From Rhytidiadelphus loreus (Eukaryota; Streptophyta; Bryopsida; Hypnales; Hylocomiaceae), in assembly GCA_947034895.1 (NCBI GenBank), contig OX344763.1, positions 64,375,093 through 64,439,092 on the forward strand: 64,000 nucleotides of DNA, in the 5' to 3' direction. The translations under genes and the position numbers were made by a program. Below, piece by piece: positions 1 to 64,000 of the stretch (its first letter is position 1; each line of letters begins with the position of its first letter). The notes beneath the pieces were generated by a model. It did no database searches, had not been told where the DNA came from, and worked only from the letters and a program-made list of their open reading frames with translations.

Positions 1-302
1 AAAAATATAACATCCTGAAATTCACGTCCCAAACAAATGGGAAACTTGTTGTAGAAGTTGCAATTATTTGTGCACAGAAGAATCCAAAGAAATATGCTAT
101 TGGTGGTCACTTGCAATGACCTTATTTTAGAAACAAAAATTCGAAGCAAGAAGCAGGTATGTCCTTTTTTGTCTTAGAAAATATAAAGTCATGAAATTCA
201 GGTCGGAAACAAATGGGAAACCTGTTGTAGAAGTTGCAATTATTGGTGCACACAAGAATCCAAAAAAATATGCTATTGGTGGTCACTTGCAATGACCTTA
301 TT

Positions 303-3300
303 TTAGAACCAAAATTCGAAGCAAGAAGCAGGTATGTCCTTTTTTGTCTTAGAAAATATAAAGTCATGAAATTCAGGTCGGAAACAAATAGGAAACCTGT
401 TGTACAAGTTGCAATTATTGGTGCACACAAGAATCCAAAAAAATATGCTATTGGTGGTCACTTGCAATGACCTTATTTTAGAAACAAAAATTCGAAGCAA
501 GAAGCAGGCATGTCCTTTTTTGTCTTAGAAAATATAAAGTCATGAAATTTACGTCGGAAACAAATGGGAAACCTGTTGTAGAAGTTGCAATTATTCGTGC
601 ACACAAGAATCCAAAGAAATATGCTATTGGTGGTCACTTGCAATGACCTTATTTTAGAACCAAAAATTCGAAGCAAGAAGCAGGCATGTCCTTTTTTGTC
701 CAAAAAAATATAACGTCCTGAAATTCACGTCCCAAACAAATGGGAAACCTGTTGTAGAAGTTGCAATTATTCGTGCACACAAGAATCCAAAAAAATATGC
801 TATTGGTGGTCACTTGCAATGACCTTATTTGAGAAACAAGAATTTGAAGCAAGAAGCAGGTATGTCCTTTTTTGTCCAAAGAAATATAACGTCATGAAAT
901 TCACGTCCCAAACAAATGGGAAACCTGTTGTAGAAGTTGCAATTACTCGTGCACACAAGAATTCAAAAGAATATGCTATTGGTGGTCACTTGCAATGACC
1001 TTATTTTAGAAACAAAAATTCGAAGCAAGAAGCAGGCATGTCGTTTTCTGTCCAAAAAAATATAACATCCTGAAATTCACGTCCCAAACAAATGGGAAAC
1101 TTGTTGTAGAAGTTGCAATTATTTGTGCACAGAAGAATCCAAAGAAATATGCTATTGGTGGTCACTTGCAATGACCTTATTTTAGAAACAAAAATTCGAA
1201 GCAAGAAGCAGGTATGTCCTTTTTTGTCTTAGAAAATATAAAGTCATGAAATTCAGGTCGGAAACAAATGGGAAACCTGTTGTACAAGTTGCAATTATTT
1301 GTGCACACAAGAATCCAAAAAAATATGCTATTGGTGGTCACTTGCAATGACCTTATTTTAGAACCAAAATTCGAAGCAAGAAGCAGGCATGTCCTTTTTT
1401 GTCTTAAAAAATATAAAGTCATGAAATTCACGTCGGAAACAAATGGGAAACCTGTTGTACAAGTTGCAATTATTCGTGCACACAAGAATCCAAAAAAATA
1501 TGCTATTGGTGGTCACTTGCAATGACCTTATTTTAGAACCAAAAATTCGAAGCAAGAAGCAGGCATGTCCTTTTTTGTCGTAGAAAATATAAAGTCATGA
1601 ACTTCACGTCCCAAACAAATGGGAAACCTGTTGTAGAAGTTGCAATTATTGGTGCACACAAGAATCCAAAAAAATATGCTATTGGTGGTCACTTGCAATG
1701 ACCTTATTTTAGAAACAAAAATTCGAAGCAAGAAGCAGGCATGTCCTTTTTTGTCTTAGAAAATACAAAGTCATCAAATTTACGTCCCAAACAAATGGGA
1801 AACCTGTTGTACAAGTTGCAATTATTGGTGCACACAAGAATTCAAAAAAAAATGCTATTGGTGGTCACTTGCAATGACCTTATTTTAGAAAGAAAAATTC
1901 GAAGCAAGAAGCAGGCATGTCCTTTTTTGTCCAAAAAAATATAACGTCCTGAAATTCACGTCCCAAACAAATGGGAAACCTGTTGTAGAAGTTGCAATTA
2001 TTCGTGCACACAAGAATTCAAAGAAAAATGCTATTTGTGGTCACTTGCAATGACCTTATTTTAGAAACAAAAATTCGAAGCAAGAAGCAGGCATGTCCTT
2101 TTTTGTCTTAAAAAATATAAAGTCATGAAATTCACGTCGGAAACAAATGGGAAACCTGTTGTACAAGTTGCAATTATTTGTGCACACAAGAATCCAAAAA
2201 AATATGCTATTGGTGGTCACTTGCAATGACCTTATTTTAGAAAGAAAAATTCGAAGCAAGAAGCAGGCATGTCCTTTTTTGTCTTAGAAAATATAAAGTC
2301 ATGAACTTCACGTCCCAAACAAATGGGAAACCTGTTGTAGAAGTTGCAATTATTGGTGCACACAAGAATCCAAAAAAATATGCTATTGGTGGTCACTTGC
2401 AATGACCTTATTTTAGAAACGAAAATTCGAAGCAAGAAGCAGGCATGTCCTTTTTTGTCTTAGAAAATACAAAGTCATCAAATTTACGTCCCAAACAAAT
2501 GGGAAACCTGTTGTACAAGTTGCAATTATTTGTGCACACAAGAATTCAAAAAAAAATGCTATTGTTGGTCACTTGCAATGACCTTATTTTAGAACCAAAA
2601 ATTCGAAGCAAGAAGCAGGCATGTCCTTTTTTGTCCAAAAAAATATAACGTCCTGAAATTCACGTCCCAAACAAATGGGAAACTTGTTGTAGAAGTTGCA
2701 ATTATTCGTGCACACAAGAATTCAAAGAAAAATGCTATTTGTGGTCACTTGCAATGACCTTATTTTAGAAACAAAAATTCGAAGCAAGAAGCAGGCATGT
2801 CCTTTTTTGTCTTAGAAAATATAAAGTCATCAAATTCACGTCCCAAACAAATGGGAAACCTGTTGTAGAAGTTGCAATTATTGGTGCACACAAGAATCCA
2901 AAAAAATATGCTATTGGTGGTCACTTGCAATGACCTTATTTTAGAACCAAAAATTCGAAGCAAGAAGCAGGCATGTCCTTTTTTGTCCAAAAAAATATAA
3001 CGTCCTGAAATTCACGTCCCAAACAAATGGGAAACCTGTTGTAGAAGTTGCAATTATTCGTGCACACAAGAATCCAAAAAAATATGCTATTGGTGGTCAC
3101 TTGCAATGACCTTATTTGAGAAACAAGAATTTGAAGCAACAAGTAGGTATGTCCTTTTTTGTCCAAAGAAATATAACGTCCTGAAATTCACGTCCCAAAC
3201 AAATGGGAAACCTGTTGTAGAAGTTGCAATTATTCGTGCACACAAGAATCCAAAAAAATATGCTATTGGTGGTCACTTGCAATGACCTTATTTTAGAACC

Positions 3301-6300
3301 AAAATTCGAAGCAAGAAGCAGGCATGTCCTTTTTTGTCTTAAAAAATATAAAGTCATGAAATTCACGTCGGAAACAAATGGGAAACCTGTTGTACAAGTT
3401 GCAATTATTTGTGCACACAAGAATCCAAAAAAATATGCTATTGGTGGTCACTTGCAATGACCTTATTTTAGAAACAAAAATTCGAAGCAAGAAGCAGGCA
3501 TGTCCTTTTTTGTCGTAGAAAATATAAAGTCATGAACTTCACGTCCCAAACAAATGGGAAACCTGTTGTAGAAGTTGCAATTATTGGTGCACACAAGAAT
3601 CCAAAAAAATATGCTATTGGTGGTCACTTGCAATGACCTTATTTTAGAAACAAAAATTCGAAGCAAGAAGCAGGCATGTCCTTTTTTGTCTTAGAAAATA
3701 TAAAGTCATGAATTTTACGTCGGAAACAAATGGGAAACCTGTTGTGGAAGTTGCAATTATTCGTGCACACAAGAATCCAAAGAAATATGCTATTGGTGGT
3801 CACTTGCAATGACCTTATTTTAGAAACAAAAATTCGAAGCAAGAAGCAGGCATGTCCTTTTTTGTCTTAGAAAATATAATGTCATGAAATTCACGTCGGA
3901 AACAAATGGGAAACCTGTTGTAGAAGTTGCAATTATTCGTGCACACAGGAATCCAAAGAAATATGCTATTGGTGGTCACTTGCAATGACCTTATTTTAGA
4001 AACAAAAATTCGAAGCAAGAAGCAGGCATGTCCTTTTTTGTCTTAGAAAATATAAAGTCATGAAATTCACGTCGGAAACAAATGGGAAACCTGTTGTACA
4101 AGTTGCAATTATTGGTGCACACAAGAATCCAAAAAAATATGCTATTGGTGGTCACTTGCAATGACCTTATTTTAGAAACAAAAATTCGAAGCAAGAAGCA
4201 GGCATGTCCTTTTTTGTCTTAGAAAATATAAAGTCATGATATTCTCGTCGGAAACAAATGGAAAACCTGTTGTGGAAGTTGCAATTATTCGTGCACACAA
4301 GAATCCAAAAAAATATGCTATTGGTGGTCACTTGCAATGACCTTATTTGAGAAACAAGAATTTGAAGCAACAAGTAGGTATGTCCTTTTTTGTCCAAAGA
4401 AATATAACGTCCTGAAATTCACGTCCCAAACAAATGGGAAACCTGTTGTAGAAGTTGCAATTATTGGTGCACACAAGAATTCAAAAGAATATGCTATTGG
4501 TGGTCACTTGCAATGACCTTATTTTAGAAACAAAAATTCGAAGCAAGAAGCAGGCATGTCGTTTTCTGTCCAAAAAAATATAACATCCTGAAATTCACGT
4601 CCCAAACAAATGGGAAACTTGTTGTAGAAGTTGCAATTATTTGTGCACAGAAGAATCCAAAGAAATATGCTATTGGTGGTCACTTGCAATGACCTTATTT
4701 TAGAAACAAAAATTCGAAGCAAGAAGCAGGTATGTCCTTTTTTGTCTTCGAAAATATAAAGTCATGAAATTCAGGTCGGAAACAAATGGGAAACCTGTTG
4801 TACAAGTTGCAATTATTTGTGCACACAAGAATCCAAAAAAATATGCTATTGGTGGTCACTTGCAATGACCTTATTTTAGAACCAAAATTCGAAGCAAGAA
4901 GCAGGCATGTCCTTTTTTGTCTTAAAAAATATAAAGTCATGAAATTCACGTCGGAAACAAATGGGAAACCTGTTGTACAAGTTGCAATTATTTGTGCACA
5001 CAAGAATCCAAAAAAATATGCTATTGGTGGTCACTTGCAATGACCTTATTTTAGAAACAAAAATTCGAAGCAAGAAGCAGGCATGTCCTTTTTTGTCGTA
5101 GAAAATATAAAGTCATGAACTTCACGTCCCAAACAAATGGGAAACCTGTTGTAGAACTTGCAATTATTGGTGCACACAAGAATCCAAAAAAATATGCTAT
5201 TGGTGGTCACTTGCAATGACCTTATTTTAGAAACGAAAATTCGAAGCAAGAAGCAGGCATGTCCTTTTTTGTCTTAGAAAATACAAAGTCATCAAATTTA
5301 CGTCCCAAACAAATGGGAAACCTGTTGTAGAAGTTGCAATTATTCGTGCACACAAGAATCCAAAAAAATATGCTATTGGTGGTCACTTGCAATGACCTTA
5401 TTTGAGAAACAAGAATTTGAAGCAAGAAGCAGGTATGTCCTTTTTTGTCTTAGAAAATATAAAGTCATGAATTTCAGGTCGGAAACAAATAGGAAACCTG
5501 TTGTACAAGTTGCAATTATTGGTGCACACAAGAATCCAAAAAAATATGCTATTGGTGGTCACTTGCAATGACCTTATTTTAGAAACAAAAATTCGAAGCA
5601 AGAAGCAGGCATGTCCTTTTTTGTCTTAGAAAATATAAAGTCATGAAATTTACGTCGGAAACAAATGGGAAACCTGTTGTAGAAGTTGCAATTATTCGTG
5701 CACACAAGAATCCAAAGAAATATGCTATTGGTGGTCACTTGCAATGACCTTATTTTAGAACCAAAAATTCGAAGCAAGAAGCAGGCATGTCCTTTTTTGT
5801 CCAAAAAAATATAACGTCCTGAAATTCACGTCCCAAACAAATGGGAAACCTGTTGTAGAAGTTGCAATTATTCGTGCACACAAGAATCCAAAAAAATATG
5901 CTATTGGTGGTCACTTGCAATGACCTTATTTGAGAAACAAGAATTTGAAGCAAGAAGCAGGTATGTCCTTTTTTGTCCAAAGAAATATAACGTCCTGAAA
6001 TTCACGTCCCAAACAAATGGGAAACCTGTTGTAGAAGTTGCAATTATTCGTGCACACAAGAATTCAAAAGAATATGCTATTGGTGGTCACTTGCAATGAC
6101 CTTATTTTAGAAACAAAAATTCGAAGCAAGAAGCAGGCATGTCGTTTTCTGTCCAAAAAAATATAACATCCTGAAATTCACGTCCCAAACAAATGGGAAA
6201 CTTGTTGTAGAAGTTGCAATTATTTGTGCACAGAAGAATCCAAAGAAATATGCTATTGGTGGTCACTTGCAATGACCTTATTTTAGAAACAAAAATTCGA

Positions 6301-7050
6301 AGCAAGAAGCAGGTATGTCCTTTTTTGTCTTAGAAAATATAAAGTCATGAAATTCAGGTCGGAAACAAATGGGAAACCTGTTGTACAAGTTGCAATTATT
6401 TGTGCACACAAGAATCCAAAAAAATATGCTATTGGTGGTCACTTGCAATGACCTTATTTTAGAACCAAAATTCGAAGCAAGAAGCAGGCATGTCCTTTTT
6501 TGTCTTAAAAAATATAAAGTCATGAAATTCACGTCGGAAACAAATGGGAAACCTGTTGTACAAGTTGCAATTATTCGTGCACACAAGAATCCAAAAAAAT
6601 ATGCTATTGGTGGTCACTTGCAATGACCTTATTTTAGAAACAAAAATTCGAAGCAAGAAGCAGGCATGTCCTTTTTTGTCGTAGAATATATAAAGTCATG
6701 AACTTCACGTCCCAAACAAATGGGAAACCTGTTGTAGAAGTTGCAATTATTGGTGCACACAAGAATCCAAAAAAATATGCTATTGGTGGTCACTTGCAAT
6801 GACCTTATTTTAGAAACAAAAATTCGAAGCAAGAAGCAGGCATGTCCTTTTTTGTCTTAGAAAATACAAAGTCATCAAATTTACGTCCCAAACAAATGGG
6901 AAACCTGTTGTACAAGTTGCAATTATTGGTGCACACAAGAATTCAAAAAAAAATGCTATTGGTGGTCACTTGCAATGACCTTATTTTAGAAAGAAAAATT
7001 CGAAGCAAGAAGCAGGCATGTCCTTTTTTGTCCAAAAAAATATAACGTCC
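303..7050. repeat. Satellite higher-order repeat, 29-monomer (5,101 bp) displacement
   Basis: Variant patterns at about 303-1,950 reappear in the same order at about 5,404-7,050, displaced by 5,101 bp (29 monomers). An example is the run with the rare GTCGTTTTCTGTC monomer followed by the class 1 GGTATGTCC monomer. A shorter displacement of 1,583 bp (9 monomers) links about 4,520-5,250 with 6,100-6,830. The shared private variants show block duplication after the monomers had diverged. Confidence 0.7.
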
Positions 7051-10000
7051 TGAAATTCACGTCCCAAACAAATGGGAAACCTGTTGTAGAAGTTGCAATT
7101 ATTCGTGCACACAAGAATTCAAAGAAAAATGCTATTTGTGGTCACTTGCAATGACCTTATTTTAGAAACAAAAATTCGAAGCAAGAAGCAGGCATGTCCT
7201 TTTTTGTCTTAGAAAATATAAAGTCATGAACTTCACGTCCCAAACAAATGGGAAACCTGTTGTAGAAGTTGCAATTATTGGTGCACACAAGAATCCAAAA
7301 AAATATGCTATTGGTGGTCACTTGCAATGACCTTATTTTAGAAACAAGAATTTGAAGCAAGAAGCAGGCATGTCCTTTTTTGTCTTAGAAAATATAAAGT
7401 CATGAAATTTACGTCGGAAACAAATGGGAAACCTGTTGTGGAAGTTGCAATTATTCGTGCACACAAAAATCCAAAGAAATATGCTATTGGTGGTCACTTG
7501 CAATGACCTTATTTTAGAAAGAAAAATTCGAAGCAAGAAGCAGGCATGTCCTTTTTTGTCCAAAAAAATATAACGTCCTGAAATTCACGTCCCAAACAAA
7601 TGGGAAACCTGTTGTAGAAGTTGCAATTATTCGTGCACACAAGAATCCAAAAAAATATGCTATTGGTGGTCACTTGCAATGACCTTATTTGAGAAACAAG
7701 AATTTGAAGCAACAAGTAGGTATGTCCTTTTTTGTCCAAAGAAATATAACGTCCTGAAATTCACGTCCCAAACAAATGGGAAACCTGTTGTAGAAGTTGC
7801 AATTATTCGTGCACACAAGAATTCAAAAGAATATGCTATTGGTGGTCACTTGCAATGACCTTATTTTAGAAACAAAAATTCGAAGCAAGAAGCAGGCATG
7901 TCCTTTTTTGTCTTAGAAAATATAAAGTCATGATATTCTCGTCGGAAACAAATGGAAAACCTGTTGTGGAAGTTGCAATTATTGGTGCACACAAGAATCC
8001 AAAGAAATATGCTATTGGTGGTCACTTGCAATGACCTTATTTTAGAAACAAAAATTCGAAGCAAGAAGCAGGCATGTCCTTTTTTGTCTTAGAAAATATA
8101 AAGTCATGAAATTCACGTCGGAAACAAATGGGAAACCTGTTGTAGAAGTTGCAATTATTTGTGCACACAAGAATCCAAAAAAATATGCTATTGGTGGTCA
8201 CTTGCAATGACCTTATTTTAGAACCAAAATTCGAAGCAAGAAGCAGGGATGTCCTTTTTTGTCTTAAAAAATATAAAGTCATGAAATTCACGTCGGAAAC
8301 AAATGGGAAACCTGTTGTACAAGTTGCAATTATTTGTGCACACAAGAATCCAAAAAAATATGCTATTGGTGGTCACTTGCAATGACCTTATTTTAGAAAG
8401 AAAAATTCGAAGCAAGAAGCAGGCATGTCCTTTTTTGTCTTAGAAAATATAAAGTCATGAACTTCACGTCCCAAACAAATGGGAAACCTGTTGTAGAAGT
8501 TGCAATTATTGGTGCACACAAGAATCCAAAAAAATATGCTATTGGTGGTCACTTGCAATGACCTTATTTTAGAAACGAAAATTCGAAGCAAGAAGCAGGC
8601 ATGTCCTTTTTTGTCTTAGAAAATACAAAGTCATCAAATTTACGTCCCAAACAAATGGGAAACCTGTTGTACAAGTTGCAATTATTTGTGCACACAAGAA
8701 TTCAAAAAAAAATGCTATTGGTGGTCACTTGCAATGACCTTATTTTAGAACCAAAAATTCGAAGCAAGAAGCAGGCATGTCCTTTTTTGTCCAAAAAAAT
8801 ATAACGTCCTGAAATTCACGTCCCAAACAAATGGGAAACCTGTTGTAGAAGTTGCAATTATTCGTGCACACAAGAATTCAAAGAAAAATGCTATTTGTGG
8901 TCACTTGCAATGACCTTATTTTAGAAACAAAAATTCGAAGCAAGAAGCAGGCATGTCCTTTTTTGTCTTAGAAAATATAAAGTCATGAACTTCACGTCCC
9001 AAACAAATGGGAAACCTGTTGTAGAAGTTGCAATTATTGGTGCACACAAGAATCCAAAAAAATATGCTATTGGTGGTCACTTGCAATGACCTTATTTTAG
9101 AAACAAAAATTCGAAGCAAGAAGCAGGCATGTCCTTTTTTGTCTTAGAAAATATAAAGTCATGAAATTTACGTCGGAAACAAATGGGAAACCTGTTGTAG
9201 AAGTTGCAATTATTCGTCCACACAAGAATCCAAAGAAATATGCTATTGGTGGTCACTTGCAATGACCTTATTTTAGAACCAAAAATTCGAAGCAAGAAGC
9301 AGGCATGTCCTTTTTTGTCCAAAGAAATATAACGTCCTGAAATTCACGTCCCAAACAAATGGGAAACCTGTTGTAGAAGTTGCAATTATTCGTGCACACA
9401 AGAATCCAAAAAAATATGCTATTGGTGGTCACTTGCAATGACCTTATTTTAGAAACAAAATTCGAAGCAAGAAGCAGGCATGTCCTTTTTTGTCTTAAAA
9501 AATATAAAGTCATGAAATTCACGTCGGAAACAAATGGGAAACCTGTTGTACAAGTTGCAATTATTTGTGCACACAAGAATCCAAAAAAATATGCTATTGG
9601 TGGTCACTTGCAATGACCTTATTTTAGAAACAAAAATTCGAAGCAAGAAGCAGGCATGTCCTTTTTTGTCGTAGAAAATATAAAGTCATGAACTTCACGT
9701 CCCAAACAAATGGGAAACCTGTTGTAGAAGTTGCAATTATTGGTGCACACAAGAATCCAAAAAAATATGCTATTGGTGGTCACTTGCAATGACCTTATTT
9801 TAGAAACAAAAATTCGAAGCAAGAAGCAGGCATGTCCTTTTTTGTCTTAGAAAATATAAAGTCATGAAATTTACGTCGGAAACAAATGGGAAACCTGTTG
9901 TGGAAGTTGCAATTATTGGTGCACACAAGAATCCAAAGAAATATGCTATTGGTGGTCACTTGCAATGACCTTATTTTAGAAACAAAAATTCGAAGCAAGA

Positions 10001-11699
10001 AGCACGCATGTCCTTTTTTGACTTAGAAAATATAAAGTCATGAAATTCACGTCGGAAACAAATGGGAAACCTGTTGTACAAGTTGCAATTATTGGTGCAC
10101 ACAAGAATCCAAAAAAATATGCTATTGGTGGTCACTTGCAATGACCTTATTTTAGAAACAAAAATTCGAAGCAAGAAGCAGGCATGTCCTTTTTTGTCTT
10201 AGTAAATATAAAGTCATGATATTCTCGTCGGAAACAAATGGAAAACCTGTTGTGGAAGTTGCAATTATTCGTGCACACAAGAATCCAAAAAAATATGCAA
10301 TTGGTGGTCACTTGCAATGACCTTATTTTAGAAACAAAAATTCGAAGCAAGAAGCAGGCATGTCCTTTTTTGTCTTAGAAAATATAAAGTCATGATATTC
10401 TCGTCGGAAACAAATGGAAAACCTGTTGTGGAAGTTGCAATTATTCGTGCACACAAGAATCCAAAGAAATATGCTATTGGTGGTCACTTGCAATGACCTT
10501 ATTTTAGAAACAAAAATTCGAAGCAAGAAGCAGGCATGTCCTTTTTTGTCTTAGAAAATATAAAGTCATGAAATTCACGTCGGAAACAAATGGGAAACCT
10601 GTTGTAGAAGTTGCAATTATTCGTGCACACAGGAATCCAAAGAAATATGCTATTGGTGGTCACTTGCAATGACCTTATTTTAGAAACAAAAATTCGAAGC
10701 AAGAAGCAGGCATGTCCTTTTTTGTCCAAAAAAATATAACGTCCTGAAATTCACGTCCCAAACAAATGGGAAACCTGTTGTAGAAGTTGCAATTATTGGT
10801 GCACACAAGAATCCAAAAAAATATGCTATTGGTGGTCACTTGCAATGACCTTATTTTAGAAACAAAAATTCGAAGCAAGAAGCAGGCATGTCCTTTTTTG
10901 TCTTAGAAAATATAAAGTCATGATATTCTCGTCGGAAACAAATGGAAAACCTGTTGTGGAAGTTGCAATTATTCGTGCACACAAGAATCCAAAAAAATAT
11001 GCTATTGGTGGTCACTTGCAATGACCTTATTTGAGAATCAAGAATTTGAAGCAACAAGTAGGTATGTCCTTTTTTGTCCAAAGAAATATAACGTCCTGAA
11101 ATTCACGTCCCAAACAAATGGGAAACCTGTTGTAGAAGTTGCAATTATTGGTGCACACAAGAATTCAAAAGAATATGCTATTGGTGGTCACTTGCAATGA
11201 CCTTATTTTAGAAACAAAAATTCGAAGCAAGAAGCAGGCATGTCCTTTTTTGTCTTCGAAAATATAAAGTCATGAAATTCAGGTCGGAAACAAATGGGAA
11301 ACCTGTTGTACAAGTTGCAATTATTTGTGCACACAAGAATCCAAAAAAATATGCTATTGGTGGTCACTTGCAATGACCTTATTTTAGAACCAAAAATTCG
11401 AAGCAAGAAGCAGGCATGTCCATTTTTGTCGTAGAAAATATAAAGTCATGAACTTCACGTCCCAAACAAATGGGAAACCTGTTGTAGAACTTGCAATTAT
11501 TGGTGCACACAAGAATCCAAAAAAATATGCTATTGGTGGTCACTTGCAATGACCTTATTTTAGAAACAAAAATTCGAAGCAAGAAGCAGGCATGTCCTTT
11601 TTTGTCTTAAAAAATATAAAGTCATGAAATTCACGTCGGAAACAAATGGGAAACCTGTTGTACAAGTTGCAATTATTTGTGCACACAAGAATCCAAAAA

Positions 11700-14190
11700 A
11701 ATATGCTATTGGTGGTCACTTGCAATGACCTTATTTTAGAAACAAAAATTCGAAGCAAGAAGCAGGCATGTCCTTTTTTGTCGTAGAAAATATAAAGTCA
11801 TGAACTTCACGTCCCAAACAAATGGGAAACCTGTTGTAGAAGTTGCAATTATTGGTGCACACAAGAATCCAAAAAAATATGCTATTGGTGGTCACTTGCA
11901 ATGACCTTATTTTAGAAACAAAAATTCGAAGCAAGAAGCAGGCATGTCCTTTTTTGTCTTAGAAAATACAAAGTCATCAAATTTACGTCCCAAACAAATG
12001 GGAAACCTGTTGTACAAGTTGCAATTATTTGTGCACACAAGAATTCAAAAAAAAATGCTATTGGTGGTCACTTGCAATGACCTTATTTTAGAACCAAAAA
12101 TTCGAAGCAAGAAGCAGGCATGTCCTTTTTTGTCCAAAAAAATATAACGTCCTGAAATTCACGTCCCAAACAAATGGGAAACCTGTTGTAGAAGTTGCAA
12201 TTATTGGTGCACACAAGAATCCAAAAAAATATGCTATTGGTGGTCACTTGCAATGACCTTATTTTAGAAACAAAAATTCGAAGCAAGAAGCAGGCATGTC
12301 CTTTTTTGTCTTAGAAAATATAAAGTCATGAAATTTACGTCGGAAACAAATGGGAAACCTGTTGTAGAAGTTGCAATTATTCGTGCACACAAGAATCCAA
12401 AGAAATATGCTATTGGTGGTCACTTGCAATGACCTTATTTTAGAACCAAAAATTCGAAGCAAGAAGCAGGCATGTCCTTTTTTGTCCAAAAAAATATAAC
12501 GTCCTGAAATTCACGTCCCAAACAAATGAGAAACCTGTTGTAGAAGTTGCAATTATTCGTGCACACAAGAATCCAAAAAAATATGCTATTGGTGGTCACT
12601 TGCAATGACCTTATTTGAGAAACAAGAATTTGAAGCAACAAGTAGGTATGTCCTTTTTTGTCCAAAGAAATATAACGTCCTGAAATTCACGTCCCAAACA
12701 AATGGGAAACCTGTTGTAGAAGTTGCAATTATTGGTGCACACAAGAATTCAAAAGAATATGCTATTGGTGGTCACTTGCAATGACCTTATTTTAGAAACA
12801 AAAATTCGAAGCAAGAAGCAGGCATGTCGTTTTCTGTCCAAAAAAATATAACATCCTGAAATTCACGTCCCAAACAAATGGGAAACTTGTTGTAGAAGTT
12901 GCAATTATTTGTGCACAGAAGAATCCAAAGAAATATGCTATTGGTGGTCACTTGCAATGACCTTATTTTAGAAACAAAAATTCGAAGCAAGAAGCAGGCA
13001 TGTCCTTTTTTGTCTTCGAAAATATAAAGTCATGAAATTCAGGTCGGAAACAAATGGGAAACCTGTTGTACAAGTTGCAATTATTTGTGCACACAAGAAT
13101 CCAAAAAAATATGCTATTGGTGGTCACTTGCAATGACCTTATTTTAGAACCAAAATTCGAAGCAAGAAGCAGGCATGTCCTTTTTTGTCTTAAAAAATAT
13201 AAAGTCATGAAATTCACGTCGGAAACAAATGGGAAACCTGTTGTACAAGTTGCAATTATTTGTGCACACAAGAATCCAAAAAAATATGCTATTGGTGGTC
13301 ACTTGCAATGACCTTATTTTAGAAACAAAAATTCGAAGCAAGAAGCAGGCATGTCCTTTTTTGTCGTAGAAAATATAAAGTCATGAACTTCACGTCCCAA
13401 ACAAATGGGAAACCTGTTGTAGAAGTTGCAATTATTGGTGCACACAAGAATCCAAAAAAATATGCTATTGGTGGTCACTTGCAATGACCTTATTTTAGAA
13501 ACGAAAATTCGAAGCAAGAAGCAGGCATGTCCTTTTTTGTCTTAGAAAATACAAAGTCATCAAATTTACGTCCCAAACAAATGGGAAACCTGTTGTACAA
13601 GTTGCAATTATTTGTGCACACAAGAATTCAAAAAAAAATGCTATTGGTGGTCACTTGCAATGACCTTATTTTAGAACCAAAAATTCGAAGCAAGAAGCAG
13701 GCATGTCCTTTTTTGTCCAAAAAAATATAACGTCCTGAAATTCACGTCCCAAACAAATGGGAAACCTGTTGTAGAAGTTGCAATTATTGGTGCACACAAG
13801 AATCCAAAAAAATATGCTATTGGTGGTCACTTGCAATGACCTTATTTTAGAAACAAAAATTCGAAGCAAGAAGCAGGCATGTCCTTTTTTGTCTTAGAAA
13901 ATATAAAGTCATGAAATTTACGTCGGAAACAAATGGGAAACCTGTTGTAGAAGTTGCAATTATTCGTGCACACAAGAATCCAAAGAAATATGCTATTGGT
14001 GGTCACTTGCAATGACCTTATTTTAGAACCAAAAATTCGAAGCAAGAAGCAGGCATGTCCTTTTTTGTCCAAAAAAATATAACGTCCTGAAATTCACGTC
14101 CCAAACAAATGAGAAACCTGTTGTAGAAGTTGCAATTATTCGTGCACACAAGAATCCAAAAAAATATGCTATTGGTGGTCACTTGCAATG
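11700..14190. repeat. Satellite higher-order repeat, 9-mer of 1,583 bp
   Basis: Monomers starting near 11,731, 11,944, 12,083, 12,259 and 12,435 repeat with the same diagnostic changes at 13,314, 13,527, 13,666, 13,842 and 14,018, all displaced by 1,583 bp. The changes include CAAAGTCATCAAATTTACG, ACAAATGAGAAACC and GAATTTGAAGCAACAAGTAGG. This is a two-copy 9-monomer higher-order unit. Confidence 0.75.
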
Positions 14191-17100
14191 ACCTTATTTG
14201 AGAAACAAGAATTTGAAGCAACAAGTAGGTATGTCCTTTTTTGTCCAAAGAAATATAACGTCCTGAAATTCACGTCCCAAACAAATGGGAAACCTGTTGT
14301 AGAAGTTGCAATTATTCGTGCACACAAGAATCCAAAAAAATATGCTATTGGTGGTCACTTGCAATGACCTTATTTTAGAACCAAAATTCGAAGCAAGAAG
14401 CAGGCATGTCCTTTTTTGTCTTAAAAAATATAAAGTCATGAAATTCACGTCGGAAACAAATGGGAAACCTGTTGTACAAGTTGCAATTATTCGTGCACAC
14501 AAGAATCCAAAAAAATATGCTATTGGTGGTCACTTGCAATGACCTTATTTTAGAAACAAAAATTCGAAGCAAGAAGCAGGCATGTCCTTTTTTGTCGTAG
14601 AAAATATAAAGTCATGAACTTCACGTCCCAAACAAATGGGAAACCTGTTGTAGAAGTTGCAATTATTGGTGCACACAAGAATCCAAAAAAATATGCTATT
14701 GGTGGTCACTTGCAATGACCTTATTTTAGAAACAAAAATTCGAAGCAAGAAGCAGGCATGTCCTTTTTTGTCTTAGAAAATATAAAGTCATGAAATTTAC
14801 GTCGGAAACAAATGGGAAACCTGTTGTACAAGTTGCAATTATTGGTGCACACAAGAATCCAAAAAAATATGCTATTGGTGGTCACTTGCAATGACCTTAT
14901 TTTAGAAACGAAAATTCGAAGCAAGAAGCAGGCATGTCCTTTTTTGTCCAAAAAAATATAACGTCCTGAAATTCACGTCCCAAACAAATGGGAAACCTGT
15001 TGTAGAAGTTGCAATTATTGGTGCACACAAGAATCCAAAAAAATATGCTATTGGTGGTCACTTGCAATGACCTTATTTTAGAAACAAAAATTTGAAGCAA
15101 GAAGCAGGCATGTCCTTTTTTATCTTAGAAAATATAAAGTCATGAAATTTACGTCGGAAACAAATGGGAAACCTGTTGTGGAAGGTGCAATTATTCGTGC
15201 ACACAAGAATCCAAAAAAATATGCTATTGGTGGTCACTTGCAATGACCTTATTTTAGAAACAAAAATTCGAAGCAAGAAGCAGGCATGTCCTTTTTTGTG
15301 TTAGAAAATATAAAGTCATGCAATTCACGTCGGAAACAAATGGGAAACCTGTTGTAGAAGTTGCAATTATTCGTGCACACAAGAATCTAAAAAAATATGC
15401 TATTCGTGGTCACTTGCAATGACCTTATTTTAGAAACAAAAATTCGAAGCAACAAGTAGGCATGTCCTTTTTTGTCTTAGAAAATATAAAGTCATGAAAT
15501 TTATCTCGGAAACAAATGGGAAACCTGTTGCAGAAGTTGCAATTATTTGTGCACACAAGAATCCAAAAGAATATGCTATTGGTTGTCACTTGCAATGACC
15601 TTATTTTAGAAACAAAAATTCGAAGCAACAAGCAGGCATGTCCTTTTTTGTCTTAGAAAATATAAAGTCATCAAATTCACGTCCGAAACAAATGGCAAAC
15701 CTGTTGTAGAAGTTGCAATTATTGGTGCACACAAGAATCCAAAAAAATATGCTATTGGTGGTCACTTGCAATGACCTTATTTTAGAAACAAAATTCGAAC
15801 CAAGAAGCAGGCATGTCCTTTTTTGTCTTAAGAAATATAAAGTCATGAAATTCACGTCGGAAACAAATGGGAAACCTGTTGTGGAAGTTGCAATTATTCG
15901 TGCACACAAGAATCCGAAAAAATATGCTATTGGTGGTCACTTGCAATGACCTTATTTTAGAAACAAAAATTCGAAGCAAGAAGCAGGCATGTCCTTTTTT
16001 GTGTTAGAAAATATAAAGTCTTGAAATTCACGTCGGAAACAAATGGGAAACCTGTTGTAGAAGTTGCAATTATTTGTGCACACAAGAATCCAAAAAAATA
16101 TGCTATTGGTGGTCACTTGCAATGACCTTATTTTAGAAACAAAAATTTGAAGCAAGAAGCAGGCATGTCCTTTTTTATCTTAGAAAATATAAAGTCATGA
16201 AATTTACGTCGGAAACAAATGGGAAACCTGTTGTGGAAGTTGCAATTATTCGTGCACACAAGAATCCAAAAAAATATGCTATTGGTGGTCACTTGCAATG
16301 ACCTTATTTTAGAAACAAAAATTCGAAGCAAGAAGCAGGCATGTCCTTTTTTGTCTTAGAAAATATAAAGTCATCAAATTCACGTCCGAAACAAATGGGA
16401 AACCTGTTGTAGAAATTGTAATTATTCGTGCACACAAGAATCTAAAAAAATATGCTATTCGTGGTCACTTGCAATGACCTTATTTTAGAAACAAAAATTC
16501 GAAGCAACAAGTAGGCATGTCCTTTTTTGTCTTAGAAAATATAAAGTGATGAAATTCACGTCGGACACAAATGGGAAACCTGTTGTAGAAGTTGCAATTA
16601 TTCGTGCACACAAGAATTCAAAAAAAAATGCTATTGGTGGTCACTTGCAATGACCTTATTTTAGAAACAAAAATTCGAAGCAAGAAGCAGGCATGTCCTT
16701 TTTTATCTTAGAAAATATAAAGTCATGAAATTTACGTCGGAAACAAATGGGAAACCTGTTGTGGAAGTTGCAATTATTCGTGCACACAAGAATCCAAAAA
16801 AATATGCTATTGGTGGTCACTTGCAATGACCTTATTCTAGAAACAAAATTCGAAGCAAGAAGCAGGCATGTCCTTTTTTGTCATAGAAAATATAAAGTCA
16901 TGAAATTCACGTCGGAAACAAATTGGAAACCTGTTGTAGAAGTTGCAATTATTGGTGCACACAAGAATCCAGAAAAATATGCTATTGGTGGTCACTTGCA
17001 ATGACCTTATTTTAGAACCAAAATTTCGAAGCAAGAAGCAGGCATGTCCTTTTTTGTCCAAAAAAATATAACGTCCTGAAATTCACGTCCCAAACAAATG

Positions 17101-19293
17101 GGAAACCTGTTGTAGAAGTTGCAATTATTTGTGCACACAAGAATCCAAAAAAATATGCTATTGGTGGTCACTTGCAATGACCTTATTTTAGAAACAAAAA
17201 TTCGAAGCAAGAAGCAGGCATGTCCTTTTTTGTCTTAGAAAATATAAAGTCATGATATTCTCGTCGGAAACAAATGGAAAACCTGTTGTGGAAGTTGCAA
17301 TTATTTGTGCACACAAGAATCCAAAAAAATATGCAATTGGTGGTCACTTGCAATGACCTTATTTTAGAAACAAAAATTCGAAGCAAGAAGCAGGCATGTC
17401 CTTTTTTGTCTTAGAAAATATAAAGTCATGAACTTCACGTCCCAAACAAATGGAAAACCTGTTGTGGAAGTTGCAATTATTCGTGCACACAAGAATCCAA
17501 AAAAATATGCAATTGGTGGTCACTTGCAATGACCTTATTTTAGAAACAAAAATTCGAAGCAAGAAGCAGGCATGTCCTTTTTTGTCTTAGAAAATATAAA
17601 GTCATGAAATTTACCTCGGAAACAAATGGGAAACCTGTTGTACAAGTTGCAATTATTGGTGCACACAAGAATCCAAAAAAATATGCAATTGGTGGTCACT
17701 TGCAATGACCTTATTTTAGAAACAAAAATTCGAAGCAAGAAGCAGGCATGTCCTTTTTTGTCCAAAAAAATATAACGTCCTGAAATTCACGTCCCAAACA
17801 AATGGGAAACCTGTTGTAGAAGTTGCAATTATTGGTGCACACAAGAATCCAAAAAAATATGCTATTGGTGGTCACTTGCAATGACCTTATTTTAGAAACA
17901 AAAATTTGAAGCAAGAAGCAGGCATGTCCTTTTTTGCCTTAGAAAATATAAAGTCATGAAATTTATCTCGGAAACAAATGGGAAACCTGTTGCAGAAGTT
18001 GCAATTATTTGTGCACACAAGAATCCAAAAGAATATGCTATTGGTTGTCACTTGCAATGACCTTATTTTAGAAACAAAAATTCGAAGCAACAAGCAGGCA
18101 TGTCCTTTTTTGTCTTAGAAAATATAAAGTCATCAAATTCACGTCCGAAACAAATGGCAAACCTGTTGTAGAAGTTGCAATTATTGGTGCACACAAGAAT
18201 CCAAAAAAATATGCTATTGGTGGTCACTTGCAATGACCTTATTTTAGAAACAAAATTCGAACCAAGAAGCAGGCATGTCCTTTTTTGTCTTAAAAAATAT
18301 AAAGTCATGAAATTCACGTCGGAAACAAATGGGAAACCTGTTGTGGAAGTTGCAATTATTCGTGCACACAAGAATCCGAAAAAATATGCTATTGGTGGTC
18401 ACTTGCAATGACCTTATTTTAGAAAGAAAAATTCGAAGCAAGAAGCAGGCATGTCCTTTTTTGTGTTAGAAAATATAAAGTCTTGAAATTCACGTCGGAA
18501 ACAAATGGGAAACCTGTTGTAGAAGTTGCAATTATTTGTGCACACAAGAATCCAAAAAAATATGCTATTGGTGGTCACTTGCAATGACCTTATTTTAGAA
18601 ACAAAAATTCGAAGCAAGAAGCAGGCATGTCCTTTTTTGTCTTAGAAAATATAAAGTCATGAAATTCACGTCGGAAACAAATGGGAAACCTGTTGTACAA
18701 GTTGCAATTATTGGTGCACACAAGAATCCAAAAAAATATGCTATTGGTGGTCACTTGCAATGACCTTATCTTAGGAACGAAAATTCGAAGCAAGAAGCAG
18801 GCATGTCCTTTTTTGTCCAAAAAAATATAACGTCCAGAAATTCACGTCCCAAACAAATGGGAAACCTGTTGTAGAAGTTGCAATTATTGGTGCACACTAG
18901 AATCCAAAAAAATATGCTATTGGTGGTCACTTGCAATGACCTTATTTTAGAAACAAAAATTTGAAGCAAGAAGCAGGCATGTCCTTTTTTATCTTAGAAA
19001 ATATAAAGTCATGAAATTTACGTCGGAAACAAATGGGAAACCTGTTGTGGAAGTTGCAATTATTCGTGCACCCAAGAATCCGAAAAAATATGCTATTGGT
19101 GGTCACTTCCAATGACCTTATTTTAGAAACAAAAATTCGAAGCAAGAAGCAGGCATGTCCTTTTTTGTGTTAGAAAATATAAAGTCATGCAATTCACGTC
19201 GGAAACAAATGGGAAACCTGTTGTAGAAGTTGCAATTATTCGTACACACAAGAATCTAAAAAAATATGCTATTCGTGGTCACTTGCAATGACC

Positions 19294-22200
19294 TTATTTT
19301 AGAAACAAAAATTCGAAGCAACAAGTAGGCATGTCCTTTTTTGTCTTAGAAAATATAAAGTCATGAAATTTATCTCGGAAACAAATGGGAAACCTGTTGC
19401 AGAAGTTGCAATTATTTGTGCACACAAGAATCCAAAAGAATATGCTATTGGTTGTCACTTGCAATGACCTTATTTTAGAACCAAAAATTCGAAGCAACAA
19501 GCAGGCATGTCCTTTTTTGTCTTAGAAAATATAAAGTCATCAAATTCACGTCCGAAACAAATGGCAAACCTGTTGTAGAAATTGCAATTATTGGTGCACA
19601 CAAGAATCCAAAAAAATATGCTATTGGTGGTCACTTGCAATGACCTTATTTTAGAAACAAAATTCGAACCAAGAAGCAGGCATGTCCTTTTTTGTCTTAA
19701 AAAATATAAAGTCATGAAATTTACGTCGGAAACAAATGGGAAACCGGTTCTGGAAGTTGCAATTATTCGTGCACACAAGAATCCGAAAAAATATGCTATT
19801 GGTGGTCACTTGCAATGACCTTATTTTAGAAACAAAAATTCGAAGCAAGAAGCAGGCATGTCCTTTTTTGTGTTAGAAAATATAAAGTCTTGAAATTCAC
19901 GTCGGAAACAAATGGGAAACCTGTTGTAGAAGTTGCAATTATTTGTGCACACAAGAATCCAAAAAAATATGCTATTGGTGGTCACTTGCAATGACCTTAT
20001 TTTAGAAACAAAAATTCGAAGCAAGAAGTAGGCATGTCCTTTTTTGTCTTAGAATATATAAAGTCATGAAATTCACGTCGGAAAACAAATGGGAAACCTG
20101 TTGTAGAAGTTGCAATTATTTGTGCACACAAGAATCCAGAAGAATATGCTATTGGTGGTCACTTGTAATGACCTTATTTTAGAAACAAAAATTCGAAGCA
20201 AGAAGCAGGCATGTCCTTTTTTGTCCAAGAAAATATAAAGTCATGAAATTCAAGTCGGAAACAAATGGGAAACCTGTTGTAGAAGTTGCAATTATTTGTG
20301 CACACAAGAATCCAAAAAAATATGCTATTGGTGGTCACTTGCAATGACCTTATTTTAGAAACAAAAATTCGAAGCAAGAAGCAGGCATGTCCTTTTTTGT
20401 CCAAAAAAATATAACGTCATGAAATTCACGTCGGAAACAAATGGGAAACCTGTTGTAGAAGTTGCAATTATTGGTGCACACAAGAATCCAAAAAAATATG
20501 CTATTGGTGGTCACTTGCAATGACCTTATTTTAGAAACAAAAATTCGAAGCAAGAAGCAGGCATGTCCTTTTCTGTCCAAAGAAATATAACGTCCTGAAA
20601 TTCACGTCCCAAACAAATGGGAAACCTGTTGTAGAAGTTGCAATTATTCATGCACACAAGAATCCAAAAAAATATGCTATTGGTGGTCACTTGCAATGAC
20701 CTTATTTTAGAAACAAAAATTCGAAGCAAGAAGCAGGCATGTCCTTTTTTGTCCAAAAAAATATAACGTCATGAAATTCACGTCCCAAACAAATGGGAAA
20801 CCTGTTGTAGAAGTTGCAATTATTCGTGCACACAGTAATTTAAAAAAATTTGCTATTGGTGGTCACTTGCAATGACCTTATTTTAGAAACAAAAATTCGA
20901 AGCAACAAGTAGGCATGTCCTTTTTTGTCTTAGAAAATATAAAGTCATGAAATTTACCTCGGAAACAAATGGGAAACCTGTTGCAGAAGTTGCAATTATT
21001 TGTGCACACAAGAATCCAAAAAAATATGCTATTGGTGGTCACTTGCAATGACCTTATTTTAGAAACAAAAATTCGAAGCAAGAAGCAGGCATGTCCTTTT
21101 TTGTCTTAGAAAATATAAAGTCATGATATTCTCGTCGGAAACAAATGGAAAACCTGTTGTAGAAGTTGCAATTATTGGTGCACACAAGAATCCAAAAAAA
21201 TATGCTATTGGTGGTCACTTGCAATGACCTTATTTTAGAAACAAAAATTCGAAGCAAGAAGCAGGCATGTCCTTTTTTGTCTTAGAAAATATAAAGTCAT
21301 GAAATTTACGTCGGAAACAAATGGGAAACCTGTTGTAGAAGTTGCAATTATTCGTGCACACAAGAATTCAAAAAAATATGCTATTGGTGGTCACTTGCAA
21401 TGACCTTATTTAAGAAACAAAAATTCGAAGCAAGAAGCAGGCATGTCCTTTTTTGTTTTAGAAAATAGAAAGTCATGAAATTCACGTTGGAAACAAATGG
21501 AAAAGCTGTTGTAGAAGTTGTAATTATTTGTGCACACAGGAATCCAAAAAAATATGCTATTGGTGGTCACTTGCAATGACCTTATTTTAGAAACAAAAAT
21601 TCGAAGCAACAAGTAGGCATGTCCTTTTTTGTCCAAAAAAATATAACGTCCTGAAATTCACGTCGGAAACAAATGGGAAACCTGTTGTAGAAGTTGCAAT
21701 TATTCGTGCACACAAGAATTCAAAAGAATATGCTATTGGTGGTCACTTGCAATAACCTTATTTTAGAAACAAAAATTCGAAGCAAGAAGCAGGCATGTCC
21801 TTTTTTGTCCAAAAAAATATAACGTCCTGAAATTCACGTCCCAAACAAATGGGAAACCTGTTGTAGAAGTTGCAATTATTGGTGCACACAAGAATCCAAA
21901 AAAATATGCTATTGGTGGTCACTTGCAATGACCTTATTTTAGAAACAAAAATTCGAAGCAAGAAGTAGGCATGTCCTTTTTTGTCTTAGAATATATAAAG
22001 TCATGAAATTTACGTCGGAAACAAATGGGAAACCTGTTGTAGAAGTTGCAATTATTTGTGCACACAAGAATCCAGAAAAATATGCTATTGGTGGTCACTT
22101 GTAATGACCTTATTTTAGAAACAAAAATTCGAAGCAAGAAGCAGGCATGTCCTTTATTGTCCAAAAAAATATAAAGTCATGAAATTCACGTCGGAAACAA

Positions 22201-25200
22201 ATGGGAAACCTGTTGTAGAAGTTGCAATTATTTGTGCACACAAGAATCCAAAAAAATATGCTATTGGTGGTCACTTGCAATGACCTTATTTTAGAAACAA
22301 AAATTCGAAGCAAGAAGTAGGCATGTCCTTTTTTGTCTTAGAATATATAAAGTCATGAAATTCACGTCGGAAAACAAATGGGAAACCTGTTGTAGAAGTT
22401 GCAATTATTGGTGCACACAAGAATCCAGAAGAATATGCTATTGGTGGTCACTTGTAATGACCTTATTTTAGAAACAAAAATTCGAAGCAAGAAGCAGGCA
22501 TGTCCTTTTTTGTCCAAGAAAATATAAAGTCATGAAATTCAAGTCGGAAACAAATGGGAAACCTGGTGTAGAAGTTGCAATTATTTGTGCACACAAGAAT
22601 CCAAAAAAATATGCTATTGGTGGTCACTTGCAATGACCTTATTTTAGAAACAAAAATTCGAAGCAAGAAGCAGGCATGTCCTTTTTTGTCTTAGAAAATA
22701 TAAAGTCATGAAATTCACGTCGGAAACAAATGGGAAACCTGTTGTACAAGTTGCAATTATTGGTGCACACAAGAATCCAAAAAAATATGCTATTGGTGGT
22801 CACTTGCAATGACCTTATTTTAGAAACAAAAATTCGAAGCAAGAAGCAGGCATGTCCTTTTCTGTCCAAAGAAATATAACGTCCTGAAATTCACGTCCCA
22901 AACAAATGGGAAACCTGTTGTAGAAGTTGCAATTATTCATGCACACAAGAATCCAAAAAAATATGCTATTGGTGGTCACTTGCAATGACCTTATTTTAGA
23001 AACAAAAATTCGAAGCAAGAAGCAGGCATGTCCTTTTTTGTCCAAAAAAATATAACGTCCTGAAATTCACGTCGGAAACAAATGGGAAACCTGTTGTAGA
23101 AGTTGCAATTATTCGTGCACACAAGAATTCAAAAGAATATGCTATTGGTGGTCACTTGCAATAACCTTATTTTAGAAACAAAAATTCGAAGCAAGAAGCA
23201 GGCATGTCCTTTTTTGTCCAAAAAAATATAACGTCCTGAAATTCACGTCCCAAACAAATGGGAAACCTGTTGTAGAAGTTGCAATTATTGGTGCACACAA
23301 GAATCCAAAAAAATATGCTATTGGTGGTCACTTGCAATGACCTTATTTTAGAAACAAAAATTCGAAGCAAGAAGTAGGCATGTCCTTTTTTGTCTTAGAA
23401 TATATAAAGTCATGAAATTTACGTCGGAAACAAATGGGAAACCTGTTGTAGAAGTTGCAATTATTTGTGCACACAAGAATCCAGAAAAATATGCTATTGG
23501 TGGTCACTTGTAATGACCTTATTTTAGAAACAAAAATTCGAAGCAAGAAGCAGGCATGTCCATTATTGTCCAAAAAAATATAAAGTCATGAAATTCACGT
23601 CGGAAACAAATGGGAAACCTGTTGTAGAAGTTGCAATTATTTGTGCACACAAGAATCCAAAAAAATATGCTATTGGTGGTCACTTGCAATGACCTTATTT
23701 TAGAAACAAAAATTCGAAGCAAGAAGTAGGCATGTCCTTTTTTGTCTTAGAATATATAAAGTCATGAAATTCACGTCGGAAAACAAATGGGAAACCTGTT
23801 GTAGAAGTTGCAATTATTGGTGCACACAAGAATCCAGAAGAATATGCTATTGGTGGTCACTTGTAATGACCTTATTTTAGAAACAAAAATTCGAAGCAAG
23901 AAGCAGGCATGTCCTTTTTTGTCCAAGAAAATATAAAGTCATGAAATTCAAGTCGGAAACAAATGGGAAACCTGTTGTAGAAGTTGCAATTATTTGTGCA
24001 CACAAGAATCCAAAAAAATATGCTATTGGTGGTCACTTGCAATGACCTTATTTTAGAAACAAAAATTCGAAGCAAGAAGCAGGCATGTCCTTTTTTGTCT
24101 TAGAAAATATAAAGTCATGAAATTCACGTCGGAAACAAATGGGAAACCTGTTGTACAAGTTGCAATTATTCGTGCACACAAGAATCCAAAAAAATATGCT
24201 ATTGGTGGTCACTTGCAATGACCTTATTTTAGAAACAAAAATTCGAAGCAAGAAGCAGGCATGTCCTTTTCTGTCCAAAGAAATATAACGTCCTGAAATT
24301 CACGTCCCAAACAAATGGGAAACCTGTTGTAGAAGTTGCAATTATTCATGCACACAAGAATCCAAAAAAATATGCTATTGGTGGTCACTTGCAATGACCT
24401 TATTTTAGAAACAAAAATTCGAAGCAAGAAGCAGGCATGTCCTTTTTTGTCCAAAAAAATATAACGTCCTGAAATTCACGTCGGAAACAAATGGGAAACC
24501 TGTTGTAGAAGTTGCAATTATTCGTGCACACAAGAATTCAAAAGAATATGCTATTGGTGGTCACTTGCAATAACCTTATTTTAGAAACAAAAATTCGAAG
24601 CAAGAAGCAGGCATGTCCTTTTTTGTCCAAAAAAATATAACGTCCTGAAATTCACGTCCCAAACAAATGGGAAACCTGTTGTAGAAGTTGCAATTATTGG
24701 TGCACACAAGAATCCAAAAAAATATGCTATTGGTGGTCACTTGCAATGACCTTATTTTAGAAACAAAAATTCGAAGCAAGAAGTAGGCATGTCCTTTTTT
24801 GTCTTAGAATATATAAAGTCATGAAATTTACGTCGGAAACAAATGGGAAACCTGTTGTAGAAGTTGCAATTATTTGTGCACACAAGAATCCAGAAAAATA
24901 TGCTATTGGTGGTCACTTGTAATGACCTTATTTTAGAAACAAAAATTCGAAGCAAGAAGCAGGCATGTCCGTTATTGTCCAAAAAAATATAAAGTCATGA
25001 AATTCACGTCGGAAACAAATGGGAAACCTGTTGTAGAAGTTGCAATTATTTGTGCACACAAGAATCCAAAAAAATATGCTATTGGTGGTCACTTGCAATG
25101 ACCTTATTTTAGAAACAAAAATTCGAAGCAAGAAGTAGGCATGTCCTTTTTTGTCTTAGAATATATAAAGTCATGAAATTCACGTCGGAAAACAAATGGG

Positions 25201-28200
25201 AAACCTGTTGTAGAAGTTGCAATTATTTGTGCACACAAGAATCCAGAAGAATATGCTATTGGTGGTCACTTGTAATGACCTTATTTTAGAAACAAAAATT
25301 CGAAGCAAGAAGCAGGCATGTCCTTTTTTGTCCAAGAAAATATAAAGTCATGAAATTCAAGTCGGAAACAAATGGGAAACCTGTTGTAGAAGTTGCAATT
25401 ATTTGTGCACACAAGAATCCAAAAAAATATGCTATTGGTGGTCACTTGCAATGACCTTATTTTAGAAACAAAAATTCGAAGCAAGAAGCAGGCATGTCCT
25501 TTTTTGTCTTAGAAAATATAAAGTCATGAAATTCACGTCGGAAACAAATGGGAAACCTGTTGTACAAGTTGCAATTATTGGTGCACACAAGAATCCAAAA
25601 AAATATGCTATTGGTGGTCACTTGCAATGACCTTATTTTAGAAACAAAAATTCGAAGCAAGAAGCAGGCATGTCCTTTTCTGTCCAAAGAAATATAACGT
25701 CCTGAAATTCACGTCCCAAACAAATGGGAAACCTGTTGTAGAAGTTGCAATTATTCATGCACACAAGAATCCAAAAAAATATGCTATTGGTGGTCACTTG
25801 CAATGACCTTATTTTAGAAACAAAAATTCGAAGCAAGAAGCACGCATGTCCTTTTTTGTCCAAAAAAATATAACGTCATGAAATTCACGTCCCAAACAAA
25901 TGGGAAACCTGTTGTAGAAGTTGCAATTATTCGTGCACACAGTAATCTAAAAAAATTTGCTATTGGTGGTCACTTGCAATGACCTTATTTTAGAAACAAA
26001 AATTCGAAGCAACAAGTAGGCATGTCCTTTTTTGTCTTAGAAAATATAAAGTCATGAAATTTACCTCGGAAACAAATGGGAAACCTGTTGCAGAAGTTGC
26101 AATTATTTGTGCACACAAGAATCCAAAAAAATATGCTATTGGTGGTCACTTGCAATGACCTTATTTTAGAATCAAAAATTCGAAGCAAGAAGCAGGCATG
26201 TCCTTTTTTGTCTTAGAAAATATAAAGTCATGATATTCTCGTCGGAAACAAATGGAAAACCTGTTGTAGAAGTTGCAATTATTGGTGCACACAAGAATCC
26301 AAAAAAATATGCTATTGGTGGTCACTTGCAATGACCTTATTTTAGAAACAAAAATTCGAAGCAAGAAGCAGGCATGTCCTTTTTTGTCTTAGAAAATATA
26401 AAGTCATGAAATTTACGTCGGAAACAAATGGGAAACCTGTTGTAGAAGTTGCAATTATTCGTGCACACAAGAATTCAAAAAAATATGCTATTGGTGGTCA
26501 CTTGCAATGACCTTATTTTAGAAACAAAAATTCGAAGCAACAAGTAGGCATGTCCTTTTTTGTCTTAGAATATATAAAGTCATGAAATTTACGTCGGAAA
26601 CAAATGGGAAACCTGTTGTAGAAGTTGCAATTATTTGTGCACACAAGAATCCAGAAAAATATGCTATTGGTGGTCACTTGTAATGACCTTATTTTAGAAA
26701 CAAAAATTCGAAGCAAGAAGCAGGCATGTCCTTTTCTGTCCAAAGAAATATAACGTCCTGAAATTCACGTCCCAAACAAATGGGAAACCTGTTGTAGAAG
26801 TTGCAATTATTCATGCACACAAGAATCCAAAAAAATATGCTATTGGTGGTCACTTGCAATGACCTTATTTTAGAAACAAAAATTCGAAGCAAGAAGCAGG
26901 CATGTCCTTTTTTGTCCAAAAAAATATAACGTCATGAAATTCACGTCCCAAACAAATGGGAAACCTGTTGTAGAAGTTGCAATTATTCGTGCACACAGTA
27001 ATCTAAAAAAATTTGCTATTGGTGGTCACTTGCAATGACCTTATTTTAGAAACAAAAATTCGAAGCAACAAGTAGGCATGTCCTTTTTTGTCTTAGAAAA
27101 TATAAAGTCATGAAATTTACCTCGGAAACAAATGGGAAACCTGTTGCAGAAGTTGCAATTATTTGTGCACACAAGAATCCAAAAAAATATGCTATTGGTG
27201 GTCACTTACAATGACCTTATTTTAGAAACAAAAATTCGAAGCAAGAAGCAGGCATGTCCTTTTTTGTCTTAGAAAATATAAAGTCATGATATTCTCGTCG
27301 GAAACAAATGGAAAACCTGTTGTAGAAGTTGCAATTATTGGTGCACACAAGAATCCAAAAAAATATGCTATTGGTGGTCACTTGCAATGACCTTATTTTA
27401 GAAACAAAAATTCGAAGCAAGAAGCAGGCATGTCCTTTTTTGTCTTAGAAAATATAAAGTCATGAAATTTACGTCGGAAACAAATGGGAAACCTGTTGTA
27501 GAAGTTGCAATTATTCGTGCACACAAGAATTCAAAAAAATATGCTATTGGTGGTCACTTGCAATGACCTTATTTAAGAAACAAAAATTCGAAGCAAGAAG
27601 CAGGCATGTCCTTTTTTGTTTTAGAAAATATAAAGTCATGAAATTCATGTTGGAAACAAATGGAAAAGCTGTTGTAGAAGTTGTAATTATTTGTGCACAC
27701 AGGAATACAAAAAAATATGCTATTGGTGGTCACTTGCAATGACCTTATTTTAGAAACAAGAATTTGAAGCAACAAGTAGGCATGTCCTTTTTTGTCCAAA
27801 AAAATATAACGTCCTGAAATTCACGTCGCAAACAAATGGGAAACCTGTTGTAGAAGTTGCAATTATTGGTGCACACAAGAATCCAAAAAAATATGCTATT
27901 GGTGGTCACTTGCAATGACCTTATTTTAGAAACAAAAATTCGAAGGAAGAAGCAGGCATGTCCTTTTTTGTGTTAGAAAATATAAAGTCATGCAATTCAC
28001 GTCGGAAACAAATGGGAAACCTGTTGTAGAAGTTGCAATTATTCGTGCACACAAGAATCTAAAAAAATATGCTATTCGTGGTCACTTGCAATGACCTTAT
28101 TTTAGAAACAAAAATTCGAAGCAACAAGTAGGCATGTCCTTTTTTGTCTTAGAAAATATAAAGTCATGAAATTTATCTCGGAAACAAATGGGAAACCTGT

Positions 28201-31200
28201 TGCAGAAGTTGCAATTATTTGTGCACACAAGAATCCAAAAGAATATGCTATTGGTTGTCACTTGCAATGACCTTATTTTAGAAACAAAAATTCGAAGCAA
28301 CAAGCAGGCATGTCCTTTTTTGTCTTAGAAAATATAAAGTCATCAAATTCACGTCCGAAACAAATGGCAAACCTGTTGTAGAAGTTGCAATTATTGGTGC
28401 ACACAAGAATCCAAAAAAATATGCTATTGGTGGTCACTTGCAATGACCTTATTTTAGAAACAAAATTCGAACCAAGAAGCAGGCATGTCCTTTTTTGTCT
28501 TAAAAAATATAAAGTCATGAAATTTACGTCGGAAACAAATGGGAAACCTGTTCTGGAAGTTGCAATTATTCGTGCACACAAGAATCCGAAAAAATATGCT
28601 ATTGGTGGTCACTTGCAATGACCTTATTTTAGAAACAAAAATTCGAAGCAAGAAGCAGGCATGTCCTTTTTTGTGTTAGAAAATATAAAGTCTTGAAATT
28701 CACGTCGGAAACAAATGGGAAACCTGTTGTAGAAGTTGCAATTATTTGTGCACACAAGAATCCAAAAAAATATGCTATTGGTGGTCACTTGCAATGACCT
28801 TATTTTAGAAACAAAAATTCGAAGCAAGAAGTCGGCATGTCCTTTTTTGTCTTAGAATATATAAAGTCATGAAATTCACGTCGGAAAACAAATGGGAAAC
28901 CTGTTGTAGAAGTTGCAATTATTTGTGCACACAAGAATCCAGAAGAATATGCTATTGGTGGTCACTTGTAATGACCTTATTTTAGAAACAAAAATTCGAA
29001 GCAAGAAGCAGGCATGTCCTTTTTTGTCCAAGAAAATATAAAGTCATGAAATTCAAGTCGGAAACAAATGGGAAACCTGTTGTAGAAGTTGCAATTATTG
29101 GTGCACACAAGAATCCAAAAAAATATGCTATTGGTGGTCACTTGCAATGACCTTATTTTAGAAACAAAAATTCGAAGCAAGAAGCAAGCATGTCCTTTTT
29201 TGTCCAAAAAAATATAAAGTCATGAAATTCACGTCGGAAACAAATGGGAAACCTGTTGTAGAAGTTGCAATTATTGGTGCACACAAGAATCCAAAAAAAT
29301 ATGCTATTGGTGGTCACTTGCAATGACCTTATTTTAGAAACAAAAATTCGAAGCAAGAAGCAGGCATGTCCTTTTCTGTCCAAAGAAATATAACGTCCTG
29401 AAATTCACGTCCCAAACAAATGGGAAACCTGTTGTAGAAGTTGCAATTATTCATGCACACAAGAATCCAAAAAAATATGCTATTGGTGGTCACTTGCAAT
29501 GACCTTATTTTAGAAACAAAAATTCGAAGCAAGAAGCAGGCATGTCCTTTTATGTCCAAAAAAATATAACGTCTTGAAATTCACGTCCCAAACAAATGGG
29601 AAACCTGTTGTAGAAGTTGCAATTATTCGTGCACACAGTAATCTAAAAAAATTTGCTATTGGTGGTCACTTGCAATGACCTTATTTTAGAAACAAAAATT
29701 CGAAGCAACAAGTAGGCATGTCCTTTTTTGTCTTAGAAAATATAAAGTCATGAAATTCACGTCGGAAAACAAATGGGAAACCTGTTGTAGAAGTTGCAAT
29801 TATTTGTGCACACAAGAATCCAGAAGAATATGCTATTGGTGGTCACTTGTAATGACCTTATTTTAGAAACAAAAATTCGAAGCAAGAAGCAGGCATGTCC
29901 TTTTTTGTCCAAGAAAATATAAAGTCATGAAATTCAAGTCGGAAACAAATGGGAAACCTGTTGTAGAAGTTGCAATTATTTGTGCACACAAGAATCCAAA
30001 AAAATATGCTATTGGTGGTCACTTGCAATGACCTTATTTTAGAAACAAAAATTCGAAGCAAGAAGCAAGCATGTCCTTTTTTGTCCAAAAAAATATAAAG
30101 TCATGAAATTCACGTCGGAAACAAATGGGAAACCTGTTGTAGAAGTTGCAATTATTGGTGCACACAAGAATCCAAAAAAATATGCTATTGGTGGTCACTT
30201 GCAATGACCTTATTTTAGAAACAAAAATTCGAAGCAAGAAGCAGGCATGTCCTTTTCTGTCCAAAGAAATATAACGTCCTGAAATTCACGTCCCAAACAA
30301 ATGGGAAACCTGTTGTAGAAGTTGCAATTATTCATGCACACAAGAATCCAAAAAAATATGCTATTGGTGGTCACTTGCAATGACCTTATTTTAGAAACAA
30401 AAATTCGAAGCAAGAAGCAGGCATGTCCTTTTATGTCCAAAAAAATATAACGTCATGAAATTCACGTCCCAAACAAATGGGAAACCTGTTGTAGAAGTTG
30501 CAATTATTCGTGCACACAGTAATCTAAAAAAATTTGCTATTGGTGGTCACTTGCAATGACCTTATTTTAGAAACAAAAATTCGAAGCAACAAGTAGGCAT
30601 GTCCTTTTTTGTCTTAGAAAATATAAAGTCATGAAATTTACCTCGGAAACAAATGGGAAACCTGTTGCAGAAGTTGCAATTATTTGTGCACACAAGAATC
30701 CAAAAAAATATGCTATTGGTGGTCACTTGCAATGACCTTATTTTAGAAACAAAAATTCGAAGCAAGAAGCAGGCATGTCCTTTTTTGTCTTAGAAAATAT
30801 AAAGTCATGATATTCTCGTCGGAAACAAATGGAAAACCTGTTGTAGAAGTTGCAATTATTGGTGCACACAAGAATCCAAAAAAATATGCTATTGGTGGTC
30901 ACTTGCAATGACCTTATTTTAGAAACAAAAATTCGAAGCAACAAGCAGGCATGTCCTTTTTTGTCTTAGAAAATATAAAGTCATGAAATTTACGTCCCAA
31001 ACAAATGGGAAACCTGTTGTAGAAGTTGCAATTATTCGTGCACACAAGAATTCAAAAAAATATGCTATTGGTGGTCACTTGCAATGACCTTATTTAAGAA
31101 ACAAAAATTCGAAGCAAGAAGCAGGCATGTCCTTTTTTGTTTTAGAAAATAGAAAGTCATGAAATTCACGTTGGAAACAAATGGAAAAGCTGTTGTAGAA

Positions 31201-32350
31201 GTTGTAATTATTTGTGCACACAGGAATCCAAAAAAATATGCTATTGGTGGTCACTTGCAATGACCTTATTTTAGAAACAAAAATTCGAAGCAACAAGTAG
31301 GTATGTCCTTTTTTGTCCAAAAAAATATAACGTCCTGAAATTCACGTCGGAAACAAATGGGAAACCTGTTGTAGAAGTTGCAATTATTCGTGCACACAAG
31401 AATTCAAAAGAATATGCTATTGGTGGTCACTTGCAATAACCTTATTTTAGAAACAAAAATTCGAAGCAAGAAGCAGGCATGTCCTTTTTTGTCCAAAAAA
31501 ATATAACGTCCTGAAATTCACGTCCCAAACAAATGGGAAACCTGTTGTAGAAGTTGCAATTATTGGTGCACACAAGAATCCAAAAAAATATGCTATTGGT
31601 GGTCACTTGCAATGACCTTATTTTAGAAACAAAAATTCGAAGCAAGAAGTAGGCATGTCCTTTTTTGTCTTAGAATATATAAAGTCATGAAATTTACGTC
31701 GGAAACAAATGGGAAACCTGTTGTAGAAGTTGCAATTATTTGTGCACACAAGAATCCAGAAAAATATGCTATTGGTGGTCACTTGTAATGACCTTATTTT
31801 AGAAACAAAAATTCGAAGCAAGAAGCAGGCATGTCCTTTATTGTCCAAAAAAATATAAAGTCATGAAATTCACGTCCCAAACAAATGGGAAACCTGTTGT
31901 AGAAGTTGCAATTATTTGTGCACACAAGAATCCAAAAAAATATGCTATTGGTGGTCACTTGCAATGACCTTATTTTAGAAACAAAAATTCGAAGCAAGAA
32001 GTAGGCATGTCCTTTTTTGTCTTAGAATATATAAAGTCATGAAATTCACGTCGGAAAACAAATGGGAAACCTGTTGTAGAAGTTGCAATTATTTGTGCAC
32101 ACAAGAATCCAGAAGAATATGCTATTGGTGGTCACTTGTAATGACCTTATTTTAGAAACAAAAATTCGAAGCAAGAAGCAGGCATGTCCTTTTTTGTCCA
32201 AGAAAATATAAAGTCATGAAATTCAAGTCGGAAACAAATGGGAAACCTGGTGTAGAAGTTGCAATTATTTGTGCACACAAGAATCCAAAAAAATATGCTA
32301 TTGGTGGTCACTTGCAATGACCTTATTTTAGAAACAAAAATTCGAAGCAA
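19294..32350. repeat. Large intra-array segmental duplication with an 881-bp (5-mer) tandem gain
   Basis: The block at about 19,294-20,756 matches 28,097-29,559 (displacement 8,803 bp), and 20,174-22,666 matches 29,858-32,350 (displacement 9,684 bp). The two displacements differ by 881 bp, which equals the tandem 5-monomer duplication seen at 28,977 and 29,858. The block is recognised by rare monomers, such as the one with GGAAAAGCTGTTGTAGAAG followed by GTAATTATTTG. A smaller 14-monomer (2,462 bp) displacement links 15,425-15,949 to 17,887-18,411. Confidence 0.7.
21640..25985. repeat. Satellite higher-order repeat, 8-mer of 1,409 bp, three copies
   Basis: Monomers at 22,463, 22,639 and 22,815 recur at 23,872, 24,048 and 24,224 and again at 25,281, 25,457 and 25,633. 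The displacement is 1,409 bp (eight monomers plus one base). Diagnostic variants include CACTTGTAATGACC, CAAGAAAATATAAAGTCATG with CAAGTCGG, GGAAAACAAATGG with one extra A, and CTTTTCTGTCC. Copies differ mainly by single bases (CTTTATTG, CATTATTG, GTTATTG), so this looks like a recently expanded block. Confidence 0.8.
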
Positions 32351-34310
32351 GAAGCAGGCATGTCCTTTTTTGTCTTAGAAAATATAAAGTCATGAAATTC
32401 ACGTCGGAAACAAATGGGAAACCTGTTGTAGAAGTTGCAATTATTTGTGCACACAAGAATCCAAAAAAATATGCTATTGGTGGTCACTTGTAATGACCTT
32501 ATTTTAGAAACAAAAATTCGAAGCAAGAAGCAGGCATGTCCTTTTTTGTCCAAGAAAATATAAAGTCATGAAATTCAAGTCGGAAACAAATGGGAAACCT
32601 GTTGTAGAAGTTGCAATTATTTGTGCACACAAGAATCCAAAAAGATATGCTATTGGTGGTCACTTGCAATGACCTTATTTTAGAAACAAAAATTCGAAGC
32701 AAGAAGCAGGCATGTCCTTTTTTGTCTTAGAAAATATAAAGTCATGAAATTCACGTCGGAAACAAATGGGAAACCTGTTGTACAAGTTGCAATTATTGGT
32801 GCACACAAGAATCCAAAAAAATATGCTATTGGTGGTCACTTGCAATGACCTTATTTTAGAAACAAAAATTCGAAGCAAGAAGCAGGCATGTCCTTTTCTG
32901 TCCAAAGAAATATAACGTCATGAAATTCACGTCCCAAACAAATGGGAAACCTGTTGTAGAAGTTGCAATTATTCGTGCACACAGTAATCTAAAAAAATTT
33001 GCTATTGGTGGTCACTTGCAATGACCTTATTTTAGAAACAAAAATTCGAAGCAAGAAGTAGGCATGTCCTTTTTTGTCTTAGAATATATAAAGTCATGAA
33101 ATTTACGTCGGAAACAAATGGGAAACCTGTTGTAGAAGTTGCAATTATTTGTGCACACAAGAATCCAGAAAAATATGCTATTGGTGGTCACTTGTAATGA
33201 CCTTATTTTAGAAACAAAAATTCGAAGCAAGAAGCAGGCATGTCCTTTTTTGTCCAAGAAAATATAAAGTCATGAAATTCAAGTCGGAAACAAATGGGAA
33301 ACCTGTTGTAGAAGTTGCAATTATTTGTGCACACAAGAATCCAAAAAAATATGCTATTGGTGGTCACTTGCAATGACCTTATTTTAGAAACAAAAATTCG
33401 AAGCAAGAAGCAGGCATGTCCTTTTTTGTCTTAGAAAATATAAAGTCATGAAATTCACGTCGGAAACAAATGGGAAACCTGTTGTACAAGTTGCAATTAT
33501 TGGTGCACACAAGAATCCAAAAAAATATGCTATTGGTGGTCACTTGCAATGACCTTATTTTAGAAACAAAAATTCGAAGCAAGAAGTAGGCATGTCCTTT
33601 TTTGTCTTAGAATATATAAAGTCATGAAATTTACGTCGGAAACAAATGGGAAACCTGTTGTAGAAGTTGCAATTATTTGTGCACACAAGAATCCAGAAAA
33701 ATATGCTATTGGTGGTCACTTGTAATGACCTTATTTTAGAAACAAAAATTCGAAGCAAGAAGCAGGCATCTCCTTTTTTGTCTAAAAAAATATAACGTCC
33801 TGAAATTCACGTCCCAAACAAATGGGAAACCTGTTGTAGAAGTTGCAATTATTTGTGCACACAAGAATTCAAAAAAATATGCTATTTGTGGTCACTTGCA
33901 ATGACCTTATTTTAGAAACAAAAATTCGAAGCAAGAAGTAGGCATGTCCTTTTTTGTCTTAGAATATATAAAGTCATGAAATTCACGTCGGAAAACAAAT
34001 GGGAAACCTGTTGTAGAAGTTGCAATTATTTGTGCACACAAGAATCCAGAAAAATATGCTATTGGTGGTCACTTGTAATGACCTTATTTCAGAAACAAAA
34101 ATTCGAAGCAAGAAGCAGGCATGTCCTTTTTTGTCTTAAGAAATATAACGTCATGAAATTCACGTCCCAAACAAATGGGAAACCTGTTGTAGAAGTTGCA
34201 ATTATTCGTGCACACAAGAATCCAAAAAAATATGCTATTGGTGGTCACTTGCAATGACCTTATTTTAGAAACAAGAATTCGAAGCAAGAAGCAGCCATGT
34301 CCTTTCATGT

Positions 34311-35580
34311 TCAATTGGTGGTCATAAAGAACATTTAAAATATTAAAACTACTCAAACTAATAATTCCGTTGTGTTCGATTTAATTGTAAAGTATTGTAT
34401 ATACTAATAGTAGGGGCTTTGATCTCTGAATGTCAAAATTTATAAAAAAAATTATCTTCATCGATTGTTACTTCCAGCAAATAGATTTAAATAAAAATGT
34501 TTTTTTTGAATATCCTTCACGTTCGATGGAATGATTTGGCAGGACATGGCGGGACAACCATGTGTGAAGTTTGGCCTCCAATTTGGGGCTCCATCTTCAC
34601 CTAAGTTTAATAGAGCTCTACGGTAGCTAACTAAACTAATGTATTGTACACGATGCAAGCTTATGCAAACTGATCAGTGATTTTGTTTTTACTTTCATGT
34701 ATGCATTCAATTGATATAATTTCTTCGAATAGTAGCATTTGCAGAAGGAGTCCATGTTTGGTCTTGACTAATTCTTGGCACCTGTCTCCCTCCTGTTTTA
34801 TTTAGATATTTTTTTTTTTCATTTTCTATGAAATGGCAAAGTGTGGATATTAGATGTTATAGTTGTGCACTATGTTTCAACATTCATCCATGTATTGGAT
34901 TTTAAATTATAAACTACGCATCTATAATCCTATTTTCATTTCTAATGTGCCGATTTTCTTGAACTAGGAGTGTAAGTGGCGATTTCATCCGAAGTTTTAC
35001 TAAAAATTTCCTATAGCTTGTATTGGCCCAAATTTTTTTGGTGCTTTTGAGCACCAAATTGCCCAAAATATACACATTGAATGATGTAGATACCCGCTTT
35101 CACATAATGTATCACCAATATATCTAAACATGGTGGCAGGTTCATTAAAATGTAATATAAGGTAGTGTGCTCTAAAAGTGCCCACCTTCTTCAAATTGTC
35201 CTTGTTTTGAGGTGAACAATGGAGACATGGTGATCTTTAAGTGAACCACTCTAGCAATTAAGTGCATTGAGAAAAAAATTAGTTTTGTACTACAAGAGCC
35301 AATTATTGCCTTTGATTTTTGCACATCTATTTACAAATTGCAAGTCGAGAGATTTTGGGGGACCTATGGTCACAAATAGGTGCCTACGCCTTGAATCTTT
35401 GAAAATTTATAAGTAAGCCGAAAATACTTGGAAAAATACAAAACCACTTTTGTTAGTTTCCACATCCATTTCTCTTTCTCTGAAACATGGTCTAAAAATA
35501 ATTTTGTCCATGTAACCTTATAAAAAAGGCGGACCAGCTCTTAAATGGTGCATACTACCTTAACGAGTGAAAGAATGGTT
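34311..35580. other. AT-rich array-flanking DNA without a recognisable gene
   Basis: The satellite ends abruptly near 34,310 and is followed by AT-rich single-copy-looking sequence with short homopolymer runs. The longest frames (66 codons on minus at 34,458-34,658 and 64 codons on minus at 35,000-35,194) show no recognisable domain. I see no RNA gene, no terminal repeats and no target-site duplication marking the boundary. Confidence 0.6.
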
Positions 35581-35639
35581 GTCTTCCATCTGAACCTCCA
35601 AACAAAACAAGTGCCCCACCCACTCACGCCCCACCACGT

Positions 35640-36480
35640 GTCCAGGCGGATGGGGAGGCACTGGGAAAGTGCGTAGGGTGACTGAGTGATCCGATTACCG
35701 GTGCTGGATTGTCGGTGCTCGATTCTCGTGTCTGTAGGGTGGCTCTGTGATCCGATTTCCGGTGCTCGTGATTGTCATTGCTCGGTTTGAGCGTCGGAGT
35801 TAGGGTTCGGTGTGCCGGTGTTTGAGCGACGGCGGTGGGTTCTGTTTTGTGGATTTTATTCACCGATTAACGGTGCTGGTGATTCTAGGTGCCCCGTGTT
35901 TGAGCGACGAAGCTAGGGTTTGGTGTGCCGGTGTTTGAGCGACGGAGCTGCAGCTGGTTTTGGTTTGCGGATTTTATATCTCCACCGATTAACGGTGCTC
36001 CTGATTCTCGGTGATTCTTGTTGCTCCGTATTTGAGTGACTGAGTTAGGGTTTGCTGTGCCGATGATTCTCGGTGACTCTCGGTGATTCTCGGTGCTCCG
36101 TGTTTGAGCGACTGAGGTAGGGTTTGATTCTCGGAGCTGGTTTTGGTTTGCGGTTTAGGCTCTCGACGTGAGTCTAGCTGCTCGATTCTCGTGTGTGCGT
36201 AGGGTGATTGTTTGATTGAGCGACGGAGCTAGGTTTTGTTTTTTTGGAGTTCTGGTGGCGGCTTTTGTTTTTTGGGAGTTCTGGTGGTGGCGAGTTCTGG
36301 TGGCGGGTTCTGTTTTTTTGGAGTTCTGGTGGTGGCGAGTTCTGGTGGCGGGTTCGGAATTGCGGTGTTTGTTGGTGGTCTGTTGGCGGGTTCGGAATTG
36401 CGGTGGCTGTTGGCGGTGTTCAAAATTCTGCTGGCGGTGTTTGGAAGGGGGCGGTGGCGGTGGCGATTTCTGAGCACTCG
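35640..36480. repeat. GC-richer degenerate tandem repeat, possible promoter/leader region
   Basis: Degenerate units recur with elements such as GTTTGAGCGACGGAGCTAGG, GGTGTGCCGGTG and CACCGATTAACGGTGCT. For example TAGGGTT(C/T)GGTGTGCCGG is found at 35,801 and again at 35,914, and GATTCTCGGTG is repeated near 36,010-36,100. From about 36,240 to 36,440 a shorter purine/T motif, GAGTTCTGGTGGCGG, is iterated. Frames across it (85-188 codons on plus, 138-145 on minus) are low-complexity products of the repeat. The base composition shift and the downstream GGTGAGTT splice donor make a promoter or first-exon role for the following locus possible. That role is inference. Confidence 0.45.
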
Positions 36481-37308
36481 AAGAAGGTGAGTTCGTTTTT
36501 TCAGTTTGCATTGAATTCCAGCTGTTTGGTGGTCTTTGAATTCCCGGGCTCCTGTTTGATTGAATTCCCAACCTTTTTGTTTCAATTGTCGGGCGTTTTG
36601 TACTACTTCAAGCTGGGCGCTTGTTTCAATTCTAGGGCAGCTGCTTCTTCCAATTCCAGGCTCCAATTCCAGCTGTTTCTGTTGTTGTTGGGTTTGTTCA
36701 ATTATGTTTTTGTTGATGAAGTCTGTGTGTCACTTGATTGCTTGTTTGTTTCAAGTGTTGGACGTTGTTTGAGACTTTGTAGTATAATGTGGATTCGAAG
36801 CTCAGTTTGATGTAACAAAGCTTACTATTAGGATTTACATCTGACAATTAGGTCCATTTAGAGATTGTCAATTTTGTGGTTTAGGGTTTAGGTTTGTTAG
36901 ATATTAGTGTATGAGATTCTTTGAAGATGTTGAGTTGCTTGCTGATTATTTTGTTTAGGGTTTAGGCTGCCTTGTTGGTTGGTTGTTTTGCTTGCTTGTT
37001 TATTGATTTTTTTTTTTTTTTGTGTTTTATTGCTTGCTTGTTTAGTGTTTTTTCTGGGTTTGTTTTGAGTTTCTTTGTAAATGTGTGAGTTCCTTTGTGA
37101 ATTTGAAGTTCTTTTTGAAATGAATGATCGTGTGTACTTTGGAATTGTGCAAGCGCTCATATAAGATTCTCTTATTTTTGATTTAGCAATTTCCTTCAAA
37201 TTTTGAATGCTGAATTTGTTGTGGATATTGAAACTGTTGCAGGAATTGGAGCTTCGTGCATCTTGGCGTATCAGAATTTGACAAGTTCATCTCTTGTTAA
37301 GTTTGCAG
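36200..37308 (+). other. Possible 5' leader exons of locus A
   Basis: A consensus donor, GAAGAAG|GTGAGTTCG, lies at 36,486-36,488. A possible internal exon is bounded by TGTTGCAG| at about 37,242 and TTTGCAG|GTTAGTTAG at about 37,308, and has no long frame. The coding start of locus A at 38,565 follows an acceptor-like TCTTGTATAG at 38,563, so an upstream noncoding exon is required. These candidates are the only well-formed sites I found upstream. Unproven without transcripts. Confidence 0.3.
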
Positions 37309-37382
37309 GTTAGTTAGAATGCTCATTATTCAAGCAACATGCAGTATGTGGATAATGTCTTAGGGTTTAGGGTATTAGGGTT
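36878..37382 (+). repeat. Interstitial TTTAGGG telomere-like motifs
   Basis: Short runs of GGTTTAGGGTTTAGG occur at 36,878-36,893, TTTAGGGTTTAGG at 36,953-36,966, and TTAGGGTTTAGGG at 37,360-37,372 with a further TTAGGG nearby. They match the plant telomere unit and the telo-box elements common near plant transcription starts. They are too short to be a telomere. Confidence 0.5.
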
Positions 37383-37604
37383 CAAGCTGTAGGTTTCAGT
37401 TTGTCATTTTAGGGTCTCGCATTCAGGTCTTAGGGTTCAGCAAACCCCCAAACTATATTTTTCATCGATTTCCAATAAATATCAGTGGTCTATATTCCAG
37501 GTATTGAAGGATATCACAGGGTCTTAGGCGGATATCAAAGGGTCTCAGGTGGATTCCATAACTCGAATTATCTTAGAATAACAAAAGTTTCTGTCAAGCG
37601 AAAT

Positions 37605-38336
37605 GCAATTCAGGTTGCACCAACCTAAAGTGCACACCTTCCAGAACTAAATGGAGGAGCTCTTCGATCCCGTACTAGAAAAAACTTCTAACACATAGAA
37701 ACTTGATTCCCATATCCCCGCCCCGAGCAATTCAGGTCGAACCGACCTGAAACGCACACCTTCCTCAGGTTAATTGACAAGCTCCATGATCGTAAACATG
37801 ATTGCAAAGCAGTCACACATAAATTCAGATCCCTAATCCCCACCCAGAGCAATTCAGGTCGAACCGACCTGAATTGCACACCTTGCTCAGGTTACCTGAC
37901 AAGCTCCATGATTGTAAACATAATTTCTATGCAGTCACACATAAACTCAGATCCCTAATCCCCACCCAGAGCAATTCAGGTCGAACCGACCTGAATTGCA
38001 CACCTTGCTCAAGTTACCTGACAAGCTCCATGATCGTAAACATAATTCCTGTGCAGTCACACATAAACTCAGATCCCTAATCCACACCCAGAGCAATTCA
38101 GGTCGAACCGACCTGAAACGCACACATTCCGCAAGTCAATTGAGAAGCTCGTCGATCTAATACATGATTGAACTCCATTTACAAATAAAGCTAGAAACCA
38201 AATCACCGCTAAGAGCAATTCAGGTCAAACCAACCTGAAGTGCACACCAAGCAAAACCAATTAGAGATGCTACACAATCCCTTACTAGGTTACGCTTCCT
38301 TCAAAGGTCAATATAACATAGAGAACATCGAAAAAT
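37605..38336 (+). repeat. 122-bp tandem array, six units, each headed by the locus-A palindrome
   Basis: Palindromes start at 37,605, 37,727, 37,849, 37,971, 38,093 and 38,215, exactly 122 bp apart. The units at 37,849 and 37,971 carry perfect 13-bp arms, GCAATTCAGGTCG and CGACCTGAATTGC, separated by AAC. The outer units carry substitutions, mostly CG to TG/CA. Each unit also holds GCACACCTT, a short second inverted repeat TCAGGT-T-ACCTGA in the middle units, ACAAGCTCCATGAT, and CAGTCACACATAAACTCAG. The array ends about 230 bp before the ATG of locus A. An upstream operator or protein-binding array for the locus is the likely role (inference). Confidence 0.9.
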
Positions 38337-38502
38337 ACAATAGTAAGCATGTAAATCGATGAAGATTTCCACAAATAACCTATCGATGATTGTGAAATAT
38401 AGGTTGGACCACGCTGAATATCAAATAGAAGAGGTTTCAAACGAACCTTGATATCGCAAAAATAAAATAAACATTGTAGCTTCAGTCCTTGGTATATAAT
38501 GA

Positions 38503-38529
38503 CATTTCAGGTCGAATCGACCTAAAATG
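38503..38529. promoter_or_regulatory. Locus-A palindrome just upstream of the ATG
   Basis: Arms CATTTCAGGTCG and CGACCTAAAATG (11 of 12 paired) flank AAT. It lies 35 bp before the start codon, between a TATATAAT-containing stretch and the splice acceptor, so it belongs to the leader intron or promoter. Confidence 0.8.
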
Positions 38530-38564
38530 CACACTCGCCTAACTTGTCTAATATCTTGTATAGG

Positions 38565-40018
38565 ATGGACGACATTACCGAACTTCTCAATTGTTACTTC
38601 AAAAAAAGAGAAGACATTGAACCCAAGGACGCCAGCAATGACGAAATGATGATAGAAGGGGACTGGTGGGAGTTCTCAGAACCTAAGGAAGTGGAGTCAT
38701 GGACCCTGAAAATGGTGCTCTTTAAAGACAATATGCACTTCAATATGAAGTACAAGAACTCAGCCGCATACTTGCCCCTGACCTTCGACGAGAAGGTGAA
38801 GCGGATCACCCCCGACATCTTCCCAGTCATTAAAATCCACTGCGTAACAACAAACAATGATCGCACCCCCGAGCAGCAATATCACTTCACGCTTCTCCTG
38901 AACTCCGAGAAGATTATTTTCAACATATCGCCTTTCCTCCAGAGCCTCGAACCAACACCATACAGTGTCGAACTAAAGCAGTTGGAGCAAAAGGTGGATG
39001 CCGGTGAATACGAGAATCAAGATGGAACTCCATTGAATGGAAAGCGTCTGTGCACAAAGCTCACACTTCTCATGAACTCATTTCTTGTCTTCAAGGATAA
39101 GCATGATATGCAACGATCGTTCATGACTCCCCGAACCGTCTCCATAGAAAATATTAGCCAGTCAGAAGGGCAACCATCAATAGGACGTAAAACCCATGGA
39201 TCACAAAGTCGGGGAAGCAAAAATAAGAAACCACCAGTAACTCCTAGGTCTGTAACACCGAGCAGCCCATTAGCAATACCGTCGGCAAAGAAGTTGGCAG
39301 AGAAAGCATCCGAACAGTCTAGCCTTGACTCGGTGAGCTTAATGGAGGAACTCAACACGGTTCTTGAAGCGCTTAGGACAAACCAGAAGCCCAACTATAA
39401 AATTGTGAGCGAGATGTACAAGAAGTACTGGGAGACGTGCTCAAGTGCGTATATCTTTGGTGCGGAAGAAAAAAAAGAGCTTCCCATAGAAAAATTGATT
39501 GTTGCTCCGACTGAGTTCAACGTCCGCGTCAAGGAGGACACAATTGTACAAGAGCAGTTGAATTACCTTGTCAATATCCTAGACAAAAGCACGAAGCAGA
39601 CACTTTGCGTAATGCCAGTCTTGCAGGCAAGGAACAGGAGGCAACCTGAAAGCTGGGATGAAGTCAAGGATGGCATGTTCTATATCATCAATGGACAACA
39701 TAGTGTGGCTGCTAGTAAACTGCTAGTAAACTCATGATGGAGGAGGGAAGTGGTGTAAGTGATGATGTGAGGCAGTACTTCAAGACCTGGAACTGCTTCA
39801 TTGTTTGGTCTCTCAGCGCAGAGAAGCTGAGGTCCATCTCAGCCTACTACAACCGCGTCAACCATTTCCAGGTTATTCAGCCGTCGTGGGCTACTAACAT
39901 TCTTGGCGCAAGATCAGTTTGGATAGCTATGGGCAGACCGAAGCATCCAAAAGGAGATGGAAGTTCCTCATCAGGGTTGAGCCGTAGGGAGATCACTTCC
40001 TTGACGACTAAGTTCAAG
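38565..40018 (+). pseudogene. Locus A exon 1: N-terminal domain plus ParB-like (INGQHS) domain, frameshifted
   Basis: The frame opens at ATG 38,565 right after an acceptor-like TTGTATAG and runs as MDDITELL... to a GTGAGT donor at 40,019. Residues 1-190 form a domain shared with locus B. Residues 200-260 are a basic Ser/Pro/Lys-rich linker that could carry a nuclear signal. Residues 340-385 hold the ParB/sulfiredoxin-superfamily signature FYIINGQHSVAAS (Gly377-Gln378-His379), the place where ParB-like nucleases have G-x-H-R. A direct duplication of CTGCTAGTAAA at 39,709-39,730 shifts the frame and ends it at 39,735-39,737. Past the duplication the second frame continues smoothly (MMEEGSG...) and aligns with locus B, so the duplication is a lesion and not an intron. 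DNA binding or nuclease function is inferred from the family only. Alternative: an active gene with an allele-specific frameshift. Confidence 0.7.
39709..39730 (+). repeat. 11-bp frameshifting direct duplication
   Basis: CTGCTAGTAAA occurs twice head to tail in the ParB-like box region of locus A. Eleven extra bases shift the frame just after INGQHSVAASK. Removing one copy in silico restores an open frame that matches the paralogue. Confidence 0.9.
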
Positions 40019-40143
40019 GTGAGTAATTCAGGTCGGACCGACCTGAATTGCATCTCCTGAAGAAGAAATGACTTTTGTAATGATATCTTGTAGATTCTCT
40101 TTTTAAATGACCACCTCACTAATAGTTGAGGTCTGAATTGCAG
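40019..40143 (+). other. Locus A intron 1 (125 bp)
   Basis: Donor AAG|GTGAGT and acceptor GAATTGCAG|AAA, phase 0. The exon frames on either side join to a continuous protein (TTKFK then KFEKAI). The corresponding locus B intron is at 55,570-55,668. Confidence 0.85.
40025..40049. promoter_or_regulatory. Locus-A palindrome in intron 1
   Basis: Perfect 12-bp arms AATTCAGGTCGG and CCGACCTGAATT around a single A. It begins six bases into the intron, close enough to the donor to affect its accessibility in RNA or to be bound in DNA. Confidence 0.9.
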
Positions 40144-41496
40144 AAATTCGAGAAAGCCATCACTCAGCATTTTGCAATGATTGATGTCAATAAGAACCAT
40201 TTGCTTGCAAAGAAGAAAGGTGGTGACGACAAGTTAAAAATTGTAAACGAGCTAAAGCTCATTGTTGCACCCGATGATTTGTTTAAGCTGTGGAGCGACG
40301 TGATCATGAATGCTGCTCTAGGCGAGCTATACGACCCCGACATCAAGATGAAGTTCAACGAGAGGAAGAACTGGAAGCAAGAAAGCTGTACGCTAAGTCG
40401 GGACTTCTTCAAGCTGCTTGGGAATCTGACATATGACGACATGAGGAAAATGGCGAGACACATTCTCAATCGTTCTGGTCCCAACCGGACGCACCTATAT
40501 CCCAAGGTCACTATCAAGCCTATAACTTTAGTCCTAGTGAGTTGCTATAGCTCAAAGGACTGGGTGGAGAGGGTCAAGCGAAAAAGGATGGTCAAGAAAG
40601 AGATTCACCTCCTCGCCCTAGAACTAGGCCTATTCAATGCAAATGGTGAAATCCTTGTCGAGAACTGGAGATCCTTCAAGAGAAGTCGTCTTATCACAAG
40701 TGCGACAATGAACCTTCTCCTCGAGAGGCCGAGTGAATCATACTTCGCCACGGGCAAGCAAGTCAAAGCAAGAAACAAGACCGCTGTAAATATATCTCCA
40801 AAGGCAGCGGAATTCTTCAAAGTCTTTCTCCAGAAGAAAATGGAGTTCCAAGCATCGACGGGAGTCGCTCATATGCGACCTTATAGCATCGGAGAAAATA
40901 AACACTTCGATTGGCCGGCGCATATGTGGACGACAGACACAACAAGTAAAATTCTTCTAGGAGTTATTGACTTCAGGTCGATTCCAGGGGTGCTGGAGAA
41001 GGACGGTTCCACCATTGACCATCCTTTCTTCTACGAGGCGTTATCGTCGTTGTAGGAGAAGAAAGAACCTAAGTTGGAAGAAATCAAAGCGTGGCTGTTT
41101 ATTGTCGCTGATGAGACCGATCAGTCTCAAGTACTTGCATTTGTGGAGAAGAATAAAGGTCTTAGGTCCTTCAATCGATGTTTCTCCGATTATTACCTGG
41201 CAAAGACTGAACGGCTATACGATCTGCCTTCGAATTCTGCAAAAGCCCTCAAGAAAGTCCGCCTCATTTTCCTCCAGAGTAAAAACAACGCATTCCAGGC
41301 TCGAATTGATCCTGAATTTCGAGCTCCAGAAACCATCGTGTACAAGGATTCAAGAAGGTTTGATGAACTTTCGTTTCGAATGTACACAATGGAGCTTCGC
41401 ATGGAGTTTTACCTGTGGCTCATCAAGATGTTCTGTCTTCCGGGATCCAGTGTTCTCTCAGTCTTCGCGGGATCAAAGCTGACATGCGCTGCACTT
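40144..41496 (+). pseudogene. Locus A exon 2: degenerate permuted DNA-methyltransferase-like domain, in-frame TAG
   Basis: This phase-0 exon runs from KFEKAI to a GTAAGT donor at 41,497. The layout resembles the beta-type N4C/N6A DNA methyltransferase fold. A hydrophobic strand ending in VIDFR stands where DPPY (motif IV) would be expected. It is followed by AWLFIVADE, a KVRLIFLQSK strand, and a C-terminal MELRMEFYLWLIKMFCLPG then SVLSVFAGSKLTCAAL, close to the KPVEL...PGDxVLDPFxGSGTT motif I. The catalytic and S-adenosylmethionine residues are not conserved, so any role is probably structural or DNA-binding (inference). TAG at 41,053-41,055 interrupts the frame between VIDFR and AWLFIV, and the same codon position is TAG in locus B. 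ParB-plus-methyltransferase pairing is known from phage and plasmid genes. Methyltransferase assignment is moderate. Confidence 0.6.
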
Positions 41497-41511
41497 GTAA
41501 GTAGAACCTTA

Positions 41512-41538
41512 CATTTCAGGTCGGAGCGACCTAAATTG
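41512..41538. promoter_or_regulatory. Locus-A palindrome, intron 2, first
   Basis: Arms CATTTCAGGTCG and CGACCTAAATTG (10 of 12 paired) around GAG; the central TCG-NNN-CGA frame is intact. Confidence 0.8.
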
Positions 41539-41615
41539 CACCTCATTATTTGTCCTTATCATTTGTATAAGATTGCATTCTCATAACGTAATTGCGATTC
41601 GAACATCTCTTGCAT

Positions 41616-41646
41616 GGCAATTTAGGTTGGTGCAACCTGAATTGCC
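41616..41646. promoter_or_regulatory. Locus-A palindrome, intron 2, second
   Basis: Arms GGCAATTTAGGTTG and CAACCTGAATTGCC (13 of 14 paired) around GTG. Both central CG dinucleotides have become TG/CA symmetrically, as expected after deamination of methylated CpG while pairing was kept. Confidence 0.85.
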
Positions 41647-41710
41647 ATTTCAGTTGTTGATCTAGTTCGCAATATACAAACTGTTTTTAAACAAAATGGT
41701 TGCCTTGCAG

Positions 41711-42772
41711 ATGAGTTCAATCGATGTTTTTGCTGTTGTTCCGGATATTGAGTCCGAAATATGGAGTAGCATTGCCACTGTTGGTCTGACTCTAGACTCA
41801 GCAAATTTTCTGGACAGTTCCTATACAGCGAATGAAGAGGAGGCCCTGGAAATTCATGGTTCGCAGTCCATGCCTGGTTCGACAAGATGGACAACTCGAT
41901 CGTCTGGTGTTGTATCGCCGAGAACTCGGCGAGGAAAGAGGCAAGTGCTGGACGAAGACGACGATGAGGATGACGAAGATGATGACTTGGAGCAGGAGAC
42001 TCAAGATGATGCTTGTGGACTTGAAGAAATGACAACGCCGGCCGCTCCCGCTTCTCAAACTGTGCCTGGGTTGTCTAGTTCTTCGGGTTTGAATTCGTTG
42101 GGGATAATGGCTCCTACATCAAATACTCCAAACACTCCGTCGTCTAGGAATCGGCCGTCAAAGAAGAAAAAGATTGATCCTATGCAGGCCCTTGCAGATT
42201 CGTTGAAATCAGTTCTACAGGAGCAAGAACGTCTCAAGGCCGCGCAAGAAGAAGATCGTGCAGAGAACAGGAGGTTCCAAGAGGCTTCAAGCAAGGGCTT
42301 TCAAGATCTGGCCAAGGCTTTTCTTGACGAGCAGAAAGCTAACAAGGAAGAGAACAGGCAAAATCGGGAAATGTGGAACCAATATCTTCTTAAGAATCAA
42401 GCCGCACTAGTTGCCGCGATTGAACCTGCATCTCCTTCCCAACAATTGATGCTTGGAATTAATCCCTCCGGATCTAACGATAGCGCAGTTTCTGTTCCCT
42501 AGAGGAATCCGGCAGGACCTCCACCACTACCTCTTGGACATCCTGAATCTAACCCTCCTCCTCCTCCTGCCAAAGAAACTCTTGCAGGTCAGAGTACTTC
42601 TACAACTCAAGGAGGCTCTGCTTCAGAAGGTGTACATGTTGACACCAGCGCACAACCAAGTGAAGGGGAGCAGTCTGGTAGTGGGCACAACCTGCCCGTG
42701 GATCCACTGGAGGTAGTACCAGGAAGTGGCACCGATCGCAACGAAGATCCACCAGCAAGTTGTGCCCAGTAA
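41711..42772 (+). pseudogene. Locus A exon 3: acidic and coiled-coil region, in-frame TAG
   Basis: Starting at MSSIDVF after the intron-2 acceptor, the product has an acidic run (DEDDDEDDEDDDLEQE, about residues 80-95), a Ser/Thr/Pro segment with a basic PSKKKK patch, and a charged heptad-rich coiled coil (about residues 157-235: LADSLKSVLQEQERLKAAQEE onward). The frame meets TAG at 42,500-42,502, then stays open for another 89 codons rich in Pro, Ser and Gly to TAA at 42,770. Those codons keep a protein-like composition. The matching part of locus B has an acidic plus coiled-coil layout but little sequence identity. The role is probably oligomerisation or protein contacts (inference). The TAG is preceded by TTTCTGTTCCC, so use as a splice acceptor cannot be excluded. 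Confidence 0.6.
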
Positions 42773-43000
42773 TCACTCGATGTCATTTGTTTTAGCTCGA
42801 CTCGAGCTGATATGTATCCTAGAGTTGCAGTTGTAGATATAAAATGTAGATAGATCAATTTTTTGGTGAACCTGAAGTTGTAATGGACTGAACCATGGAG
42901 TTCCAAATTTTCAAAGCACTTTTGTGTATTAACACTCAATTTTGAGGCTATAATGTATTGACGTCTTACAGAACATCATGTCTCAATTCTGGTATTGCAG
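42773..43000 (+). other. Spacer between locus A exon 3 and the HAD exons
   Basis: AT-rich and stop-rich, ending in TCTGGTATTGCAG, a good acceptor. Either the phosphatase exons belong to the same transcript through an unseen donor in exon 3 (a GAG|GTAGTA near 42,713 is one candidate), or this is a 3' untranslated region and a second gene begins. I cannot decide from sequence alone. Confidence 0.5.
42792..42810. promoter_or_regulatory. Locus-A palindrome variant after exon 3
   Basis: TTAGCTCG-ACT-CGAGCTGA pairs at 7 of 8 positions and keeps the CG-NNN-CG core. It lies 20 bp past the TAA, in the 3' untranslated or intronic stretch before the phosphatase exons. Confidence 0.65.
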
Positions 43001-44107
43001 GCCCTCCCATATTGCCCACTATCCCTGCTCCCATAATGCCCACTACCCCTACTCCTACAAATCAATCATTTCCTGCATTGCATCCAGAGCATGTAGTTGT
43101 ACATGATGTTATATTGCCTGTCACATCGCCAAGGACATCAAAGAGGGTGATTGAGAGTCCGATCCGTCCCAATGAACAACTTGATGATCAAAGCTTTCCC
43201 GCTGAATCCTCTCAACATAAGGTATGGTATTGTGTTTCATTCTTTGAGTCCGGTATGTGTTGTATTCTGTTCTTCCCATGTGTCTTCGGGTTCTCACTTA
43301 ATGTCAATGCGTTCCTAGTTGTAAAAGAGGAGTGCAAGATTATAACTGTCTGCACATTCTTCCGTTTGATAGCAGGAATCCGGTCCTCCATCTGTTCGTG
43401 GAGGATCTTCGGAGGGCATTAGTTGCCCATTCAGGTCCAGGGTGGCGGACAAGTGGATCAATGTTATCCTGGACCTAAATGGCATTCTTTGTGTTTGCGA
43501 AGATTGGAAGTCCAAAGGATTGTTGCACAAAAAAGTGAGAGACTTCTCGCAGCCACACTCTGCAACAGAACTTGTTGTAGTTGGACCCACGGCAGTGTGG
43601 GTGCGGCCTAATTGCTCTAATTTCCTCTCAGAGATAGGGAAAATTGCGATCGTTTTAGTGTGGAGCTCCATGAAGAAGTCCACCACTGAAATGATTTGTC
43701 AATATCTTTTCCGAGACGTAGGGCCACCCTTCCATATACTAGGGCAAGACTCGTGCCAAACATTGAAACAACGGGAAAGATCGGGGAGGTTGGTCTCATT
43801 CAAGGAGCCTAGGACAGACAAGGACTTGTTTTTAAAGAATCTGGACATGTTGTTCAAAGGCTCCAAAGGGAGCTTCTTGGATGCGAATACCATCATTGTA
43901 GATGATAGTCCCATCAAACACATAATGAACAAGCCTGAGAATGTTATACTCCCAGATTCGTGGAGTTATAAAGGAATTGGTCCTAGGGATTTGTTCCTAC
44001 TTGATGTTTTGCTTCCTTGGTTTCAACGCCTTCACGTTGCAGGAGACGTGGGTTTGAAGGCATTCAAGGAAAACGGCTCAGGAAGAATTGGGCGGCGTAT
44101 GCTTTGA
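43001..44107 (+). CDS. Locus A FCP1/NIF-type HAD phosphatase-like protein (exons 43001-43221, 43376-44107)
   Basis: Exon 43,001-43,221 ends AAG|GTATGG and exon 43,376 follows a GATAGCAG acceptor, phase 0. The second exon holds the plant FCP1-like HAD domain. The motif I region is NVILDLNGILC (plant members of this family often read LDxNGLL), then WVRPNCSNFLSE, motif II VLVWSSMKKS, and the acidic motif NTIIVDDSPIKHIMN near 43,890-43,930, followed by a C-terminal PWFQRL helix. HAD phosphatases of this group usually remove phosphate from Ser/Thr in nuclear proteins. Catalysis here is uncertain because the second Asp of DxD is Asn. TGA at 44,105-44,107 ends the frame, yet DERNRKEYNKLMEAVHASS follows in frame before the next stop, so the TGA may be another premature stop. 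Linkage to the ParB-like exons is supported by the same order in locus B. Confidence 0.65.
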
Positions 44108-44225
44108 GACGAGAGGAATCGGAAGGAGTACAACAAGCTCATGGAAGCAGTTCATGCATCTTCTAGTTTATGTTAGGTCATTGTCTAGGGGGATTTAGGT
44201 GAGGTGAACTGTCATTTTTAGTCTT

Positions 44226-44258
44226 GTTCATTTTAGCTTGATCCGACCTGAAATGAAC
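44226..44258. promoter_or_regulatory. Locus-A palindrome, HAD-to-tail intron, first
   Basis: Arms GTTCATTTTAGCTTG and CGACCTGAAATGAAC (12 of 15 paired) around ATC. Confidence 0.75.
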
Positions 44259-44294
44259 ATGTCTATTTTATAGATCATGTTTATCGATTTCTGT

Positions 44295-44319
44295 AATTTA
44301 GCTCGGTGAGACCTAAAGT
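44295..44319. promoter_or_regulatory. Locus-A palindrome, HAD-to-tail intron, second
   Basis: Arms AATTTAGCTCG and AGACCTAAAGT around GTG, imperfect. It is part of a ~67-bp tandem unit containing TTTATCGATTT(C/A)TGTAATTTAG. Confidence 0.65.
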
Positions 44320-44361
44320 GAACATGTCTACATGTGTTATAGCCCTTGTTTATCGATTTAT

Positions 44362-44390
44362 GTAATTTAGCTCGGTCCGATCTAAACTGT
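44362..44390. promoter_or_regulatory. Locus-A palindrome, HAD-to-tail intron, third
   Basis: Arms GTAATTTAGCTCG and CGATCTAAACTGT around GTC, 9 of 13 paired with the TCG-NNN-CGA core intact. It is the second copy of the ~67-bp tandem unit. Confidence 0.65.
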
Positions 44391-44511
44391 ACATGGGTGT
44401 CTTACATACTTATATATGGAAAGTGTTTGCATCAATTGGTGCTGTCTAACGTTTTTCAGTGAATTTGTACGTTGTTATTTCAATTTGTCTAAGCTGCACT
44501 TTTTCTATCAG

Positions 44512-45222
44512 ATGATGAGCATCTCAGAGACACATGTCCCACATGATGGATTAGCTTGCGCTGCATCAGTAGACTCCATCTTGGTCTATGGTCAATTAAT
44601 CATTCTCAGCACCGAAAATTTCCTTTGTTCGGCAGCCACGGCAAATTAAACATTGGACTTCTCAACGAAGCCTATCGAGGACAACGTGGTCGACAGTCCT
44701 CCCAGTGGGAGACCACATCCGCGCGTTTCTTGCTCCCCTTCACCGTTGCGATCTTCAAGGCAACCTACTTTGCCAATTTCTTCTGAAAGAGTGGCACAAA
44801 GAAAGCTTTATGAAGAAGACAGATGTCGTGATACTCCAACAGGACTGAAGTTAGAGGTTGAAGGAGGGATGTGTCCGATTCTTGCCTCTTTGCTTCCGTG
44901 TCACCCTTCTTCGAAAGGGGTGCAAACGAAGCGATCTCGGAGTTCATGCATATATGAAGCAAGGGCTACCATGTTTGAGGGCGTATTGCCTCCTATACCC
45001 AAGTGCAGGTCAATGGGTGTTGCTAAACGCCAGTGCCAGACTCATATTGGAGAACCACGGTTTGAAGGGAGTCGCCGTTCATGGGATGCTTGGGAGCGAA
45101 AATCGTTGAAGAAACAAATGCGAGAGATCATATGTCAAAGGTCTTCAAATAATGGTGGATACAGTCGAGGGCCTGAAATATTCAAGGCATTAGAAGAATT
45201 GAAGAGTAGGTCACACTCGTAG
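44512..45222 (+). pseudogene. Locus A C-terminal tail exon, in-frame TAA
   Basis: The exon follows a TTTTTCTATCAG acceptor and reads MMSISETHVPHDG... It meets TAA at 44,647-44,649, then continues in the same frame as LDFSTKPIEDNVVDSPPSG to TAG at 45,220-45,222. DFS...(E)D.VVDSPPS and the C-terminal YSRGPEIFKALEELK match the locus B tail (IDFSKGNVEDGVVDSPPS and SRREDIFRGLAKLK), so the stop falls inside a conserved exon. The product is basic, rich in Ser/Pro/Arg, with SPSPLRSS-type sites that a phosphatase or kinase could act on (inference). No known domain recognised. Confidence 0.6.
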
Positions 45223-45656
45223 TGGATACATATAGAAAAAAAAGCCATGTCTCCTTTGTCCATTGTAGTAGGCATGTACAATACAATATCAAATACGCTC
45301 AAGTAGTTTTGAGTATTCCAAAACTTTGGATTCATTATACTTCGCTATTGTGAAGACTAGAATCCATATGTAATTTTGGGATGACAATGGATGTCCTACA
45401 ATGTACAGGTTCTGTGGGGAAAGTGCTGTAGACATCCTTACCATTACAAGTAGGATGTTGGGATGTGGAGACACTACTAATTGTATTTATGATGAATATT
45501 ATCATTACATTTCATTCTTTTCATGAAGAATTTGCAATTGTATATGTATTTTTTGTATTGATGTATTGCTTTTCACTCGCCCTAGAGCACAAGTTTTGAT
45601 ATATTTATAAAATATATTGTGTTTTGGACCTCTCATTCTCATGGAAATCTCTCATT
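45223..45656. other. AT-rich 3' flank of locus A
   Basis: No supported gene. Several AATATA/TTTATAAAATAT stretches could serve as polyadenylation signals for locus A. The boundary with the truncated retrotransposon lies near 45,657, where composition changes from AT-rich to CCGGA-rich. Confidence 0.5.
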
Positions 45657-46079
45657 TTAATGAATATAGTGTTCTTCCGGAAATCCGGCTACATACCACT
45701 TGACTTGTATACTAGGAGCTACCTCGGTGGTCAACTTCTTGATTAGGCCCTTCACCTTCTGCCCATACTTCCGTACTGACTCACTGGGACGCATGGTGAC
45801 TTTACTCAATCTACCTAGTGCCCTAGCTTCTCCTCCAACTTCCCGGAATGTACGGAGGAAGGATTCCTTGAGTCGGTCCCATTCATCCCGGGTTTCTTCC
45901 GGAACGTCTTGGTACCATCTCAGCGCCTCTCCTTTCAGTAACCCTTGAAAGATCCTCTGCCTAGATGCAGCTGTTTCCTGATTAGCTATTGAGGTGGACT
46001 CAAACTCACCTATCCAGTCATCAACATCATGGCTACCATCTCCCCGGAACCTACTGTACTTCAGGCGTGTGGTGGCCAT
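45657..46079 (-). CDS. gag: LTR-retrotransposon gag fragment (truncated)
   Basis: A 140-codon frame on minus starts MATTRLKYSRFRGDG and contains the retrotransposon gag core, with ALRWYQDVPEETRDEW, LKESFLRTFREV and VRKYGQKVKGLIKKL, ending at KWYVAGFPEEHYIH. Gag packages the element RNA in virus-like particles. The domain is cut off at about 45,657, with no nucleocapsid knuckle, protease or polymerase following, so the element is a 5' remnant. The start is the first ATG, about 370 bases after the primer-binding site, a normal leader length. Confidence 0.85.
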   Translation of the reverse strand: MATTRLKYSRFRGDGSHDVDDWIGEFESTSIANQETAASRQRIFQGLLKGEALRWYQDVPEETRDEWDRLKESFLRTFREVGGEARALGRLSKVTMRPSESVRKYGQKVKGLIKKLTTEVAPSIQVKWYVAGFPEEHYIH

Positions 46080-46446
46080 TGCAGTTTCCGATTCTTCCGA
46101 AGGTTGATCTTCTCCTGACGACGTTGGTGTCCTATTTGGCTCCTCTAAGATTTCCGGAACGCTGTCTTCTACTGTTTCAACAACCTTCTCCGGAGTACTC
46201 TCGATGTAACGATCGGAGGTGGGGCAGAAATAGTGTCTTCTTCTGATCCAAACGCTCTGATCCCGTGAACTATTCTCCTAGATGACTCTCCTAACCTTTC
46301 TGAACGTCGTCCGGGTGTTTTCCGTCCTTGAGGCCTACTCATGAAGCCAAGTATCAGACTTCTTTTGACCAGTCCTTAAAAACTTTTTAAACTTTTAAAC
46401 TTTTCTGACCGGATACGGTTTCCGATATCTAAATCACGCGCTCAGA

Positions 46447-46467
46447 GTCCCCGGCAGCGGCAACAAA
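46447..46467 (-). other. Retrotransposon primer-binding site
   Basis: Read on minus, TTGTTGCCGCTGCCGGGGAC resembles the GGCGCCGTTGCCGGGGAC tRNA-complementary site of many plant Gypsy elements. It sits about 3 bases inside the proposed LTR end, as expected. Confidence 0.6.
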
Positions 46468-46469
46468 AG

Positions 46470-47558
46470 TGTCGTACGCGTAATACTGTAGTAAGTGCTC
46501 TTAACCACAACAACGTGGCAAGATGACACGGAATATCGTCCCAGGGAACCCCAGAGGGTGTTCTAAATTCCGTCTAATCCGGTTTATTGTAACTACTTCA
46601 AATTTCACTCCCTATCCGGATTCTTTCTCTATCCGGACTCTCTACCGGATCCGGATTATCACAAACACTAGATCCGTAACTCAACACACGGTTTTCGATA
46701 CCTCTGTTTTACCTTCAAAGGGTCCTCACTGACTTTTTCGGAGGGGTAAGGACAACGCCACTCCTTGTATCCGACAAACTCTAACTTCCTAATGACACGT
46801 ACCCAAAGATCTTTCCGTCACAAACAAGGAACAGATTGGCTGACCCTCACAACTTCGGATTTCTCCAGAAGCAGGTCACTCAGAATACAACCCGACACCC
46901 CTTGCTACAACGACAAATACAAGACTTACCCGAAAACTGAGACGGGGTCCGATACTAGCACTCCAACTTGTGTTTTGCAGACGGACGGAACTTTCCGGGT
47001 GAGCGGGTTTTTCCACAGACGGTTGCTTATCTCCGCACGGAACCCTCCTTGGCCTTCCAGACTCGCACCCACACCACCAACGCCGGACTCCGCACAACTT
47101 CCTACACACGTTAAAACCGCTTCCCTGAACAACACACAGTTCACAGACCCGGGAAACCCTGAATCCGGACTCCTCCTTACCACCTCTCTACTCTTTAGCC
47201 ACAACCTTCAAGCAAGCGCCCAAGCAACCTTAAAACTCCCAAGGAAAAGGAAACCAAGGACCCACAAAGAAAACTAAGGCAATGAGTAAAAAGACAATAA
47301 AAATGCACACATATATTTACTGCTCAAAATAAGGAATAGCAAGAAAAGGAATGAAGGACCACAAGCGGTCCCTTCTTTTTATAAACAAAACAACATGCCG
47401 TAAAACCCGCGGAAAGTGCCACTAAACACCATCCTAAACTGCCCTAAAAGTCCAGGCGGATAAATTTAACTAAAATTTACCCCTGAAAATCCGGAATCCG
47501 GGTTCTGACTGAGACCCGGAACTCCTAGTCTAACTAAAAGATAATTGAAAAACTATCA
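46470..47558 (-). mobile_element. Probable LTR of the truncated retrotransposon (~1.09 kb)
   Basis: On minus it would begin TGATAG at 47,558 and end GTACGACA at 46,470, giving TG...CA ends directly beside the primer-binding site. It contains a TATA box (TATAAAAAG on minus near 47,375-47,383) and, just downstream, a GGACC-GCTTGT-GGTCC hairpin, both usual around a retrotransposon start site. It is rich in CCGGA motifs. The second LTR is not in the window, so the outer end is uncertain. Confidence 0.5.
47375..47383 (-). promoter_or_regulatory. TATA box of the LTR
   Basis: TATAAAAAG on minus, followed by a short hairpin (47,357-47,372 on plus, arms GGACC and GGTCC). Position in the LTR fits the U3/R boundary. 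Confidence 0.45.
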
Positions 47559-47568
47559 GTCAAACTAA

Positions 47569-49427
47569 CTACTTTCCCTTCCGCTGTTTCTTTGAACTAC
47601 TGTCAAATCCTAACTGTCCCCGGGTGCTGGTCTTGCCTTGGGGTGTACGGAGGGATGCCCGGATGATGATCGACGTCTTCCGGACAGGGGGATTGTTAGA
47701 ATCCGTCTCGTCCGTATGGACTAAAGACCAGTCCGCCTCCTCCAATGACTTCGGATCCTCCTCCACTTCTGCCTCCTCCGATATCTCAATGGGATCCGGT
47801 GTAGGCATAGGGACCGGTGGAGGTGGTTCGATATCCTCGAACTGCTCCGGATGCGTATGCGCCGGATTCTGGACAAGCTCGATCCAGGCATCCAAACTGC
47901 TCCGGACCGGCATATCCTGACCCAGAAATCCGGAAGAGTGCCCCCCTTGAGTGACGATGTTGATCAGTGACCCAAATTGACCTGTCCGTTTGATGGGTGA
48001 GATGGGAGGTTGCGAAGCCGGAGTTGTGATGACATCCGGTACATCTGGAAATCCCCCGAAGTCGAGAGGCTTGTTCGGATCCATGTCCGCCATCATGGAC
48101 CGGAATTCCTTCAATGATGCCTCCATTCTGCCCGACATCTCCACCATTACCCGGACTATCTTCGTGTTGGTGAGGGCCGCGGACGTCTTCTGCATCTCAT
48201 CGTAAAGGGCCGCCTTGTGATAGAGGTCCGCCGAACTCACCATCCATTTCTGGAAGGTCTGAAACGCTTGGTATGCCTTCTGCGTCGCCCCTTGAGACTG
48301 GTGCAGCTCTCCTTCCGTCCAGATCAGCTTCCCCTTGAGCGCGTCCCGTTCCGTCTTCAAGTTCCGGATTTCCGTCTTCATCTCGTTCCATTCCGACTCG
48401 GCCGGTAACGCCTTCAGCGCGTCCACCAGGTTTTCCGGTTCGCACTTCACGACTTCTGCGGACCGGAGTACGATCTCCGTAAGCCTGTCGTGGTAATCCT
48501 TTGCGGTCCGGATCCACTCTTCTCCACACTCGAAGAAGCGTGGTCCATCCCACTCCTGTTTATCCTAGGTGAGAAAGGGACCCGGAAATTTACCTCTGGC
48601 TGCCGAAATCGTAGACTTCCGTCTTTTGCTTCCCAAGCCTGCTCCCATTCCTCCTTCTCCCTCTATGTCTGCTTCGGTTCCGGATCCGGCTTCTCTTCCT
48701 TGACTTCCGGCTTGGCTTCCTCCTCCTCGTCCTCAAACTCCTGTGTCTCCTGCTCCTCATCATCAGAGCAGTTGCACTGGAGCATGATGAGCCCGGTCTC
48801 ATAATCCGTCGCCTCGTCTTCCGTCAACAGTTCCCGGTGCTGGTACAGGTGAAGGAGGTACGTACTCAGCGGGTTAGGCTTGTTCTTCGCCAAGTTTCTG
48901 GTGCAGCGCCCCACTACGCTTGCCACGATCCGGCCCTAGTTCACGACTCGGTCCTGAAACGCCCCAAAGATCGTGTTGGCCATCGTTACCGTAACTCGGG
49001 AACTCTTGTCCGGGTATAGAATCGGAAGCAGGAACCGCAGCAATCGCCTGTGCCTCTCGTCCCGGCAGTCCTTGATCGCGTAGCCCTCCTTCACGTGTGG
49101 TGGGTTCACGAATTTGTATTGGTGGTACTGGTCCGTCCGGGCAGCGAATCCGCTTCCGGTTTGCGAGAACCCGTATACCTCCACCCACAACTCCTCCGTC
49201 CACTGGTCCGGATGCCCACGTACGGTTTGGTCGTACTGGTTCGGAGCACCTGCCACCAACTCCCGGAGCACCTGGTCACTCTGGACGTTCCAGGGTTTCT
49301 TCAGCAGACTTGCACACCCTAAGACGATCAAGTCGTCCTCTAACTGCCGCAAGTGCAGCTGATCTTCCGGATATACCGGATTAATCTTCCGGGCCGGTAC
49401 TATATACCAAGTACTAACCCTTGCCAT
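47569..49427 (-). pseudogene. Element ORF D: plant-transposon-protein-like ORF with two in-frame TAGs
   Basis: The ORF begins at ATG 49,427 on minus (MARVSTWYIVPARK). It reads through INPVYPEDQLHLRQLEDDL, KPWNVQSDQVLRELVAGAPN and a conserved ILYPDKSSRVTVTMANTIFG block to TAG at 48,938-48,936. The frame goes on through STYLLHLYQHRELLTEDE and an acidic stretch to TAG at 48,665-48,663. A last part (DKQEWDGPRFFECGEEW near 48,567 to QRKGK, stop 47,571-47,569) carries coiled-coil helices, a Pro/Glu-rich region and a basic end. A frame change near 48,570-48,600 separates the last two parts; GTAAAT...CCTAG would remove 29 bases and restore frame, but is short for a plant intron. The SPYLLHLYH-type block resembles putative plant transposon proteins (tentative). 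Copy E at 63,110 has TGG where D has its first TAG. Confidence 0.6.
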
Positions 49428-49532
49428 CCATCTCACCTCTCCTATCGCCGTAACCCTAACTCACCACACTTTCTCTCACTATCAACCAGATGCGGAGCAA
49501 CTGAAAGAGGGCGAGAAATGAGGAGGAGCTAG

Positions 49533-49542
49533 GTTTATATAG
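49533..49542 (-). promoter_or_regulatory. TATA box of element ORF D
   Basis: TATATAAAC on minus, about 110 bases before the ATG. The leader between (CCCTCTTTCAG...CCGCAT...AAAGTGTGGTGAG) is also present upstream of copy E, so the promoter-leader is part of the element. Confidence 0.5.
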
Positions 49543-49855
49543 AATTCCTGCGCCCAACGTTCACTGTAACGGGAACGCAGGCTACGGAACGCCGTAACGT
49601 ATCCCTAGTCTACCGCCGCAAGCTATTGAATTTAATGACTGCGTTCCGGATTCCTGCGTTCCGGCTCCTGAATCCGTCCACCCGGATGTCAAGTTCCGTC
49701 ATGCTTCCGTAGTGGTTCCGGATCGAAGTCTAAACTAATTCTAAGTATTTATTTGTTTCCGCTAGTCTATGCCTAAACTAATTTTTTTCAAATTTGATCT
49801 ATTTTAATTTTTCTTAGTCTATTAAGGTCCGTATTGAGCTATTACGGATTCCGAC
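49543..49855 (-). other. Upstream region of element ORF D
   Basis: CCGGA-rich stretch (GTTCCGGATTCC, ACCCGGATG, GGTTCCGGATCG) then AT-rich sequence. Likely 5' untranslated or LTR-like DNA of the element. No terminal repeat could be defined. Confidence 0.35.
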
Positions 49856-49966
49856 AATAACTATCTTCGCCTTGAAGATAACCATGTTCGCCTCAAACAT
49901 AGTTATCTTTGAGGCGAAGATAGTTATCCCCGCCTCAGGGAAAGTTATCTTCGCCTCGAAGATAAT
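49856..49966. repeat. Locus-B palindrome array, five ~22-bp units
   Basis: Five variants of TTATCTTCG-CCT-CGAAGATAA follow one another at about 22-bp spacing. The last (49,945-49,965) has perfect 9-bp arms around CCT; the first has arms TATCTTC/GAAGATA; the middle ones are diverged (ATGTTCGCCTCAAACAT; ATCTTTGAGGCGAAGAT; TATCCCCGCCTCAGGGAAA). This is about 4.2 kb before the locus B start and is the B counterpart of the 122-bp array of locus A. A frame of 77 codons on minus here is a by-product. Confidence 0.85.
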
Positions 49967-50689
49967 AAAAATAAAATAAAAAAGCATTGACACGAAAGAA
50001 TCAATCAAAATAAAGAACACAACAACGACAAAAATTAACATTAGCAAAGTTTTATCAAGGAAAAAAAAAAGTATTTTTTGAAACTTCCCTGATTAGTTCA
50101 GAGTAGATTCTAAATTCCAATCTTAATCAAACTTACGTTTGTGAAGTATGATCTAATTCTTGATCATGATCATATACATCCATAATCCATATATAGGAAT
50201 ACTACTGTCAGAAATACCTTTAGACAGATTTTTTTAATACTGTAAATGTTTTGAGTTTGAACTGCTAAAGATATTTGCTATCCAAGCAACTTCAGTACTA
50301 ACAGCATTAGTATGTCCTAGTATAATTTTCAGTCCATTTCAACAACCTTATTAAAGGAGATTGAGTAGAAAAACATACAATGGCAATGATTTACATTCCA
50401 TACAGCAACACTGTTTACAGGCAAGCTTTGCACAAATATTTCAGCTTGTTAGCTGTGGCCTCAATAGAAGTCAGCTAGAGTTCTAATGAAGAAATATTGA
50501 ACTAACCATGAACAAACAATGCACAAACAATGAACACATCAAGTTTTGAGAACTCATAGTCATTTTTTCCAACCATAGCCTTAGATTGAACTTCTAGGCA
50601 TAATAAGTTGGAGATACAATAAAGTATGAGAACATCATATCCATAGCTCAAAATTTTTTGAAAAAATCCTCAGGAGGTGGTAATCTTCA

Positions 50690-50790
50690 CCTGTACCCAT
50701 GCCAACCAGCAAAACGTTAGTATGCCAATAGACGTGCACGAGGTGTCTACAGATTACCACTACTTGTTATCGTAATTCACATGAGAAAAA
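50690..50790 (-). other. Possible exon end, duplicated at 52,790-52,890
   Basis: Read on minus, this segment (AGACACCTCGTGCACGTC ... GGCATGGGTACAG|GTGAAG) resembles the segment at 52,790-52,890 (AGACACTTGGTGTACCCC ... GGGATGGGCACAG|GTGAGG), including the last exon bases and a GTGA donor. This suggests a diverged local duplication of one exon of an unidentified gene. Stops in this copy point to decay. Confidence 0.3.
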
Positions 50791-51607
50791 TTTCAATCGT
50801 AATCCAAACTAAAGCCATAAAATATGCAAAGCAAGCATTTTCTGACTTCTCTACAGACTTAAAAAACCACCACCTGTTGGCCGCTGTTCTGTGAGCCAAG
50901 CACCAATGCATATACTTCTCCCAATTGAATTACCACTGTGAGAACCTCTGACCCTGAGCAAGTGTTTGTATAACACAAAAAATGTGTTCATTGTGGAAAC
51001 TGAGCTAGTTATAGCATGAGTTTCAATAACTTCTAAGTTCAAACGTTTGAACATCCCTGGATGTAACAGGAAGAGCGGCAAAAACTTCCAGAGCTTACAA
51101 CGGGTAGGAATTATTATTTTTTGATCAACTCTTAATATGGAGATTAATGGACCAAGCCTCCAAAGCTCCATGAGCTGTCAGGCTTAACATCAAGTATTTA
51201 AGCATTCTTTTAGAAACCTGCTAGTCTGGGTTATTCAGTCAATGGATACCCGAAAGCTCTCATTAACTGTCAAAAACTTTATTGATACCAAAATCAGATT
51301 TTGAAATCAGAGTATGTGATGCCTCCATGTGTTGTAACAGGAGGAGGGAGTTATATTGGTTATCTGGTAAATGTTTCAATTTCTGAAAATGCTATTTATT
51401 TTGTATGTAAATTTTTTCTAAATCATACCATAAATAACAGCTCAATAAATAGAAAAAAATATATAAGATTATATACTATGATGTATAATATCTATTTATT
51501 TCTATGAATCATACAACAATAGACTTTTTAATTATGATAACTAGGAATAGTTCCTGGAAATCAAGTCTAAAAAAAGAAAAAAAAGAAAAAAAACACCCAC
51601 CACCACC

Positions 51608-51669
51608 CTTGGTGTGACTGTTGCTCAGTAGAGGTACTTGGTGTATCCTCTACTGAGGAGTACACCAAG
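51608..51669. repeat. Nested foldback (inverted repeat)
   Basis: Inner arms CTCAGTAGAGG (51,624-51,634) and CCTCTACTGAG (51,647-51,657) pair perfectly over 11 bp around a 12-base loop. Outer arms CTTGGTGT (51,608-51,615) and ACACCAAG (51,662-51,669) pair over 8 bp. CTTGGTGTA also occurs in the loop. It could be a small foldback element or a hairpin in RNA; no target-site duplication seen. Confidence 0.6.
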
Positions 51670-51700
51670 CACGTTCACAAATAATATTTCTTTTTTCCTT

Positions 51701-52148
51701 TTACCAACAAGGTAGGGAACAAGTACATTCATACCTGAGTATGTCAATAAGTCGTAGGAGCTCGAACTTTAGTCCAGGAAAATTATTTTCCTTCAGAAAA
51801 ATCTTGATGTTGTTCATGAGTCTAGATCTCTGGAATCCGTTGTTCTGCAACGTGGTTATTAGAGCTTCTAGTTCTTTGTGTGCAGCCTCGATGTTGCTTG
51901 ACAGGTAGAGTATTGGTACCGCTTGGGAAATCGCAATACTGTAGGATTGCCGGATTGGCCTATTCCCTTGTCGTGTTGATTGCCACAAGATCAGAGTCTT
52001 GGACAAACTTGTGAACCTCTGATGGGTTCATTGCTGCAAGAGTCGCTTGCACTCCTGGAATTGGGGGCGGCAGAGGTTCTCTGTACCCCAGAGCTATCAG
52101 GTCTTGGTGCCATACTGGTCCCGATTTGGGAGCCTGAGAAGCATTCAA
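51701..52148 (-). pseudogene. Unrecognised gene remnant, two or more possible exons
   Basis: Two overlapping minus-strand frames look protein-like. One reads MNASQAPKSGPVWHQDLIA and on to AINTTRE, then TAG. The other has AVPILYLSSNIEAAHKELE and FLKENNFPGLKFELLRLID, ending CTCAG|GTATGA, a usable donor. The switch of frame between them implies an intron or an indel. I do not recognise the family. Low confidence that this is an active gene. Confidence 0.3.
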
Positions 52149-52789
52149 TTATACAGTCCGACCATATTAGAATAAACAACATATGCATGAAAATGAAAGA
52201 ATCATGCTGGAATTTCACCAACTCCAGATGGGTAGAATGTAAAAAAATGACTTGTTCTGGCACATCCCTTGTCTAGGGCATTATTCTAATCTTTTCCATG
52301 CATGTAGTTTTCTAACCTGGGAGACATAGTTAATCATATTTGTTTGTTGAAACAGACGAATCTTCATCAGAAAGAGTCCTATATTTTTGATGTAGTATTT
52401 CTTTTTCTCACTATATTTTTTTCCTCAAGCTCAAGGTCTTATCAGGGTTAGTGTTTAAGCTGGAGATCTTATAATTTAGATCATCAGTCTTTCTAAGAAA
52501 AAACCACAGCTATAGATGTTAAACATATCACAGTAATCAATCTGTGAACTTTTCCAAATACTAGTACTGTCTATGTCAGGACTTCTGATGAGAGAAAACA
52601 CGACAAATATCCAGCCCATCCTATGTTCCTTCCCAAGAAAAATGTTCTATAGTTTTTTGTCACATGAGGCAAAAAAAGGCCTTTCAGGACTACTAGTAAC
52701 AAGTATAAACATCTGAAATCACTCTATTTGTCAAAAAAACTTTAGTAATAGAGTGTGTGATTTGCCAATCGAATCTCCAAAAAGCCCCA

Positions 52790-52890
52790 TGAAGTTGTGA
52801 CCCTCACCTGTGCCCATCCCAAAAAACAACACAAACCAATGTTATGATAGAGGGGTACACCAAGTGTCTTGAGATCACAACGCATGCTAT
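52790..52890 (-). other. Possible exon end, partner of 50,690-50,790
   Basis: Minus strand reads CDLKTLGVPLYHNIG and on to LGWAQ, ending GGGCACAG|GTGAGG. It is the better-preserved copy of the duplicated segment. Family not recognised. Confidence 0.3.
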
Positions 52891-53818
52891 AGCTGTCACA
52901 TGGTGCAAAAAATGGAAAGCTTAAAAACAAATCACAAGTGAAGCATTTCTAGCAATAGTTCTAATGAACCTGGTTGCAACTCGTTCGCTGCGTGGAAGCC
53001 ATGTCTGTCTCCTGTTGCCGTAAAAATTCACAGAACAAGCTTTGGACACTTTCTCAAAACTTGACTCTGTAAGTGCATAAGTGTAAGCTATCACCCAGTC
53101 CTATCGAACTTAATAGTTGCTTAAAGGTAAGAGTCTGGGCTTTCTATACCTCCAATATTTCTGAGCATTTTGAACGTTCAGTTATACTGATCACCAACTT
53201 CGTTACCAGCTCGTTTCCAGCTTGATAAAGCTTTCACAGCTATCTCGTAAGTCAGGTCGTCAGGTTTTAATTAAACCCTGTGGCCGTGGTGTTTGGTACC
53301 CATAGCCGGCCTTTGTACAGAAGCCGTCATTTGGGTTTTATTTTGAACTTGTCAGCTCCAGAGGCAAGGCTCTGTTTGTTATTGTTCTTTTAATTTCCCT
53401 TCTTTTGTTTTGTGCCAGGAGATGTAGACTAATAATGGGATCATTATTGATTCCTGAAAACAAATTCTTGAGTATTCAATCTTGCTTACTTAATTAGTAA
53501 GCTTGATCTGTTCAGAGGGATCAGACTGTCATGGATTGCTTGTACTATTGTGCAATATATCCAACTAGTTGTAAATCACACTAGCTTATTTATTTGAGGG
53601 CAACAGAAATAGCAGAATGCTTTTATATATGAGAATATATAAAAATATATTCAATCATAAGAAAATTATCAATAGGATGATCATATTCTTGTCATCATAT
53701 TCTCAAGAAGTAATATGTGTTTCATCCTAAATCACTGTTTTAGTTCTTGGATAAAAAATCTGGAAAAAAATAAAAAAATAAAAAAAATAAAAAAATAAAA
53801 AACATAAAAAATAAAAGG

Positions 53819-53839
53819 TTATCCTCAAGTCGAAGATAA
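53819..53839. promoter_or_regulatory. Locus-B palindrome, upstream 1
   Basis: TTATCCTCA-AGT-CGAAGATAA, 7 of 9 paired. It lies directly after an A-rich tract, about 0.33 kb before the locus B start. Confidence 0.75.
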
Positions 53840-53924
53840 CTAAGAAGCACATAGAATTTTCTTATAGTTATCAAGATTCATACCACAACCATAAGGAAGT
53901 ACTCTGCAGGATAAAGGAAAGGGA

Positions 53925-53945
53925 ATATCTTCACCTCGAAGATAA
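53925..53945. promoter_or_regulatory. Locus-B palindrome, upstream 2
   Basis: ATATCTTCA-CCT-CGAAGATAA, 7 of 9 paired, with the same CCT spacer as the upstream array. Confidence 0.75.
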
Positions 53946-54071
53946 CTCATATAACACCAGAAGAACTAAATACGACACAAGGTCCCGGTAGACCAATGCC
54001 CATAGAGAACTCATTTGTAAATCGAATACAGGAAGGTCATGTCCTTGGAACATCGCTAACCCCGCACCTAA

Positions 54072-54092
54072 TTATCTTCGGCCCAAAGATAA
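54072..54092. promoter_or_regulatory. Locus-B palindrome, upstream 3
   Basis: TTATCTTCG-GCC-CAAAGATAA, 8 of 9 paired and extendable by one A/T pair. It lies about 50 bp before the ATG at 54,145, as the corresponding locus A site lies 35 bp before its ATG. Confidence 0.8.
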
Positions 54093-54144
54093 TTCAGTTA
54101 ACAAAAGTTCTAACCAGAGTCTTGATGATTGCAGAGATAAAATC

Positions 54145-55569
54145 ATGGTAGACGATACTACCTACGATTAACCGGCCACTGAACCGTTCCTTGAACCATT
54201 CACAAAATGGGAGGGCGAAGAACCCTTCATCAGCGACATGCCAGAACTCTACGGAGTACTCTGGCAACTCAAGCCCGTCGTCGCAGACTGGACATTTGGA
54301 GTGAACCGGTCAAAAGACTATGTATTCCTGCGATACAGGATTCTAGATTCGACGACCTTTCTAAACTGGAACATAAATGAAAAGGTGGCAAGAATCGAAA
54401 ACCACCAGGGTGACTACATAGTCGTCACCCTTGAAGCGGTCAATAACGACGGGGACGGGGTGAACCATTGCCACTCCATTGTCATCCCAAACGGTGATAG
54501 CAGAGGGCAGTTTGATTTTGAAGAACTAGTTAGCTCCCTCTACGCAGCTAACCTAGTTGAATTAGCAGAGGACTTCACTTGGTTGTTCAGCCCATGGGAA
54601 TGGAAAGCAGCAATGTTCATGACGAGGAGACTGAACAACATCCTGAAATGCCTTGACAAGCACGCTGTCTCGGCCAAGAGGGCGGACCCAAGAAGAGTGC
54701 AACAAATTCAGGAACTAGAGCACAATACTCAAGAAGCATCAAGAGGACGAGGCAAATCTGGTAGCCGGAGGTCCAGTCAGGGAAGCGGGAGAGGGCAGGC
54801 TCGAGCACAGCAACCAAAGAGAAAACCAGAAGAGACCAGCACGAGTCAACCAAACTCTAAGCGGCCAAAGTCATCCCAAGTCAGCAGGCCTGTTGTAGTA
54901 GCAGGGAGTTCGGATTCTGCCCTAACCAATGTACAAACAGGGAGACCAGATGAAAGTGATGCGATTCAACACTACGAGCTCAAGGGAGCATACCAGAAAA
55001 ATTTTCAAAAGAAAAATAAAGATTGTTTCATTTTTGACCCAGAAACATTCATGGTGAACATAAACCAGTGTTACCTAGCTAGAGCAAAGTATATCATTCG
55101 AAGGCTAGAAGAGAAAATAGTGTACGAGCAAGTGCAAGAGTTAATTGAACTGTCAGACGAAAGGCAAAGGGAGACAATCTGTTTGACTCCTGTTGACGAT
55201 AATTTCAGACTCCTCAAAGTGCGTCCAAAATCATGGGACGAAATCAAGGACGGGAAATTCTATATCATCAACGGGCAGCATAGCATTACTGCATCGAAGA
55301 GGTTGCAGAAGGGAGGGTGCGTGGAGGAACGGAAGATCGAGCTGCAGACCTGGAGAGCCACAATTGTTTACAGTCTAGACGCCGATCAGCTGACAGAAAT
55401 CTCTAGGTGGTTTAATTCTACAAACCACCTGACCCATAGTTAGCCAATTTGGGGGAATCAGATTTTGAATTGCCGATTGGTCTGGCTGGCCAATAGACGG
55501 GCGGCCGGATATAAGGGTGAAGCCGCCATAAGAAAGAATGGTGCCGTGGAGGATGATGCAGCGTATTGG
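54145..55569 (+). pseudogene. Locus B exon 1: N-terminal domain plus ParB-like (INGQHS) domain, two in-frame stops
   Basis: ATG 54,145 follows a TGATTGCAG acceptor and reads MVDDTTYD, like MDDITELL of locus A, then TAA at 54,169. The frame stays open to MPELYGVLWQL at 54,238. Counted from these ATGs the INGQHS Asn is codon 376 in both loci, which supports 54,145 as the ancestral start. A gene using 54,238 would lose 31 residues. The order is as in A: N-terminal domain, basic linker rich in Gly/Arg/Ser/Lys (residues about 185-265, with KRPKSSQ), then WDEIKDGKFYIINGQHSITAS. TAG at 55,441-55,443 interrupts NHLTHS|PIWGNQIL; locus A has a Gln codon CAG there (NHFQVIQPSWATNIL). The exon ends at TGG|GTAAGG. 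ParB-like assignment rests on the GQH box and fold-like pattern. Confidence 0.7.
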
Positions 55570-55668
55570 GTAAGGAATCCACATAATTCTGACGATTCAT
55601 TACATCTTTGAGAAACTTCATTCTATAAATTTCTGCCATATTTCTTCAATGCCTCTGGATGCATTCAG
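55570..55668 (+). other. Locus B intron 1 (99 bp, acceptor uncertain)
   Basis: Donor TGG|GTAAGG, acceptor GCATTCAG|ATG, phase 0. The site aligned with the locus A acceptor now reads CCTGCAC|AAA instead of TTGCAG|AAA, so the ancestral acceptor may have been lost, with the upstream AG adding 33 residues. Confidence 0.6.
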
Positions 55669-57105
55669 ATGCTACATTATCTTCGAGTCGAAGATAATGA
55701 AATGCTTGCGTTCATCGTTCCATTGACTTCAATGAAAGTGACTTGTCTCCTGCACTTTGGACCTGCACAAAAATTTGTTGAAGGAGTAATGTACAGGCTG
55801 CAGAACATCAATACAAAGGGAGAGGGTGCAAAGGTGAAGCTATACTCTGACATCAAAAATGAAATAAAGTTGGTGACCCTACCAGATGAAATCTACAAGC
55901 TTTGGGACGAGTTCATCCAATTGCACATGAAGGGGGGGCTGATTGATCCTATACCCCACAAGCGTTACAGTGAAGGCAAAACATTCGACTCTAAGAAATT
56001 CAGCCTTAGGAGGGAGTTCTTCAAGCATATGGGGCACCTCACAAACAAAGACTTGGAGGAGTACGTCCTCCATTTGCTTGGAAGAACTGCCGGCCGAACC
56101 AGAGACTACCCCAAAGTCTCTATCGGAAGAGCAAGGGTCTTGGTTGTGGATAACATGGCAGCAACCGACTGGGTGGAGAGAAGGAAGCGCAAAAATATCA
56201 TGCGCTAGGAGCTGCAGGCCATGGATAAGTCCTTCCACTTTGTGGACGCAAACGGCAACACAAAAGAGGAGGCATGGAGGACATTCAAACTCAATTGCCG
56301 TTTCACAGGAGCCTCTTGGAACTTCCTATTGACGGCCATCCCGAATGCATTCTTCGTGAAGCGGCTGACAAACGAGGCTAAGAAGAAGATGGCTGTTGAT
56401 TTAAAGGGAGATGATAAGTTCCCCACGGTCTTCCCCATGTTCACTCGCTTTGTGCAAACGAAGATGACTCCAAAGAACGATGGCGGAGATGTCTATATTC
56501 GGGGGTACGAGTGCTTTCCCCAAGCATTTTGTACAAGTAACCCGTGGTCATACTTTGAGAGGAATCTGCTGCTGGCCGTCATTGACTTCCGGCAACTATC
56601 GAGGCCCGCATTTGGCGATGGCGGTGCACCACCGGCAGGACCCTTGTTGACTTTTCTCTAGAACCATTTGCGGCCTTGTTTGTCAGCGCCCGACGTATGG
56701 TTGTGGATTATCGGAGATGACTATGACGCCGAGACTGTAATATGCTTCGCAAGGAAGCATATGAAGGAGTATGTACTGAAATTGTCCAAGTACATATCTG
56801 CCAAATCAGAGAGAAATGAAGAAGTCGTGAACCATGTGCGGACACCCACAACCATCAAGATGCTATTCTTATTCAAGAAAGGTCCTGATGGTGTGGGCAA
56901 GGGGGTCACCTCCATGAAAGACAAATATGTGACATCGGATACCACTTATTATAGTGAGTGGTGGAAGAACACGGAGGCAAAGTACAGGGTTCATCACTCC
57001 AAGCTCCGCATGGAGTTCTACATTGACATACTCCAAAGCTTCTGTGTCACTAGTGAAAATGTCATCGGTATATATCCGGGAGCAAAATTCATGATAGCAG
57101 CTAAG
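55669..57105 (+). pseudogene. Locus B exon 2: degenerate permuted DNA-methyltransferase-like domain, two in-frame TAGs
   Basis: The start, MLHYLRVEDNEM, is encoded by a palindrome. From QKFVEGVMY on it aligns with locus A exon 2: IKLVTLPDEIYKLWDEF, DYPKVSIGRARVLVV, TDWVERRKRK, LLLAVIDFR, VWLWIIGDD, IKMLFLFKKG, LRMEFYIDILQSFCV and NVIGIYPGAKFMIAAK. TAG at 56,206-56,208 replaces a Lys codon of A inside a conserved helix. TAG at 56,659-56,661 aligns exactly with the TAG of locus A, 12 codons before the shared W of (A/V)W(L)(F/W)I(V/I). The motif I equivalent GIYPGAK is further from FxGSGT than in A. The domain is probably not a working methyltransferase (inference). Confidence 0.6.
55675..55699. 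promoter_or_regulatory. Locus-B palindrome at the start of exon 2
   Basis: Perfect 11-bp arms CATTATCTTCG and CGAAGATAATG around AGT. Translated it gives HYLRVEDNE. It is the longest perfect copy of the B palindrome. Confidence 0.9.
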
Positions 57106-57129
57106 GTACGGGATATGGCCTTGTTGAGT

Positions 57130-57150
57130 TTATCTTCGGGTCGAAGATAA
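57130..57150. promoter_or_regulatory. Locus-B palindrome, intron 2, first
   Basis: Perfect 9-bp arms TTATCTTCG and CGAAGATAA around GGT. Confidence 0.9.
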
Positions 57151-57232
57151 TTTTTTATGTCTTGTAGCTTTGATAGCAGCTACCTTTGAATTGTTGACTT
57201 TTATAAGGTTCATTTATTTTGTCTCCTAGCCA

Positions 57233-57253
57233 TTATCTTCGCCTCGAGGATAT
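57233..57253. promoter_or_regulatory. Locus-B palindrome, intron 2, second
   Basis: TTATCTTCG-CCT-CGAGGATAT, 7 of 9 paired, with the CCT spacer of the upstream array. Confidence 0.8.
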
Positions 57254-57301
57254 CACTACATTATGCTTAGTTCTCAGAGATGATTATTGATTTTTTTGCA
57301 G

Positions 57302-58741
57302 TTGTATGAACTCTACTGCTACGCTTTATCAGAGAGACATTTGTCTCAGAAGTATCGAGAGATGGTAGCAAAGTATGGGAAAAGGTTGGACATCAACGAT
57401 TTCTATCATGACAACTTGCCATACCTCCCCAATTATATTCGACCTCGACTTCTTGGTACCCCGGAGCTTCACTCGGATACTCCCCCACCAAGAGATGAGT
57501 ATCAAGAAGAGGCCATTGGGGCGCAACAATTTGCAGGTGAGGACGATACGACAATCATCCTCAACGAATTCGGGTCGAACGAAAACCTCATGAACAAGGG
57601 AAATATCTCCATCCATGTGGAGGGCTTCCAAGGGCTTGACCAAGATCCTGTATTGCCGTTCGGTGAAGGCTCCAGCAAGCGACAGAAAGGAAAGTTGCCC
57701 ACCGAAGAGATAATTCTAGACATTGATCTCAGCAACAACGAAGACAACTATTCCGATCTGGAGAATATGAATTATGACAGGGAGTTTGAAGGCGTAGGTC
57801 CATCAGGTCTCGAGGGCAATGAAGCCCAATCTAGTAACCCGCCATCAGAACCTCTGTCATCCTCCAGTGTTCCGGTTGTTTCTAGACAAGTGCCACTCGT
57901 TCAAGTCAAGCAGGAGAATATAGATTTCTGGAGGGAAAGGGAAGAGAGGAAGGCCAGAAAGAGGGAAGAGGACAGGATTGAAAAGGAGAGGGTGAAGGCG
58001 TTAGAAGTCGAGAATGCTAGGTTGAAGGCCGTCAACGCTGAGAACTCCAGGCTGAAGAAAATTGAGGAGGAGATGAAGGCGATGAAGGCTGCTCAATCAT
58101 CTCAGTGCAATCCCGTCCTAGAAGATTTTGGAAGGCTAAAGCGTGTTGAAGCTGCGAGAGGGGCTTTGCTAGCTCCCTGTCAGCAATCAATTCCTCCTCC
58201 CCTTGTTGATTATCTTCGACCCGAAGATGATCATGACATTATCCCTAATAAAGACGATGGTGTTGTTCTCCTCCCCCAATGCAAAAGGAACAAAGATGAT
58301 ACTAGACTTGATGATGGTGGTTTGCTGGGTTCTCAAGAGAAGGTGAATCCGAATCTAGAGGAGCAGCTAGAGCCGAATCGGTTGGAGGAAATTCAGTCCG
58401 ATCATGACTTGGAGGACCTTCCTCCTCTTTCACCAAAAGAGGACAAGCCAGCTACTGCTGATTATCCTCGAGACGAGGATAAACAAGGGCAGTATATCGA
58501 ATTGGACTCTCAGGTGGAATCCATCCAAGAGACTCAAGCAGAAGAGGATAGTCTACTAGATCCCACCCCTCTGCGGAGAGTATCGCATGTGCATGAGTTG
58601 GTGGTCGAGTCGCAAAATCCTCCAGATGACTTTGACGACAATGCAGGCGAGCACAGGGTGTGCGCTGTGGAGGATTCCCAGGCCTTGGAGTTTGATGAGG
58701 TAGAGCCTCATAAATCATCAGACCCCTATGATTTCTCCTAA
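57302..58741 (+). CDS. Locus B exon 3: acidic and coiled-coil region
   Basis: A clean 479-codon phase-0 exon beginning LYELYCYALSERHLSQKYRE and ending PYDFS-TAA. It has an N-terminal helical part, an acidic stretch (ILDIDLSNNEDNYSDLEN), and a strongly charged coiled coil (about residues 205-263, from FWREREERKARKRE through ERVKALEVENARLKAV and SRLKKIEEEMKAM). A long Asp/Glu-rich tail follows with repeated short blocks, including DYLRPEDD and DYPRDEDK, which are translated palindromes. It has no internal stop, unlike the two exons before it, so it may be under constraint. It matches locus A exon 3 in position and layout rather than sequence. Likely an oligomerisation or protein-contact region (inference). 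Confidence 0.65.
   Translation: MYELYCYALSERHLSQKYREMVAKYGKRLDINDFYHDNLPYLPNYIRPRLLGTPELHSDTPPPRDEYQEEAIGAQQFAGEDDTTIILNEFGSNENLMNKGNISIHVEGFQGLDQDPVLPFGEGSSKRQKGKLPTEEIILDIDLSNNEDNYSDLENMNYDREFEGVGPSGLEGNEAQSSNPPSEPLSSSSVPVVSRQVPLVQVKQENIDFWREREERKARKREEDRIEKERVKALEVENARLKAVNAENSRLKKIEEEMKAMKAAQSSQCNPVLEDFGRLKRVEAARGALLAPCQQSIPPPLVDYLRPEDDHDIIPNKDDGVVLLPQCKRNKDDTRLDDGGLLGSQEKVNPNLEEQLEPNRLEEIQSDHDLEDLPPLSPKEDKPATADYPRDEDKQGQYIELDSQVESIQETQAEEDSLLDPTPLRRVSHVHELVVESQNPPDDFDDNAGEHRVCAVEDSQALEFDEVEPHKSSDPYDFS
58210..58230. promoter_or_regulatory. Locus-B palindrome inside exon 3, first
   Basis: TTATCTTCG-ACC-CGAAGATGA, 8 of 9 paired, lying in coding sequence where the exon encodes DYLRPEDD. Confidence 0.8.
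58462..58482. promoter_or_regulatory. Locus-B palindrome inside exon 3, second
   Basis: Perfect arms TTATCCTCG and CGAGGATAA around AGA. Both arms changed T-T to C-T in a compensated way, so pairing is kept. Encodes DYPRDEDK in the same frame as the other exonic copies. Confidence 0.85.
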
Positions 58742-59082
58742 TCAAGTCAGTCGAATGCCTTGTAATGGATGTTTGTGCTGTATTTTTGAATGCCATCGAT
58801 GTTGAGTGAGAGACTCTTATGTCGATTCATTTTGATTGACAGGAGAGAGTGGACAGTCTCTGATTGTATGGCGTTGACGAGCTTCCCCTCTTTCACTCCG
58901 GATTGTAGAATAGTGTAGATACTCGAGAAAAATGTAGTGAAAATTTGCTCAAAATCGGGTACTGATTAGGAAATCCGTTTTTGGGGATGTATTTTGAATT
59001 ATTTTGAAATAAATATACCGAAAATAGTTTTGTCAAAGGATCTCCTACCTAATGAACTGTTTTTGACCATGTCTGTGCTCAG
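58742..59082 (+). other. Spacer between locus B exon 3 and the HAD exon
   Basis: Stop-rich, AT-rich, ending in CATGTCTGTGCTCAG, a good acceptor. As in locus A, it is not clear whether this is an intron of one long gene or a 3' end followed by a separate phosphatase gene. Confidence 0.45.
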
Positions 59083-60090
59083 CGCAAAGAAATTAGAAGC
59101 GTGCTACGGCCGTTGGCACTCACACAATCTCTTAGCAAACGGGTTCTATTGTCGCTTAGTGGGGATCAGAGGCAGTTGCCGTTTTGTGAGTCAACGGATT
59201 CCGCTTTTGAACAGGTACTACATCTTTTTTGTTGTATTCTGTATGATCAGGTAGTAGCGAGGGGGCGCGCGAGTGTTCCCTGGAGTGTGTTCGATGTAGT
59301 TCCCCAACCGCGACAGAAGTGGTTAAATGTGGTCTTCAATTTGAACGGGTTGCTCTGTAAGAACGAGGGTCAAGGGCCTTACTTGAAAAAGGAGCATTAT
59401 ACAATTCACGATAATATTTTCTCCGATCGGATTCCTACCATCATTGGGATGAAGGCCGTCTTCGTTCGTCCCAACTTGAGGGAATTCTTAGATGAAGTTC
59501 ATAGGTTCTCCAACCGCGTCGTAGTGTGGAGCTCCATGGTTAAGAAGAATGTGGAGCTAATCGTTGGTTTCCTATTCCAAAACTGCAAGGCGCCATTCGA
59601 CATCCTAGGAGAGGAGATGTGTAGGAGGATAGAGATCTCCGAGGGAAAATTCATGAAGGAGGCTGGGAACCCTCGGAAGGATTTGCTTCTCAAAGTGCTT
59701 GACGAACAATTGTTTGTTGATGTCAATGATCCTACGTCCTTTAGTAAGGACAACACTATTCTCATTGACGACTCTCCGCAAAAAGGTGTCATGAATGAGA
59801 ACGGGAATATGATTTCTGTCGAGAGTTGGAGTCGTAATGTGCAGTGCGATCAATTCTTGTTGGGCAAGCTGGGCCCGTGGTTGAGGCGACTCTACGAGGA
59901 GTGTCCTCTTGGTAGCTTGCGCGAGTTTGTAGATGGAAACAACATTGGTTTGCCTCCAATGTCCCATACCAATGATAGGGTAGAATATATTTTGGATGGA
60001 ATGAGGAATTCCGCCAAGAAGTTTGGTTCTCGGTTTGTTTTGCCCGGAATGAATGTAGTGATTGAGCCGGATAAACGTAGGAAAAAATAG
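59083..60090 (+). CDS. Locus B FCP1/NIF-type HAD phosphatase-like protein, nucleophile Asp replaced
   Basis: The frame runs RKEIRSVLRPLAL onward from the acceptor at 59,082 to TAG 60,088-60,090. A GT...AG piece of 36 bases (59,215-59,250) sits where locus A has a 154-base intron, but it is open and in frame, so it may be read through. The HAD domain has NVVFNLNGLLC, VFVRPNLREFLDEV, VVVWSSMVKKNVELI, DNTILIDDSPQKGVMN (about 59,754-59,800) and LGPWLRRLYEECPLGSLREF. The order and spacing fit plant FCP1-like HAD proteins. The first Asp of motif I, the phosphate-accepting residue, is Asn here (FNLNG versus LDLNG in A), so B is probably catalytically dead or a binding protein (inference). The C-terminus EPDKRRKK is basic. 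No premature stop within the domain. Confidence 0.7.
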   Translation, partial: RKEIRSVLRPLALTQSLSKRVLLSLSGDQRQLPFCESTDSAFEQVLHLFCCILYDQVVARGRASVPWSVFDVVPQPRQKWLNVVFNLNGLLCKNEGQGPYLKKEHYTIHDNIFSDRIPTIIGMKAVFVRPNLREFLDEVHRFSNRVVVWSSMVKKNVELIVGFLFQNCKAPFDILGEEMCRRIEISEGKFMKEAGNPRKDLLLKVLDEQLFVDVNDPTSFSKDNTILIDDSPQKGVMNENGNMISVESWSRNVQCDQFLLGKLGPWLRRLYEECPLGSLREFVDGNNIGLPPMSHTNDRVEYILDGMRNSAKKFGSRFVLPGMNVVIEPDKRRKK

Positions 60091-60326
60091 ACTTATCTGT
60101 GTAGTGCTCGATCTGTACATGTTGTGAATACGGATTTTTATGTAAATTTTGTTTCTCTATTTAGTAAAATTTTAAAATTTGATTTGAACATACTTTTACT
60201 GGCAATACTGAATTTCTTTTTAGCAAATCAGTGTGGGAATGTTCTTGTATGTTTATTTTTCTTCAGATCTAAGCTAATTTCATTATGTCCTTGTCTGGTT
60301 CAATGTTGTATTTAGTTAGTAGTCAG

Positions 60327-60347
60327 GTATCTTTGGGCCCAGGATAA
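60327..60347. promoter_or_regulatory. Locus-B palindrome variant, HAD-to-tail, first
   Basis: GTATCTTTG-GGC-CCAGGATAA, diverged, 5-6 of 9 paired, recognised by position and the TATCTTTGGG...GATAA form. Confidence 0.55.
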
Positions 60348-60401
60348 TTGAAAAATTATTGTGTTTCATGTGGGTTGAGGATTTATGGTTCAAGTTTCCA
60401 G

Positions 60402-60422
60402 ATATCTTTGGGTGGATGATAA
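60402..60422. promoter_or_regulatory. Locus-B palindrome variant, HAD-to-tail, second
   Basis: ATATCTTTG-GGT-GGATGATAA, diverged, same form as the site 75 bp upstream. Confidence 0.5.
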
Positions 60423-60457
60423 TTTTTGGAGGTATTCAATTCATTTTATCTCTGCAG

Positions 60458-61351
60458 GTCGGAGGGTCCATAGATGAACTGCTTTGGCGTAGGCAGCCAA
60501 TGACCAGGAGTCTCTTGTCAGACTTCGATGCGCCGTTGTCAAGGTTCTCAGCTTTGGCTCATGGAAGCAGCATGCCCTCGTCTTATTCTAGGCCTTTCTT
60601 TCTTGGCACTACCACAGATGCGGCTTCAGCAGCCATTGACTTCTCAAAGGGGAATGTAGAGGACGGCGTGGTAGACAGTCCTCCAAGTCGGGGTCCAGTG
60701 AAGACCCCGATTTGCTCGCCGTCCCCCCAAAAGATGTCAGCATGTACACCAAGTCGATTGCGGTCGCAGTCACCAACTCTACGCACTCCAAACATTCCAC
60801 ATCGGAAATTGTACGTGGATGACAATGGACATGCTAATAATCCTCAACGGCAAGATGGAGGTCCATCGTCAACAGCTACTGCACATCGCCTTCTTCAGAG
60901 AGACAATGGCAATAAAGATTCCACGGATGCGAATCATGGAAAGAAGATTTTGTTGATGGCTTTGTCTTTGGGTGATATACCGCCCCTTCTAGAGAGCGCT
61001 CGTTCCGAATCTGTGGGAGGCGGATCTTTGCCTCTTGCTAGGAATATTTCTCGCCAAAAAAGTCTTGCTACAGACTTTGGGCGGTCAAATTATACACAAT
61101 CTACTACAACTGCCCTTCCATTCATAAACACTATCAATAGACTGATTCCGAGGCCGCCTCGTCAAAGCTGTAGATCTCTTTCCAACGATGGCATTTCAGG
61201 ACGCGAACACAAGTGGCGTCGATTGATCAAGGAACATATTCAAGATTAGTACTATGGGCCTTCTCGACGCGAGGATATTTTCAGAGGTTTGGCAAAGTTG
61301 AAAGCGGCTGAGGCAACAAAGAGTAGTTCGTCTACAAAGGAGAATAATTAG
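60458..61351 (+). pseudogene. Locus B C-terminal tail exon, in-frame TAG
   Basis: The phase-0 exon starts VGGSIDELLWRRQPMTRSLL. It is Ser/Pro/Arg-rich (SPSPQKMSACTPSRLRSQSP) with the block IDFSKGNVEDGVVDSPPS shared with locus A, and reaches TAG at 61,247-61,249 after KEHIQD. In the same frame YYGPSRREDIFRGLAKLK follows to TAG 61,349-61,351 and aligns with the C-terminus of locus A (GYSRGPEIFKALEELK). The first TAG is therefore inside the ancestral coding region. Likely a disordered nuclear tail with SP/TP phosphorylation sites (inference); no known domain. Confidence 0.6.
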
Positions 61352-61807
61352 CGGATTTTTGTAAAGAAATCAACTTCGTATAACTTTTCTTACTATTAAT
61401 AGAATTATCATTTACATACAATTTTTAGCATAGGCAAGTGTTTCATGTGCACATGGCCTCTATATATTTTTTACACAAACACATTCAATCATTACAATTA
61501 CTGAGGTTATAATTATCGGGATTAATTTCATTCTCAAGGATGTGAAATATATGTACAAGTCACATAAAAATGTTTCATATGTAGATGAGTTCACAAGGAT
61601 ATTCATGTCCTTCAAATGTAAAGTGACCATTTTTTATAAAAAATGCCACATAAGTTTTGACCAGTCACTTGGAATTGCATTTTTCGTCACTTCATTGGTT
61701 ATGTGCTCGTTGGATTTATCTTGGCCTTCAACAACTTATCTTTGAAAGTCGAAGGCATAAGTTCTCAAATTGGCCACTTTGTCTCGTTTTAATGAATATG
61801 CCCTTAC
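61352..61807. other. AT-rich spacer between loci B and C
   Basis: No gene supported. A B-like degenerate motif, TTATCTTTG-AAAGT-CGAAGGCATAA, lies at about 61,737-61,761, preceded by TTATCTTGGCCTTC at 61,716. It is either a decayed palindrome of locus C or chance. Confidence 0.4.
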
Positions 61808-62615
61808 TTGATTCTTGTAGTAATAAGTTGCTTGAAGAATGATTGCTCCTTCTGTTCACCAGCAACATTCTGGTTCAGAGCTCGAGAGAGGTGCATGACG
61901 TCTGTAAACTTGCTTCGCGGTGCAAAGATTGGTATGATTTTAAAGCATGAGGCCTCCTATACATTTACTTCCGGAATTTCTCCTTTTGCAATTAGCCTCT
62001 TGTAGGCCTCGACTGTGTGTTGGCCTCCAATAATAAAATAGTGTGTCTGATTTATTATTTCATCTGTCTTTGGGCAGGTATCAAAATATGTGGCCTTTCC
62101 ATCAACACCATAAGGCCCGAGTTTCATGGGAAGCACTGTGATTATTCTCCAATCGGCGTCATAATCGGTTTTAAGGCGAGCTTTATTCATCATTTTAGGT
62201 AATCATGTCTCCTCAATGCCTCTGTACACTATTCTCCCCTCTAGTGCCCTATAAAGATAATCAAAGTGCACATGAAGGGGTTTACCAGTTGCGTCGATGA
62301 ATGGGGTCTTCTTCCACTTGTACATACAATCAAAGTGTGTTTTGTACAATGACTTCATGACCTTCAGTTGCTTCGGATCAAGCTTCTTAATCTCAGTCTC
62401 CTTCATTGCAATACATGCAGAAATGGTTAGCTTCTTAGCATGGACGTCCAAATCACTTTTGTCTCCCGGCACCCCTACAACTGTCCTTCGTTTCTTTCCC
62501 TTTGGGGGGGGTGACGGTGTTGCTACTTTTGTTGGTACTATTGCTTGGGAAGGGTTGCTTGGGTTGATATCTTGACGCGCCTCCTCAATGAGCCCCCTGT
62601 GGGAGTACGCATTAT
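61808..62615 (-). pseudogene. Locus C: third ParB-like copy, 5'-truncated, in-frame TGA
   Basis: On minus, an exon at 62,615-61,979 follows a TCTGTCAATGTAG acceptor. It reads AYSHRGLIEEARQD, a basic PPPKGKKRRT linker, LKVMKSLYKTHFDCMYKW, IVYRGIEET, TGA at 62,205-62,203, then MMNKARLKTDYDADWRIITV and THYFIIGGQHTVEAYKRL. The GGQH box is the ParB-like signature, and the linker helix matches that of A (IVSEMYKKYWETC). A donor GAA|GTAAAT is followed by a possible exon at 61,901-61,808 (VMHLSRALNQNVAGEQKEQ onward), but the phases do not agree, which suggests decay. The N-terminal domain and all downstream modules are missing. Element E begins just upstream (about 62,650), so its insertion may have removed the 5' half. 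Confidence 0.65.
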
Positions 62616-62649
62616 CTACATTGACAGAAATAATAGACAATAGTAATTA

Positions 62650-64000
62650 TATAGAGTAGAAATTTTCAAAATTTCCGTAATAGGTAGGGAATAGGAAGCC
62701 TAAAACCGGAAATAGAAATTAGAGGCTTCATGAAAAACCTTAAACTGTAATTAGGGTTACAGTCGGATCCGGAAACCCTAACCCTAATCCGGAAACCGGA
62801 AAGTTCCGGCCGAGTAGGCCCTAGGCCCTAGTCCGGCTAGGGAACTTGCGGGAACGCCAGGCCGAAAAGCTACTTAACCCCCGCTGTTTGCTTCATTCTC
62901 CCTCTTTCTCCGCATGATTATCGCGATGGCGCTTAGTGAGTGAAAGTGTGGTGAGATAGGAACGCGTTAAGGAGAGAAGGGGAGGCTGGTGCCGATTGCA
63001 CCGGAAAGTAGAACGGAAACTTAGCGGATCAGGCGACGGAAACTTAACGGAAGATTAGCGGAAACTTAGCGGAAACTTAGCGGAAGTGAGTCGGAAGTGA
63101 GGGTAGAGTATGGCAGTAGTTATGGCAGGGCCCAGTGTACGGAAGTCAGGGATCGCGGCGCGGATGATCAATCCGGAAATCCCTGAGGATCCGGAACACC
63201 ACCACCAACTGGAGGATGACCTGACGGATATGGGGTGCCTGGGGTTTCTGAAAAGACCCTGGAGCATCCGGAGTGAGGAGATGATAGACGAGTTAGTCTA
63301 TGGCGCTCCGAATTAGTACCACCTCACCGTTAGAGGTCGTCCAAAGTCCTGGACAGCAGAGATATGGGCCGGAGTCTATTTCGCATCCTCTAGAGGATCC
63401 GGATGGGCCGGGCGGACAGATAAATTCGCCGCGGATAGATTCCGGAACCCAGCGGATCCGAAGGAGGGATACACTGCCTCCGACTGCCGGAACCCTAGGG
63501 ACCAGAGACTCTTAGAGTTTCTGAGCCCCATCTTGTATCCGGAAAAGCCCAGCCGGATTACAGTAACGCTGGCAAACACGGTATTCGGAGCCTTAGGGGA
63601 AAGAGGGAAACCGGCCCCTAGACCAGTTAGCTGGGGGCTCATTATCCAGTCGATAGTGGATAAGCTATCCGGAAACCTGGTGGGAAAGAAATCCAGCCCC
63701 ATCAGTCCGTACCTCCTCCACTTGTATCACAAGCAGGAGGTACTCAGTAGTCTAGAAGATATTATCTACCGGCAGGGAGATAGCCTTCTCCGATACGGAC
63801 TGCCTCCGGATTCGGATCCGACGGATGAGGAGCCGGAAGAGGACGTGAAACCGGAACTGGAACATGACTCACCGGAGAAGCACAAATCACGCCAGAAGAG
63901 CACGGACCCGGATTCAAGAGGAAAGAATCAGCTTCCAGATCCTGTTTCATCCCAGAACATTGATCCGGAACTGGACATCTTTGAGTCGACGATCTCCTGG
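62650..64000 (+). mobile_element. Element E, second copy of the D-type element (runs off the window)
   Basis: CCGGA-rich sequence begins near 62,650-62,700. The stretch CTTCATTCTCCCTC...CCGCATGATTATCG...GAAAGTGTGGTGAG matches the leader of element D. The outer end of the element is beyond 64,000 and no terminal repeat could be delimited. Short iterated GCGGAAACTTA units occur at 63,020-63,085 in the leader. Confidence 0.55.
63110..64000 (+). pseudogene. Element E ORF, plant-transposon-protein-like, one in-frame TAG, truncated by window
   Basis: ATG 63,110 (MAVVMAGPSVRKSG) leads to INPEIPEDPEHHHQLEDDL, RPWSIRSEEMIDELVYGAPN, and TAG at 63,313-63,315. In D the aligned codon is CAG (AGAPNQYDQTVRG). 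The frame then stays open to the window edge: YHLTVRGRPKSWTAEIW, ILYPEKPSRITVTLANTVFG, VSWGLIIQSIVDKL, SPYLLHLYHKQEVL, followed by a charged Pro/Glu/Asp region. Except for the one TAG the copy is intact over 890 bases. The TGG of VSWGLI is the codon that is TAG in D. Function unknown; similarity to putative plant transposon proteins is tentative. Confidence 0.65.

Follow-up and report, generated by a model that had tools for sequence, protein, structure and literature searches.

Two related families of giant DNA transposons in the moss Rhytidiadelphus loreus are, in our reading of the whole, probably Sola-like elements furnished with palindromes by which each family's own ParB-fold/methyltransferase-fold protein recognises its element. 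The window analysed is a 64,000-nucleotide stretch of contig OX344763.1 (GCA_947034895.1), and each of its two loci, A and B, appears to be the right-hand portion, partly decayed, of one such element. The earlier note had taken them for paralogous loci; their gene families are indeed related, but the loci belong to mobile elements and do not look like host paralogues.

The palindromes in the window are real and far above chance. With up to three mismatches there are nine A-type sites (100 shuffles gave a mean of 0.01 and a maximum of 1) and 11 B-type sites (shuffle mean 0.02, maximum 1). Perfect 9-bp arms around a 3-base spacer occur five times in A, four times in B and nowhere in the rest of the non-satellite window, against a simulated mean of 0.03 each (60 simulations). 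The dyads are 21–25 bp long with a 3-bp spacer and, as the earlier note had it, both types have the core TCG-NNN-CGA and differ in their outer arms, which are clade-specific (CAGG-TCG versus ATC[T/C]-TCG). Its counts hold in part: the 14 or more copies in A compare with 15 at up to seven mismatches, a level without chance control, two of them (38396 and 42789) being doubtful each taken alone, while for the 15 or more in B there are 14 at up to four mismatches, and the two five-mismatch extras (38777 and 52619) look like chance. A mismatch-tolerant scan of the window gave no credible A-type site in B or B-type site in A, again as claimed. Sites lie in tandem arrays (122-bp in A, 42-bp in B), upstream, in introns 1 and 2 and 3′ of a phosphatase ORF; the exonic ones, also correctly anticipated, are a few B-type palindromes in exon 3 of locus B. 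Methylation-type decay is evident at the core CpG positions (n = 58), of which 37 are CG, 17 TG or CA and 4 other, and what had passed for decay of the palindromes looks in large part like deamination.

Locus A (34306..45673, plus strand) was delimited by its match to another copy (L021, 8.8 kb at 94%) and by the match of its terminus to the right end of A2, a subfamily of relatives. It is preceded by a 176-bp satellite array (1..34305, minus strand; 194.9 copies by TRF) that is homologous to the 178-bp tandem repeat at about 7.4–8.3 kb of A2 (75.4% over 358 bp, E 1.5e-60, minus orientation); the satellite may have arisen by expansion of a repeat inside element A. The left end of the element lies outside the window; placing it at the satellite junction was rejected because the same satellite is found there in another copy. 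Six A-type palindromes at 122-bp spacing (37607..38241; 37607, 37729, 37851, 37973, 38095 and 38217) and a further one directly upstream of exon 1 (38504..38528, by motif scan) precede the ParB-like gene, on the plus strand like the ORFs after it. Exon 1 (38565..40012), in which a small tandem duplication breaks the frame near 39.73 kb, encodes the ParB-fold domain, and exon 2 (40144..41496, one in-frame TAG) a helical part and a degenerate beta-class methyltransferase fold, both folds being assigned from a B homologue; exon 3 (41711..42769, one in-frame TAG) encodes an acidic/coiled-coil tail. The intron 1 palindrome (40025..40049) begins some 15 nt past the splice donor, and the first of the two in intron 2 (41513..41643; 41513 and 41619) some 20 nt past the exon. 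A variant with AGCTCG arms, found by motif scan 3′ of exon 3 (42789..42813), recurs in the corresponding position of the A2 copies c3 and L029. There follow an FCP1/NIF-like phosphatase ORF (43442..44107; PF03031, E 5.8e-14), three decayed palindromes 3′ of it (44230..44388; 44230, 44295 and 44364), the small Ser/Pro-rich ORF g3 (44653..45222), which is kept in A2 and B elements, and the right terminal repeat (45655..45673, matching the right end of A2), with the element ending at 45673.

Locus B begins with three B-type palindromes in the 42-bp tandem array (49859..49965, by motif scan and tandem repeat); AT-rich sequence then runs for some 3.8 kb before the rest of the locus, where three more (53817..54094; 53817, 53923 and 54070) stand upstream of the ParB-like gene. 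Here too the coding features are on the plus strand: exon 1 (54172..55572, one in-frame TAG) with the ParB-fold domain and an INGQHS motif, exon 2 (55765..57107, from the acceptor side; two in-frame TAGs) with the methyltransferase-fold domain, and exon 3 (57301..58741), which contains the palindromes at 58208 and 58460 (arms TTATCTTCG and TTATCCTCG). The perfect palindrome found by motif scan in intron 1 (55675..55699) is at +105, not near the donor, and intron 2 has two (57128..57255; 57128 and 57231). Then come the phosphatase ORF (59101..60090; PF03031, E 3.1e-11), three decayed palindromes 3′ of it (60255..60424) spaced like the 44230–44388 group of A, g3 (approximately 60461..61351, one in-frame TAG) and the right terminus (61787..61805), with a terminal motif similar to that of A. 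A fragmentary ParB-like ORF at 61807–62646 lacks TCGNNNCGA.

The element structure is seen best in A2, whose elements in the 407-Mb host genome are 18.7–19.9 kb long. Their termini are imperfect inverted repeats (left AACACTATATTCAATATTTTGAGAG, right reversed AACATCATATTCATTAAAATGGGAG) and each of the three copies compared is flanked by a 4-bp target duplication (CAAT, TTAT, AGAA). A B copy on contig C1, seen on its right side, is at least 24 kb and has the same layout as A2. The genes carried are those for a DUF7869 protein, the ParB-fold/methyltransferase-fold protein, an FCP1-like phosphatase and the small protein g3. DUF7869 (PF25273) was the sole Pfam match up to E 1 for the first 600 residues of the A2 minus-strand ORF, which is probably the transposase; no MULE transposase was matched there. 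Sola-type transposons are defined by a 4-bp target site duplication, terminal inverted repeats and a Sola-homologous transposase. On the sequence features in A2, where the first two are present and the transposase is known as a DUF7869 match, the elements may be called Sola-like.

Within element copies the sites cluster beside the transposase start (3696–4743 in A2; 14 sites at about 323.8–324.8 kb of C1 in the B copy), upstream of the ParB gene, just past its splice donors, and downstream. In most copies the first intronic sites are 9–26 nt past the exon. The position of the intron 2 site is common to A, A2 and B, with the dyad symmetry kept and the arms differing by lineage, the A and B proteins being only 24–29% identical; at the threshold used, an intron 1 dyad was found in none of seven A2 copies. 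It is conceivable, though unlikely, that the DUF7869 transposase rather than the ParB/methyltransferase-like protein binds the palindromes, as transposition or self-repression sites: clusters adjoin its start in A2 and the B copy, and it too differs between the families (48.6% identity). Transposase sites are normally at termini, however, and the ends are nearly free of palindromes. In three A2 copies, at the threshold used, none is less than 3.6 kb from either end except one in copy 3, at 2.6 kb, and at the right ends in the window there is none within about 1.3 kb; many, moreover, surround the ParB gene and occupy its introns.

The site type belongs to a clade rather than to a single gene. 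A and A2, 52–64% identical in exons 1 and 2, have a common A-type site, and B copies that are 39–54% identical a common B-type site, which occurs 678 times in the genome (control, 0). The proposal of a gene-specific site that diverged with its gene thus survives in that the type differs between protein lineages, but not as to privacy. In frame, the methyltransferase domains of A and A2 are 58–64% identical, which does not single out the ParB part over the methyltransferase part as the reader of the arms. Scattered sites far from the gene family would have told against the association. Seven isolated A-pattern matches were fetched of at least about a dozen listed: five adjoin a family ParB gene, one belongs to a cluster of A2-type sites that borders a transposase ORF, and the exception, L034, is not a palindrome. 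Among three isolated B matches of those listed on C1, one adjoins a ParB gene, one is in a cluster beside a transposase ORF, and L040 has no family gene within the 4 kb fetched. A search of viral_contigs for the two palindromes gave no B stretches and three single A matches.

The earlier note's ParB/methyltransferase-like gene family is borne out by fold matches: predicted models of a B homologue match the ParB/sulfiredoxin fold and the beta-class amino-methyltransferase fold. By sequence, Pfam and NCBIfam gave no ParB or methyltransferase family for the sequences submitted, and PDB nothing relevant; no relatives of P0003 were confirmed in viral_contigs and genome_contigs, and a plasmid search with a piece of A exon 2 found no match. 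The CTP-binding motif of ParB proteins is of the GxRR type, and beta-class amino-methyltransferases have DPPY and FxGxG. NGQHS stands in place of the former in the 12 alignment rows covering that position; D-x-R replaces DPPY and GxK replaces FxGxG, at positions set by predicted strands rather than residue-level superposition, with the D, R, G and K invariant in 18 rows. This clade thus seems to have lost both S-adenosylmethionine binding and catalytic activity. Since both sets of motifs are replaced, clamp loading cannot be taken for granted, and nor can methylation.

The sites may have company in other homologues. As long dyads arise by chance in back-translation when no TCG core is demanded, only the core-constrained test was used. 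In the 26 homologues, eight with tails too short, 11 of 19 tails could encode such a palindrome at the same introns, compared with none of 600 controls; eight of 19 fall short of arm 8, and two reach 7, as do 15 of the 600. The P0004 tail, with about 20 readable codons, has no dyad, and P0025 and P0026 were set aside.

A somewhat poorer prospect than transposase binding is self-marking, in which the methyltransferase-like domain would write 6mA or 4mC at the palindrome. The predicted beta-class fold favours it, and marking of this kind was proposed for Sola1-1_Ec32 by Dinatale et al. (2025, PMC12477816), but the replaced motifs speak against an active enzyme.

Less probable again is that the palindromes act in the transcript, as RNA hairpins near splice donors that give an autoregulatory splicing signal. 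The closeness of most first intronic sites to the exon is in keeping with this, as are the symmetric arm deviations of A, slightly above shuffle (9 versus 5.1, p 0.014; p 0.046 with array copies removed). B is without such excess (5 versus 3.9, p 0.33), so that the compensated arm changes earlier claimed receive weak support from A and none from B. Across the dyad G-U (13) and A-C (14) mismatches are about equal in number, although G-U should prevail in an RNA stem, and large arrays lie upstream of genes and beside a transposase on the other strand. The A excess is also not what a simple dimer site predicts. That the palindromes are functionless repeats spread within elements by slippage and gene conversion is very improbable: some sites are plainly array copies (the 122-bp and 42-bp tandems), but the intron 2 site has kept position and symmetry in A, A2 and B despite the divergence of the proteins, and arms differ by lineage.

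All in-frame stops seen in the coding exons of A and B in the window are TAG. A genetic code in which TAG is Gln was rejected, and CAG-to-TAG decay seems to fit better, since TAG seems to serve as the terminal stop of the B phosphatase ORF and of the g3 ORFs, and since it is mainly in CHG context that A copies differ by C/T. Aligned relatives have Gln at two of the TAGs (10 relatives for that in B exon 1, P0011 for that in A exon 2) and not at others. In the satellite (48 monomers) CG and CHG positions show more C>T than CHH positions, but more C>other as well, and the decay signal is not clean.

Returning to recognition by the ParB-fold/methyltransferase-fold protein, that of each family would bind as a dimer to the TCG-NNN-CGA palindrome with the outer arms of its clade. 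Through sites at gene starts, past splice donors and further down, the protein would coat the element that encodes it, and the coated element would have its genes regulated or be protected from silencing by cytosine methylation. We infer the binder to be this protein, and the effect autoregulation or anti-silencing. A more elaborate version can be entertained tentatively: as in ParABS, the ParB-fold protein might load at clade-specific parS-like palindromes, which lie in the introns and at each of the two promoters, and spread over the element, the fused dead methyltransferase serving as second DNA reader, so that each lineage would shield from CG/CHG silencing no copies but its own, with arms and protein co-diverging like lock and key. 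Bacterial ParB, Noc and KorB also have palindromic sites, but here the setting is a eukaryotic transposon, the two arms of the dyad are 3 bp apart, and INGQHS stands where the CTP-binding motif would be, with a methyltransferase fold after it.

Among the closest known systems is Sola1-1_Ec32, a giant DNA transposon of 21.5 kb in Ectocarpus, in which the gene for a ParB-like plus amino-methyltransferase protein and that for the transposase are likewise on opposite strands; such accessory proteins, also in green and red algae, were proposed to bind and modify their own transposon (PMC12477816). The description given there names no target site, whereas candidate palindromes are present here at gene starts and in introns; compared by description, the moss elements also differ in that their methyltransferase motifs look dead and that they carry an FCP1-like phosphatase and g3. 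In site pattern the likeness is to the VANC proteins of Arabidopsis VANDAL transposons, each of which recognises its own family, VANC21 by the 9-base YAGTATTAY (Hosaka et al. 2017, PMC5735166; EMBO Rep 2023, PMC10398659). There too the motif is element-specific, dense, upstream and in introns, partly tandem, and different between related families; the comparison with VANC in the earlier note is apt as to a family-specific motif dense in noncoding regions, a few B-type sites being in exon 3. A 9-base motif contrasts with the 21–25 bp dyad with common core and different arms, and by this analogy the moss system would be VANC-like, with presumably unrelated proteins.

No paper naming palindromic targets of ParB-methyltransferase transposon proteins was found among the matches listed in open-licence PMC, and a paper on eukaryotic 6mA (PMC12695648) mentions neither ParB nor Sola in the main text as far as consulted. 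What appears to be new is the candidate target sites, the proteins themselves being already described (PMC12477816). The role of these proteins in giant algal transposons has so far been guessed; the palindromes are a candidate for the missing target and make the guess testable, since a preferred DNA sequence can be predicted from them for each protein, with two natural specificities. Because some sites are at fixed places after splice donors, they could also serve to annotate such elements cheaply. If the reading is true, sequence-specific self-recognition by transposons arose more than once, via different proteins.

The palindromes are 21–25 bp long, and their existence, claimed in the earlier note as one private motif for each of two paralogous loci, is statistically secure. 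At up to 3 mismatches the window holds 9 A-type sites (AATTCAGGTCG-NNN-CGACCTGAATT; 15 at up to 7 mismatches) and 11 B-type sites (TTATCTTCG-NNN-CGAAGATAA; 14 within locus B at up to 4), and dinucleotide shuffles give at most 1 match at the 3-mismatch level for either type. Outside the satellite, all dyads in the window with perfect 9-bp arms and a 3-base spacer belong to the two loci (A, 5; B, 4). Placement matches between the two loci: directly 5′ of exon 1 of the ParB gene (predicted ParB fold in exon 1, predicted degenerate methyltransferase fold in exon 2) and within intron 1, with two sites in intron 2 and a group of three beyond the 3′ end of the phosphatase ORF. [An additional, B-arm-like dyad, ATATGCTTCG-CAA-GGAAGCATAT, lies within B exon 2 at 56739–56763, and may be due to chance or be a coding relic.]

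Both loci look like right-hand parts of giant DNA transposons. Three copies of A2, a subfamily related to A, are present on C1, C2 and C3 of the host genome. Their aligned blocks over 2.5 kb are 96–99% identical, and all three start and stop at identical bases; with the duplication excluded they measure 18,748, 19,892 and 18,666 bp, and they have imperfect inverted termini with 4-bp duplications (CAAT, TTAT and AGAA). Close to the left end, the opposite strand carries a 968-codon ORF that matches DUF7869 (E 2.7e-18 for its first 600 residues), a domain that we read as a transposase marker; rightward the order is ParB, methyltransferase, exon 3, phosphatase and g3, a small Ser/Pro-rich ORF. Sites adjoin the start of the 968-codon ORF (3696–4743) and lie upstream of ParB and in intron 2, with the third copy having them also 3′ of exon 3. 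Between the transposase and ParB genes, copy 1 (L016) lacks long ORFs and has tandem repeats with periods of 123, 166 and 178 that extend over kilobases (element positions ~6430–10684). Locus A ends on the right at 45673, with a terminal repeat similar to that of A2, and locus B at 61805, with one related to that of locus A. A B copy on C1, whose left end is beyond the sequence reached, has a transposase homologue (48.6%). Of its 29 sites, 14 adjoin the transposase gene and 10 precede ParB; introns 1 and 2 hold 2 apiece and exon 3 holds 1. One A copy (L020) is split within its intron-1 palindrome by a 5.4-kb insertion (~2930–8350), with ~10 bp common to both sides of the break.

Genome-wide, there are 79 + 85 matches to the A half-site plus core and 678 to the perfect B palindrome, with 0 for each control; positions refer to about the first hundred places among the matches listed. 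Among these, the stretch of C1 up to 33.45 Mb has 50 B sites, 47 of them grouped into 17 multi-site clusters and the other 3 standing alone. Random placement of the listed sites would give a mean of 0.9 close pairs, and 22 of the 30 short intervals are 1480–1560 bp, matching the distances between upstream, intron-1 and intron-2 sites in the B copy. Ten isolated matches were fetched. Of the 7 A matches, 5 adjoin a ParB gene that belongs to another subfamily, A3 (arms TTAGGTCG), one is within an A2-type cluster adjoining a transposase ORF, and one (L034) is not a palindrome. The 3 B matches comprise one with a ParB gene, one with a transposase ORF and one (L040) with neither in 4 kb.

Arm identity was followed in fetched copies through the 4 bases that adjoin TCG on its outer side, the loci having been selected for holding sites. 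A half-sites (n = 134) are CAGG in 81 cases and TAGG in 30, and 14 of the remainder are a single coding palindrome present in 7/7 copies. CAGG accounts for 90/102 in A2, TAGG for 24/30 in A3, and B half-sites (n = 46) are ATCC (22) or ATCT (21) for the most part. In the window the counts are CAGG 14 and TAGG 4 for A (n = 22), and ATCT 10 and ATCC 2 for B (n = 12). In-frame protein identity of A to A2 is 52–55% over most of exon 1, 58–64% in exon 2 and 68–75% for the phosphatase, the best conserved gene; that of A to A3 is 38–40% (exon 1). Window B shares 49% and 54% with the C1 copy and 39% with L039 (exon 1), and A shares 24% and 29% with B. Together, half-site counts and identities indicate that arms are retained within a clade down to ~40–50% protein identity and differ between the A and B clades. 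A-type loci contain a single B-type site, in L018, where it adjoins B-family gene remnants.

Three protein searches gave 26 homologues, several of which, being unspliced, run on into introns. Nineteen tails from 18 of them (the other 8 stop too near the splice site) were back-translated to see whether they could encode a dyad with a TCG core and a 3-base spacer, a procedure that gives possible DNA only. Arms of at least 8 were attainable for 11/19 tails (10 proteins) and of 7 for two more; of 600 exonic 22-residue controls, a length that some tails fall below and others exceed, 0 reached 8 and 15 reached 7. In this test the tails of P0004, P0011, P0022, P0023, P0025 and P0026 gave no qualifying dyad, P0011 being the closest relative of A, with A-like arms and a damaged centre. 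On few labelled rows, arm type appears to track the exon-2 tree: B-clade proteins have TATCT, a clade sister to them has TATCG or TATCC, A-clade proteins have CAGG and P0021 has TAGC.

The surroundings of the two loci have features of their own. The 34-kb array of 176-bp satellite (1–34305) shares 75% identity with a tandem repeat inside A2 (178 bp, 4 copies), a likeness suggesting that the large satellite may have expanded from a repeat internal to the transposon; the A copy L021 likewise borders 176-bp satellite. A third, divergent ParB-like ORF fragment (FIIGGQHTVEAYKRL; 61807–62646, minus strand, with one TGA and one TAG) is broken off at the end of element B, as insertion of B into this ORF would produce; TCGNNNCGA is absent from 61400–64000. 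A further uncharacterised ORF is present twice, once on each side of locus B and in opposite orientations (48450–49460, minus; 63101–64000, plus); the copies share 49% identity, and an in-frame TAG in one aligns with Gln in the other. The nucleophile motif of the NIF-like phosphatase is LDLNG in A (43442–44107) and FNLNG in B (59101–60090), so that the B enzyme may be catalytically dead.

Of 58 core CpG positions in the palindromes, 37 are CG, 17 TG or CA and 4 other. Between locus A and L021, C/T differences affect 6.9% of CHG (48/698), 3.3% of CG (23/692) and 0.9% of CHH (25/2676), and copies L031 and L012 rank likewise. The in-frame stops seen inside A and B coding exons of the window are TAG, as expected from CHG decay of CAG. 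From these signatures the copies seem to have resided in CG/CHG-methylated chromatin, in a host that is presumably a streptophyte.

Half-site symmetry is in modest excess in A and not in excess in B, and no G-U bias is seen across the dyads; on balance, this speaks for a DNA-binding dimer rather than an RNA hairpin. The natural candidate for such a dimer would be the element's own ParB-fold protein. Autoregulation and VANC-like anti-silencing would both fit sites at the transposase start and in the promoter and introns of the ParB gene itself.

According to Dinatale et al. (PMC12477816), the 21.5-kb Sola1-1_Ec32 has a ParB-like plus methyltransferase protein opposite its transposase, such proteins are proposed to bind and modify their own transposon, and earlier green and red algal cases are cited. 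The nearest functional parallel to the palindromes is the set of VANC21 and VANC6 motifs in introns and upstream repeats of VANDAL transposons (PMC5735166, PMC10398659). Judged by searches of the open-licence literature, the new part is the palindromes as candidate targets.
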